DNA of 64,000 bases from Paramacrobiotus metropolitanus. Taxonomy: Eukaryota > Tardigrada > Eutardigrada > Parachela > Macrobiotidae. Below, one piece after another: positions 1-64,000 of this stretch (position 1 is the stretch's first letter; the number at the start of each line of letters is the position of its first letter). The notes under the pieces are model-generated. The model saw nothing but the letters and a program-made list of their open reading frames with translations. It had not been told where the DNA came from and did not search any database. The translations under genes and the position numbers were made by a program. The stretch is taken from positions 1 to 64,000 of the forward strand of contig NW_026570312.1 in NCBI RefSeq assembly GCF_019649055.1, given 5' to 3'.

Positions 1-16
1 GAACCACGGTCTATCG

Positions 17-400
17 TCAAGAAAACGCCCGCGCATACATGGTGTTATATTTTGCGCAGTCGGGATTGTTTGGTGGTGAATGGTTGTACTCAATGTTGTC
101 CTGATCGTAATCCATCCGCACCCCGTTGCATTCCACCCACATCTGTGGGAAGTTATCTTTAACCGCTTTGCCAAAGTGGATTCTTGCACGGTGTGCGATA
201 GATGCCGTTAGACATGTTCCCTCAATCTCACAGCAGTAAACGCAACGGATCTGGTGCGGGTCGTGCAATACCAGCCCAATTCGGCGTACTCTTTCGCCAC
301 TTCAGGTAATTTTCCCCACAACCACGAAATGTTTCAATGCGATTCTCAACACTTTCTGGTAGCGCGGATCCCCACGAGCCAAAAGCACACAAAACCGTCC
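17..400 (-). pseudogene. Possible BIR (IAP-like) domain relict
   Basis: Read on the minus strand, the peptide segments ENRIETFRG, AKEYAELGWY and HDPHQIRCVYC fall in the order expected of a baculoviral IAP repeat (R..TF, LAxxGFYY, then CxxC). They lie in different frames, so the reading frame is broken at least twice. The downstream part is open to base 17 but I do not see a clean His/Cys end to the zinc site. IAP-like genes occur in insect DNA viruses, so this would fit the neighbouring virus-like element, but the match is short. It could also be a chance resemblance. Low confidence. Confidence 0.3.
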
Positions 401-677
401 ATTGTTCTGTTAGCGTGTAGCCGTGCGTAGGCGTGTGTTCTGCTCTACGGTTTTATAAAGCTCAGTGTGAACAGCAAAATGCTGAGCAACAAATTGCTGA
501 ACCGGATTTTGTGGTCAGGGTGTTTAGTGTATTTGATTAATATAAATACAGGCTTTCTAATTCCAACTCGTTTTCATTATTCCTCCTGACACTTTTAGTT
601 AGTCTACCTTTTCTGCTGATATACCATGACTGGTCTGCCTCCTGCCAAACGCGGTTTCGTACCCGATAAAACTGATC

Positions 678-1751
678 TTGTCGGGAAGCAAAGCGCAAGT
701 TTACGAGCGGAAAGACTCGCTTTCCACTATGAGATTCCCTACCATGAAGTTCGGGTACGACAAGTTCATCTGCACCCGCATCAACAGTGACACCCAGGCC
801 TTGGAGTTCATTATTGGCGACTTTACGACTGCCAATCCTCCTGGACCAGATGCGAAATGGACGCTGGGAGAGAAACACATTTTCTCACCAATGACCAGTT
901 CATGCGCCTCGTTGGACTCATCTACAACAACATTACGACTTTAATCCGGATCACAGCTAACCAGCGGTAACCTGTCACCCTGTTTCACCTCGGAAACGAC
1001 GTCTACTTTGTGGTCAAGCTATGACAGTGTAGCGCTGGCCAATATCCGCCAGTTCTGCAAGAGAGGCAACGGCGACATGCAGGCCACCAAGAATGGTGTT
1101 TCTTTTGGGATAAAATCGTTTGAATCACTTCGTACCACCATCAAGACCTGTCAATGTTCAAGGACATCAATGCTTTGCTGAAAGCACGTGGCTCGCTAGT
1201 GATTCACAACGAACCAACGGCAGCGGATTTTTCAAGCCTGTTGGCTGGCCTGCCGTTCACCATGTATGGTATGTGGCTTGACCGTCTGCACGAGAACTGT
1301 GCGTTGCGGAAATGGTCACGTTGTTTACACAACCGACTGTTCGTGAAGCCAGCCATGCCTGTGAATGGGGATTGGGCACACTGAATCTAACGGATGAAAT
1401 GATGAACGACATCATTACCGAGCTTGGAAATGGCAAACGTCTCATTGGCATGATGTTGTTACTGCGTCCTTGGGGCCAGCTTACCGGATTTGACGACATT
1501 TTGGGTTTTAACGCCAAACAGTTTTGGACCAGCATAAGGATACCCTGTGGAATCTGTCAAACGTATTGCCATGGAAGCTGAAGATTTCGGAGATTGGAGA
1601 CGGGAAGATGAAACTACCTATCGAAGTCAACCAGGCCCAGGAAGGAACAGCAGCAACGGTGGTGAAGACAGTGGTGTCTAAGACGACGGAATCGTTTGCG
1701 TTTTGTGTTACGGTAAAGCATGTCTGTGTTACCATAAAAATTTCAATGTAA
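678..1751 (+). pseudogene. PC4/SUB1-like transcription coactivator, frameshifted
   Basis: The plus strand shows protein-like sequence in several frames. At about 985-1140 the segments LFHLGNDVYFVVKL and LANIRQFCKRGNGDM followed by TKNGVSFGIKSFESL match the PC4 ssDNA-binding fold: a strand pair, then D/NIRxFxxxxGxMxxTKxGvSL, then a helix. PC4 binds single-stranded DNA and acts as an RNA polymerase II coactivator. The flanking parts (about 735-940 and 1312-1560, with LLRPWGQLTGFDDILGF) also look coding but I do not recognise them. At least three single-base frame changes are needed to read through, so this copy is broken. It lies beside the Polinton genes, which suggests it was part of that element, though it could be host-derived. 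Confidence 0.5.
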
Positions 1752-2057
1752 ACGCTAAAAAAGTGCTGATTGCTTCACTTCTACCTCAGGGACATAAAAT
1801 GTGAAATGTAAAACCCAAAAAATTTGCTGCTTTTATTTTATTCAAGTTCTGCATACATTGCTGTGTTCATGTTAAAGTGATTGTTTGCCATTGACAAACC
1901 ATTGCATCATTGTTTGCGTAATTTTTGTGAAATAATGAATAATGTCTCTATGATTCTCCGCTTGCGCGCTTATAAATAAAAAAAATGCAAAATTGACCGC
2001 AGACTGTCGAAAACGTTTGTTGTATACGTTCCATTTGATAAACAACATGTAAATCAG
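1752..2057. other. AT-rich gap, no gene seen
   Basis: This stretch lies between the PC4-like relict and the protease remnant. It is AT-rich and multiply stopped on both strands. The missing C-terminal half of the protease would be expected here if it had survived, but I find no trace of it. Confidence 0.5.
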
Positions 2058-2306
2058 TTAGCCATTCTCTAATCTCGTCAAATACTCCACAGATCGTCCG
2101 TACAGGTCAAAAAACTCGATGGACGACGGCTCGCTTTGATAGAATGCTAGCCAGTGTTCACCAGAACCACTGGATTTATCCGTGTTGACGATGTAGGCGG
2201 CAGGTAAAACATTAGACGTTCGGAAGTGTATCCCGGGCATAAACTCCTCGAAATATCCTCTCCGTTTTGGATTTTGGCAAAGTAGCTTTGTTGTTCGATT
2301 ATCCAT
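2058..2306 (-). pseudogene. Adenovirus-type cysteine protease, C-terminally truncated
   Basis: An 82-residue frame contains GEHWLAFYQ followed by EFFDLYGRS, the His and acidic-residue motifs of adenain-like proteases of Polintons and adenoviruses, which mature capsid proteins. The preceding MPGIHFRTSNVLPAAYIVN also fits the family's N-terminal half. The frame stops soon after the acidic motif, so the Gln and catalytic Cys region (QxxxSxxCG) is absent. An enzyme of this length cannot be active. It lies directly downstream of the major capsid gene on the same strand, a normal Polinton neighbourhood. The family call is firm; the truncation is seen directly. Confidence 0.75.
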
Positions 2307-2358
2307 TTTAGTTAATTGGTAAAGTCACAAATTAGCTGACGGAAGTTGTTAATTTCTA

Positions 2359-3720
2359 TTACCGCGTCAAACGTAGAAACGTGACCATGATCGTGGGCTG
2401 CTTGAGCGGTTGGTTGAAGACTACTCGGATGCCTAAATTACCTGACGGATTAGACTTAGAGGGCCGAGTCCGGTCCCCTGGCGTCAAATCAAAGCCGTAA
2501 ATACAGAATCCGTTTGCATACTCGTCGCGATTAAAAGGCAGTGCGCCAAAAGGACTGTTACGCCGTCCTAAAGTGTCTAGCAGACCATCGTAGCACTCCA
2601 AGTAATTACCGTTTGCATAATCCGGCTCGTACGGCCGATTAGGAAAAGACTGTCCATCAACTTCGACGCTGATTTGAGACAAATTAAAGTGTTGAAAATT
2701 GAATGGATTTGTCTTTTCGTGCCGTTAAACGTCCGCTGCGACAAAAGCCACAAAAAGCACCTTGGGACTTGACCAATGTATGTTATTAAAAACAGTGCTT
2801 TGTATGTTCGCAGGTAATTCGATCGGGCGCATCAGAACACGTTCTATAGGATATTTTGCTGTTGTGGTTAATAACCGCTTGCTTATAGCATTCATGTATT
2901 CTGGAACCCTGTAATACCAATACATTAGATTTTTATGCAAAATTTTCAAATTTTTCTACTGCTTACCAACATAACGGCGAACAAAATTCTTGGATTGCGT
3001 ATGAACAATTTAAATTCGTCCTGCGCCGGATTCGCAAAATCACGAAGATAGAATTCGGGTTTATGTAAAACAAAGCGTATTTGTAACGGAACTCCAGTTA
3101 TCAAAGGCTTGTCTTGCATGAAAATATCCGAAAACAATTTCCCGCTTAAAGGGATGTATTCATGTTTTGCGAAAAGCCTGAGTCGAGACTGTTCGGCTGA
3201 GTTGTTAGCGAATCTTCAAAACTTCCAGCAACATCCAAGTAAAAGCCACAGGATGTTAGCTGTGTATTCATCGCCTCTTTTGTAATTTAGCAAGCACTCA
3301 AACATTGCTCTGTATGGATAATAGATTGCGCAGTCGCTGACCAATCGGTTAGCAACCGAAACTTGAACTGATTGAAACATTGAATGAATCAAATTATTTA
3401 CAGGAGCACAGGTATCCGTCGCTTTGATTCGCTCCCAACTACCATCAGCATTCCTTTTTCAACGCTACTTCTAATTCTATGCTTAAGTCCGGTAAAGAAA
3501 CCATGGCGTTTGATGAAGGAGCTATATAAAGTTTATGTCACCACCCGCCGGAATATTTTCCGGAATGGCGGCTGTGGGGCCGATTCTTTCTTCTTCTGTC
3601 CGAATCGGTCCGCAAACGAAGGCGGTATGGCAAAAATGTGCGATTCTGCAGCAATGGCAGGTTCTGACCCTTCGATTATGGAAGCCATTTCTAAATATAG
3701 TCAGGAAGATCAAATGGGTG
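2359..3720 (-). pseudogene. Polinton major capsid protein (double jelly-roll), frameshifted
   Basis: Pieces of the F54H12.2-like/Polinton major capsid protein run in order on the minus strand. The N-terminal part has DTCAPVNNLIHSMFQ at about 3370-3410. The middle has SDIFMQDKPLITGVPLQIR (about 3075-3135), then YPIERVLMRPIELPA (about 2815-2860). The C-terminal part has ANGFCIYGFDLTPGD with GNLGIRVVFNQPL (about 2400-2530). This protein forms the icosahedral shell. The pieces lie in different frames, with breaks near 3470, 3138, 2947 and 2700, so no full capsid protein is made. The order and strand match the neighbouring minor capsid and protease genes. Confidence in family and decay is high; the exact N-terminus is uncertain. 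Confidence 0.8.
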
Positions 3721-4117
3721 GGACCCGGCGAATTTTGGTAGTGCGTTTCCGCTTCGTTGGCTTCTTTAATACCCCTTTTCTTCCTTTTTTACCGCCGCTA
3801 GATGTTTGTTGAGTTGGTGCGAGAACTTGGGCGATTTTGTTGCCCACAGATTTTGCAGCTTCATGTACCGCTGTACTAGCTGCTTCTTTTAAATGAGGCG
3901 TAGCAGCTGCTAAAGCGGCTTGTGCCTGCAGCGCTGCCGCCCTTACAACTGGTGCAACAAAACGAGCAACCTTGGAAAATACTGCACGCAGAAAACTACC
4001 AAAACCTCCACCGTTTTGATAGCTTCCACGATATCGAACAAATCCGCTCCCCAGCTGTGTATGACCTAGTAAATCATCAAATAATCCCGGATCAGGCGCA
4101 AAAGCTTTATATCCCAT
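3710..4117 (-). CDS. pVI-like minor virion protein of Polinton
   Basis: An open frame of 135 residues begins MGYKAFAPDPGLFDDLLG and contains a Gly-rich turn (RYRGSYQNGGGFGSFLRAV) followed by an Ala-rich amphipathic stretch. It ends in a Lys/Arg-rich tail (KKGRKGVLKKPTKRKRTTK). This layout, a short Gly-rich motif, a membrane-active helix region and a basic tail, is that of the pVI/pX-like proteins encoded next to the capsid genes in Polintons and adintoviruses. These are thought to disrupt membranes and bind DNA in the virion. It lies between the minor and major capsid genes. It is one of the few structural genes here without a visible break. The assignment rests on layout and position, not a close alignment. 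Confidence 0.6.
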   Translation of the reverse strand: MGYKAFAPDPGLFDDLLGHTQLGSGFVRYRGSYQNGGGFGSFLRAVFSKVARFVAPVVRAAALQAQAALAAATPHLKEAASTAVHEAAKSVGNKIAQVLAPTQQTSSGGKKGRKGVLKKPTKRKRTTKIRRVPPI

Positions 4118-4147
4118 TTTCAGTATCTTGCCGGTCGGAAATGGGCT

Positions 4148-5271
4148 TCACCATCGATTTTCCTGTTGCGAATTTAGCGTTGTCTCCGAGATCAGTGGCA
4201 ATTGTTGCTTCGATGTTGTCGAAAATGGGTCGTAAAGTGGAACATAATGAGGCATTTCAAACCGTTCCGTGATAATTTTGAAAGCCTCAGTTGCCTTAAT
4301 AGGCACTGCTCTTAAAACCTGCGCATACGTGTCACCAAGCAAAGTAAAATCTGCAACATCGCAATAAATATATAAAGATTGATTGCCAATCATGGCGTTT
4401 ATAGCTTCCTGGGCAGTAAACAAAAAGTTTTGGATAATTATCGGTGCCGGCTTTGACTTTTTTCGTTCCGGTTGTTGAACGCTTTCTAAACCAGACGTAT
4501 TTTGTTTTGAACCGGTTCCTTCGGTATTTTTTGATGACGGTGATTCTGTTTTTTTCGCAGATATAGAAGCTGTGGCTGCTGGCGCAGCTGGCTTTGGCGC
4601 TGGTGTCTGCGCAGGCGGCGGTGGCGGTTGGGGCGGTGAAACTGTATTTGCTTTCGCAACTGTTTGTTGTCGAGCTTTCTTTTCTTTGAAAAATTCCTCC
4701 AACTGATTTAAACCGTCAAAATTTTGCGCAAGGTCAACAATATTTGCAGGATCAGAATAGGCAAACAGTTGTCGATGCTGACACCCCAATATGCGTTTCA
4801 GCAGTTCATTGTTAATAGCCAGAATAACGGTATTGGCATTAATTGCAATTTGCACTTTTTGATTGTTAGCTAGTAATTCAATAGAAAAGGCTCTCCTCTT
4901 TGGATTCTTGTCCTTTTGCCAAGAGGAGCTTCGGAATTTGACTTGTTGCAATGATTTGTTCGTTGGTATAATTACCGGCGTGTAAAGTAATGCGCTTTTC
5001 TCAAATAGAAACTTTTCCAACCCTGTTTTAGCATCTGAATTTGATACAATATCGTAAACCTGCAAACAATCCATGGTCTGGTCTGTAGGGAGATTGTACA
5101 TGGAATTTGGGTAATAGAGTTCGACAATTGCAACTTCCCATTTCCAGACAGTGAAATTGTTTTGCATAATTTGGTTTTCCAACTGGATGCAGTGTTATTC
5201 GAGTAAATATCTGTGCAAGCATCACTCGGCAATGTGATGTAAAATGGCTGTTGATATTGCAAGCTATTCAT
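4148..5271 (-). pseudogene. Polinton minor capsid (penton-like) protein, one frameshift
   Basis: The start ATG is at 5271. The first frame gives FYITLPSDACTDIY and then the strand TKLCKTISLSG; the second frame picks up with WEVAIVELYYPNSMYN. This is the N-terminal jelly-roll signature of the Polinton minor capsid (penton) protein, with the match switching frame at about 5145. The second frame then stays open for 344 residues. It includes a Pro/Ala-rich linker (about 4560-4660) and a C-terminal domain ending near 4148. A single-base change separates the two frames, so the gene is inactive or the assembly has an error there. It stands directly upstream of the pVI-like gene on the same strand. 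Confidence 0.75.
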
Positions 5272-5293
5272 TTTCTAATCCGCGTTAGCTCCC

Positions 5294-6200
5294 TTGCATA
5301 AAATTTTCCTACTATTGGTTCCTCTTTTTCATCCTCGATTTGATACACTGGCTCCGGTGTATGTGGTATTACCTTTGCTATTCGAAAAGCTCCTCCTGAA
5401 AGTTTGTTTCAAAACCCTTTTCAAAGTCCTGCTTTTCTTTGCAATTCTGACGGCATCTTTCACCTTAAATACTGGTTTCTTTTTTTTATGGTCTGTTTTC
5501 TCGTATAATCGATTAAACACAAGCGGGAATTTTCTTCGGTTACATCCGCAGGACAAAAGCCATGTGAAGTGTGAGGAGTGTGATTATATGTCTTTACAAT
5601 ATTTTGTAGCTGATCGTAATATTTTGGAGATTTTCGACTAGTAAATAAGCGCCATATGCGCTCACGCAGCGTTCGAATAACGCGCTCCGCCATCGAACAT
5701 TTTATGTCATCGTTTTCCGAACTGAATAGCATAATTTCTTTCCGTTTGAGTAAATCCCTCACATTTTTATTGAAAAATTCACGGCCTTTATCAGCCTGTA
5801 TTTTGTCGAATGGACCCAGGCGTTCTAGTATTTTTCAATGCTTTTGCCGTTGATAAACCATCTTTACACTTAATTAGCTCGCATTCTATTTTTTTAGAAA
5901 AACAATCAATAGCAACTAACACGTAGCCATAATTTTTGTTCCACTTTTTGGCATATCCATCAAATCTACCTGGGCTATTTTTATTTAGGACGACCACCGG
6001 ATTCCTGCGGAATTTTCTGTTGACAGGCTTATGTAAAGTGTAGGCATCGATCCCTTCAAGAATATTTTGGCTTTTCCTTGGAAACATTTTCTGGAAGGTT
6101 TTTGCGAAACCGCTCGAGCCCCTAGGCTGCTCAGTGCACTAGGATTGAGATAGTGCTGGTCCATCGGAAACAGGCTGAGTAATTTTAGGTACCTCGTTGG
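5294..6200 (-). pseudogene. Polinton retroviral-type integrase, frameshifted
   Basis: Minus-strand pieces match Polinton integrase in order. The N-terminal part has IDAYTLHKPVNRKFRRN (about 6010-6050). The catalytic core has GYVLVAIDCFSKK, then QADKGREFF, then CSMAERVIRTLRERIW (about 5670-5920), and the C-terminal tail has FKVKDAVRI (about 5440). The second Asp (QADKG) and the Glu (AERVIRT) of the DDE triad are present; the first is probably the Asp of RFDGYAKKW. The enzyme joins element ends to host DNA. The frame changes near 5800 and 5550, and the N-terminal section also switches frame near 6090, so the copy is dead. This gene is the strongest single marker that the block is a Polinton. 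Confidence 0.85.
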
Positions 6201-6324
6201 CTTTATCACCAGCTTTAGACAGATCTTCTATTTTATTTTCGTCACTGTCATCAGAACAGCAAGAAGAAACACAATTCAATTTCATCCCTTGTCCAAAATT
6301 TAGATTTACCGGCACACAACCCGA

Positions 6325-6957
6325 CATTTTAAAGAACCTTTAGCCAGCGGCCTTTAATACCTTGCCCTTTTATAAAAACTTTGTCTGCTCTCGTACCCGC
6401 TCGCCACGCCGGCGCGGCACTTCTTCTGCGCTTACAGCTTGGAATTTGGTATCGGGTGATACTTTTGTTTCGTTTAGCGTTTGTTCCAGTACGCGTTTAC
6501 CACGTCTCCCTTTTTCATTTGACGGTAATGAAAACACTGGGAGATCATATTCATCGAATCATCCGAATCAATATCAGTCAGGGTTTTTCTTGATTTTTCT
6601 GCGTGATTTTGACGATGCTGTTGTGGCGCGAACTCTTTTCTTTTCGCTTTCTTGGGTTCAGTTAACGGTGTGGTTAAGATTGATGGAGTCAGGTTGTGGC
6701 GTCGTTTACACTTACAGACAGACTATCCAAGGGATTACCTTCTTGAAGTGCTCTGGGCTTTAATGCCATGAACCGTTCTAAATTTTTACTAAGTAATTGT
6801 GCTTTCTGCCATTCACTTAAATTTTGACTTGAAAGGATTTTGATGTCAAATCGCCAAGCGATAAAATGTTGTTCGCTTCAGGTGGAGCCTGTAAAACTGT
6901 CAGCTCGGCGGCTCGCTTCTTGATATCCCGCTCAGGCACAATATAATGTACCTCCAT
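6325..6957 (-). pseudogene. Conserved-type Polinton ORF of unknown function, frameshifted
   Basis: From an ATG at 6957, minus-strand pieces read MEVHYIVPERDIKKRAAEL, EWQKAQLLSKNLERFMALK, a Lys/Ser-rich middle and a C-terminal FIKGQGIKGRWLKVL. Many Polintons carry a gene of this kind beside the integrase or capsid block: a short helical N-terminal part, a charged linker and a Gly/Trp-rich C-terminus. Its role is unknown. Several frame changes and internal stops separate the pieces. The ORF numbered on the opposite strand over this stretch has no protein-like character. Assignment by layout and position only. Confidence 0.35.
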
Positions 6958-6962
6958 GACCT

Positions 6963-7215
6963 TAAATTAGGAATTTAGCGCTCCGGCCAGAACGCTTGCT
7001 AAAACTGGCAGCACTGCACCCAGAAAACCACCTTTTGTGTTAATAGCGCTTTTTAGCTTTTGTGGGATACCGTCGAAGAGCTAATAATCGTATCGGCTTT
7101 TCCAGCGTCTGCAAATTCGCGTACTTTCTGGTGATAAATTTACGGTATTTTTACGATATTCAAGCAGCACTCTTCCAGTCCTTTAATATGCTTTTTTGTT
7201 ACAATGATTCGCGAC
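6963..7215 (-). pseudogene. pX-like small hydrophobic Polinton protein, broken
   Basis: Minus-strand pieces give TKKHIKGLEECCLNI, then SPEVREFADAGKAD, then GGFLGAVLPVLASVLAGAL just before a stop at about 6963. A helical N-terminus followed by a GGFLG...LL hydrophobic tail is typical of a short Polinton/adintovirus protein resembling adenovirus pX/mu. At least two frame changes separate the pieces. It lies between the packaging ATPase and the preceding unknown ORF. The tail match is good but the gene is short and degraded. Confidence 0.4.
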
Positions 7216-7287
7216 AGCTCTGCGATCTTTGGGGTTGAGCGACGAGAGAAACAGTAAAAAAAGAAGCAAATTCTTTCAAATGTTTCG

Positions 7288-7971
7288 TCATGCTGACGGC
7301 ACTGCACAAAAATTCAGGTCGGTGTAAATTCTTGCTGTTTGCAAGTCCGTTTTGTTTTCTTGCACAACATGAGATCTGACACGCAAATAATCGGGACAAT
7401 TTGGTTTTAAATCCAAAATCAAAGGTTCAAACGGAGTAGCAGTAATCTTTTTATACGCTTTTTTTAGATGCTTAAATCCTGTTTGCCGTGATAAATAATC
7501 CAGTTGGTTGTTGTCGCGAACATTTTTAAACAACACAATATATTGAGTATTTAAGGCAATATCCGACTTGCTTTACCTTGCTTGAATAAATTCTGTGTGA
7601 TATAAATTGCTGACAAATTTCTGTGATGTATTCCTTGCGTAAATAGCTTTGTGGCTAACTCACTGCTTGCCATTTCGCCCGCTAGATCATCTATAATCAG
7701 CAAATTAGTTTCTGCTTTAGAAAAAACTCGAATCTAGTAAATCGTCCTTTAACCCTTTAACGAATTCTGTCGGTGGAAAAATCTTTTTAATTTCTTCGTA
7801 CGAGTTTTGCCATTGACTGTATGCTACCACTATTCTGGTTGGGACGACGTCCATTGCATTTCCTTTCAGCATTTTAAGAACATATTGTGTTTTACCACTC
7901 ATTGTTGGTCCACATATTATTGCTCCGAAAGGCCATTGGAACCTGAGATCATAACCAACTTCTGGATACAT
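7288..7971 (-). pseudogene. A32/FtsK-like packaging ATPase of Polinton, frameshifted
   Basis: From the ATG at 7971 the minus strand has the Walker A loop GPTMSGKT (about 7905) and a Walker B NLLIIDDLAGE (about 7690). Next come the sensor-like region IYITQNLFKQGKASRIL and the C-terminal VLFKNVRDNNQLDYLSRQ (about 7500). This is the HerA/FtsK-type ATPase that packages the Polinton genome into capsids. The frame changes near 7727, at a run of six T, and again near 7558. All motifs survive, so the breaks are recent or are sequence errors in homopolymers. Its start codon overlaps the TBP start codon on the other strand. Confidence 0.88.
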
Positions 7972-8491
7972 GGCGCAAATAACTAATATCGTCGCAACTG
8001 CGCACTTGAATGTGGAAATCGACTTGCACCAGCTTAATTTGAACAGAGACCTTATCACAGAATACGATCCTAAAAAATTCTCTTGTCTTTTGTGGTGCGT
8101 AATATATCCGAAAAAATTCCACTGCCAATTATATCGCAACGGAAAAATTACGGTTAATGGTGGACGCACACTACGCGAGTCACGAAAGTGTGCAGAATAC
8201 TTTTTGCGAAAGCTTATTGCTACGGGTTACAAAGGAGCGCGAATAACAAATTATAAGGTTGTTAATATTATTGCTTCATGTCAGCTGCGACGACAAAATC
8301 TTGAAAATATTGGCCATTCGACTGGTGACAAATATTACGAGCCAGAGATTTTTCCCGGCATGACAATAAAGATGAAAAAAGCCACATGCGTAGTCTTTAA
8401 TAGTGGAAAATGTAATATACTTGGTTTAAAAAATTCGAACACATCGAGGAAGTTTATCAGGAACTTTGTCAACTTCTCAAATAGATTTTGA
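7970..8491 (+). CDS. Divergent TATA-box-binding protein (TBP) in a Polinton
   Basis: An unbroken frame of 173 residues covers the whole two-repeat saddle core of TBP and nothing else. Repeat 1 has NIVATAHL, EYDPKKF, LYRNGK and GY; repeat 2 has NIIASCQL, YEPEIFPG and VVFNSGK. The four DNA-wedging aromatic positions correspond to F37, Y55, F128 and F143, so three Phe are kept and one is Tyr. TBP bends TATA-box DNA and starts transcription complex assembly. There is no N-terminal extension and no intron. It sits head-to-head with the packaging ATPase, so it was probably carried by the element. A divergent host retrocopy is the alternative. It is intact while most neighbouring viral genes are broken. 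Confidence 0.9.
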   Translation: MAQITNIVATAHLNVEIDLHQLNLNRDLITEYDPKKFSCLLWCVIYPKKFHCQLYRNGKITVNGGRTLRESRKCAEYFLRKLIATGYKGARITNYKVVNIIASCQLRRQNLENIGHSTGDKYYEPEIFPGMTIKMKKATCVVFNSGKCNILGLKNSNTSRKFIRNFVNFSNRF

Positions 8492-8899
8492 TCGAGTTCC
8501 TTTTTGGATTCTTTTCCATTTTCCTCAGCTGGTGATTCGACACTCTCCATTGACACCGCGTTGCTCCTCGGTACAATCGCAATCGTCTGAAAATGATACA
8601 TATATGGAATATTGTTTTTCCAGGATTTTTACAAAGTTACCAATTTCTTCTTCTGTTTCATAGGAGCTGAAGGAACTGTCGAATCCGTATCGTATCCTAT
8701 AATTAAAGGTGCGGTTGACTTGCAGTGTTACTTAATTCACATTTTCTCACTTACCGGAGTCGTTGGAAGCGTCCGGCTGTTCATGATTGAGCATTACAAT
8801 AAATCCAGGAGCTTGGTTACAATGTTTGCACGTATTTTGTTGAACTGCGTGAACGCATTTATTACAACTGTTTATATCAACAAAATACTGTGCACGCAT
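8335..8899 (-). CDS. Small spliced protein with CxxC-CxxC zinc-binding motif
   Basis: Three minus-strand exons join in one frame (about 150 aa): 8899-8755, 8696-8641 and 8586-8335. Donors GTAAGT and GTAACT and acceptors TATAG and TTCAG are clear, with introns of 58 and 54 bp. Exon 1 has CNKCVHAVQQNTCKHC, a likely zinc knuckle or ribbon. The middle is Ser/Asp-rich then basic (KQKKK), and exon 3 is acidic/basic (SPAEENGKESKKELDQN). The last about 157 coding bases overlap the TBP 3' end on the other strand, so the true stop or a further exon may differ. Function unknown. A transcription-linked role is only a guess from the neighbours. Confidence 0.5.
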
Positions 8900-8944
8900 T
8901 TTGCTGCACAGCAATTTATTTCACAGCATTATCTTTCTCGGTAA

Positions 8945-9615
8945 ACTATTTTGCGTGTGAGAGCGCTTATATAAACACTTGTGAAATTAACCAAGTCAAG
9001 TCATTAATGTCAGTGTGACTTTTGCTATGTGATTACCTTCACTGCTGTTTCTTCTCCGTTTGTCGTAGAAAGACGTTTGTTTTCTTGGCAACGGAATAGA
9101 TAATGCTGTGACGGTTAATTTTTACTTGTGATTACTTTTCTATTTGCCGATTCCAGATACACTAATTACCCGGTAAAAAAGGACTGTATTTTATGGAGCA
9201 GCTGTCGTTTGCGCGCTGACAACAAATGCGTGCAAAGGATAGATGTTCCCAAAAATACTCTTTAAATTAAACGAAACTTGGACTGCTAAATTTAACTTTA
9301 AACTACTCTCTGCTTCAAATCAACCCGCTAATTAACCAAAAACAAGGGTTAAATTTTTTTGGAGCAGTTGTCGTTACGTGGTAAACAACAAACGCACGTA
9401 AACGATAAATGCTCAAATGATACCCTTAAAATAAAAAAAAACAAAACGAAGTGTTGCACAATTATGGGTAATTCTGTTTAAATGAACATGTACACTAACG
9501 TAAGCAATTGGCAAGCGCAGCGATTATGTATTCGTTATTTAATCATAATAATTCTGTAAGTTTCACCCACTGTTGTAGTTGTCAGTTTTAAGTCCTAAGT
9601 AAAAGTTGAAAAGAA
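8945..9615. promoter_or_regulatory. Noncoding stretch with two related approximately 90-bp blocks
   Basis: No gene is visible. Two blocks, about 9190-9285 and 9357-9450, are imperfect direct copies. Each begins GGAGCAGYTGTCGTT, continues with ACAACAAAYGC, and ends in an A-rich run. They lie just upstream of the four-exon gene at 9616 and could be promoter elements or an old duplication. Confidence 0.35.
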
Positions 9616-10751
9616 ATGGCAGTATGTATTGACGTTTACTGCCTTTTTAGGGATTCCAAAAAACCCGCAACGAAACTGCCACAATATTTTAAGGATTTTG
9701 CCAGCCATAGCAATGTCTACGACATCAAATATAGAAACCGGCTGGCTGTGGACACCACCAAGTACTTAAACATCCAGTCCGACGAATGGCGCACCAAGAC
9801 GGTAAGAAATGTTTTATGCAGTAACCTAATTATCAGTTGCATTTATTTACAGGGTAAACTGGTGCGCAAGTTCCAGAAGAGCGCTCTTGACCTTGCGTAC
9901 ATTCACCACCATCAGAAAGCAATGTTCACTGCTATTATTGTGATACTGAAGAAGCTGTTGGACGTTGCACAAGCAATGGAAAAGTATCACATGGAAAGCA
10001 TTGCAACTCTTTTGGCTGCCTGTCCGCCAGACAGTATGCCATCGTCTGATGAGGGCTACTGGATCGATGAAATATCAAACTACCCATCGCACTACTCACA
10101 AAAAATCACGCGCATCATCGCTGACAACAAAAAGAAACAAGACGAAACGAAATTGCTGGAGAAAAATTCGCGAACTCACATTGGAACGACCAGTGAACTT
10201 GTACCTACCAATCAGCTGTCGGAGAGTGAGCTCAAGGCCAGAACCAAGGCGTACAAATCCTTGTGGAAACAACTGACTGAGCTGTCAAACTCTGTATCAA
10301 TGTATAACGACAAAATTAAGGAACACTGCCTCTCCCTGATAAATGGCTTTGAACATCTCAAATCAAAGCTAAACATTGAAGATGACCATTGGTAAGTGTA
10401 GTTTCTCTGACTTGTATTAAGTTTTATTTCACAGTTTCTTGCAGCCCAGGAAGCGTTTCTTCCCATTGTCAAGAAATGTCCACTGTTAGCACTCTCATTG
10501 CTGACCGATACCTGACCCAGTCTGAGAACGGACGTGATGTCAGCGCTGCTTTGAACAAACTGGATGTTGCCATAAACCTGGCTAAGAACGCGCTGTATGG
10601 TATGATCAGCTTGTCTATGTGTATTCATTTTCCTATAATATTATGGTTTTATTTCATTTTGTCAGGTGACCATCCGGAAGTCCGTGATGACCCGCGCGTG
10701 GATGACATAGGAGAAAGCGAATCGGAGATGAGCACCTCGGACGATGAATAA
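9616..10751 (+). CDS. Unrecognised four-exon gene, helical protein with acidic tail
   Basis: Four exons join in frame: 9616-9798, 9852-10391, about 10446-10600 and 10667-10751. Donors are GTAAGA, GTAAGT and GTATGA; acceptors are TTACAG, TTGCAG and GTCAG; introns are about 50-65 bp. The product is about 320 aa. It is mostly helical and charged, with a coiled-coil-like stretch rich in Lys, Glu and Leu (about residues 160-230) and a C-terminal Asp/Glu/Ser tail (GESESEMSTSDDE). I recognise no domain. No frame breaks are seen, unlike the Polinton genes to the left, so it may be a host gene or retained cargo. The start ATG is the first in the frame. Confidence 0.65.
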
Positions 10752-11077
10752 CAAGCTATTACTTACCGGTTTTCATTTCGCTGTTGTGCTTAAAAACTAT
10801 ATAAAAATTCTGAATAACGTAATATTTTTATGCGTCTTATCCGCTTTAGTTTTTAATGCTTTCATCTACTTTATACTATCCCCGCACATAAATCAAATAA
10901 TAATACAGTACAGTAAATGGTCAAGGGATTCCTTATACACTATAGAAAACTAAGAGCAAATATTTAAATACAGTCAACAACTAACGATTTAATCAGTAAC
11001 TATGGTAATATTTTGTAAATTATTAATACAAAGTATAGTTTTAGTTTCAACTTTTTTGTGGAATTTGATTACTTATT

Positions 11078-11518
11078 GTGACGTCACAAACTGCAGTCAG
11101 GAAGTCCAGTAGGGAAGTAGAGATCAAAATCCCTTTGCGGGACGCCTTTTACTACTTTTATTCTCAGACACCGCTGACCAAAACAAGATCAATAGTTGTC
11201 CACGTTCGTGGCGATCCGTCACTCAGCTGCCGCGGCTTCGTAATCAACATTCACAAATACATAACCGAAGCAGAAGGGTCGATGATCAACTATGACGCAA
11301 CTTACGGCGATTTTCAAGAATCTATTGTAAGTGTGTGCCAACGCGGACGGATTGTCCTTTCCGAACTGAATCCAGAAATCTCGGTGAAAATGCATTTGAC
11401 GTACTATTCAGCACCGAATGATGCCTGCCAGAAAAAATACCGAGCTTTTCTGAACCACATCCAACAACTGAAACCCAGTTTAGCCGGTCTAGATTTTCGG
11501 AAGCCAAACAAAAACTGA
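11078..11518 (+). CDS. Unrecognised 146-aa open frame
   Basis: A single open frame of 146 residues starts MTSQTAVRKSSREVEIKIP and ends FRKPNKN. It has mixed strand and helix character (SIVVHVRGDPSLSCRGFVINIH; GRIVLSELNPEISVKMHLTYY) and no low-complexity runs, so it reads like real protein. No signal peptide or membrane segment is seen. It lies 326 bp downstream of the four-exon gene on the same strand. I do not recognise it and give no function. Confidence 0.5.
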   Translation: MTSQTAVRKSSREVEIKIPLRDAFYYFYSQTPLTKTRSIVVHVRGDPSLSCRGFVINIHKYITEAEGSMINYDATYGDFQESIVSVCQRGRIVLSELNPEISVKMHLTYYSAPNDACQKKYRAFLNHIQQLKPSLAGLDFRKPNKN

Positions 11519-12284
11519 AAATCTCATTAGCTCCGCCGAAGAATCATAATACTCTATGTGCGGCTCAACAGCTCTGAGTAGATTTCCATTTCCACAATAC
11601 TGCATGTTGTTGCTTTTGCCTTTATCTGTCTACAAGCAATTTGATATCACATGATTCGCAGTCAGTTATGACATTGTCCAGTAATGCTAATGTAGCGTCA
11701 GTATCATAATAATAATCAATAAATCATCAATTCATTAGGGAATGGTTTTTAGACAAAACATTCTCGGGCGAACCCAACCCGGTCCTAACCCAAAACAAAT
11801 CAACAATAACGTACAGATCACAAGCAAATAAAAAATGAATTTACTACACCGTACAAGTACGATTTAGGAATAGTAAGACAAACCGGCTCAAAACGAAACA
11901 AGCAAATTCGCTTATACTAACCCAACGACCAAAAAGGAGCAAATTCATTCTCAGTTGCAGTGCCGAAATCATGATCGCTTTCGATTTCTCTATGTTAGGA
12001 GTTATAAACGCGATTTTTTCATTTAATTTAGTTCGCTTTGGAGCAGAGCCAAAATTATGAATGAGCAAACAGCTATCTCGTACAGTCGCACTTCAAACAC
12101 AGCTTGAAAGAATCAAGACACCAGTGAACAACCTAGAAAAAAATTGAAAGAATGATTGAACTAGGATAAGTATGCAAAAGTATGAGATTTCTTACATAGG
12201 CATTCACATGGCTCCTACTTAATATGGCTAACGGTTGTGAAAAGTAACGACGGTGAAAACGTCCCGGTTTGCAATGTATTCCAT
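11519..12284. other. Noncoding AT-rich stretch, nothing recognised
   Basis: No plausible gene is seen on either strand. There is a short run of AATAATAATAATCAATAAATCATC-type simple sequence near 11705. This region separates the virus-like block from the F-box gene cluster. Confidence 0.4.
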
Positions 12285-12590
12285 TTGGGGCGATACATGG
12301 CGTGCGACTGGAATACCATGGATGTTTTCCTCGACGGCCACATGCAGCACGTCTACAATGTACTCGTAGCACAGGGCGGCCTGATCGACGATTTGCGATG
12401 CACGGAACAGCGCGTACACTGTGTCGATTACGGACGCGCTTTTCAGTGCGCCTTCCGGATACACAAACTTAGAACAGTTATCGCAAGTTCTGCTGCGTCG
12501 CTATGCAGGCGGCGCCTGCTCCTATCCTCGATCCTGGACAAACGCCAAGGTTATCCTGGACTTTCCGTTTCTTACAATCTGATCTGACAA
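12285..12590 (+). pseudogene. Degenerate exon-1 relict of the F-box gene family
   Basis: The plus strand gives CDWNTMDVFLDGHMQH, then QGGLIDDLRCTEQR, then VDYGRAFQC. These line up with the exon-1 consensus of the cluster (GWNxVDVxIDGHLQHGDVINLAxGGLIVDFRC..YGRAFHC). A frame change near 12475 is followed by LLRRYAGGACS, matching LLRRYPDGAWIW. The second half of exon 1 and all other exons are missing. It is an old fragment, on the opposite strand to the nearest full copy. Confidence 0.65.
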
Positions 12591-13769
12591 CGTGCAATCT
12601 GACTATATATGGCACTGCGTACTTGCGAGATGAAACAACGGCCACAGCGGAGTTCGCAATCTATTCGTACAGAATCTACTGTTACCCATACATGTACATC
12701 TTTGACCTTCTGACCGCTCGAACGAAAAAACATTGTCGTCATCATGACGAGCATTCCGTCCAACATCAGTATCACAAAGAACATTATTAACGGTACCGTA
12801 AAATGAAGAGGAATTAACAGTTCGTTCGTCCCAAAAAACTGTAAAGACTAAAGAGCATATTAATTTTCCGGTAATAAACATGCCTAATAGCACCACGGCG
12901 GCACTGTCAGTAAAGAACGTAAGTGATGGTTAACAAGCACAACAACAGGAGAAACAGCGTTCTACAAAAGCATCAAGTACGGACAGATACGGTGCCACGT
13001 TGGCAGCTCCGCCGAACTACTCATTATCGTCAAATTCGAAGTCCTGGATTTCTGTCCCTTCACTCAAAGCTGCAGCGGTCAGTGTGGTCAGCTTAGTGGC
13101 GTCCAGTTCCCCTAGTGTAGCCGTCGTCCATTTGCGGCGGCGGTATTGAGTGGACAGCCGGGGATCCAAGCGCTGGTAATAATTTAGGATCTGCAAAAAT
13201 CGATAACGACCATTCGTCGACAACGTTGAGCGCTATAAGAATATTTACAAGCTGGTCCCGTAACTTCCAAAGCATTAAAAGCGTCCAACACAAACTCATG
13301 GGCTACGTCGAACTTTGTATTACAGCACGCCACGGCACACTAGTTACGCACCACCTTCATTTGGAACGGCTAAGGCATGCCAAATACCGATCTAAATTAC
13401 AAACCATCGATATCTTTATATTCATGCAATCTTTACCGACCAAAGCGTATTTATGCGCCATTTTTATTTCCTCGTCAACGCGTGGTCAGTTTAAGTCCAA
13501 CGGTCTTAAAAAATTCCATATTTTCCATAGGTGTGCCAATAGATTTTTGTTTGTTTTTAATGACCAGTGGTCAGAAGATGGTTTCACCAGGTCTTAAGTA
13601 AGGAAACGTAAAGAGCACTCGAAGAAGTATTCACTGCACAGCAATAAAAAGTACTTACGAAGTTACGATTAACATAATGACTGTAACCACGGAGACTACA
13701 GCGGATACATAAATACTTGCTCTTTAGGTAAAATATGTATATTACGTCATGCAAAAGTCCATAAGTATT

Positions 13770-13912
13770 TCAGAGCGTCAAAACGTCAGAACGTTAGAAC
13801 GCCAGAACGTACAACGTCAGAACGTCATAACGTTAGAACGTCAGAACAGCAGAACTTCATAACGTGAAAAATTAAAATTGTACGAACGTCAAAAATTCCG
13901 AACGTCAGTCAG
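13770..13912. repeat. Minisatellite with CAGAACGTTAGAACGT-like units
   Basis: About 140 bp are made of irregular 8-10-bp units such as GTCAGAAC, GTTAGAAC and GCCAGAAC with ACGT cores. It lies in intron 2 of F-box gene A. The units are too diverged to count exactly by eye. Confidence 0.7.
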
Positions 13913-15769
13913 CCTTTATATATTTATAATGACCTTTCAAAAACAAAGCCAATACAATCCAGCATATACGTCACAGTTACGTGCCTCGCGCGGATGCGCG
14001 AGGCTACCTTGTAAGTTATGAAATATGAAGACAGGTCTTCCCTAAAATTACCCTAGCAACCTGAAATTTATCATTGTGGTAGACGTAGTGTAGTGGGCCA
14101 TCGCTCATAGCGTTGACTTCGCGCTTTGTGCGTGCTGTCTGAAGGTTTACCTTTGCGTTAAAAATTATGGGACAAGCTTGAACAGCTCGCTAACGAAAGA
14201 GCAGAGTACTACCTTGACAAGCTGTTCCTTAGTCAGGTTGCTGGGTCGTTGAGCGATGCAGTCAGCAATCGCTGCCCATAATGCCGGCTGATTCAACAGC
14301 GGCTTCGTAAGGACCAGGTTCTTCTCAAAAACATCCCACAGCTCCCGCTCCAGCTCATCGCCCGACTTGGTTTTTAAGGAATACTGCGCAACAACTGCGT
14401 TAAGATGCCATTCCTCGATTTTGCACTTCTTCAACACCACCCTATCGCAAGTCGCACACTCCAAAAACATCGTCACCATATTGTTTACAACCTTGTCCAA
14501 ACGATCGTCGTCATAGCTCAATTCGCAAGCGTAGAACACCAGCGTCGGCAGCCGGCTCGGTTTGAGGATGCTGTTGATTAGGCCGGCCAACAGCTGGCAC
14601 CTGTCCCTGTCGGCGGACATGATAATCACCACCTTGGTGCGACTGGTGAGGCACTTGAGCAAGCAGGACGCCGCCCAGTAGATACCGTGCCAGGCAATGG
14701 TCAGAATAAAATCATCCGGATCGCCGTTGGACACGCGCACATCGGTGAAATAGCCTTCTGTGGTGAGAAGAGTGTTCCACAATGCACAAACCCGTCGACA
14801 GCGGATGCGCCCGATGGAGTCCAATGAGCGGAAAACCTCCAACAACAGCTCCACCGGCACCGTCAGGCTGCTGCGACGACCGCCAGAAATCTTGCGTCGT
14901 TTCTGAGGTGCACTATATCGCTGGCGGAATAGATTCCGCTTATACGGCGATGTACCGGCCTGATCTTCTTTCTTCGCTGCTTCGTATTCTTCCTCCTGCA
15001 AGAACCAACGTACAGTAATATTAACAAATAAATTAAAGGAAATTCTTCGTTCAAAGCGGTTGTGAACCACAGAAGCCGAGGCCCGCAGCTGTTTCTTAAG
15101 GTATCACGTCAATTTACCGACCTACAACTTGCTGACCGACACTTTGCTGAATGGCCAACGATGCATTCTAGGTAATTCAGTCTCGCTCATTCCCAATATG
15201 AGGTGAAAAAAATTATTGGCCTGTTTCGTCACAAGAATTTCTAACTTTTTGAGCCATTGCCCTATGCTTTATCATTTGAAGTGTAAGCTTAGAAAGAGGT
15301 GAATCTTACAAATCTTGATTTACCTAGAATGCATCGTTTGAAAGCAAAAGGCCGTTTAGCCCTTTCTTTGAACTGCGGTCCGAGTATATGAAAGACGGGG
15401 TCCTGCGCCTCGCAGACCGCCGCGCTACTTCTTTAAAAATTCATAAAAAATTTTGACAAACGTTTTTTTTTGAAATCTGGCAACGCTGATATGTTCATTT
15501 AGCCACAAAGGACCGTTTGAAACAGCAAACCAAGAAAAAACTTGCCGGTGACTTGGAAAACTGGGTGGCTCACTACTCGGTCTGTACGAGTAGTAGCTGC
15601 ACGTGCGCGAACATATTTTTTCTAATGATTTTATTTTTTCTTAAAGATTTTACAATTTAGCTTAATTCGAGAAGAAAATGGTGAAAAGATAAAACCGCCC
15701 CATATCAACCCTGCTCATTAAAACTGAAAAACCAAAATAAAAAATCAGCCAATTTAGATAGCCAAGAGG

Positions 15770-15975
15770 GTATCCTGAAATTCCGGCCGCATGACATTTC
15801 GGCTGCCTGATATTTTTAATGTTTTTCTTAGGTTTCTTAGGTTTTCTCAGGTTTTTTTAAGTTTCTTAGGTTATTCTTAGGTTTCCTAGGTTTTCTTTTC
15901 TTAGGTGTCTAGATTTCTTAAGTTTCTTAGGTCTACTTACGCCCGAATTGAACGGGCGGCCGAAGAGTCGGGGAG
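15770..15975. repeat. Dispersed element with TTAGGTTTC-type minisatellite
   Basis: A pyrimidine-rich core of TTAGGTTTC/TTAGGTTTTC units (about 15815-15945) lies between CGGCCG-rich flanks: TTCCGGCCGC on the left and GGGCGGCCGAAG on the right. Similar cores with GTCGAC or CGGCC-rich flanks occur at about 25,610-25,870, 27,230-27,430, 33,000-33,160 (other orientation) and 41,185-41,650. This suggests a small mobile element or recurrent minisatellite. This copy is in intron 1 of gene A. Confidence 0.5.
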
Positions 15976-16831
15976 CCGCAAAGAGCGAATCCTATGTTGG
16001 TACAAATTAATTTAAAAAATCGTTCGAAAGCAAAAATTACTTAAATCTAGATAGCCAAAAGCCAATCCTATGTAGGTACAAATTAATCATGGCTATGGCT
16101 ATTTAACCACAGAACACATTAGGTAGAACATTCGACATCAGAAAAACAGTAAAATTCTTCATGAAGCACTGTAATGCACTGAAAAGGTAAGTTACGCCAA
16201 ACGGGAGGATAATCCCGAAATAAACCGTTACATGATTACGAGATTGATGGTCTGCAAGTAACTTATTTGCAGACAATCAATCTCGTAATCAATATTGAAG
16301 TAGGCAGTGACTAACCACTTGCGCCTCTATCAAGGGAATGTCCATAGCACGCGTGAGGTAGAGAAGGGTCTGCCTGAGCAACAAAGTGCACACGACACCA
16401 TACTGCTGGCTCAGATTATACTGGAAGATCTCCCCGCATAGCTGGGTGCCAGCGGACCAGTAAACAGCCGGCAGGCGACACGAGCGGATGGCAAAATCAA
16501 ACTGCCCAACGCGGCGTTTTTCGAATTCCGCTTCCGAGGGCGGTGGGCGCATTTGTTCGTCCGGGACCAGCTGGCGGACGGTGCCCTGGGGCAGCTGCAC
16601 GTCGAACATTCTGGCATCGCGACAGCTAAATCCTCCCTGGACAATTCTGCCACTATACCAAATCCAGGCACCGTCGGGATAGCGGCGCAACAGGACCTGC
16701 GCGTCCTCTTCGGGGTAGCGGGTCGGGGTGGGGCAGTGAAAAGCGCGTCCGTATTCGATAAACTGTGCGCGCTGGCTGGCACAACGGAAATCAACAATCC
16801 AGCCGCCTGGCGCCAGGTTGATGATCTCGCC

Positions 16832-16839
16832 GTGCTGCA
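16832..16839. repeat. Left copy of 8-bp target-site duplication (GTGCTGCA)
   Basis: The octamer GTGCTGCA, part of F-box exon 1, abuts the outer end of the left terminal inverted repeat. The identical octamer abuts the right end at 40,739-40,746. In undisrupted family members the site occurs once. Confidence 0.9.
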
Positions 16840-16867
16840 CAGAAGTGGCTTAATCTGTACCAAACTT
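16840..16867 (+). repeat. Left terminal inverted repeat of giant transposon
   Basis: The 28-bp repeat begins CAGAAGTGGC and ends TACCAAACTT. It differs from the right repeat at four positions (1, 6, 12 and 17). Confidence 0.88.
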
Positions 16868-16921
16868 ATTTTAGGGTTTCACTGTCTAATTGCGGACCAA
16901 CACATCGTACTGGTTGGTGAT

Positions 16922-17725
16922 GCCGCGACGCACCGCTACACGACTTGTACCGTAGGCAGGTACACCTGCAGCGACGCCGCGATGGCCGCGACGCCTGTAC
17001 TTAGCCGCGATGCACCGCGACACTGCGTATGCCGCAGATAGGCATGCCTGCCGCGACGCCGTGATGGCCGCGACGCCTGTATACAACCGCGATGCACCGC
17101 GACACGGCTTGTACCGTAGGCAGGCATACCTGCCGCGACGCCGCGATGGCGGCGACGCCTTTATATAGCCGCGACGCAACGCGACACGGCTTGTACCGCA
17201 GGCAGCCTTACCTGCCGCGATGGCCGCGACGCCTGTATATAACCGCGATGCACCGCGACACGGCTTGTACCGCAGGCAGCCTTACCTGCCGCGACGCCGC
17301 GATGGCCGCGACGCCTGTATACAACCGCGATGCACCGCGATGCGGCTTGTACCGCGGGCAGGCATACCTGCCGCGACGCCGCGATGGCCGCGACGCCTGT
17401 ATACAACCGCGATGCACCGCGACACGGCTTGTACCGCGGGCAGGCTTACCTTCCGCGACGCCGCGATGGCCGCGACGCCTGTATATAACCGCGATGCACC
17501 GCGACACGGCTTGTACCGCAGGCAGCCTTACCTGCCGCGACGCCGCGATGGCCGCGACGCCTGTATACAACCGCGATGCACCGCGATGCGGCTTGTACCG
17601 CGGGCAGGCTTACCTTCCGCGGCGCCGCGATGGCCGCGACGCCTGTATATAACCGCGATGCACCGCGACACGGCTTGTACCGTAGGCGGACATAACTGAC
17701 GCGACGCTTGTATATAACCGCGACA
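16922..17725 (-). repeat. Left subterminal satellite array (approximately 82-bp unit)
   Basis: About nine to ten tandem units of a GC-rich sequence contain GCCGCGATGGCCGCGACGCC, TGTATATAACCGCGATGCAC and GGCTTGTACCGCAGGCAGCC-type blocks. It is the reverse complement of the right array at 37.4-40.7 kb. Units vary in whether they keep a 9-bp CGACGCCGC segment. Open frames run through it on both strands because the unit lacks stops; I do not treat them as genes. Confidence 0.9.
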
Positions 17726-18199
17726 CTGCAAATACGGCAGGTGGGCATACGAATGGCTGGCAAAGTTTATAGGTCACCGAATTTTGTGTACCCGTTGACA
17801 TTCTAAGTTTCTTTTTTTCCGCAGGAGGTATTACTAATTTAACCAGACAATTTTAGTTTTGATGCAGTCCAAAAAAGAAATTTATTGCAAAATGCGCGCG
17901 ATTCCACACAAATCCGCTGAGCGGACAGCCCTAAAAAAATGTGGACCCGCATCATAAGTCTGCACAAATCGCTTAAAGAATGCGTAGTTTGTTTCATAAA
18001 ATGTAAACTAAGGATTAATAGTACGCATTCAGTGATAAACTTGAACTGATGAATAGGATTAACGGGTTCACGCATCCAAGCTTAATTTTGCTACTAGAGA
18101 CAAGCGATGAGAACCATGACATTATGAATAACAAGAAAAATTTCACTTTACTGGAGCCAATGTTTCCGGTTTCACAGTTTTGCCCCTGCTGGCGGACTA
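17726..18199. other. Unannotated interior of giant transposon
   Basis: Between the left array and the ATPase relict I see no gene or repeat that I can support. Confidence 0.4.
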
Positions 18200-18614
18200 T
18201 TTTAATGGCCTTTCAGCTTTCTTTCGTGGGCTTTCCTTCATCGCGAACGCGGGTCTCAGCATCTTTCACTAAACTCTCTTCGGTAAACGGAATAACCACA
18301 AAACGGGACATACCACGCACACTACAAAGAAAAAATTTATTTTGGCAAGTTTTGTATTACTATATTCTAGTCAGTTTAAAATCTTAATTATTGAAGTTGC
18401 AAAATTCGTCCAAAGAATCCGCGTTTGGTGTGGCTATGGCTGGAGTCTGTGGTAAACGGCGTTCTCTGTGGTTTTTTATAAGATTTTCCTTGTACGTATC
18501 ATTCGCAGCCATTGTCAGAGTTTGTGGGCTGAGAAGATCGCTGATAACCGAAGGATTAATTGTGCTCCCAATCTTAACAATGAAGGAGTAATCGTAGTTC
18601 ATCTGAAAAAGCAA
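18200..18614 (-). pseudogene. Inverted relict of the transposon's own P-loop ATPase gene
   Basis: After an acceptor (TTTTTCAG) the minus strand starts MNYDYSFIVKIGST, matching MNCDYSFNVENGKT of the ATPase gene at 29,548. It jumps directly to AANDTYKENLIKNHRERRLPQ, matching the end of the ATPase exon at 31,047-31,422. A second block (about 18,335-18,240) has GMSRFVVIPFTEE, matching the next exon. The P-loop part is deleted and later sequence is stopped. So this is a shortened, inverted copy of the cargo gene near the opposite end of the element. Confidence 0.75.
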
Positions 18615-18974
18615 AAATTGCTGTCGTAAAAATGTATGTTAGTACTTAAATGAAAGTCAAACATGCGAAAATTCCTTACTCACCAATAAATCTTCCACTT
18701 GAATTTTTGGCGCGCCCGTTCTCCAATGCTGAATTACGGAAGCGATTAACTAAAACAATAAAATTTTTCTTTTTGACGCTTCAAAGTTATTCGGAATTTA
18801 GAAGAAACCAAAGTACCACAAAAGAAGAATTATAAAAGGCTGATCGAAATTTCCTTAAACGGCTAATGCACGTTAAATAGTTGGGTCGGTGTGACTGTGC
18901 CCGGCCATAAACGGTTCGCTATTGACTGAACCTTTGACAGCCCCATGCTGAGGCATTGCACGTACTGCATCATT

Positions 18975-20360
18975 AATTGACAAATAGGGCATATTTTTCC
19001 GTGCATTGGGTTTATTTTAGAAAATTAAGGCGCGTCACGACACGAAAACTGCAAAAGGCGATCGTTTCTGTGTGTTCGACATTACGGTGTATAGCGAACT
19101 GCCAGCTACAAACGCCGGATGGTCAAGGACATGCTGGAGTACAGTATGCAAAAAGACGAAAGCGTCGTAATCGAATGCGCAGCTTGTTCTATGACGAACA
19201 GTACGCCGATTAAAACACGATAACGTCTGGGTGTGCTGGAAAAAGCCTTTCCCGGTTACGAAGATCTCATATTCCGAACTGTAATCGAATTAACCGACGA
19301 TGATGATGGTGCCGAGTTGACCGGCCAACAACGCAAACAAAAGATATGCAGCAAGAGTCTGGATGGCGATGGACGTGAATCGGACTGAGCGGACAGTGGT
19401 TTGGAGGAAATTTGCAAAACGACCTCCAAGCATCTGCATCGGAAGAGCTTTCCAATGGCCATAAGAAAAAGAAATATATAAAGATTATTTAGAATGCAAA
19501 CTGGAATGGAAGCATTTTCAGCTGGTTTTGGATCTGCTGAAAGAGAAGCCGATTTGCTTCTCAAGTTTTTACCAAATGTTACGAACCCAAATTAGCTCCT
19601 GTGATAAGCTGCGTCAAATTCATAAAATATCGTTTTGTCCGACATCCGTCCGATAAAAATCTGCAGCGCAATATGTGGTCTTTCCAGAGGATGCCCAAAG
19701 CATACTCCCGGCGTCACGGTGGTGACTGGTGATACCTCCCGATTCAATTACATTCAAAATACGCATGATAACTATGTCAACGAGAGCCAGGAACAGCAGC
19801 ACGAATGCTGTGTCTGTAATGATGCGGTGCGCAGCAATGGGAAAAGACTGGCCTTGTACCTGCACTCACGTTATCTGCCGGACTTGTCACAAAATGATAG
19901 AAAAGGAAGCTTCGAGCTATCATATGCAGCAAACGCAGTTTCGGAAAGTCGCCAAAAAACGCGAAGTTGTAAAGGCCGACGGTGTGCACCGCCAACCTTT
20001 GCCAGAAAAATTGCGTTTAGATACGTTGAGTTTGAAAAGTGCTCCACAGAAAATGGAAGCAGTGGTGTACAAGATTTTCAGCCTAAACAATGTTGATCTA
20101 CGGGAAAATTCTCGGTTATTCTGATTAACGGAAAGTCTGGATGATTACACGACGATCGTGATTCGCAACGGGGAGACGGTTCTGTATGTCAAGGACTAAA
20201 AAGGTATTCCCGTTGCTATAGAGGAGCTGCGAAATGGGCGAATCAAGGTTCTTCTTATGTCCATTTCGTTGGGCGGCAAGGGTCTGACCATTACTGGGAC
20301 GACGTATTTGTTCTTTTTGGAACCAGCTATGAATAATGCAGTAAAATTGTAAACAATTCC
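18975..20360 (+). pseudogene. SHPRH-like SNF2/RING relict
   Basis: A C-terminal helicase piece reads GIPVAIEELRNGRIKVLLMS then GGKGLTITGTTYLFFLEPA (about 20,205-20,340), as in SNF2-family helicase domains of SHPRH. Upstream are APQKMEAVVYKIF (about 20,040) and a RING finger in two frames: ECCVCNDAV, then GKDWPCTCTHVICRTCHKM (about 19,800-19,900). An acidic part, FRTVIELTDDDDGAEL, lies at 19,275. SHPRH is a RING-type E3 ligase and ATPase of DNA damage tolerance. Frameshifts and stops (for example at about 20,198) show a dead fragment. It was probably captured by the giant transposon; order of domains supports SHPRH over other SNF2 proteins. Confidence 0.6.
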
Positions 20361-22334
20361 GAAATGTTTGAGTATATGCAGCACTCGTACATCAGTAAGA
20401 CAACACAGGGGTAGCGCTACGGGATCTACAGTAACGCGATTTGAGTTGTGATTGGCTTTCTGATGATGATGTCTCCACTGCTACTCTTTTCGATTCGCCA
20501 AATTTATTATATAACCCTACAAAATTTTCATCAGCTATGCAAAATAATTTTCGGTAAAGATTGAGAACAGTAACCCCATATATATAGCGTATGCATTTTA
20601 TTTTCGTAGTACGCACTGTGAAAGGTCAAGTGTATCAGGCGCAGTGCATTTCTTGAGAGCTAATCTGGGTTCTGTAATTGCGCTAATGGGTCTTTTTTAT
20701 ACTGCAGCTATTCAAAATGCCGATCGGTCTTGGCGCTTGCCATTTTCAATGGAACTGTTGAGATCACTCTGCCAGTCAGAATTCAAAATAATCAAAGCCT
20801 GCAGCATTTGCGAAGTTTGCCAAGGTGACTTTTGAAGTCACTCCGTATCCCGGTTCTGATATTCTTATATTCGCAGTATTCGAACAGATCGCCAAGGTTG
20901 GACATATGCCTGTTCTGGTTTTCCCGTATTCTCAGCATTTGCACAGTTCGGCAAAGACGCTTATTGCTGCCTTCAGTCTAAAAGTGCTAATTTGGGCCGT
21001 CTTGATAAAAAGTATTGGCACTGTATGTCAAGGGTTAAGTCTTTGTATGTAACGGTATGTAGTGCTGCATTATAATATGGAAAATGTAATAAAATTACAG
21101 CGTCTTACAGCGCTCCTTAATAGACTAATGACTGCCAACTCAACTGTGTAATTAAATAGTTTGACGTATTTACGTACCAAAACTGTAGTGATGTACGAGA
21201 ATGTCTCTTCTTGGACACAATGTAGCCTTAACCTGAACTTGGCAAATCTGGCGAATACGTGGCAAATCTGGCGAATACGGTGCGAATACCGGAACAGTAG
21301 TTTAAACACTCATAATTATAATTCTGTGACATTAGCGTACGTACTGGATACAACTACTGCCAAAACTGCTGTAAAACAATTAAAATGCAATTACAATACA
21401 AAAGTCTTCTACTGCTACAATTACTGCCCTTCGTAATAATTTAAGAACGTATTAGTGAATCCGAAATATACATCAAGATAAAACAATTAGCAATTTTACC
21501 TCATTATTAATCAAATTGGATTGAAACTAGCAGCCTTGAAAATGAAAAACATAAAACTAACTTAGGAGCGGTATGCATTTCTGCCGCACTTACGAAACGT
21601 AAAGCATCTGTGTACATTGGATACCTCGACACCTTGAATGCTCTGTGCAATCTAGCGATTTACCTAAACGAAATGTCGTACTGTTAATAAAAATTTTGAA
21701 GCCTTGGTTCATAGTGCATTACGTTTTTAGCAGGGCTAAGACAATCTTATTTATGCTGTCCTTTAGAAAATCGCATGCCCCTGTTTGTTAACCGTCAGTG
21801 TTTCGCGAATGATGCACGCCGGATCACTGGCACTGAGCGCTCGGAATAGAACTGAACTTCAAGTTTCTGACTAAATAACCATCAACCTTTCCTCAGGCAT
21901 CAACCGCGAACTTGTGCAGAGCTCCTGTAGTAAAGCGTTGCAAACTTTGGAGAGGACACCGCAGATATTCAAGTTGACTGCTACGCAACTGCTGGTTACG
22001 CAACTATCCACGGCTGGTTGTTGCGGTGAGCCTTTAAGACACCTTGTGGACAGTGGAAATCTACATTTTGGAAAAAGACTGCGCTCCCGAGCACCGAAGG
22101 ACTTACAAACGTTTTCGTACGGCACGCCGATCAATTATTCTTACGGTTTTAGTTCCAGAATATTTTATGTACAAACCGACGAGACTAATAACGTAGACAC
22201 GTTCCATCCTTACACAGTAAGAAAAAAACAAATTACTGAAGGCAAACAGCTTAGGCAACATAATACGAAATGGAATCGCCATGCGCTAATAAAGAAGGCT
22301 CAACACCTGCGCTTAAAAACGATATGTAATTGCT
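20361..22334. other. Unannotated interior of giant transposon
   Basis: Nearly 2 kb without a convincing gene. Short open frames, such as 21,914-22,348 plus, lack protein-like composition or neighbours in frame. No repeat recognised. Confidence 0.4.
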
Positions 22335-25300
22335 TCATTTATCGGTGAACGTGCGCATTGTACCCCCGACCGGCTGCTTTTCCTCTTCTACACATTCTGC
22401 TAGGTAGGCATTGCGCCGCAATATCATTCGATAGAGAAAAAAGATTTGTCTTGCCTTGTTCATGGCGTTCAGCTGTTTTCGGAATTTTGCCAGCCATGCA
22501 AACGTTTGTTCAGCTGCCATCGTGTTCCGCTTTTCCGCCTCTGGATAGGTTGAGTAGTATTTATCTGGGTGGTAATCCTTACTGCATTTTGGATCTTTGT
22601 GGTTTTGTATGTGCAATCCGTCGATAATTTTGCTGACCCGCAACCACATCTCATCAAATGGTTTCGGCAACGGCAGTCGTTCACAAGCCGCCTTCAGCCG
22701 GTTTAGCTGGCAGATATTGTCGTAACAAACAAATATATTCTCCCAGTCGTCAGGTGGCACATCTTGCAGTAACTGATACAATCCACTGATCAAAAACAGG
22801 AAGACTTGTCCAAGGCTTTCTGCCCTAATGGAACAAATTATCGAAATAATGAAAAACGGACGCACGTCCCTCCGAAACACAAGCTTCCATTCAGAAATTA
22901 TCTGTTTACAGTAAAATCTCTATAAAATACAGGCACGGTTCCACCCTTTCGTACGTTATACCGGGGTGTATTTCATAAAGGGAAACTGCCCCCAGGGGCG
23001 CTGCTATAATTTGGGGGGGGGGGGGGGGCGTCGCAGTACATGCATTTTGAAAATGTAGCATTAATGCAGTAGCAAGAATTTGAAGTAAATTACAGATTTG
23101 AATTACATAAATGTTCATTAAAAAATATAAATTTCGTTTGGAGTTCATCCTAAAGACTTAGTACGCATGATTAGTGCCTGAAGACTGGTAAAATAAGGAT
23201 ATTCTGTTGAGATATACTTCTGTATATAGTAATTACCATTTACACAAACAAAGTTAATCTTGGTTGCTCCATTTTAAGTCAGGATGTTAGGATAACATCA
23301 GATTGCATCTGACTACTTCTGTGCAACTGTATTTAACCGGAGCTGAATGTTGTTCAAAGGTTCTCTACGCTGGTTAACCCACATTCGGTTCCGCGGAAAG
23401 TGTAGGTAAGACTTATAAAGAGAATCTCCCCTATGTATGCATAACTTGCGAGCCAATTCGGTTCCTTAAAGGTTGAATGTTATAGAGAAGTGTATTTAAT
23501 AAAAAAGTATATGTAACGTGAGGTTGTACTGTAGATATTTCTGCATGATTCCATGCTACCATAGTGAAAGCTTGAAAATATATATAGGCTGAAAGGGAGT
23601 TTACTCGAACTTAGATAAATCACATTAACCCTTATTTAAAAAAGCTCTCCTCGCGAAATGGTGTTTTGTTTATTTAGCGGGGTAGCAGTTAATTACTGTA
23701 CATTTGCATGGAACAAAGCTGTGTTATGTCATGGCAGTACTAAATACGAGTAGAAGACATCAGCGCAACATGCCCACTTCCGGTGCTACTTCATGAGAAG
23801 GCAATCCAGCCATCTGCACAATGCTTTATGGCTCGTAGGCTCCATTGGTTGCCATGTTAAGCGTTTTTAAAATTTAAAAATTTAGAATGAGAAGGCTATA
23901 GCTTAAAAGAAAGAAAAATTTTTTAAAAATTTCCATGTATAATATGTATGCAATTCAAGTCGATTACATGTTGTAAAGAGTTTCAAATTGTATGCAATTA
24001 GCACACAACGTTCGCGCGGTCTGGACCGGCCGTTGCATCGACTTTGAACGCTAACTCGGCTTACTTTCGAGATGTTCTAAAAAATCTCGCTTATCTTTTA
24101 TTAATAAAGACGTTTGCATAACAAAACTTGAAATTTTGTTTCTCTTTCTTTTGAGCTAAAACTCGGTTGATTCCACAGCACGGGAAGTGAAATGCGTTCA
24201 CCATAAAAGTCTTATATCCTACGTGCCTTAAAGCGGTGCGCTAGCGGGCTGCTTCCCTTACTGTGACGTCGCCAACGGCGAGCGTACGCCTTCTCTTTAG
24301 TACCGCCATGGTTATGTACACCTATGCGGTAATCGCATGCTCTCTCCTCTATGCACCTTCGTGTTGGAAATTACTGCTCTAGATGATTAAGATCACACCA
24401 ACCTATCTTTCTTCAGACACAAGAATCATCACTCTCTGGTGCAGCAGAATCGGCTACATTTTTACGCTGCGCTCATGCCATTTTTGTGCGGAAATTTTAA
24501 TTGAGATTTTTGTCATTTACCATCTACAAGCGGGATACGGTGGCTGCCATGGCAGGTAGGACGTTATAGTAGACGTAATGCTGTCACGTATAACAGCCTG
24601 AAAATTCTAACGCACATCTTGCGTCCTTTTTGATACTGGCAATAACTATTTTTAGAAAGATCCATTGGAAACAAGTGGGATTCCGGTTGCTACGCGGTGT
24701 CAAGCAACTGATCGAATTCTTTTACTTAATTAGAAAAATCTTACCGGTCCAAGAAAACAACAAATAATGTAATTTACGTAGCTTTACGACAACTTTGTTT
24801 CGGCTCCGCCATTATGTTACACTACTTATGCCGCCTTGAAATGATTGGCACTTGGCTTCAATACTCTTGCAGTCTTGCTACACTGAAGAAAGGTACAACG
24901 ATTGCGCGATATGGCTGTCATATTTGGGTATCTGCAGTGTTTTCTCAGATTGCTGAATTATTATAGGCAGCCGATAATACTGCTGGTAGTGGCACTGACC
25001 GCAGAATTACATATATGATTTTCTGGGCCACTTTTATAGCGATTTGATGTCTACCATGCCTCGTTATCCATATGAATTATTGGTTTATCAGGTCTTTGTA
25101 TTTTCTACCTGTAAATTGGAGCAAAGCTGAAGACGTGTCCAGTTGGTCCAACTAGAAATAAGTAGCCACGGCTGTATAGGTGTCCCCGCTGATTTTCAGC
25201 CTTGTTCTTTTTGCAGCTGGCTTGTGGATCAAATTTTCTGCAAGTAGTCTCCTGGGTGGCGCTGTTCATCTCCCCGCTTAGCAGCACATTAATATCTGAC

Positions 25301-28300
25301 ACTGCTTTAGAATTGAGCATGTCCGAAAGTCCTGAAACGCATTCGTCGATTGATCACGAAACAAGAAGTTGGATACCGTACTAAAACTTACCTGCCATAT
25401 GAATAGTCATATGTTCGCGTGGCCCTCTAATGGCGGCTTCCAGGTGCTTATGTTTTTTGCAGTGTAGACAACGGCCATCTGGTCCGTTTGTACATACGTT
25501 CGGAAAGTTCAGCAATGGAATGCTTTCCACAATGTTCTAAAACGAGTTCAAAGAAGGTCTGTTTGCACCTTACTATAAACAAATTATTTGCGTAAATGGG
25601 GCAGTTAGCCGGCGGCCCCCAATTTGTCGACCGTCCTTTTGTCAAAAAGGCATGATGTCGACCCGCCACGAAGTCGAGATGCCGTTTTTCTAACGCGTCT
25701 CAAATTCTTGGGATTTCTAAGTTTTCTTGGGTTTCTTATCTTCTCATTTTTGTTACGTCCCTTAGGTTCTTGATTTTTAGTCTTCTTACGTCTTTTTACA
25801 TTTCTCAGTCGCCGCCTGCGTGATGGTGGACGCTGTGGGGTCGACGATGGGTCGGTCGACAAAATGTCAGACGAAAAAAAGTCGGTAAGCCCAATTAGTA
25901 AATTTTAAAAATTACAATAAACATTTGGCACCGCATCTTTTTGCTCCCTCTGCATACTAACCTGCACTTCGGCGATGCAGTGTCTGAAACCCGCTTTCCA
26001 AATTCCGTCCATGATAATTACCCTTCCACACTGCTGAGCAATACATGCAGGGGTGCATTCATGTCGGAACACGGTGGAAAATACGGCGTCCATTCTCTTA
26101 TCCAAATATTGCAGAATACTCTTATTCTCATCGAACATGAATGGCTCAGTATCCTTTTCCCGAATGTCACACTCGATTTCGTGCCGCATGAATGTGGCTG
26201 CCACTGTTTTCCGGGAAAATACTAAAATGTTTAAAATATCCGCGTTTATCTCCGCTTGGCAACATTTTACAGCAAAACTGGAATAAATGCCACAAAATAA
26301 AATGATCTAAGATAAACAAATCTTTAGCTGTGTAATCGTATACGGACTACTAGGTCATTTTCAACTTACAAACGGTGCGGTATGCACAATGCCGGCCAGC
26401 TCGCTGAAGAAAAGCTATCACAGTTCAGTAAGCTGACACTGAGGCCAACTGATTGTTTTTCTTAAGGGAAATGGCCTGGTACATGATACCAAATTCGCGT
26501 ACATGTACGAGAATGTTTACTTTCGCGCACTTTCAGACCCCTTTTTCTCTTGTTTTATGACATTCTGTAGAAAAATGATTTCTGTACACTGGCTTGAAAG
26601 CCTTTTGTGCGCCAACATCCGGTTTGGGGGTTATGGCTGTTCAAAATTCCAAAAAGTTCAAGTGCACTTAGGTGTACCAAAGGTCTGATTATGGACCGAT
26701 CTATTTTTAGATTTTGCACGTAAATACACATAACCACGTTTTTACACCGACCCGTTGTTCTATCATATTTTTCAAATTAAAAAATTTTCATTTTCATTTT
26801 AAAATTTGAAAAACATTATGGAAGCCTGGATCGGTGTAAAACCGATCTTCATGGCGATGTGCATTTATGGGCAAATTTGAAGGTGATCAACTGACTTTTA
26901 GTACACCCGAATGAATTTAAACTCTTTGGAATTTTGTTCCATCCATAACTTTCCAATGTTGAATGCACAAACGGTTTCCACGGCACTTAATATAAATCAC
27001 CCGGTTACAGAATCTAAGAAGCCAAAACAAAAATGTGTTTGGGAGTGCGCGGAAGTGAAATTTTCCGTACATGAAAACGAATTTGGTACCATGTGCCGGG
27101 CAACTTCCCTTTACTTAAAACATCTGAACGGCAGACATATGCTACGCCTGCGCGTACCCACTGCACAAAGCCAAATACAAAGAGGTGCATACGGAATTAT
27201 GTCGGTGAACCTAAACGGTGACCCGCAATTTCGTTGACGAAAACCCCTCGACCGGCATCTCCTCAAACAGAAAATTGTTTTTTGGTATACCGTATTAGTT
27301 TTCTTAGGTTCCCCTAGGTTTCTTTAAGTTTCTTGAGTTTTCAGGTTTGTTAATTTTCCTAGGTTCCTTGGCTTTTTCAACCGTCGTCTCATGACGATCG
27401 ACATCGTCCGGTCGGCCTTGTAATAGGCGACTTTACTGCTTCTCGATATCACATCGATCGACTGGTGATCGAGCAATGCTCGATGTTATTGTCTTGTATT
27501 TCATACAGTACAATTCTCGGAAGAGATGACAAACTGACGGTAAGTCAAATGCGTGCATGATCGTAATTAATTTCGCAGTTTTAGGAATATGGCTTATACG
27601 AATGCAGCCATAAGCTACAAAACATGGAGACGTTGTTGTTCTTCGCAGTAACTTACACGAATCCCATTTGTAGGTCTGCCGCATAGTTTCCGCGATTCCA
27701 TCGTACGTAGCATGGTTAAAAAGGCTGCAAGAATATGTGAAGCTGTACATAGCTTAGTTGTCACTTAACTAGTTGATACTACCCCAAGATTATTTAAAGC
27801 AACTACGATAAATTCCGTTTTTCTGTTGTATAGTGATGAATCTTGCTAATATTGCAAAAAACAAGAATTCTTCGCAACGAGTAAGCGGTTGTGAGATCAC
27901 TCGGCCGTTGAAACTGCAGGAACCAAAGTAATTTAAGAAAATAATACAGTAATACAGTGATAATTCAGTAATACAGTAAGAAAATAATACAGTAATAATA
28001 CATACAATAATAAAGTAAACTTACATGTGGTTAACGATTTCAAGAGAGAATTTCCGACAAACGAAAACCTTTTGCGAGACATCCAGATAAGGCTATTCAG
28101 TAGTGTAAAAGGAGTACTTTGATGTTCGATGGTTTGTCCAGCTGCTGTAGGAATAGCGAGACTTGCATCCTCTGCACCGCAAAGTAACCACTAATGCTGG
28201 CTTCGTTTTTCCAGCTCCGCAAAAAATGGTAGCCTGGAAGCCAAGATAATAAAGCAATATCTTATATCCACACATGCTTCGGGCACCAGTCTATATAATA

Positions 28301-28875
28301 CCTCAGTCGGTTTACGATGCCAGGACAGAACTCGTAACATTCCTTTGTGTTGGCCAATTTTCCACAAGCATTTGTTTTGGCAGTGTAAAACAGGAGGACA
28401 GAGCACTTCCACTGATGATGTATACGGCGGGTCTTCAAAGAATGACGGCGCAAATCGCCGGTATTCACATGCGAAGCTTTGGGTTTGAGAAATCGAGAGG
28501 CCCATCATTTCGGCAATTGTCTGTGTCATAAATCACAAAGGAACGTAAGGTTAAACATCTGATTTTTTCAAATATTCGAATAGTGGTAATACGTCGAAAT
28601 TCGTGTAGTGGTAATACGCATACTTTTTAAAAATAGAAGAAATTAGTCATGAATACCTGCATCCGACGCGCAGACGGCATTGTCTTTGGCACAAAGGCAC
28701 AGCACACTTTAAGCTGTTCCAGATTTCGGAATCCGTACTTGGTAGCCAAGTACCCACACGCCTCGCGAGAATCAGCATCGAATTCGGGCGTGGAGGACAT
28801 AATGTCAAGGAAATTTAAAGTCGCTGAACAAAACTTCGAAATTGTTATTTCTGCCAGAAAAGCGTACACATTCAC
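22335..28875 (-). CDS. KDZ-superfamily (Zisupton-like) transposase, eight exons
   Basis: Exons 28875-28657, 28520-28272, 28233-28118, 27724-27657, 26221-25962, 25536-25392, 25331-25109 and 22824-22335 join in frame to about 589 aa. N-terminal zinc-type motifs include CPPVLHCQNKC and CRGCKSRYSYSSW. The central part has HATYDGIAETMRQTY, RKTVAATFMRHEIECDIRE, IIMDGIWKAGFRHC and CTNGPDGRCLHCKKH. The C-terminus has CYDNICQL, IIDGLHIQNHKDPKC and AAEQTFAWLAKFRKQLNAMN. Likely catalytic acids are the Asp of MDG, the Asp of YDN and the Glu of AEQ. The last intron is 2.28 kb; donors are GT throughout. No stop or frameshift is present, so the enzyme may be active. The start could instead be Met at 28,800. 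Confidence 0.85.
22906..23030 (-). repeat. Pogo-like MITE end plus poly-G run
   Basis: Within the last transposase intron, CAGTAAAATCTCTATAA resembles mariner/pogo terminal repeats. It is followed by a segment (GGGGTGTATTTCATAAAGGG, GCCCCCAGGGGCGC) shared with 53,215-53,340 in the F-box cluster. A run of about 18 G at 23,012-23,029 ends it. Confidence 0.4.
25610..25870. repeat. TTAGGTTTC-type dispersed element with GTCGAC flanks
   Basis: A pyrimidine-rich core (TTCTTGGGATTTCTAAG and similar) lies between GTCGAC-containing flanks. It sits in an intron of the KDZ transposase. The Arg/Lys-rich open frame on the minus strand is a by-product of the simple sequence. Confidence 0.45.
27230..27430. 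repeat. TTAGGTTTC-type dispersed element
   Basis: Core with TTTCTTAGGTTCCCCTAGGTTTC-like units (about 27,297-27,372), flanks with CCTCGACCGG and GTCCGGTCGG, in a transposase intron. Same family as the elements at 15.8, 25.7, 33.1 and 41.5 kb. Confidence 0.45.
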
Positions 28876-28989
28876 ACGGATATTTCCATAATAATATGCA
28901 TATAAAAGTGACCTTCAGTGCATCGAATGCGAGTTATCAAAACAAAAAAGGGAGAAATTTCGATTAAGTAGGGAACGGTATTGAAAGTT

Positions 28990-31900
28990 ATGGAGAATAT
29001 TCGCTTGCAGTCTGTTTTTAATCAACAGTTAGAAGCTGTTGGCGAGCATAACACCGGTCACCGAAGGTGGACTTTTTTAAAAGTCTGAAGAAATTCCGAT
29101 TAAACTCTCATACTCAATCGCACAATTTGCGGCACTGAATCGAATATACGGCAAAATCCACCCACTTTGCCGAATGTCCAATGCGGTCTGTGCAGTGCCT
29201 TGCAGGGAAAAGGGTTGCACCCATGCCAGCCAATGGCTCAGCTTAGTCGGGCGTAAACAAGAAGGCTGACCTAATTTTCTCACGTGCGCTTTTGCGTTCT
29301 GCTTTGATGAAAATGAATGTGTGCATAACTTGAAACGTGTTTCCAAACAGTTGCAAATTCTTAGTATGGAGTACATATGGATTGATGAAAAATTATGCGC
29401 AGTCATTAAAAGTTTTTTTTTCTAAAGCTGTTAGCATGCTTTGAAAATAATCTGAAATGGATTCTTCGGTAATTACTGATTCTTTGTTCGCATGCTAATT
29501 GTTTATTTGATTGATTGTTGATGGTTGCTCTGGCATCTTTTTTCTAGATGAACTGCGACTATTCCTTTAATGTGGAAAACGGAAAAACGTTTAAGGTCGC
29601 TGTTCCTCGAACTGATGACCCGGGCAAGCGAAAGGTTTTAAGCTGTGCTGTCGCTATTAAGGCAATAGTCCTTGGAGATGACTCCGATGCTGACGGCGGT
29701 TACGTTATCGAAGTCGATTGCGAAGATTTTGGAAAATTGTGAGTTGTATGCTTGTCATATTTTAGCCAATTGAATTTTGACGTTTTTACTGACGGTGTTA
29801 CGTGACTGAAATTTCTGAAGGCTCTGATTACTCTGCGGTTGTTTTAGCGATGGCTTCTTGCCGAGCACGGCGTGGCACTCAGCTGAAAACTTTCGCAATG
29901 CCCTAAAGAAAAGCTGCAAAGGTTTGCCCGCTATCTTTTGCAAACTCAGCCAGGCCGACTTGCAGGACTATGGAGAATCCCTGACCTTAGACTTTGTCAG
30001 GTGAGATAAGCGGCCTCGTAGTTGTGCATTACGCAATCTTAGCAAAGCTATACGGCAGTAATGTAAATAAGCTCTTTCCGTAGAGTGCCATAAACGTATT
30101 TCTGGCAAATTTTTGCCAACCTTCAGCTTATTAGTAATATTTAAGGTTTGATGAAAAACTTCTGCTACTGAGAATGCAAACAAGAATCGTACTACTCGTA
30201 CAACGTCATAAATCAGCCGAAACTTCAAATGCTTGCATACAAATCCTACAACCAAAACCTTTATGCTCGAAGTCGCATAAAAGTTTTAGCGTGCTTCTAT
30301 AAGAGGAACGTTAAACAGAAATACGAATTAAAGGCAAGAAGTTTCAATATGCCCAGCTGTACATACTGGTGAAAACGTTTCCAACGAAAATCGCTACCGG
30401 CCAAAGATAAGTCGACTTCTGTGAGGATGTACTCGTACACTGATAAAAATCATGTGTTTCAGGAAGGCTAAAGAAAATGGCGAACCTGTGTACCGAAAAA
30501 GGGTCGTTCGTCACGGTCGTCAGCTTGATCAAGATATTGTCGTACTTGGTGGAGACACTGCATTCCGTTTGCTTCCGGACGGCTCTTGGAACCGAGTAAG
30601 GCTTTCTGAAACTGAATATATTTGGATTCCCGGCGCTATCCCAGATTTGTCGATTCCGGATTCGCTTCCGGTGGAGTTTGACGCCTTCAGGTTCATCGCG
30701 TCCTTTTTGCCGAAGAATGCGCTCTTTGGATTCAGCCTTGCTTTAGGTATGATAAATTGCATTAGATTGTACATTCTTCACGCAAGCACAGTCAGCGCAA
30801 TTTCATGTACTTTTTTAAAACTTTTTTCCTCATCGAAAGTTAGTACTTGAATAAAACAACTGGACATACATGACCGAGAAAGTTGGACGTGGGACGGTTC
30901 GCACGCCTCTTTTCATGAGCTGTCCTCCGCGGTGATCTTTGCATAGTTATATATACATTTAATACAAGTATTGTGCACCTGGTAACCTATTAACTTTGAT
31001 TATGAAGTTTGTAAAATAATTTTATTTTTATTTTTGGCTGCTTTAGGGGCTGCCTACGCCGGGTTCCATTACGACACAACTGTTGAAAACTTCCTGAGGA
31101 TGCCGACACCACTTTTGTATGGGGAAACCAACTGTGGGAAATCTTTCACCGGCAGCACGGTTTTAGAAATGTTTGGAACGGGAGCTTCAAAACTTTACGA
31201 TTTGAAGACGACAACGCTGGCGGGACTGAGAGAATCGATCACAAGCCAAGCATTTCCCGTAGTTATCCATGACCCTGCCAGCCCGGAAATTGTGAAAATG
31301 GCCGTGGAAGATACGTACGAGAAGAAAGCTTTAGCGAACTACAAAGAACGACGGTTTCCACGGACATCAGCCATAATAACTCTAAATGCTGATGCGCTCA
31401 GTGACTTTCGTAATTTTGATAAGTAAGTATGGGACAATAATAATTTACAATTTAAACTTCCGTTAAATTGAACTGTATCTTATAGCATACGGGGAATGTC
31501 TCGCTGTGTGGTGATCCCGTTCACTGACGAAATCCCCGAACGAGATGCCGGGTCCCGTGTTCGTGATAAAGGGCTTTTTAATTTCGTTTCTCAACATGCA
31601 GTCAAATTGTTCCAGTGTGGTAAAGCCGAAATTGCTGCCGTCGCTGAGCATCACAAGTCGATCTATAGTGAGGTGACAGAAAAGCTGAAGGATTATGGCC
31701 TGGAACAGTCGAGGCAGCGAATTGCGTTCAACATTGCACTCATTTATGCCTATGGATGTAAAGTAAGACCATAAATTTTGCAATTTTTAAAACCTAAATA
31801 ACCCAGTTTTCAGTTCAGCGAGAGCGCAAGCTATGGCTTCTGAAACCAAATAGAGCACATACCCTTAACGTGGGTTTTGTGGTACTGTGAGTGATGGTGG

Positions 31901-34227
31901 CTAAACATTCAGAAAGAGACCGAACACGAAAATCTGCAGTGGTTGTTGTTGAGTAAATACAGTAAAACAAGCCAAATAAAACATAAAAAACCTTCAGAAA
32001 AACAGCAAATCGCCGATATTTCTGCGCCCGAACATCGGGGCGCATAGCTAAATTCTATGCGCCTGGTTTGTCGGGCCGCATAGCAGTCACCTTAATTAAA
32101 AGTCAGTTACGGTTGGAATAACGCACGATAGATGAACTAAACTAACTCACTACCTAATTAATTTATAGATCGAAAATTCATGCCCGAAATTGCCCGAGAT
32201 TGAGAATATATGCTAAGTGGTGATTAAAAGATAAGGGAGTTTAAGCGTAGGGTCGCGCACATGGCGATGCCGTAGCCATTCAGGTGATATAGGCAAATAA
32301 ATGCTATCAGGGTCGGGCTTTGGCTTCGTGCATGCACAAAGCATTTAGGCTCGGTTTTTTGTACACTTCTAAACCCGTAGTATATTTTGCTTTGTTATGG
32401 TAAAAGGTTATGCAACTGCCGGTAGGTAATTCACATGACTACTATATCAATGTATTGTTCGAACACTGTTTAGGTTTTGGAAGTGGTGGACCCCACTGGC
32501 TGTGTTGATCTGGCAGAATTCCGGGCTTTCCTCCTACGTATCGCCTGTAAGGAAGCTGCTAAATGGCAGTCAAAGCCGGAGACCAAAGCCAAGCATGTAC
32601 AACCCCGAACTCCCCTTTCGCCGGATACTAAACAGCAACATGTTTCTTCTGCACCAGCTACCATAAACGAAGTTATTGAAGAAGCTCTCAAAACCTGTGA
32701 CGAAGAAACGGTGCGTTTATTAAATGTCCTGCGTATTGCAAAATTTAATCTCTATAATTTATTCGAACATGAAAGTAAGGCCTGATCGGCATTTACTGAT
32801 GCGTTCAGTCCGAAGCTGCTAACGGGGATGAGCAGACATCCCACGCGGAACTTGATGACTAATTTCACTCAAGCCAGCGATGTAGCAAGCCAGTACTCAA
32901 GTGTAAAAGTATGTTCACATTCAGGGCTCTAAAAAATGCCATTATTAATAATGTAAATGCTTAACGTTGTCAGAGGATCACCGACTTACACTTTGTCGAA
33001 GGAGACAATGTCGACCCACACGAGGACGACGAGTAATAAAACATAACACAAAATGTACGAAAACAGAAGAAACCTACGAAAAACTAACTTAACAAAACTA
33101 ACTAAACCTAATAAACCTAACTACTAAAACTAACTAACTAACCTAAAAATACTTTCGTCGGCAACGGTCTAGTGGGCGTGGCGAAAAACAAATTTATGCG
33201 CCGTACGTATTGTCAATGTACATTGTATTGGCAATACAATCGGCATCCGATCAGTGTTACATGTTATCACTGCATTTGCGGTCTTCCTTTAACTTTTTTT
33301 GACTACTAATTCTTAATTTTGGTTTTTATAACATTCAGTTTTTAAAAATCTGACCGGTATTCGATTTGATGTGAATGCACTGCATACCTCTAAATTCTTC
33401 TCTGCGCTGTAGCACGCGCGCGATCCTGGCAAATAAAAGGAATTCACGAGACTTTTACATTGTCCCGCCAGTCAGTAAAAAGTAAAATTTACCGAAGAAA
33501 AAGTCTAAAGGGAAGTTTTCAACAGTACGACGAACACCGCTTTATGAGAATACGTATGTACGTACATTGGCCAGTGCCAGTGCATTAACAATACACACGG
33601 CAGTTTAATTTATTTTTGGCCACGCCCACTGGACCATTGATGAAAATACTTTTTTAAATATTCCCAATACCTTCTCTGACTTCAAGCAAGCAGTGAAAGT
33701 TTTCTGAGGGGGGAAGGCGGTGACCTGACCTGGTAAGACGGCTTAGCTAAACGTGTGCTCCACGTGATCGGTTACACGTAAAATACTTAGCTTACTGTTG
33801 ATTTGCAGGTAGACTGTGCAGAGTGAAAGTCTAGTAAGCCATTGTTATTTTTTTCATCTGGCATGTTGTTTAAGGAAACAAACTTGAACCTTCGCATAAG
33901 GAAAGTCAAGTCAAACCATGAATTAAAATTAAGGAAATATCTCTTGTTTAGGTGCGGAACAATGTTAAGTTTATCCCAGGGAGGTCAAGCGGTGGACTTT
34001 CTTTGGCATTTAAACAAGATGGGATTGAAAGTTATTTGAAGGCCCGAGGCAAAGATGTAAGCTTTTTACAACCATACGTACGGACATTACGCCTGGTTCG
34101 ACACGCTGACACTTCGCGAGACGTAAGGCTTGGAGGACGTTCACTTAAGGCATCCGCGGTTCCTGTGGAGATTATTTCCGAAAATGTCAAATCAATGCTG
34201 AGAAAAATCGGTAACCGTTACAAATGA
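28990..34227 (+). CDS. Cargo P-loop ATPase/helicase-like gene of the giant transposon
   Basis: Core exons 29548-29738, 29848-30000, 30463-30746, 31047-31422 and 31486-31762 join in frame. Further exons are likely near 31,811, 32,466-32,780 and 33,952-34,227. A possible first exon starts at 28,990 (MENIRLQSVFNQQL). The product has a Walker A loop LLYGETNCGKS (about 31,110) after FSLALGAAYAGFHYD, then FPVVIHDP, KERRFPRTSAIITLN and SRCVVIPFTDE. It ends with GGLSLAFKQDGI and a basic C-terminus. The sequence looks like a DNA-helicase-type P-loop NTPase of a family found in invertebrate genomes, which I cannot name precisely. A damaged inverted copy lies at 18.2-18.6 kb. Exon structure after 31,762 is uncertain, and one long intron holds a MITE. 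Confidence 0.7.
33000..33160. repeat. TTAGGTTTC-type dispersed element, reverse orientation
   Basis: The plus strand has AACCTAATAAACCTAACTAC and ACTAACTAACTAACC units, the reverse of the family seen at 15.8 kb, with an upstream GTCGACCC flank. It adjoins the MITE that begins at about 33,166. Confidence 0.45.
33166..33635. mobile_element. 470-bp MITE with long imperfect terminal inverted repeats
   Basis: The left end GGTCTAGTGGGCGTGGCGAA and the right end read inward, GGTCCAGTGGGCGTGGCCAA, match closely. Similarity continues for about 60 bp. No target duplication is clear and there is no coding sequence. It lies in an intron of the cargo ATPase gene, so it inserted into the giant element. 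Confidence 0.65.
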
Positions 34228-34325
34228 CCATTCCATTTTGGCTAACCATCATGTGCAGCGTAAACATATTCTGCTGTGCAGAATATGTTTACGCTGCACA
34301 TGATGGTTAGCCAAAATGGAATGGT
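34227..34325. repeat. Perfect 48-bp inverted repeat with 3-nt loop
   Basis: Bases 34,227-34,274 are the exact reverse complement of 34,278-34,325, with TGT between them. The left arm starts at the last base of the ATPase stop codon (TGA) and begins ACCATTCCATTTTGG. Part of the right arm (GTGCAGCGTAAAC) occurs once more just after it. It could be a foldback insertion, a replication slip or a structured 3' end. Confidence 0.85.
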
Positions 34326-34429
34326 GCAGCGTAAACGAAAATTATTCTGGCTGTGCTCGGATCCAGTTTAAAAGCTCTGCAGTAATGCTTTGCACTAAAT
34401 AGCCTAAAGCACATGGTTTTCGATCGTGC

Positions 34430-36879
34430 AGGAATTACAGAAGGAAGCACTTCGTCTGTGCCAGAAGAAGCAAAGAGAACGCTGGCATCCAACTCCGGAC
34501 TCCAGTTGTCCGTTACAGTGGATGAAATCAACAAAATGACTTCTGAATGCCCACAAAGTACCACTCAGACGCCAGTGAAAGTTACACCGGCAGACCGTCC
34601 TGATGATACGGCAGCAGGAAATTCTGGTTGTTCGACGTTCCGGGTTGACGACGGCAAGTTCTTTTTTACGTTGCTGGTGTAGCGGTGTCTGTATTCTGCA
34701 TCCATCGATTATGACCGAAGAACCATTTTTGTAGAACGCGATAGCAGCGCGGCAGAAAAAGCTACAGTGAATACAGCAAGTAGCATTGTGCACTCGCCAG
34801 TTTCTCACGTTTCCCAACCGGTTGCAATAACAGACCAGCTGCCGTCGCCGCCACGCACTACGGCTTCTCGAGGCAAGTAGTGCTCTTTCTTGATATTGGA
34901 TCATCCGCTAATGTATTTCCGTATTTGTAATACGGCTACAGTACTTTACTCTTTCTTACGGTTACTTGTTAGGACTGGTGGATACTGGTGGGCTAAAAGC
35001 TAATACCAAAAAACGAGCGAAGCGAAAGCGTACGGAAGGATCAAAAGGTGACCTTTTTACTCTATTTAGTAAATGTTATTTTCGTGATAGTTACCAACCG
35101 GTGCTTTCAAAGGTCTCATTGCTCTTCAACAAGTTATGCAAAAATTGGACTTGGATGACAAACATGTTCTCTTTTTATATGTGTTGTTCCAAATTTACAA
35201 TTTGTTAGGTGTGCTAGCTTTAACGCGAGGAAAGAAGCCAAAAATCGAAATTACATCAACGGGACATGAAATTTCGGTACGTGTTCCCTCTATTTAAAAA
35301 CGTATATTTAGGGCGAAAGCCAGAATTCGAAAGTAGACGAAAGCCAGAATTCATTCTAACCAAATATTTGAAACAGGCAAGGGATTTCAATATCACCGAT
35401 TTCGATTTGAGTTATGTTGTGCTTATCTATCGTATTTATTTGTTAATATTTTGCTCGCCAGTTGATAGTGGTTGCCGGTACTACCAGCACGCTGCATGAA
35501 TCACGTATATGTACAGTAAAACTCACCGAAAAACAGGTCTTCTTGCAAGTGTAGTGACTTATCTTCACGAAGAAATATTTGTGTCTAAAGACGTGTGCTT
35601 AAAGCTTTCAGTTCAGAAGTGTAGAAACTGAAGTGATACTAAAGTACTATTGACGAGCGATTCAGTGCCTATTTCGAACACATACGGTGAAGGTCATTCA
35701 TGGGATTTTGCGCCATTTAGCGTTGTGTATAACGGAGGAGAAAAAGTTTTTTGACTTCCGCCTACCGAAATGTTCCTGTTGTTTTTGTTGTTTGTTTAGG
35801 CAAGGTGCAACGCAAGAACATTGGTGATGTTTTTGCGTTGCAACTTGGAAAGTTTTTACTATGACAAGTAATCATCTCCGTGACCTAGGTACAAGTGAAA
35901 GTATGTAAAAAATTGAAGAATTTTGTGAATGCTGCTAGTGAAAGTGGCGCGCATTATGATTAGAGCATTAGAGCAAAATTTTCTTGCCCCCTTGAATTTG
36001 TATTGCGCCGCAAAGTTTTTGTAAGGATAACCGTAGACCACTGGATGTTTTAATTCAACTCATCGCGATTGGGCTATTGCAAAGCGCCGGTAAGGAAGAG
36101 GTGTGCAGACCTGGGACTCGGAATTTAAGTTAGCACTCCGTTTAGGTTAATACACATTTATTTATAGCTGTATCTTAACGGTTGATGACTCGGTACAGTC
36201 TTTGCTGCAGGTTTTTTATTTAGTAGACTTTCATAAACTCATGTGAAAAGAATGATAATCGCATGGAAAATTTTCGAAACCAGTGGACGGTTTTCAGCTG
36301 CATTCTTCTGCTATTTTCTATCAAAGGCGGTGCGTTCTTTACGCAATAAACATTCTTGTCATGCTTTTCTCGAAACTGCATAACAACTGTGTTGAGTATT
36401 AACAGTTATTAAATAATCGTAAGTAGCGGATCATATTCTTTCCGCCATTCTGCATCTGTCGCAGATATGGTTGATGAATTCACGTTCTGCCACCTATTAA
36501 CAGTGCAACGCTGTTAGCCCGTAGATATTGCTTGCCGAGAAACGAGCACACCGTTTAACAATGATGTGTTAGAGGAATTTCAATCGCAATTCAAAGACAG
36601 TAATTTATTTGAATCGCAGCAGAATGCTGCAAACAGCATTCATCAAGAGCATGAAATTTGTCAGACTCACAAGGAAGCAATGTGCATCTGAAAGGTCATA
36701 AAACTGTTGTTTTTATTTAGTGCTCCGTGTGCGCGTGTGATATTGATTTGGACGATCCAGGAGTGGGGTGCACGGATTGCAAGCTTTGGTATCATCTGAA
36801 GTGCCAAGGAATAAAACGCCAATTGTCGAAAAAAGCGGAAAACTCTTACAAGTGTTCCGCTTGCAAGGGAAACACCTGA
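34430..36879 (+). CDS. PHD-finger gene of the giant transposon (exons partly resolved)
   Basis: The last exon (36,721-36,879, after TTATTTAG) encodes a full PHD zinc finger. Cys at residues 1, 4, 17 and 20, His 25, Cys 28, and Cys 45 and 48 of the exon include the usual Trp two before the His (KLWYHLKC). PHD fingers read histone H3 tails. Likely upstream exons lie near 34,430-34,680 (Ser/Thr-rich), 34,730-34,878, 34,971-35,047 (basic, KKRAKRKRTEGSK), 35,209-35,277 and 36,567-36,690 (FQSQFKDSNLFESQQ), but I could not fix every splice site. Some of these may be the ATPase gene's 3' end or a separate gene. The finger itself is certain; the gene model is not. Confidence 0.55.
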
Positions 36880-37435
36880 GATTTTGGAGACGTCGGGAAC
36901 CGGCAAATTGAAATTTTTCTTTTTCCATACAACGTTTACAGTGAATGTTGTCGAGCTTAGCGATAATGGCAGATCTTTTGGCCATCACAGCCTGATCGAA
37001 ACGAATCCGAATACGGCATCACAGCGATTTCTTATTAAGTCTTTACGCTAAATTTTTGCTACGTTATTCGAGAAGCTATATAATATGCAGCGAATGATGA
37101 ATATTCTTTAACATTTAAGCTCTTTGGAATTTTCATGATGATTCCTTATACATTTTGTAACAACGATTACAGAATATTGTTGAGTCCAGCAGTCAGAAAT
37201 TGCTAATAAACGTTTTTTACTTTCCTTTTAGCAAAAGTTAAATAATAGATCAGCATTGTCATCAAAACACGCAAAACTTTGAAGTTGTACTTCATCAGAT
37301 CAACATTAAGTGCACTTTGAAGTCAATCCAAGTTCAAGCCAAATGAATCACCAGCCCATTAACCAGTTTATTGCTGACCCCATCATTGACGCACTGCGGA
37401 AAATGCACCAGGCATGGTAAACTGTCATACTGTAA
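36880..37435. other. Short AT-rich stretch with a possible 25-codon exon
   Basis: An ATG at about 37,343 opens MNHQPINQFIADPII and runs 25 codons to TAA, just before the right array. It could be the end of a gene or chance. Nothing else is recognised. Confidence 0.3.
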
Positions 37436-37436
37436 G

Positions 37437-40400
37437 GGTCGCGATGCGTTGCAGTTGTATACAGGCATCGCTTCATGCATGCCTAAATGCAGTATATGTA
37501 ACACTGTCGCATTGCATCGCGGCTATATACAGACGTCGCGGCAATCGCGGCGTCACGACAGCCATGCCTACCTGCGGCATACGCAGTGTCGTGGTGCATC
37601 GCGGTTATATACAGGCGTCGCGGCCATCGCGGCGTCGCGGCAGGCATGCCAACCTGCGGTATACGCAGTGTCGCGGTGCATCGCGGCTATATACAGGCGT
37701 CGCGGCCATCGCGGCAGGTAAGGCTGCCTGCGGTACAAGCCGTGTCGCGGTGCATCGCGGTTATATACAGGCGTCGCGGCCATCGCGGCGTCGCGGCAGG
37801 TAAGGCTGCCTGCGGTACAAGCCGTGTCGCGGTGCATCGCGGTTATATACAGGGGTCGCGGCCATCGCGGCGTCGCGGCAGGTAAGGCTGCCTGCGGTAC
37901 AAGCCTTGTCGCGGTGCATCGCGGTTATATACAGGCGTCGCGGCCATCGCGGCAGGCATGCCAACCTGCGGTATACGCAGTGTCGCGGAGCATCGCGGCT
38001 ATATACAGGCGTCGCGGCCATCGCGGCGTCGCGGCAGGCATGCCAACCTGCGGTATACGCAGTGTCGCGGTGCATCGCGGCTATATACAGGCGTCGCGGC
38101 CATCGCGGCGTCGCGGCAGGCTTGCCAACCTGCGGTATACGCAGTGTCGCGGTGCATCGCAGTTATATACAGGCGTCGCGGCCATCGCGGCGTCGCGGCA
38201 GGCATGCCAACCTGCGGTATACGCAGTGTCGCGGTGCATCGCGGCTATATACAGGCGTCGCGGCCATCGCGGCGTCGCGGCAGGCATGCCAACCTGCGGT
38301 ATACGCAGTGTCGCGGTGCATCGCGGCTATATACAGGCGTCGCGGCCATCGCGGCGTCGCGGCAAACTTACCAACCTGCGGTATACGCAGTGTCGCGGTG
38401 CATCGCAGTTATATACAGGCGTCGCGGCCATCGCGGCGTCGCGGCAGGCATGCCAACCTGCGGTATACGCAGTGTCGCGGTGCATCGCGGCTATATACAG
38501 GCGTCGCGTCCATCGCGGCAGGTAAGGCTGCCTGCGGTACAAGCCGTGTCGCGGTGCATCGCGGTTATATACAGGCGTCGCGGCCATCGCGGCGTCGCGG
38601 CAGGCATGCCAACCTGCGGTATACGCAGTGTCGCGGTGCATCGCGGTTATATACAGGCGTCGCGGCCATCGCGGCGTCGCGGCAAACATGCCAACCTGCG
38701 GTATACGCAGTGTCGCGGTGCATCGCGGTTATATACAGGCGTCGCGGCCATCGCGGCGTCGCGGCAGGCATGCCAACCTGCGGTATACGCAGTGTCGCGG
38801 TGCATCGCGGCTATATACAGGCGTCGCGTCCATCGCGGCAGGTAAGGCTGCCTGCGGTACAAGCCGTGTCGCGGTGCATCGCGGTTATATACAGGCGTCG
38901 CGGCCATCGCGGCGTCGCGGCAGGCATGCCAACCTGCGGTATACGCAGTGTCGCGGTGCATCGCGGCTATATACAGGCGTCGTGGCCATCGCGGCGTCGC
39001 GGCAGGCATGCCAACCTGCGGTATACGCAGTGTCGCGGTGCATCGCGGCTATATACAGGCGTCGCGGCCATCGCGGCGTCGCGGCAGGCTTGCCAACCTG
39101 CGGTATACGCAGTGTCGCGGTGCATCGCAGTTATATACAGGCGTCGCGGCCATCGCGGCGTCGCGGCAGGCATGCCAACCTGCGGTATACGCAGTGTCGC
39201 GGTGCATCGCGGCTATATACAGGCGTCGCGTCCATCGCGGCAGGTAAGGCTGCCTGCGGTACAAGCCGTGTCGCGGTGCATCGCAGTTATATACAGGTGT
39301 CGCGGCCATCGCGGCGTCGCGGCAGGCATGCCAACCTGCGGTATACGCAGTGTCGCGGTGCATCGCGGCTATATACAGGCGTCGCGTCCATCGCGGCAGG
39401 TAAGGCTGCCTGCGGTACAAGCCGTGTCGCGGTGCATCGCGGTTATATACAGGCGTCGCGGCCATCGCGGCGTCGCGGCAGGCATGCCAACCTGCGGTAT
39501 ACGCAGTGTCGCGGTGCATCGCGGTTATATACAGGCGTCGCGGCCATCGCGGCGTCGCGGCAGGCATGCCAACCTGCGGTATACGCAGTGTCGCGGTGCA
39601 TCGCGGTTATATACAGGCGTCGCGGCCATCGCGGCGTCGCGGCAGGCATGCCAACCTGCGGTATACGCAGTGTCGCGGTGCATCGCGGCTATATACAGGC
39701 GTCGCGTCCATCGCGGCAGGTAAGGCTGCCTGCGGTACAAGCCGTGTCGCGGTGCATCGCGGTTATATACAGGCGTCGCGGCCATCGCGGCGTCGCGGCA
39801 GGCATGCCAACCTGCGGTATACGCAGTGTCGCGGTGCATCGCGGCTATATACAGGCGTCGTGGCCATCGCGGCGTCGCGGCAGGCATGCCAACCTGCGGT
39901 ATACGCAGTGTCGCGGTGCATCGCGGCTATATACAGGCGTCGCGGCCATCGCGGCGTCGCGGTAGGCTGCCAACCTGCGGTATACGCAGTGTCGCGGTGC
40001 ATCGCAGTTATATACAGGCGTCGCGGCCATCGCGGCGTCGCGGCAGGCATGCCAACCTGCGGTATACGCAGTGTCGCGGTGCATCGCAGTTATATACAGG
40101 CGTCGTGGCCATCGCGGCGTCGCGGCAGGCATGCCAACCTGCGGTATACGCAGTGTCGCGGTGCATCGCGGCTATATACAGGCGTCGCGTCCATCGCGGC
40201 AGGTAAGGCTGCCTGCGGTACAAGCCGTGTCGCGGTGCATCGCGGTTATATACAGGCGTCGCGGCCATCGCGGCGTCGCGGCAGGCATGCCAACCTGCGG
40301 TATACGCAGTGTCGCGGTGCATCGCGGTTATATACAGGCGTCGCGGCCATCGCGGCGTCGCGGCAGAGCATGCCAACCTGCGGTATACGCAGTGTCGCGG

Positions 40401-40690
40401 TGCATCGCGGTTATATACAGGCGTCGCGGCCATCGCGGCGTCGCGGCAGGCATGCCAACCTGCGGTATACGCAGTGTCGCGGTGCATCGCGGCTATATAC
40501 AGGCGTCGCGTCCATCGCGGCAGGTAAGGCTGCCTGCGGTACAAGCCGTGTCGCGGTGCATCGCGGTTATATACAGGCGTCGCGGCCATCGCGGCGTCGC
40601 GGCAGGCATGCCAACCTGCGGTATACGCAGTGTCGCGGTGCATCGCGGCTATATACAGGCGTCGTGGCCATCGCGGCGTCGCGATCGTTG
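37437..40690 (+). repeat. Right subterminal satellite array (82-bp and 73-bp units)
   Basis: About 41 tandem units occur. The common unit is 82 bp and contains GTTATATACAGGCGTCGCGG, CCATCGCGGCGTCGCGG and AGGCATGCCAACCTGCGG. A second type replaces the last block by AGGTAAGGCTGCCTGCGG and often lacks 9 bp. It is the reverse complement of the left array. Because 82 is one more than a multiple of three and the unit has no stops, long frames (up to 605 codons) run through with an 82-residue period, on both strands. This is a satellite, not a protein gene, as far as I can tell. Confidence 0.92.
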
Positions 40691-40710
40691 CCGCGACTGT
40701 CGCGCGATAA

Positions 40711-40738
40711 AAGTTTGGTACCGATTGAGCCAGTTCTA
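40711..40738 (-). repeat. Right terminal inverted repeat of giant transposon
   Basis: Read inward on the minus strand the repeat begins TAGAACTGGC and ends TACCAAACTT. It matches the left repeat at 24 of 28 positions. Confidence 0.88.
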
Positions 40739-40819
40739 GTGCTGCAGGTGACCGTCGATGAAAACATCCACCGTATTCCAGCCGCAGACCTGACGCTTGT
40801 CGTCGCCGTACACAGGCAT
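40739..40819 (-). pseudogene. F-box family gene A, first 27 codons
   Basis: From ATG at 40,819 the minus strand encodes MPVYGDDKRQVCGWNTVDV and continues to DGHLQH at 40,739, exactly the start missing from gene A at 16.8 kb. The last 8 bp are the right copy of the target duplication (40,739-40,746). Beyond it the frame runs into the transposon end and stops at once. Together with the piece at 13,017-16,839 it forms one gene. Confidence 0.88.
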
Positions 40820-41159
40820 CGTACAAAATCTTACTGACAGATAATTTTTAAGGACCCGTCTGGCCTGATCAAACGTGAAAGATCGGCGGAGATGGAATTA
40901 GATTGTTGACTCTGAAATCCTATCCATTCCTATCCATGAACATTAGAAAGGATCCGATATTCAGTGACTGAGATTCTGATAAAGTGCTGACCAGATTTAA
41001 AAATCTAAAACAAGAGAATTAAAAATCACTTCGATTACGAGCGCCAGGTTTAAGCTTTAAAGCAACAACGAAATGAAAACGTAACTGCCACCACGCACAG
41101 TTTGGGGAGCATCAGGCCGGACTGTTTTTTTTGCAGGTAATAGGCTCCGGTTTTTAATA

Positions 41160-41660
41160 AAAGGTTTTTTAACAATAGGATAATTCGGCCGCCAGTCACT
41201 TCGGCCACGTTACATTTTGGCTGACAAATTTCCCGCTTGGTCTAACTCGCCCATCAATTACTATCCCACCGAAATGGATATAAGTTTAGTCAGTATGTTT
41301 TACAAAAGCAACGCCTAGCGCTCACACGATCTAGAGGAAGAATCCATCCACAAAAAACTGACTATATTGCTCATAAAACAGGTTCTTAGAAACCCTAGCC
41401 TTTACACATTTCATCCCCCTTACAGCTTAATACTAAAATTTTGCCTGCGACCAGCAAACTCTGACATCCAAGTTCTGAGCTGTTTAAGAAACCTAATATA
41501 GTGCCAAATAAATCTGGAAAAACACCTAAATCACTTAGGTTTCTTAGATTTTTCCAGGTTTTCTAAGAAAACCTCAGAAGCGTAACAAACGAATTTAGAA
41601 GCATAAACGACCGGTAGCCGAAGTGAACACTAGCCAAAGTGAGCATCAGACGATATGAAC
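41160..41660. repeat. TTAGGTTTC-type dispersed element with CGGCC-rich flanks
   Basis: A core with ACCTAAATCACTTAGGTTTC and ACTTAGGTTTCTTAG (about 41,515-41,575) lies between flanks rich in TTCGGCC and CCGAAGTGA motifs (ATTCGGCCGCCAGTCACTTC on the left). It is the longest member of the family in the window. Confidence 0.45.
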
Positions 41661-42423
41661 CGAAGTGATCGTTTTCGTTGTCGCATTTGCACCGGTGTTC
41701 AACTCTTACTGGAGCGCCTGTAATCGGCTTACAGACAAAAGCGTCCGACGGACGGTTGGTTTTGCCGGTTACAAGTGTAGCGCCGATGCGCTGCGCGATG
41801 GATATCCTTTCTTCGGTTTGTGATAACTTGTCGTTTTCTGGAGAATTGTTATTGTTGTGAGTGCCTGCTGCCTCGAATTGGGCTCTGCCCTGAATGTCTG
41901 CGGACGTTAAACCATTTAACTTAAGTTGGGTCTAAAGGACATTTCATCTTTCCAACGGAAGCTACCGATACAATGGACGTTTTATTCTGTATTCGTACGA
42001 ACCTGCCACTGAAGTTGCACCACAACTACCGTACTAGGTGACCAACCAAACTCAGTGAATAAAGTAGGAAAATCAGAATATGAACTATTTCCTACGCCAA
42101 ATTCTCAGACTACCAGCGATGCGAACTACCAGAAACTCAACTAGGCGCACGAATACAGTCTGGATGCGGTTACAACTTATGTTTTCGCTACTAGAAAGCA
42201 CGAAAGTGATATCGTGAGTTCTTATTCCGCACTTGCTATTCCAGTCAAAAATATCATCTCCAGAAAACGATAGGCCGCACTTCTGATTTCCAGACAACAT
42301 GCCTATTAACACCATGGCGCCGACATGGTCTTTAAAGAACGTAAGAAATGGTTGACCAGCTAAATACAAAGAGGAACAGAGCTCAGAAACAGCAAAGCTG
42401 CGTGTTGGCAGCTCCACCGAATT

Positions 42424-44759
42424 CAGTCGCTATCATCAATTCCGAAATCAGAGATTTCGATCCCTTCACTCGAAGCGGCCGCGGTCAGCGTGGTCAGCTT
42501 TGCGGCGTCCAGATCTTTTAGCACAGCCGTCGTCCACTTGCGGTGGCGGTAGTGAGTGGACAGCCGGGGATCCAAGCGCTGGTAATAATTCAGAATCTGC
42601 AAGAATCATAAGTCATGCATCGATAATTAACAAAACCTTGCATCCAAGACATCATATCCAACGAATGGAAAAACATTTCACAGTAATTTAGACACCCAAA
42701 CAAGTTGTTCTTTTATGAGATCTAAGAGATAATCGAGGCATCTAAAGTTTCTCGTAGACATAGCACAGGATTTGCATCCGCGGTTTGGTTTCAGTTTTCA
42801 CACAGAAATCGTGTGCTTTGTCTACGACAAACTAAAATGGCTCGATTTTCTCTTAGATCCCATAAAATATGACCCATTTGGTATCAAAATTCTTGAAATT
42901 TTTTTGTCTTTCGTTTGAGATATCGCTTGCTGGTTTTCGTTGGGAAATACGCCAGGAACAAGTGTTCGTATTCTTGCGCGTTTTCAGTTTACTGGTCATG
43001 TGGTCCTGGCCATTTAGTTTTATTGGTCATTCGGTCCCGGACCGAATGTAAGAGAATTTTGACTTCCATTGTAGCTTTACATTATTAGAAATTACGGGAT
43101 AGACTTGTACAGCACGCCTACAAATGTTGGAAAACAACCTTGACAAGCTGTGCTTCAGTCAGGAGGCTGGGTCGGTGAGCGATGCAGTCGGCAATGGATG
43201 TCGCCAAGGCCGGTCGATTCAACACTTTCGTAAGAATAAGGTTCTTCTCAAAGACATCCCACAGTTCCCGCTCCAACTCGACCTTCGATTTCGTCTTAAG
43301 GGAATACAGCCCAATAACGGATTTAAGATGCCATTCATCGATTTTACACTTCTTCCACACCACCCTGTCGCGCTTCGCACATTCCAAAAACATCGTCACC
43401 ATGAAGTTTACGACCTCGTCCAAACGCTCTCCCTCAAAGCCCAGTTCGCACTCGTAGAACACCAACGTCGGCATCCTGTTCGGTTTGAGGATACTGCTGA
43501 TTAAACCGGTCAATTCTCGGCATCTGTCCCTGTCAGCCGACATGATAATCACCATCTTGGTGCGGCTGGTGAGGCACTTGAGCAAGCACGACGCCGCCCA
43601 GTAGATACCGTGCCACGCAATGGTCAAAATAAAATCATCCGGATCACCGTCCGAAACGCGCACATCAGGGAAGTAGCCTTCGCTGGTGAGAAGAGTGCTC
43701 CACACTTGACACACCCGCCGACAGCGGATGCGCCCGATAGAGTCCAGCGAGCGGAAGACCTCCAACAGCAGCTCCACTGGTAACGGCAAGCTGTTGTAAG
43801 GATCCCCAGAAATCTTGCGCGGTTTATTAGGTGTGGTAATTCTCTGACGGAATAAATTCAGAAAGTACTGGCATGTACTCGTCTCCGTCGCTTTCTTCGC
43901 TGTTTTGTATATCACTTCCTACAAAAGGTTCACTTTCTGAACATTTTGTACAGCTTCGACGCGTGTTACAACTAGCGGCCCAACAATATTTCTTTGAAAA
44001 TTTTGTGAAAATGAGTTTTCCCCGTTTTATTGTATGACTTAAGGGGACCCCTAGCAGTAAGAAACGGGTTTGGGAAACGGGAATGGTTTAAAACGATGGC
44101 CAGATATGCGTTTTCACAACTTTCGCGAAACAGAGATTACTGCAGTGACTTACCACTTGTGCCCCTGTCAAGGGCGCTCCGTTATCACGCTGTAGGTAGT
44201 GGAGGGTCTGGCTGAGCAGCGAGGTGCACCGCACATTATATTGTTCGCTCAGATTGAACTTGAATATCTCCCCGCACAACTGGGAAGCGGCGGACCAGTA
44301 AGCGGCCGGCAAGGAACACGAGCGGATGACAAAGTCCGACATCTCCACGCGCTGATGCTTCATACTCGCCACCGAGGGCGCTGGGCGTATTTGCTCGTCA
44401 GGGACCAGCTGGCGGACGGCACCCTGGGGCAACTGCACTTCCATCATTCTAGCGTCAAAGCAATCAAATCCTCCCGGGACAGCTTCGCCACTGTACCAGA
44501 TCCAGGCACCATCCGGATACCGGCGCAGCAGGACCTGCTCGTTGCTCCTAGGAGTCCGCATGTCGGAGAACCGGTTGCGGCAGTGGTAGGCGCTTCCGTG
44601 CTCGATAAACTCCTGTCGCTGGTTCGCACAGCGGAAATCGACGATCAGGCCGCCCGGCGCCAGGTTGACGACATCGCCGTGCTGCAGCTGGCCGTCGATG
44701 AAGACATCCACGGCGTTCCAGCCGCAGACACGACGCCTATCGTCGCTGTACACCGGCAT
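42424..44759 (-). CDS. F-box family gene B, intact three exons
   Basis: Exons 44759-44154, 43918-43139 and 42596-42424 join in frame to about 519 aa (donors GTAAGT, GTTGTT; acceptors TTGTAG, TTGCAG). Exon 1 starts MPVYSDDRRRVCGWN. It has GGLIVDFRC, LLRRYPDGAWIWYSGEA and CGEIFKFNLSEQYN, a conserved domain I cannot name; its strand pattern recalls Tudor-like barrels. Exon 2 has the F-box LPVELLLEVFRSLDSIGRIR then leucine-rich sequence (CLLKCLTSRTKMVIIMSAD). Exon 3 is the QRLDPRLSTHYR tail with acidic end. A substrate-receptor role in SCF ubiquitin ligases is inferred from the F-box. A MITE lies in intron 2. Convergent copies surround it. Confidence 0.85.
42711..42867. mobile_element. 157-bp foldback MITE
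   Basis: The arms TTTTATGAGATCTAAGAGAT and, read from the other end, TTTTATGGGATCTAAGAGAA match for about 62 bp, leaving a loop of about 33 bp. There is no coding capacity. It lies in intron 2 of gene B. Confidence 0.65.
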
Positions 44760-45309
44760 CGTGAAACTCCTGCTGACAGTTACGGTAATTTACCCAACGG
44801 ATTGATAAGTGATAACACCAGCGATGACAGGTCAACAAGGTTCCGAAATGTTTAACAAAGTTCCGAAATAAGAGAGCTGGAACTTTAGGAGTGCTGAAAA
44901 GTATCAGAGTGCAGTCACACTGACGTCAGCAGTGGACACAGTAAAGAGTCACTAAAGCACGAAAGAGTTTGATTTTAATTTCCACTCGACGACTCTAGAA
45001 TCTAGAGTTCTAGAGTTAGACCCATCTGAAAAAATTAGCAAAATTAACACAGAAGTCGGAATTTTTTAACGTACCGATCACTCTGAGCGGGTGACAAGAA
45101 GTAAAATGTTAACCCTCACTACGCAGTACGCACTGCATAACTAAAGTCAAACTGCATAACTAAAGTTCTTTGATTTTAATTCTTGTCAGCGTTTTTGAAT
45201 TCACTACCGGATACATTTTTCGTTCCTCGATGAACAAAATATAGAGATGGAAGCATAGCTCCATTGCCAACGACCCAAATCCGTGATCAGCCTTAGCACG
45301 AGCTGCTCA

Positions 45310-47990
45310 ATGCCTGTTTACGGCGACCAGAATCGTCGCGTCTGCGGCTGGAATACCGTGGACGTTCTCATCGACGGCCACCTGCAGCACGGCGACGTCA
45401 TCAACCTGGCGCAAGGTGGCCTGATCGTCGATTTCCGTTGTGCGACACAGCGCGCGCAGTTTGTCGAATACGGTCGCGCTTTTCATTGCCCCTTCCTGGC
45501 CTACCAGATTCGCAGTTCGGAACCGAATAAGCAAGTACTCCTGCGTCGGTATCCGGACGGTGCCTGGATCTGGTACAGCGGCCATGTTGTCCAGGGAGGA
45601 TTCAGCTGTTTGGATGCTGACATGATGGAAGTGGATATGCCCCAGGGCACTGTCCGCCAACTGGTCCCCGGCGACCAAATACGATCAGAAATGGAATTGG
45701 GCGGGTGGCGCGTGGGGCAGGATGACTTTGTCATCCGCTCCTGCCCCCTGCCGCCTGCATACTGGTCCGGAGCTAGTCAGCTGTGCGGGCAGATATTCAA
45801 GTACCAGTTGAGCCAACGATTCAATGTGCTGTGCACGTCTCTCCTCAGCCAAACACTCCTGTACCTGCAGCGTAACGAAGATACTCCGTTGACATTGGAA
45901 CAAGTGGTAAGTCTTAGATATGTCAACCCAATCTCCGTCGCACTGGGTATTTTTGAATTCCCCTGCAACACTTCCTCGATACTCGAAGTACCCTGCCTTG
46001 CTGTTTCAGACCGTTCACCTAGGTTTCATCACTTTGATGGAAGTGTTTTATGTCGAGAATCCAGTACTGTACGGGCAGGTTTCAGTGCTGCTCCTTTGGC
46101 ACCACTCTTTCCATATTTTCAGATAAATATTACAATTTTTTTAAAGAAAAAAGCTATAAGAAATTTAAAAACTGGGTGGGTTTAATAATAAATATTAATT
46201 TATAACGCGGGGCCGTATGGGCGCCACGCGTATCCTCGACAGCGAACAGCGTGAACCCGGATGACGCTTTATTGCCGAATCTAATGCGCACCGTGGCGCA
46301 ACAACACCGGACTCATGAGGAAGGATTCTGCAGCCAGTGCAACTGTGCTGCAGATCCGTCAAAACAGCGCAGGAATGTGCGGGGTGGAAATCCCCAGAAA
46401 CACCGAATAGCTACCCAGGAGGGCGGGGCGTCCCGCCCTTACAAATTCACAATTTTTTTTTATTTTTTGAGGTACTGATACAAGAATTTCAAAATGATAG
46501 TGTCAGCGAATGGATCTTACTTTAGCTTTTAAGCCGAGATTAAGAGAAAGTCATAACGGCATTAATACCATAGAAATATGCTCAAAGACGGAAAGCCATA
46601 CAAGTGTGTACTGTATATAAATTGCGTTACTGTATATAAAAGGTCAAATATTGCGTTAGTTTTGATTGTTGGAAAGAAATCAGAGGGATAAGAGCAGTTT
46701 GAGAATTCATCAAATAACGACAATATTTCGTTGGTGCTTGCAGAAAGGGGTATTCGACACAGCGAAGGAAGAAGAGCATACCGGGACATCCCAATACATA
46801 CAGAAGATATTCCGGCAGCGGATTAGCACACCTAAGAAAGGACGCAAAAGTTCTGGCGACTGTCGACGCTGCCTACCGCTGCCGACTGAGCTGCTGCTGG
46901 AGATCTTCCGCTCGCTGGACTCCATCGGTCGCATCCGCTGTCGGCGGGTGTGTCGAGTGTGGAACACTCTCCTCACCACCGAAGGATACTTTCCCCATAT
47001 CTGCGTGTCCGTCGGCCACCCGGACGATGGCGTATTAACCAACGCGTGGGTTTGGCATGGTTTTTACTGGGCGGCGTCTTGTTTGCTACAATGCCTCACC
47101 AACCGCACCAGGATGGTGATTATACGGTCGGCAGACATTGAGAGATGCCGAAATTTGGCCGGTCTGATCAACGATATCCTCAAACCGGCGCGGCTACCGA
47201 CGTTGGTGTTCTACGAGTGCGAAATGGGCGATGAAGAAAATTATTTGGACACTGCTGTCGACAAGTTGGTATCGATGTTTGGGGAGTGCTCGGCGTGCGA
47301 CAGGGTATTGTGGAAGAAGTGCGATATCCGCGATCTCTACCTGAAGGCCGATGTAGCCCAGCATTCCTTCTTCGCCCATCCGAAGCAGGAGCTAGAGCGG
47401 GAACTATATGAAGTCTTTGAGAATAATCTAATCCTTGGGAAGCCGCTGAATCGGCCGGCCTTAGCGGCCTCGATTACCGACTGCATCGCTCACAAATCCA
47501 GCGAACTAACGGAAAAACAGATTGTAAAGGTAAGAAGAAGTGAAGGCACGGTACCAACTATTACTTGATCGTTTCAACAAATTTTCAAGAAAATCGGACG
47601 CGTTAGTGATTTACATGCAATGTCTACAACTGTTGTATGTACATGGAGATTGTATTAGATCCCGAATCGACGGAAACGTTTAATAATATTACAGCCCGAA
47701 TCGACTGAAACATTTGCCCAGATGTTGTACCACACATTACACTACATTTCGTTAAGTGTCCATAACACTAACAATGCAGTACTAAATGAAAATTATTGAA
47801 GGGTGATTGTAATTTGCAGGCCCTGAATGAGTACCAGCGTTGGGATCCACGGCTATCCACTGCTTATCGCGGTCGCAAGTGGACGCCGGCTGCGCTGGGC
47901 GATCTGGACGCCAGTAAACTGACCACAACAACGGCGGTAATCTTGAGCGAAGGGATTCTCATGAACGATGATGACGATACCGACGGATGA
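45310..47990 (+). CDS. F-box family gene C, intact three exons
   Basis: Exons 45310-45906, 46744-47529 and 47820-47990 join in frame to 517 aa (donors GTAAGT and GTAAGA; acceptors TTGCAG and TTGCAG). Exon 1 begins MPVYGDQNRRVCGWNTVDV, with LLRRYPDGAWIWYSGH. Exon 2 carries LPTELLLEIFRSLDSIGRIR and RRVCRVWNTLL (F-box, residues about 240-285) and ends SELTEKQIVK. Exon 3 is ALNEYQRWDPRLST then an Asp-rich end. It is the only full copy on the plus strand, divergent from gene B with 550 bp between starts. Intron 1 is 837 bp. No break seen. Confidence 0.87.
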
Positions 47991-49203
47991 TTAATTCGGC
48001 GGAACTGCCACCATGGGATCGCGCTTGACCTTTTCTTAAAATTCTGTCTATTTTGCGAGTTAACCCTTGATTTTCCTGATCAATGCATGTTCTGCGCTGA
48101 ACTGTTAATGTGTTTTCACGTTTCCTGTGTAGTGTGTTCTAGACTGCTAGTAATGATAATCCACTTCGCCGTTTCCAGTTTTCGGAGTTGCTTTTTTGAC
48201 ATACTTAACCCATAATACTGTAATATGTCGTGCGAACTCACTGCCAGTCTCGCATTTCACTGTATCTGTAGATATCGGTAAGCACCACTGCCAAAGTATT
48301 CGATCTTAGAGGTCACCTACTACAGAACTCTGTAGGTTTTCCCATCTAGCGGACAAATAAAAACCAAAAGGTCATACTTCAGAGTCCACCTAACCATGTT
48401 TGATTCAGTGTGTGCAGTAAATCCCTGCCAGAGCAAACCGCGATCTGTACGACAGCTGCTCCGGAGTCCGGACACCGGCCTGCCTGGTAGGCTCAAGTTC
48501 AAGCATAAATAGATACTTATCTCCATGTCACAACTCACTACATGCGGCGTTAGTATAGAATTTGGTGTGCTACGTGGATCACACTCGGCAGTTCATTTCC
48601 GCATAAGTGCCATTTTTCGGAATTCCCTTAGTTAAGACTTCATATGGCTGCACTTCCTCGCGGAGACTACCTAGGGCGCCCTCTGTGACATGCTGAGTCT
48701 AAGCAGGGCGCAATCCGAGGGAAACCGAGAAACGGCTGAAAAGGGCACCGATGGGGGAATCGAACCCCGGCTACGTCGTTAGATCCGTGTAGGCAGTACT
48801 TACAACTGCACCACGGCGCAATACGTTGAAATCATTTACAAGACTTTATCGCTGTACGTGAGCCGGTTCTCTCCTCACATGATGATATAACGGGTACAAA
48901 ATATGTCATGAAATGTGAATTTTTGGGCATGGCGATATAGTGTTTCTAGTAAACCGTGGCGGATGACCTGTTGTGATGGCAAGTTTCAAAACAGATTTTA
49001 ACCGCAGTAAAAACCTCACTTGGCATAGAAACAAATATCGTGAGATTATTAGAATCATCAGGCAACATCGTCGCCAAAAAACATACATCGTTATCGCCAT
49101 TTCCTGTTACCAACTCGCGCTTACGGTACGGAGATGACTGCTAAGTTTCAATAAAGCAAAACAACAGGAACAACAAGTTCGGGCGAAGCGGCCCGCTACA
49201 AAA
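47991..49203. other. Spacer between convergent genes C and D
   Basis: Apart from the tRNA-like sequence at 48.75 kb I see no gene. The short open frame at 48,320-48,538 minus does not resemble any neighbour. Confidence 0.4.
48745..48819 (-). tRNA. tRNA-like sequence, probably a pseudogene
   Basis: The minus strand has a tRNA-type A box (TGGTGCAGTTG), a perfect B box (GGTTCGATTCC), six of seven acceptor-stem pairs, a four-pair D stem and a TTTT run right after. Length is 75 nt. The anticodon arm does not form a good five-pair stem, so no anticodon can be given. It is a decayed tRNA gene or the head of a tRNA-derived SINE. Confidence 0.45.
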
Positions 49204-51790
49204 CTAATCACTATCGTCGCTACTCGTATCCCATGTATCCTGAATCACAATCCCTTCGCTCACAGCGGACGCCGTCAGTGTGGTCAGCTTACTGGCGTCC
49301 AGATCAGCCAGCGTAGCCGTTGTCCATTTGCGGCCGCGGTAGGGGGTGGAGAGGCGCGGATCCACACGCTGGTAATAATTCAACGCCTGAAGAATTTTTC
49401 TTACAGTTATTAAAATAAGAGAGTATCAGGGAACAAATACTTGGAACATCATTCCCGCTCCCCGAACTGAATAAAGGCAACATGCCGTGCATACAACACT
49501 CGATCTACCTTCACAATCTGTTCCCCCGTCAGTTCGCTGGACCGGTGGGCGATGCAGTCGGCAATCGATGTCGCTAAGGCCGGTCGATCCAGCGGCTTCG
49601 TGAGAACAAGATGCTTCTCGAAGACATCCCACAGCTCTCCGTCCAACGCGTCGCCGGGCGTCGTGTTGAATGTATAGTGTTGTATCTCTGCCTTGAGATG
49701 GCGATCACACATGTCGCATTTCTTCCACACAACCCTGTCCACGGCCGAACACTCCACAAAAATGCAAGCCGATGTGTACATGATTCCCCGGATATCGTCG
49801 TGTTCATCGCCGAAATGGCAGCAGTAGAACACCAACATCGGGATCCGGGATGATGTCACAAGAATATCGATGAGAGGGGCCAATTCCACGCATTTGAAAT
49901 CGTGCAGAGACGAGATAATGACCATCTTGGTGTGGCTGCTCAGGCATTTTTGCAAGCCCACCGCCGCCCAGTAGATACCCGGCAAATCAAAAGTCAGCAC
50001 GCCGTAATCCGGATGGCCGCCGGATACGCGCACATCGGGGAAGTTGGCTTCGGTGGTGAGAATGTCATTCCACAGCGGACAGACGCGTCGACAGCGGATG
50101 CGCCCGATAGAGTCCAGCGACTGGAAGATCTCCACCAAAAGCTCAGTCGGCAGTGGAAAAACCTTTCGAGCACCGTCGGAAATTTTCCTGTGCTCATCCG
50201 CTGGGTTAGCCCGCTGACGGAGTAGCACGTGCAGTAAGCCGGTATCCGTCGGGGGGCTACCGCTCTCCTCCACTGTCTTAGCCCGGTCGTAAACTCCTTC
50301 CTACAAGACGTTGTCAATGTCCACCAGATTCACCAAATTTCACAGTTAAAATTCAAACAATAAAAAGCGGAAATGTTAGCGACTGAAACCAAAGCAACAG
50401 TTCATGGTTGTATAACACAGCCGTCAAAGCGGATGTCTCTCTTTGATAGAAGGCTTGAATGATAGTATTCTTCGCTTTTTATCGTAATATCCAAGTGAGA
50501 GATTCCTCAATGAGATAGCCGCTCACTTATTGCGCATACGTACAGCTGGGTGACCGGAATATGAAACCATACACAAAGTGACCGGAATACGAGAAAAAGC
50601 GAAGTACTAAAAAATCTGAGGGCTAGTTTTCATAAGAAGAGAAAGTAACGACAGATTCGGTTAACAAAGCAAAATTAAGGGAGCTTGAAAATTTGGGGCG
50701 GGGAGCTTGAAAACCGCCGAGGGTGAGGCAAGATTTAGAAATTTTCCTGGAAGCTAACTAAAGTACTTCACAAGGAAATTATCCTGAGCGCAGAAAATCA
50801 AAATATACAGTAGACTGAGATTGAGTAGAGTATAATGACATGCTTCCAAAACACACAATGTGTGTTTTGGAAGCACATTTTTAATGTCATTGAAAACCGG
50901 GAAATTGTTTTAAATTATCCCAAACCTTCCTGGCGGCTCGCCCTTCCCTTCCCCTTAGCATCTAGTCTCTGCCGAAATTCTAATTTCACAACCTTTGAGC
51001 TATCATGCGCCTTACGTATACTTAACCAAAAGCGAAATTGCCGCAATTTCCGAATTAAATCCTACCAAATTCACTGACACCCCACCCCTTGTGGTTTCAA
51101 GTAATTTGTAAGTAATAAGTAAGTAATTTGGGAAACTAACGGCGTTTAATGCGGAATCTACCGAATGCCAATGAAAATGGGTGGAGGAAGACATACCACT
51201 TGGGCAAATGTTAATGGCGTGTCCTTCTCAGGCTGCAGATAGAGGACCGTCTGGTTGAGTAACGAAGTGCACACCACATGGAGCCAGCTCAATCCGCATT
51301 TGAAGATCTCCCGGCGCAGCTGGGAACCGTCGGACCAAAACCCGCCCGGCAGAGGGCACGAGCGAATAACGAAGTGATCCTGGCCAACGCACAGCTTCTC
51401 CAGAACCGCGTCCGAGGGCGCTGTGCGTAGTTGATGAAGGGGGACCACCTGGCGGACGGTACCCTCGGGCAGCTGCATATCCAGTAGTTGCGCATCATCG
51501 CTGCTGAAGCGTAACCGCTCCACCACACGCCCGGGATACCAAATCCAGGCACCGTCCGGATAGCGGCGCAGCAGTGCCTGCTTGTCTGGTTTCAGGTTGT
51601 GTTTCGTGAAGGGGCAGTGAAAAACCAGTCCGTATGCGACAAAGTGCGCGCGCTGGCTGGCACAGTGGAAATCGACGATCAGGCCGCCTGGCGCCACGTT
51701 GATGACGTCGCCATGCTGCAGGTGTCCGTCGATGCGGACGTCCACGGCATTCCATCCGTAGACCCAACCCTCCTCACCGTACACTGGCAT
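49204..51790 (-). CDS. F-box family gene D, intact three exons
   Basis: Exons 51790-51197, 50300-49509 and 49386-49204 join in frame to about 522 aa (donors GTATGT and GTAGAT; acceptors TTGTAG and CTTCAG). Exon 1 starts MPVYGEEGWVYGWNAVDV and has LLRRYPDGAWIWYPGRVVE. Exon 2 has LPTELLVEIFQSLDSIGRIR and RRVCPLWNDIL, and differs from genes A-C by a longer N-terminal linker and Asp-rich GDEHDDIRG. With E and F it forms a subgroup (LVEIFQSLDS rather than LLEVFRSLDS). Exon 3 is ALNYYQRVDPRLST with an acidic tail. No break is seen. Confidence 0.86.
50841..50875. repeat. Perfect 17-bp palindrome
   Basis: TGCTTCCAAAACACACA is followed, after one A, by its exact reverse complement. AATGACA just before and TGTCATT shortly after extend the symmetry imperfectly. 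It lies in intron 1 of gene D. Confidence 0.75.
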
Positions 51791-51895
51791 CGTGGTGTTC
51801 GTGCCGTCGTGCGTGAATTGCGCTTTAGTTGTGCTGATACGAAATCTCGGCTGTGTTGCCAATCGTTCGAAACGGATTTGAAATTGAGAAGCTGA

Positions 51896-53617
51896 ATCTC
51901 TCTACTAAAAACCAGACGATTACAAATGTGCAGATGAAAAAATCCTGATATTTGATATTTATCACAAATTCACAATACTGGGAAGATTCAAAGAGCCCAC
52001 TGCTTTATAGGTAAACCGAAAGTGCAGCGACATCATTTTGGATGGAGTTTCTTTTACTGTACAGGCTGCCGTCGCATGGCGGTTCGCACTAAGAAAATTT
52101 GAGATCAATGACGTTTGCTTTCTGTCGCATGGTCTTCCGCCCTTAGTCGACATTTGTAGTTCAGACTCAGAGAGTGATATACCGGTATCACGGGCCGTCG
52201 GGCGGTATGTGATATTCTTTGGCTCCGTGCATTATAGATATTGATAAATTTATGTCTTTTGCTCGTTGTGTTACCTCTGGGCTCTAACAGCAACACTCCG
52301 CCTGCAAATGTACTAACCATACGAATCTGGATGGAGGTCGGCTGTGGGAAGAATTCTTTCGCGCGTGGTTGCCCTGTAACGGCTGTAGTAAGGTTTCCTT
52401 CCGTGAGTTAAAAGGTTGCTCGCAACACAGCCGTAGTGATTCACTTAACTACAGCCAAACTAAAACGCAGCCGAAGTGTGAAGTATTGTATAAGTAATAC
52501 TTTAATAGTTAATTAATACTACATAATTAATGTTGTGAACAGTAACTGCGCAGCAGGTAGAATGACAGAAAGTACGGCAGAAGGAAGTAAGGAGTAAACC
52601 AGTAGTTGCTTGGAAAGCAACGTACACGACACGAAGAAAAGCTGTAGAAGACGGTTCTCCGTAAACTCTGAGTTTTTTGTTGTTTCTAAAGTATTTTATT
52701 TGTGACAACGCAATAAAGTGTTCGAAGTTCCTAGTAGGAGCTAGAACTTCCTAGTCCTACTTCCTACTCACTAGTAAAACATAGCAGAATGGCATCTTGT
52801 TATAGCAATATACAAAGAAACTCCTCAGCCTCTTAAATTTCACCTTCCTACAACATTCACCCCTTTTGCTGCATGCATGAGGCTGGGAACCAAAGCGTCC
52901 GGTAGACTATAACACAGGGACAGTTGTCTGGATAACATTCAACCCTTTACAGCTATAACATACACCTTTTATGGAACTGGTAACAGCTTTACCAGCTTAT
53001 TCAACCCCTGCGTAACGTACGGTCGGCTAGGATGGTGAAAAACAACCATTTTGATGTCTCTAAAACAAAGTTCCGGCATCTGTTTTTAACCTGTTTATTA
53101 CCGGATCCTCCACTCCAAGCATACAAAAAGGCAGCAAAACCAACATTCAGACCGAATAATGCCCATACTCTGATATTTTGTAAATTTTTTGGTTAAGTAA
53201 CCCCCGAGAGGGCTGTGCCCCTGAGTTCCTGAGGGCAGTGCCCCTGGGGGCAGTGCTTCTGTATAACATACACCCCTCTACAACATACACCCTCCGTTCC
53301 AGGCTTTCTGAATATTACAAAGAAGTTTCACTGTACGGTACAACTGTACAAGTACAGATATATTGTACTACTCCCCGTCGACAAGCTGAGCCAAACGTAA
53401 CAAATGCGTTTACTACAATCAGCCCTAACAAAGAAAAGATTATCGTGAGGTCATCAGAAACATTTGGCAACATTATCGGAAAACATCATGATCGCCACCA
53501 TCATTCCACTATCATACAATACACTCGCAGTTACAGTACGCAGACAACTTTTAATAAAACAAATCTGCGAGAGAAACAATCTCGAGATACTTCCATTGCG
53601 GCCCAATAACTAACTAA
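51896..53617. other. Spacer with sequence shared with the gene E upstream region
   Basis: Segments at 52,007-52,095 and about 52,370-52,405 are similar to 60,170-60,270 and about 60,585-60,620, upstream of gene E. The 5' flanks of D and E therefore come from one duplication. A segment at 53,215-53,340 (ATAACATACACCCC, CAGTGAAACTTC end on the minus strand) is shared with the MITE-like sequence at 22.9 kb. No gene seen. Confidence 0.45.
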
Positions 53618-54659
53618 TCAGTAAGCACTATCATCGCTATTGGTATCCTCACTATCCAGGATGTCAATCCCTTCGCTGAAGACTGCTGCCGTCATTGTGG
53701 TCAACTTCCTGGTGTCCAGATCTCCAATCAAAGCCACCGTCCACCAGCGATCGCGGTAATGAGTGGACAGGCGCGGATCGACACGCTGGTACTCATTCAA
53801 CGCCTGCAAAATCACAATCATCAATGGATAATCAAAAGCATTTATTTGGCCGGGCCCGCTCTGAGTGAACTGTTGCATTTCATGGGCCATAAAATTCGAG
53901 ACTTAACTGCAGCAGCGCGTTCTACTGCTTTCCTTAAGCAGTGTTTTAGTCCCGCCGTTGTTAAGGAAATGCGGCGGCTGTTTCGAGCACGTTACATTTT
54001 AACCCAAGAGAAGATAGAGATTTTGGTTGTTTTTTAATGTTCAATTTGGACTATCAAGAAGTGTACCGGCGCCTGCAATCATTGTTTTCTGGGCGGCTTG
54101 TGCCCATTAAATTTCTTATCAGAAGAACTAAATCCATATTGTGAATATACCCAGGTTGCAAAAAAATGTCCAAATTTGTGAAAATTAATAAGGTCAATGG
54201 ACTAACCTTCACAATCCGTTCTTGCGTAAGTTCGCAACGATGAGCGATGCAGTCGGCAATCGATGTCGCTAAATCCGGGCAATCTAGCGGCTTCGTCAGG
54301 ACCAGATGCTCCTCAAAGACATCCCACAGCCCACTCTCCAACTCGTCCCCGACAGGGCAGTGAAGGAGTACTGCGCTACCGCGGCCTTCACCTTCAAATT
54401 GCGATCATACATGTCGCAGTCCCTCCACACCACCCGCTCGAACGTTGACCCCGCGCCGAACGTTCTAACCGCGTTCTTCATGACACCGCGGATACCGTCG
54501 AATTCGTCGCCCAACCCGCAGTCGTAAAACACCACCAAGGGTATCTTGGTCGGTCCGCGGAGCATACCGATAAAAGCGGCCAGTTCCACGCATTTATATA
54601 ATCCGGAAGACATGATAATCACCATTTTGGTGCGGGTGCTGAGATACCTGACAATGGAA

Positions 54660-54950
54660 GCACAGGGATTCACACGGTTGTGACTCGCTTTGCAAATGAT
54701 TTGAAATGAAATTAGAAATAGGGAAAAAAGAATTTTTAAAATTATTTTCCGAAGATTTTGTACATCGTGATGATCGTGTCGCGTATTTTTACATCTTTTT
54801 AACAGTTTCTTTCCAACGAATTTTATCTGAGAGGATGGCATGAGCCACGGTAGTTGGACGATCGATAGAGTGACTGTGAAAGTTGAATCTTTTGATTTCG
54901 AAACGATCTGATTTGAAGCAGGGAATATGAACCGCTGGAAGTGGTGATTC
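54660..54950. other. Approximately 290-bp foreign insert in exon 2 of gene E
   Basis: The F-box family sequence is interrupted here and resumes on the other side. The insert is AT-rich, has no clear inverted ends and no coding signal. I could not identify it. Confidence 0.55.
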
Positions 54951-55942
54951 CAACCCTACCCGCTCAAGCAAGCCGCTGCCCAGTAGATACCCGCACACGA
55001 AAACGTCAGAACACCATAATCCGGACGGTCGCTAGATACTCGCACATTGGGAAAATATCCGTCCCTGGAGAGGTGGCGTTCCATAATAGACACACACGCC
55101 GACAGCGGATTCGTTCGTTAGAGTCCATCGACTGGAACACCTCCACCAGCAGCTCAGCCGGCAGCGGTAGACTAACTAGCCCAGCTCCACCGGAAATCTT
55201 TCGCTGTTTATCAGCTGGATCCGTCCGCTGACGGAGCAGCAACTGCAGTAACGCCGTATCGTCAGCGGGTCCACCGCTTTCCTCGTCTCTCTTTGCCAGG
55301 TTGTATATGCCGTCCTACGTGGAGGATTAATACAAGGTAGACAGTGTTCGGTTCAGCTCACAACTTCTGTCGAATTATATTTCAAAGTTCCAGGTTGTCA
55401 GAAAATAATGATATTACCAATATAATTTACACTCATAATGTGTCATCTCCTTGTGAACTATGACCATTGTCTTACTACCTGATCTATGAGTGTAAAAAGC
55501 ACCCAGGTCACCAATTCCCTTGTTTAGCAGATGTTTAGGTGCAGTAACTTACTAATATCATGAATGTACTGTGCGGTATATCAGCAACCAGCTTGTATAC
55601 TCGTAACGTTGAAAAACAGAACGGACACCAGTGTGTGCGACGCTTCCGGTTTCTGTTCCCGTGACCACGATAATCTCATAATATAAATTCAAACACAGGT
55701 AAACCATTTTCAAAAAATAACCCAGCTCCGAGCATTTGAAACGGTTTTAATGAAACCGTTAGTTTTAGTAATTATTTGTCAAACGTTCGGAGGTGGAAAA
55801 ATGATCAACTTAAAACAGTGACGTTATATAAAATTCAGCGGAAATAAGCAACTGCTAAAAAATAACGATATGTCCCAGACTATTGTATTATTGATCTTGT
55901 GCCGTAATAATAATAATTAGCCCAATTAATTTCTATGTGTGT

Positions 55943-58900
55943 TAGTGCCCTGCAACGGAGTAGAAACTAGAAAACTTAGTCCACTCCTATCGGAACTTAT
56001 AAATATTTTACCAAATCCAATCCGACTCCGAATTTTAAAAATCTTACTCCGACCACTCCGATCCGTAAATATTTTCTACCATCCGAATCCACTCCGCTCC
56101 ACTCCGAAAAACTTTATTAAATTTATTTACTAAACTCGGGAAAGTCTTCTGTAACACCAGCCGACGCATCAGCGTAGTAACTCTTTAAGAAAAGTAAATC
56201 ATCAACTTTTTCCGGCTTAAGACTATTACGACGATCATCTATAATGAACCCAGCTAAACTAAACGTTCGTTCACAAGCAGTACTTGTCGCCGGTACAGCA
56301 AGAATCTGCTTGGCCAGTTTCGACATTCTGGGCAGTTCGGTCTCTTTGTTCTTCCAAAAATCAAGTATCCATCTTTCATCGTCGTCAGCTGAACTTGGTG
56401 GCACGGATGTCTTTAAGTATAATCCAATTTCGTCGTCTTCTTGATCAGGTACTAAATCATCTTCGAAGTCAGCAAACGTGCTTGCTCTACTTGTAGTCGG
56501 TTTTTTAGAATGCAAGCTGCTTAAACCAGAACCCATCACAGGCAGTAACGCTTTCACGCGTGCATGTACGGCTCTTTTTTCCGCTTCGGTTAACATTTTC
56601 TACGTGCGCATTCGAGGATTCAGAAAAGCCGCAATCTGATGAATGTACACGATCACAAATTTTTCTCGTAGGTAACGCAACATCATCTTTCGCAAGGCCG
56701 AAATTGCTGGCGCTTCATCATCATTAGCAGCTGCCATATAAAAGCTTTCCAGCTTTTTTCGCCAAGGGAGTACCAAATGCATAGTGGGAAATTTGCTCGC
56801 TGACAGTTCTGCAGTCGCTTGTTCGACCGGTCTTAAAAGCTCAAATAACTGCTCTAAAAATTCACGCGGTTCTGGCAGCATTTCATTCTCCTTTCGCTCG
56901 CCCAACAAAACCTGCAAAATTATACAATCGTTAGACAATCACAGTGCATCCTGGCGGACATACGACATTGTCAGTATACTGTGATTGGAAAAATGACTGT
57001 ACGAGTCCGCAATCGTCAATGATAAAGTTTTGTTACGTATTTGTATTTATAAACCACGACATCGTTGTTAAGTTTAAGTACTTACAGTACGAGTCGTATT
57101 CATTACTAAAAAGCGCTCGTAGTTGTCTTACTTAGATGAAGCAGATTACAATTATAAATCGTTGCGCAAGTTGGGTTGTCGTGTAGTTAAGAAAACATTT
57201 TCTTACTTGAATCTCGTCGTACACAGAAAGCAAGGAGTCCAGCATGTCAATAACAGTGTTCCAACGTGTATCAACCTCCTGTTTCACTTTACGGGGCAGC
57301 ATGTGTTGCAGTGTAGTGGCTTTGATGTGTCGAACAAGAGCTTTGGACGTTTGCAGAACTTCGTTGACCATCTGGTGCTCTTCCGGCATATTTTTCACAG
57401 CGTTCTTGGATACCCGATTGAGCAAGTGTCCAGCGCATCGCACCCTTGAAAGGGTAGGGTAGTTTGCCAGTTTAAGTGCAGCGACCATGTTCGCCCCAGC
57501 GTCGATGACAAACGTCACTTCACTGCAGTCGCTTTCTTTAAGGCCTAATAGTGCAAGCTTCTCCGATAAAAACTTTCTCACATCTATGGCAGTCTTTCGG
57601 ACCGACGGATCATAGCACGAAACGAAAACAACATACTCCATTAGGTTCCAATCGGAGATATAGTGAACTGCCATTCCCATATAATGCACGCTGTTGCAGG
57701 GATCCGTCAAAAAATCAAAAGACACGGCTCCACCATCAGTGCGCAGAATTTCAGCTATTTTTGGAAATAAGGCTGCTCTCAACTTTTTTGCAGTGCTCTC
57801 TACATTTCGGCTCACGGTCGTTGGATGTAGCAAAAGTTCGGCTGCAGAACCTTTCCGTACTGGTCGCCGATGTCAATGGCTGTTTGAATAAGTCGAATAA
57901 ACCCGTTCCCTTTCACAGACTCAAACGACCGCATGTCCTGCAAAAAATACATGAAAACTTGTCAGTAATTGTATCATCAATTGGCCATGATAAAATTGGC
58001 GTTAAGTATGCAGAAATCAATAAAATATAAAATTCTAACTGAATAAATTTAAAAATAATTTAAGTTTGTACACAATGTACAGAGCGCAAAATCAAATTAA
58101 ATTAAAATTTTGAACCGTTTCGTTTCTTACCTCTGCAACAAAACGAACGCAGCTTTCCGTGACCACTGTCTTCGCAGTAACAGAAACAACTGGAGCTTTT
58201 CCACTTTGAACGAAGGAAGTGATTTTTGGTTGGCTCTTCACAGCAACTGGCCTGCAGGAGTCCTTGATGTGGCTGGATAAATGGGAAGTGCCGTTTCGCG
58301 AGATGTGCTTGAAAACCTCTTTGCACGAGCCACAGTATACGTATGGTAAAATATCGCCAGATCCAACTTCATGGATTTCCATAAAATGTTCCCACACCTG
58401 CGAACGTCTGCTGGCCCCGGTGGCCTGCACCTTCGACAAGGTGCCACCGTCCAAACCAGTTACTACATCTTCGCGTTTATACACTTTCTCCGAAAAGGAA
58501 TGCAAACGTTTTTTGCCTGAACTAGTCTTAGGTGCTGAAGCATCTTCGTCGCTGGAAATCTCGATCGCATCTTCTGACATCGCGAATTACAAAAATAAAA
58601 AGCTTCTGTTGCAGAAATTGATGAAAACAACTACATACTTGGTATTTGTTTTAGCAGTTTTTGACACTTGACTTGAATAAATGCGCGCAGTGCCGCGCAC
58701 ATGCGACGCGGCAACCATGGCGTGCGCGCGCGTCGGTAATCTTCGGGTGAGGGTGGTAGCGCTTTACGGTGAATAAGTACTGTACTTCCGCTCTTACTGC
58801 TTATTGTTTGCTACATAACGCCACGCATGGGGAGCACGCAATAATCACAGACAAAACAAATTTTTAAAAATTTAAATAATAATTACGGATAATTCGGATT

Positions 58901-59053
58901 CACAACTGCATCCGAAACCGGTCCATTTAGAACGGCCTAATCTCCGAAACCACTCCTAATCCGAAGTTTGTTAACGAAAACCCGTCCAAACCGCTCCGAA
59001 AATCGGAGTGGATGCGGAGCGGTTCGGATTTACCAATCCGTTGCAGGGCTCTA
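55943..59053 (-). mobile_element. 3.1-kb hAT transposon with 8-bp target duplication
   Basis: The ends are TAGTGCCCTGCAACGGA on the left and, read inward, TAGAGCCCTGCAACGGA on the right. ATGTGTGT is duplicated exactly on both sides (55,935-55,942 and 59,054-59,061). It contains one hAT transposase gene on the minus strand. It inserted into intron 1 of F-box pseudogene E. Ends and duplication are seen directly. Confidence 0.92.
56123..58580 (-). pseudogene. hAT transposase, BED finger, with premature stop and frameshift
   Basis: Exons 58580-58131, 57937-57207 and 56911-56123. Exon 1 carries a BED zinc finger (SQVWEHFMEI, YVYCGSCKEVF, HLSSHIKDSC). Exon 2 has LLHPTTVSRNVEST, FDFLTDPCNSVHYMG and FVIDAGANMVAAL, the catalytic core. 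Exon 3 ends with the dimerisation region ILAVPATSTACERTFSLAG. The frame slips by one base near 57,870, and an in-frame TAG at 56,600-56,602 stops the protein before the dimerisation region. hAT enzymes cut and paste DNA and leave 8-bp duplications, as seen here. This copy should no longer make full transposase. Confidence 0.85.
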
Positions 59054-60941
59054 ATGTGTGTAGCAAAAAATATTCAGAACATTACATTTTCTGATTTCGA
59101 ATTTAATTTCAAACGATTTCAAAATGTCCAAGAACTGTTTAAATTTTAACCCTAGAAAAAAGCACCACTCCAAAGCTTAAGGTTTAAAAATTATTGCATT
59201 TGCCACCCCCAAAAAGGCCCCCCTCCGGGCGCTCGAACTATTTGCCCCCTAAGGGTGCGAATTCGTGTCTTATCATCTCATCACGAAGATGAAAAAATCT
59301 GAGGAAAGTATGACAAACTGTTACCGCTTGATTGGCAGCCAATGGAGTCGCCATCTGACGTTGCAAATATAAAAAATGCTGGCTCAGAAGCGTGCACACC
59401 ACATGGCATCGGGAGTTTAATCGGCATTTGAAGATCTCCCGGCGCAGCTGGGACGAGCCGTCCGACCAGAATGCGGCGGGGAGTGGACACAAACGAATAA
59501 CAAGTGCATGCTGCTGCACGCGGCGTTCTTGGAAGTCCGCCTCCGAAGGCGTACCGCGTACTTGCTGACACGGGACCACCTGGCGGACGGTGCCTTGGGG
59601 CAGTTGCACATCCAGCAGTTGAGCACTGTGGGTGCTGAAGGGCCACTGCGCGACCACCCGCCCGGGGTACCAGATCCAGGCGCCGTCCGGATAGCGGCGC
59701 AGCAGGGCCTGTTTGTCTGGTTCACCGCCATGGTGCGTGGCGGCAAAGGGGTACTGCACAGTGGAGGGGCAATGAAACACCCGTCCGTATTCGACAAACT
59801 GCGCAGCGCTGGTTGGCACAGCGGAAATCGATAATCAGGCCGCCCTGCGCCAGGTTGATGACGTCGCCGTGCTGCAGGTGGCCGTCGATGTGGACATCCA
59901 CGGCATTCCAGTCGTCCACCCTACCATCGTCGTTGTACATTGCCATCGTGCTCACAGCATGCAATTTAATTAGTTTACTGCGGTTACTGCCAAGCGTTCG
60001 AGATGGATTCACACTAAGGAAGGCAGTCTTTCTACTAACGAGTAAAAAAGAGAAGATTAAGAAGTGTGGATATTTGACGATATACAGACGATTTACAGAA
60101 GTTTAGTAAAAATGTAAAACAAAAAATTCATTTTTTCATTCGAAGAGCCCAATTCAGTTGGGCCAACTGCTAAGTAAACCGAAAGTGCAGCGAAATAATA
60201 TAATTCTGGATCAAGTTTCTTTTACAGGGTGCCGTCAACGCCACTGCCGTCGCAAGGCGGTTCGCAAAGGGGGCAAGACAAAAGCGCCGCCGAATTGGGC
60301 ATTGCAAAGCTGGAATCAGGAATAGACAAGTTGTCTCTGCGTTCGCGAACTCGGGAACCGGAAAAAAGCCGAACCGTGGCAAAAAACGGTAGCGATTTGA
60401 CCCCGAGTGCCAACAGAAATAATCAACCAGCTGCAGCAAATCGTATAGACATTTTCAACCGGAAATGCTCAGAAAATTGATAATGTTTTGCGCTGTTTTT
60501 CCCCGGATGGCATAGTTCCGCTTGCAAATGCAGATAACATTAAAATTCGGATCGAAATCCGCTGTCGTAAGGTTTCTTTGGCGCTTGGTTGCCCTGTAGC
60601 GGGTGTAGTGAGGTTTCCTTTATTTGAATTCGAAGGGTAGCATCTTGAATGTTCCCAAATCCCAGTTTCGAATAGTAATGGTCATTTGACATCAATGATT
60701 GGTTGTTTGACTGCATTATGATTCATAACGTCTGATAACGATTCTCCACATTTCTATGGATTTTTACCGGCTTTCTCTCGATGTCAAGAATTTTCACTTT
60801 AGTCTTTGAACGCTTGGTTCTCTTGCCGCTACTCTTGCCTGAGTTCTTGCTGATTCTCTTGCAGTAAGAAACCTTGCTATGCGTTGAGTATGCGTTGCTC
60901 CGTTTGACCGCTTGGGATGAATCGCCTCATCCCAACCGGTG

Positions 60942-61555
60942 TGTAGTGTATGTAGTACTCGTACAAAGATCGTACGAGTATCTCGTGAAATGGATAATGG
61001 CCTATGGCTAATGTGCCGTAGCAACGGTATTGTTGTTGTCCGTTATTGTTGCCATGTCTAGTGTTTAGTTGGTTGTTTGCTGCTGTCCCGAGCGGACATA
61101 ATAGCGAATTTTAGATTTCACAAAACAAGTTCCGTCTAGTTCCACTTGCGGGTAGAAGTTAGCGTTACGGGTCGATTTACGTCCGTTCGCGACGTAAGGC
61201 GCCGTAACCCAACGTCGTTGGCTGACGCGTAAAAACTGCCTGCCTTGCGTGGATCTGTGCAACGGCTCAGCCGTATGGCTGAGCGACAAGCCAGCGCATG
61301 CTGCCTGTGGATCTTTTTTATGCGCTCTAACCGCCTCCCCGAGAGCAGGTTGGTCACGCTCTCGGCACTCTCGACTCGATTTATTTTTCAGCTGTACGTC
61401 ACTGCAAGTGTGCATCCGTACAAGCATTTTAAACGCTGTTCAATCTGGTAACGTACTGTTTATGTGACGCAGTAGTTTCTAGTGGACGGAGCCTGAACCA
61501 TGTGAAATCTAAAATTCCCTAATAAAAGATTATGCCGTTCGTTCAATACATGACA
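60942..61555 (+). repeat. Left LTR, enlarged by a MITE insertion
   Basis: Without the inserted 61,105-61,519 segment and one TAATA copy, it matches the right LTR with very few differences. Confidence 0.8.
61105..61519. mobile_element. 415-bp MITE nested in the left LTR
   Basis: Inverted ends GCGAATTTTAGATTTCACA and, from the right, GGGAATTTTAGATTTCACA. TAATA is duplicated on both sides (61,100-61,104 and 61,520-61,524). The right LTR, with CATAATAAAAG, is the empty site and confirms the 5-bp duplication. Confidence 0.8.
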
Positions 61556-62204
61556 AGGGCGTGATAAGGATGTAGCTTTGTGTCAGAGGGGCGTATGTGC
61601 CCAGAGTAACGACACCTCGAGCGGAGCGACAGCGAAGGATGCAGACCACTCCATCCGGGACAGCGGATGTCAAATATACTGGGAAGAAGGCCAGAAATAG
61701 GAAAGGTCAGAAGGACGATCCTAAAGGCCGAGTGAACCCCGTGATGGAAGCCAGAGTAATGAATGGCCAGTGCCATCCGGAGGAAGCAATGGAGGAGAGA
61801 GTTATCCTCAAAGTGAAGCCAGAGATGGAACCGAGAAGAAAGCGGTTGTCCATCCGAAGGGCGAGAAGAGTGAAATGGAATTATCCCGACAGGATGCCAA
61901 TGAAGGGCGTGACCTGCGGAGTGAAAGTGAATGTCGGACGTTCCTCCATGAAAGGAAGGAGAGTGCCAGGAGCTGCCGAAGGGCGTTGCCTGTGAAGGAC
62001 GCAGTGGCATACCGTACAAGAGCGCAGTGGCGAACTTTTCGTAAGGACCAGCAAAGGTTGCTAGGGAAGTACGAAAGTTTTATTGCAATGATAAGTTACG
62101 TACTAACATGCTTTTGCATAATGATGATGCGCATGAGGCATGAACACGTACGTACAAAGTGCATGAAATGTTTGTACTTTTGGTTTTCAAAAGTGAAGGG
62201 CGAG

Positions 62205-62397
62205 TGTAGTGTATGTAGTACTCGTACAAAGATTGTACGAGTATCTCGTGAAATGGATAATGGCCTATGGCTAATGTGCCGTAGCAACGGTATTGTTGTT
62301 GTCCGTTATTGTTGCCATGTCTAGTGTTTAGTTGGTTGTTTGCTGCTGTCCCGAGCGGACATAATAAAAGATTATGCCGTTCGTTTCATACATGACA
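62205..62397 (+). repeat. Right LTR (empty-site form)
   Basis: 193-bp copy starting TGTAGTGTATG and ending CATACATGACA, followed by the CGGTG duplication. Confidence 0.8.
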
Positions 62398-62758
62398 CGG
62401 TGCCATCTAATTAATTGTAAAGCCACACCGGATCGTTTCACTTACGGCCGTACCAACCTTACATTACATAACAGCCGCATAATCGTGGATTCGTGGTAAA
62501 GACTGATCGTCAACCCACTAGAACAGTAGCCAGATAGGCGACTGTTGCAGTATAATCCGCGCCGGCTAAAATGACGAAAAAATCTAACGACCGCGTTCAC
62601 TAAAAAGCACTAAAAAGCTCTACCAAAGAAAACACAGGAAGCATCGTTATTGTCACCATCCTTCTACTATCACCTACTCGTAGATACAGCACGCAGATAA
62701 CGCTAAAAAAAGCAAAACTAAAGCAGAAACCATTTCAAGGTAAGCATCCAGTGCCCAG

Positions 62759-64000
62759 CTAATCAGAGTAATCACTATCATCGCTACTCGAATCCTCAAT
62801 GTCCTCGATCTCAATCCCTTCGCTCAAGACGACCGCCGTCAGGGTGGTCAGCTTACTGGCGTCCAGACCGGCCAGCGCAGCCGGCGCCCACTTGCGAATG
62901 CGGTAATGAGTTGCCGGCCGCGGATCCACGCGCTGGTACTCATTCAACGCCTGCAAAATCACACTCATCAGAGGACAATTAAAATCGTTATAGTTAATAC
63001 CAGATGCCGAAGCCCCTAATCAGCTCTTGATAATAAAGGACAAGCAATTATACTTCGGAATTTACTTACCCCATTCCCGACGCCCCCACAATACGGACTC
63101 ACGTACCGAAAACCAGACAGATATTCTCTGCGCTGTTCCACATTAGAAAACTTGAACAATTTTTACGAAACTCGTGTACAAGCATTATATAAGAAACACA
63201 AATTATCACGTAACCGAGTTTTAAAAAAGTTTTCGTCGTGTGTAACAACGCGGAACGTTATATCGCGTCTCTGGTGTTCGGTACGCGAGTCCATAAAGTA
63301 TAGTGAAAACGTCCGAAATGAGAAAAGTATGCGACGAACAATTATGCGACAACGATCGACCTGCCTTCACAATCTGTTCTTCCGTTAGTTCGCTGGATCG
63401 GTGAGCGATGCAGTCGGCAATCGATGTCGCTAAAGCCGGCTGATTCAACGGCTTCGTCAGGACGAGATGCTGCTCGAAGACATCGCACAACTCACCCTCC
63501 AACGCGTCCCCCGACAGGGCAGTGAATGCGTGCTGTGCTACCGCCGCTTTCAACTTTAAATTGCGATCATACATATCGCATTTCTTCCACACCACCCGCT
63601 CGCACGCCGACCCCTCGCCGAACGTTCGAACAGCGCAGTCCATGACACCCCGGATACCGGACAACTCCTCGCCGAACTCGCAGTCGTAGAACACCACCAG
63701 GGGGGATCTTGACCGGTTCGAGGAGCATACCCAGGAGAGCCGTCAATTCCACGCACTGATATAATCCGACAGACGAGATAATCACCATCTTGGTGCGACT
63801 GCTGACACATCGGAGCAAGCAGGCCCCTGCCCAGTAGATACCCGGACCCGCAAACGTCAGAACGCCGTAATCCGGGTGACCGGCGGATACACGCACATCG
63901 GGAAAGTAGGCTTCCGTGGTGAGAATGTCGTTCCACAGCGGACAGACACGCCGACAGCGGACGCGCCCAATGGAGTCCAGCGACTGGAAGATCTCCACCA
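62759..64000 (-). CDS. F-box family gene F, 3' part, cut by window end
   Basis: Exon 2 runs from beyond base 64,000 to 63,365 and exon 3 is 62,950-62,759. Exon 2 starts within the F-box (EIFQSLDSIGRVRCRRVC) and has IYWAGACLLRCVSSRTKM. The frame changes by one base at about 63,700, inside a run of six C where relatives have five, so this is a fresh mutation or a sequence error. The exon 2 donor reads AAG|GCAGGT, a rare GC donor, where other copies have GT. Exon 3 is ALNEYQRVDPRPATHYR with acidic SSSDDSDYSD. It belongs to the D/E subgroup. Whether it is functional is open. Confidence 0.75.

Follow-up and report, generated by a model that had tools for sequence, protein, structure and literature searches.

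A 23.9-kb KDZ-homologous element in a tardigrade, with a predicted NTPase-PHD partner gene and an interior that occurs in either orientation

The window analysed here, a 64-kb stretch of the Paramacrobiotus metropolitanus genome, holds a 23,899-bp element (16840-40738) that interrupts exon 1 of a gene belonging to an F-box family (Table 1). Its terminal inverted repeats agree at 24/28 bp and are flanked by an 8-bp duplication, GTGCTGCA, exact on both sides, confirming a real element; the end coordinate of 40819 initially assigned to it is the host start codon. Of the original prediction, the element, its KDZ identity by homology, the duplication, the split exon and the existence of further copies all stood, but the novelty of its size, its youth and the notion of a captured cargo did not.

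Table 1. Features of the element and of the interrupted gene
Feature	Position	Strand	Basis
F-box frame, likely downstream exon of host gene	14168-15103	-	PF12937, 27.1 bits (cut-off 24.3)
Host gene, remainder of first coding exon, as far as query reached	16448-16839	-	98% over 24-155 of joined query
Target site duplication GTGCTGCA, left copy	16832-16839		identical to 40739-40746
L-type terminal inverted repeat CAGAAGTGGCTTAATCTGTACCAAACTT	16840-16867	+	belongs to genome-wide family of ends
Left subterminal array, 82-bp unit, 9.7 copies	16923-17707	+	inverted relative to right array
Degenerate second copy of NTPase exons 4-5	18234-18572	-	counterparts in C7, C56, C98
KDZ-type transposase gene, 8 exons	22335-28800	-	splice model; PF18718 and PF18758 scores; similarity to P0001
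Transposase exons	28657-28800, 28302-28520, 28025-28233, 27657-27724, 25962-26221, 25392-25536, 25109-25331, 22335-22824	-	splice model
In-frame stop codon, transposase exon 3, window copy	28093-28095	-	C7 and C150 open there
Partner gene, P-loop NTPase part	29548-34653	+	splice model; conservation with C7
NTPase exons	29548-29738, 29848-30000, 30463-30746, 31047-31422 (Walker A), 31486-31762, 32474-32710, 33952-34210, 34432-34653	+	splice model
PHD finger exon, provisionally assigned as partner gene C terminus (exon model of the partner settled up to 34653)	36721-36876	+	PF00628, 29.4 bits (cut-off 24)
Right subterminal array, 82-bp unit, 39.6 copies	37505-40683	-	inverted relative to left array
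R-type terminal inverted repeat, reverse complement TAGAACTGGCTCAATCGGTACCAAACTT	40711-40738	-	27-bp R-type pattern with eight exact genome-wide matches
Target site duplication GTGCTGCA, right copy	40739-40746		identical to 16832-16839
Host F-box-family gene, codons 1-27, including one duplication copy	40739-40819	-	in-frame rejoining of flanks; paralogue comparison

Once one copy of the duplication is removed, the flanks read in frame as MPVYGDDKRQVCGWNTVDVFIDGHLQH followed directly by GEIINLAPGG..., with codons 1-27 on the 40.8-kb side, and the proposed in-frame split is borne out by alignment of the rejoined exon with uninterrupted paralogues. Three paralogous exons in the window (44289-44759, 45310-45771 and 51326-51790) are unbroken across the insertion place, and the first of them contains GTGCTGCA at the corresponding site (44679). 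In these three paralogues a frame with an F-box lies 0.5-1.2 kb downstream of the equivalent first exon; here the distance is 1.6 kb. A search of the assembly for an empty copy of the site, using the 42-bp joined pattern with up to 3 mismatches, gave 0 matches.

The window element is one member of a family sharing its ends. The search for further copies with these ends, set beforehand as a refuting test, matched the 27-bp end pattern at 50 places genome-wide (up to 3 mismatches), which is far beyond chance given that the pattern read backwards matched 0, and an 8-bp duplication was present at seven of the nine end pairs checked. The duplications of C92, C7, C98 and C44 are perfect; those of C59 and C9 are perfect as well once extra bases beside the L end (5 and 3, respectively, recognised by eye) are allowed for; that of C121 is also perfect, yet its ends lie 84 kb apart on the same strand; the remaining two, C56 and C52, have no matching duplication. 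End to end, the 29.8-kb C7 element is collinear with the window element. Since this copy exists, with a perfect duplication of its own, and since the flanks rejoin into one host exon, we set aside a composite artefact: that the segment consists of unrelated repeats only resembling one element is extremely improbable, even though its interior contains the degenerate NTPase copy and stretches that are not conserved in C7. A possible RING-like frame (19626-20124) was also seen, split across two frames and absent from the C7-conserved frames.

By homology the element most likely belongs to the KDZ superfamily, as originally proposed, because its CxC5 domain exceeds the cut-off, 8-bp duplications are present and its kin exceed the KDZ cut-off, although the core in the window itself falls below it. 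The CxC5 domain (PF18718) spans transposase residues 85-208 with 43.2 bits against a cut-off of 26.9, and was found at 29 places genome-wide (E 0.001; 27 marked as over the cut-off) and in 0/14 control genomes. The KDZ-like core (PF18758) in the last exon scores 18.5 bits against 26.6; neither the spliced frame, for which CxC5 is listed, nor the annotated P. metropolitanus protein P0001 (63% identity over 65%, showing the exon 4-5 junction) matches PF18758. The core exceeds the cut-off at three loci of this genome and in none of the 14 control genomes; the three loci share 45, 38 and 34% identity with the window exon. As for a P-superfamily signature, Pfam listed neither a THAP nor a P-element family, and the transposase matches a KDZ-associated domain instead. 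Between the window and C7 the gene has a dN/dS of 0.080 (577 codons). By eye, candidate catalytic DDE residues can be read as the D of IIMDG, the D of CYDN and the E of AEQTF.

The insertion had been called young, a claim that we set aside. Outside the arrays, aligned blocks of C150, the nearest copy found, share 93.4-98.4% identity with the window copy, a difference of about 5%, and dS is 0.05 over 422 NTPase codons; the second end of C150 was sought in 1.5 kb around the expected place, and none was found. In addition, the window transposase contains a premature stop, and this copy is therefore likely to be immobile alone and would need the transposase of another copy.

What had been described as cargo, in the sense of a captured gene set, is chiefly one partner gene, with introns and terminal arrays filling much of the length. 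A KDZ match lies within 12 kb of 20 of the 23 NTPase places, head-to-head in 20/20; four degenerate remnants among 27 NTPase matches were set aside beforehand, and 42 of 67 KDZ rows were used, weak or fragment rows being omitted. For the other three places no KDZ match was seen out to 20 kb, and one of them, C121, has its CxC5 exon 5 kb away. The PHD finger exon has 18 matches genome-wide. No stop was found in C7 across 16 compared blocks of the two genes, and the partner gene has a dN/dS of 0.120 (640 codons, exons 1-7 plus the PHD exon, window versus C7). The partner might instead be a passenger that an ancestor acquired a single time and that has been kept because it serves the host or silences a host defence, with transposition independent of it. 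Such a history would have parallels, as fungal KDZ elements include TET/JBP genes whose use is likely epigenetic (accessible text of PMC12730594) and giant algal elements bear accessory genes of mostly unknown function (accessible text of PMC12477816). It is nevertheless unlikely in our judgement, given that the head-to-head pairing persists down to 43% (KDZ) and 26% (NTPase) identity to the window, and that constraint on the NTPase is near that on the transposase (0.120 versus 0.080). The head-to-head partner gene, predicted to encode a P-loop NTPase with a PHD finger, is new and conserved, and the collections searched held no relatives.

Ten NTPase sequences (34 to 99% identity to the window) share GxTxxGKS, HDP and the Asn in TLN/SCN without variation. 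No Pfam family matched at E up to 1, helicase and TnsC/MuB/IstB types included; against PDB there were sub-threshold P-loop matches, one unrelated weak row and no significant profile match; and single-sequence structure models were of low confidence (mean pLDDT 42.9 and 31.4). The labels "helicase" and "target selector" are unproven for these reasons. A single pattern-based scan of IMG/VR and another of GTDB genomes returned no viral or prokaryotic relative, and such an origin was set aside. The order of the motifs (Walker A, short acidic strand, conserved Asn) is one that we take to be superfamily-3-like, and together with their invariance and the weak hit of 1/5 members to a DNA primase family in PHROG (E 0.061) it would suit a replication helicase, in which case the element or its ancestor would copy itself replicatively and not purely by cut and paste. 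This seems possible but not probable: Pfam, PDB and PHROG gave no match with a significant E-value, and inverted ends with 8-bp duplications fit a DDE cut-and-paste element. Moreover, no polymerase or Rep-type nuclease was found in 19 element ORFs, although one could be missed because these are 19 of 104 frames.

Among the copies, the interior occurs in either orientation between the ends. Orientation scoring took in 37 L-type and 17 R-type ends, of which 33/54 were uninformative for lack of a marker in the adjacent 16 kb; for the more divergent sub-lineages, end sequences with as many as 3 mismatches were accepted as L-type. Among the informative ends, 15 are L-type (eight face the PHD end, five the KDZ 3' end and two are partial) and six are R-type (three face KDZ and three PHD). 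For the 13 clearly oriented L ends, the R end was also scored only in C92, C7, C56, C44 and C121, and orientation is self-consistent in all five. In C56 (both ends) and C121 (L end) the array is followed by unique sequence from the opposite side in the window. The core of the 82-bp repeat occurs 221 times genome-wide, against 0 for the reversed control. Recombination between the inverted arrays is the likely means by which the interior switches orientation. End swaps between different copies, or assembly errors within the arrays, are an improbable source of the flips. The flipped copy C56 does lack a matching duplication and arrays as long as 3.2 kb are difficult to assemble, but flipped C44 has a perfect duplication (AATTTTAT), that of flipped C121 matches too, and both orientations are found in several sub-lineages.

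Taken together, we consider it probable that this is a KDZ-homologous 23.9-kb element moved by a DDE transposase through cut and paste, helped by its NTPase-PHD partner and with its interior flipped by array recombination. The transposase would bind the ends, and perhaps also the 82-bp repeats, then excise the element and insert it elsewhere. The NTPase-PHD protein would aid transposition, most likely either as a guide that brings the complex to favourable chromatin or as a remodeller of the DNA at ends or target. The inverted subterminal arrays would, in all likelihood, recombine to flip the interior, and the window copy would draw on transposase made by another copy. According to the established view, eukaryotic cut-and-paste elements require little beyond a transposase. 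The NTPase-PHD gene has remained head-to-head with KDZ even between deeply diverged copies, with constraint similar to that on the transposase, and target choice by a dedicated eukaryotic transposon ATPase can therefore be put to the test. A more ambitious version, a two-protein eukaryotic system in which the KDZ DDE transposase acts with an obligate, PHD-reading and site-picking ATPase, as an independent animal counterpart of MuB/TnsC, and with a flipping interior, is a tentative idea that we think doubtful as a whole. With arrays, both orientations and the split copy C121, this genome is suited to observing transposon-driven rearrangement in an animal.

The novelty of the element lies in the NTPase-PHD partner and in the inverted 82-bp arrays with an interior in either orientation; its size is already known. 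ATPases such as MuB, TnsC and IstB are encoded beside the transposase of bacterial DDE transposons, and by analogy the layout of an ATPase gene adjoining a DDE transposase may be common to both, although no sequence relation to the partner was found (Pfam, E up to 1) and its PHD finger is a eukaryotic module. The original prediction had held that no element of this size was described. However, the accessible text of PMC12477816 reports KDZ elements of up to 30.3 kb in Ectocarpus and of 31.7 kb in Chlamydomonas (movement observed), so that published elements reach 30-32 kb and "largest KDZ known" was dropped. These algal giants share with ours their size, accessory genes and an often predicted-broken transposase gene, and giant elements are associated there with taxa having long haploid phases; an NTPase-PHD partner or a flipping interior is not mentioned in that text. 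KDZ1, a KDZ (Kyakuja-Dileera-Zisupton) transposon of Cryptococcus about 11 kb long with 241-bp TIRs and 8-bp TSDs, likewise has a KDZ-type transposase with a CxC domain (accessible part of PMC12810828), whereas the window element is twice as long and has 28-bp ends, separate 82-bp arrays and the NTPase-PHD gene. Duplications of 8 bp are reported for Zisupton and KDZ1, and of 7 bp in two Kyakuja families (PMC12730594, PMC12810828, available portions). Zisupton of fish and nematodes is also an animal member of the superfamily with a multi-exonic transposase, though the accessible portions of PMC12062965 and PMC9297572 mention neither giant copies nor arrays, nor an NTPase partner. Galileo and Foldback of Drosophila have similarly long, partly internally repetitive inverted ends and are tied to inversions through ectopic recombination, but Galileo belongs to the P superfamily, and an interior flip between distinct ends is not among the features given in the available parts of PMC3573991 and PMC2775673.

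We show here that the element, a predicted KDZ-type transposon, has inserted into one gene of a large F-box family. Its termini are inverted repeats identical at 24 of 28 bases, and an exact direct copy of GTGCTGCA lies outside both of them, as originally predicted. When one copy of this 8-bp duplication is removed, the flanks join into an in-frame exon, with the N-terminal 27 codons coming from the 40.8-kb side and the remainder from the 16.8-kb side. Used as a query against the Paramacrobiotus metropolitanus genome (169.8 Mb, 533 contigs; the window is C92:1-64000), the joined exon gave at least 153 matches, the split exon itself counted, this being a lower bound from the scoring of 150 of 914 candidates. 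Nine of the best ten matches are continuous over the join, and the tenth is the split exon itself. The in-frame joining together with these uninterrupted paralogues confirms the insertion, and the prediction of one exon in two halves stands. Three uninterrupted paralogues lie within the window, each followed 0.5-1.2 kb downstream by an F-box frame. At the host locus an F-box frame (PF12937, above cut-off) is found 1.6 kb downstream of the split exon, and since the paralogues show this arrangement, exon and frame probably form one host gene. Many of the family's matches are concentrated on contigs C92, C52, C137, C168, C271 and C9, and the host may tolerate the loss of one member. No unoccupied version of this insertion site is present in the assembly. 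The insertion had also been taken to be young; however, the closest copy found, on contig C150, is only 93.4-98.4% identical by block with arrays excluded, leaving a very recent insertion without support.

The ends of the element recur. A 27-bp end pattern was found at 50 places in the genome with at most 3 mismatches and at none with the reversed control, bearing out the expectation of other copies with the same ends. Two end types are recurrent, L (AGAAGTGG...CTGTACC) and R (AGAACTGG...CGGTACC). Flanks were compared for nine end pairs; no matching duplication was seen at those of C56 and C52 (copies are named by contig). The extra bases beside two L ends suggest imprecise joining or trimming on the L side. 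The C7 element is collinear with that of the window end to end, with 66-86% DNA identity in aligned blocks. The C98 copy, 88-94% identical to the left arm and right tip of the window element, is an internal deletion derivative. Three L-type ends have no match to the 82-bp array within 1.5 kb inward and could be either other sub-lineages or solo ends.

Coordinates of the element, its copies and associated features (window positions unless a contig is named)
Feature	Position	Length or spacing	Remark
Split exon and paralogous exon sites	16289-16849, 44289-44759, 45310-45771, 51326-51790		family also genome-wide
Window element (C92)	L 16840, R 40738		perfect 8-bp duplication
C7 copy		29.8 kb	perfect 8-bp duplication CATTGTAT
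C98 copy		3.2 kb	perfect 8-bp duplication TGTTTCGA
C44 copy		8.75 kb	perfect 8-bp duplication AATTTTAT
C59 copy	C59:313213		perfect 8-bp duplication, 5 extra bases adjoining L end (by eye)
C9 copy	C9:1856359		perfect 8-bp duplication, 3 extra bases adjoining L end (by eye)
C121 copy		ends 84 kb apart	perfect duplication; both ends in same direction
L-type ends lacking array match	C1:2239612, C22:1173103, C98:553313		
In-frame stop, transposase gene	28093-28095		
Partner gene start	29548		plus strand
Unsettled partner exons	between 34653 and 36721		
Intron hairpin, partner gene	34228-34325	arms >40 bp	near-perfect (by eye)
Decayed second NTPase copies	18234-18572; C7:2303850-2308230		
RING-like cysteine pattern	19626-20124		across two frames

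The conserved blocks common to the window and C7 comprise two genes, head-to-head. The transposase gene was modelled on the minus strand as 8 exons whose splice sites and phases agree, and its product contains CxC5 (PF18718; 43.2 bits, cut-off 26.9), a domain named for KDZ transposases. The last exon scores 18.5 bits against the KDZ model, under the cut-off of 26.6. That cut-off is exceeded at three other places in the genome and in 0 of 14 control genomes, and these places are 45, 38 and 34% identical to the window's exon. At E 0.001 the sole database relative of the window transposase is P0001, an annotated P. metropolitanus protein that matches 65% of the model at 63% identity and shows the inferred exon 4-5 junction; a scan of P0001 for the KDZ domain gave no match. 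Given this chain of homology, CxC5, and the inverted ends with 8-bp duplications, the element is best filed as a probable KDZ, with the sub-clade left unassigned. The transposase gene of the window carries an in-frame stop; in C7 and C150 the frame runs on through the homologous place. The window copy is thus likely to depend on other copies, a dependence said to be frequent among giant algal elements (PMC12477816).

The partner gene starts ~750 bp from the transposase start and encodes a predicted P-loop NTPase with Walker A (GETNCGKS), HDP and TLN motifs in that order, all among the 32 invariant columns of an alignment of 10 sequences, nine of which are 34 to 99% identical to that of the window. 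Its putative 3' end is an exon encoding a PHD finger (PF00628, 29.4 bits, cut-off 24). Searching with the NTPase exon gave 27 matches, or 23 after 4 degenerate remnants were set aside; a KDZ match lies within 12 kb in 20 of these 23, head-to-head in every one of the 20 pairs, against a chance expectation of ~0.14 such pairs (arithmetic using 42 KDZ places and 169.8 Mb). The pairing persists in lineages with 43-52% identity to the window in the KDZ exon and 26-34% in the NTPase exon. When the window is compared with C7, the partner has a dN/dS of 0.120 over 640 codons and the transposase one of 0.080 over 577 codons, and 0 of 16 C7 blocks compared contains a stop codon, indicating that constraint on the partner is nearly as strict as on the transposase. 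Several elements also carry a decayed second NTPase copy downstream of the transposase, of which fragments of exons 1, 3, 4 and 5 survive in C7. The hairpin in a partner-gene intron is perhaps a nested miniature element. The RING-like pattern (zf-RING_4, 18 bits, cut-off 27) is absent among the frames conserved in C7, and may represent a captured gene that has since decayed.

Outside the P. metropolitanus genome, the NTPase yielded no relative among 5.8 billion proteins, either by single-sequence search (E 0.001) or by alignment search (E 0.01), each limited to ~8000 candidates, or in IMG/VR and GTDB genomes scanned by short conserved patterns. Pfam gave no family, and PHROGs (top, a DNA primase family, E 0.061) and PDB gave nothing significant; these searches may have missed distant relatives. 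Single-sequence structure models were of too poor quality for use. We infer that the KDZ transposase would move the element by cut-and-paste and that the NTPase-PHD protein would assist, most likely by acting on target chromatin or end DNA. Alternatively, as the motif order resembles that of superfamily-3 helicases, the partner may have a replication role.

GC-rich arrays of an 82-bp unit adjoin both ends, mutually inverted, with 9.7 copies on the left and 39.6 on the right. Genome-wide there are 221 occurrences of the repeat core (reversed control 0), and those among them that were listed lie on the same eight contigs as the eight exact R-type ends. We observed both orientations of the interior: in the window and C7, L faces the transposase side and R the PHD side, whereas C56 and C121 have the opposite arrangement. 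At both C56 ends and the C121 L end, the unique sequence next to the array is that found on the opposite side in the window element; the C121 R end is array throughout the 1.5 kb covered. Among scored ends, 5 L face KDZ, 8 PHD and 2 are partial, while 3 R face PHD and 3 KDZ; the five copies for which both ends could be scored (C92, C7, C56, C44, C121) are all self-consistent. The simplest reading is that the interior has inverted repeatedly through recombination between the inverted arrays. In C121 the transposase exons are split, with CxC5 at ~104 kb and the last exon at ~31 kb on opposite strands. Such scattering, with same-direction ends and matching duplications, is what a large inversion with a breakpoint inside the element would produce, though these flipped or rearranged copies may instead be assembly errors.

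To the original prediction, no described element combining this size with this cargo was known. Giant KDZ elements are known from algae, reaching 30.3 kb in Ectocarpus and 31.7 kb in Chlamydomonas (PMC12477816), against 23.9 kb for the window element and 29.8 kb for that of C7, and 8-bp duplications are known from KDZ1 of Cryptococcus (PMC12810828). Tardigrade repeat libraries list Zisupton (PMC11071193), and a 2019 giant-transposon review mentions neither KDZ nor Zisupton (PMC6431247). In the openly licensed literature, as far as its text was available, we found neither an NTPase-PHD partner of a KDZ transposase nor a KDZ element with a flipping interior, which falls short of proof of novelty. 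Size and duplications being already known, the partner and the flipping interior are the features that would set this element apart from known KDZ elements. The array-mediated flips proposed here do have a likeness in Galileo, whose inverted ends, themselves internally repetitive, are known to give rise to inversions (PMC3573991).
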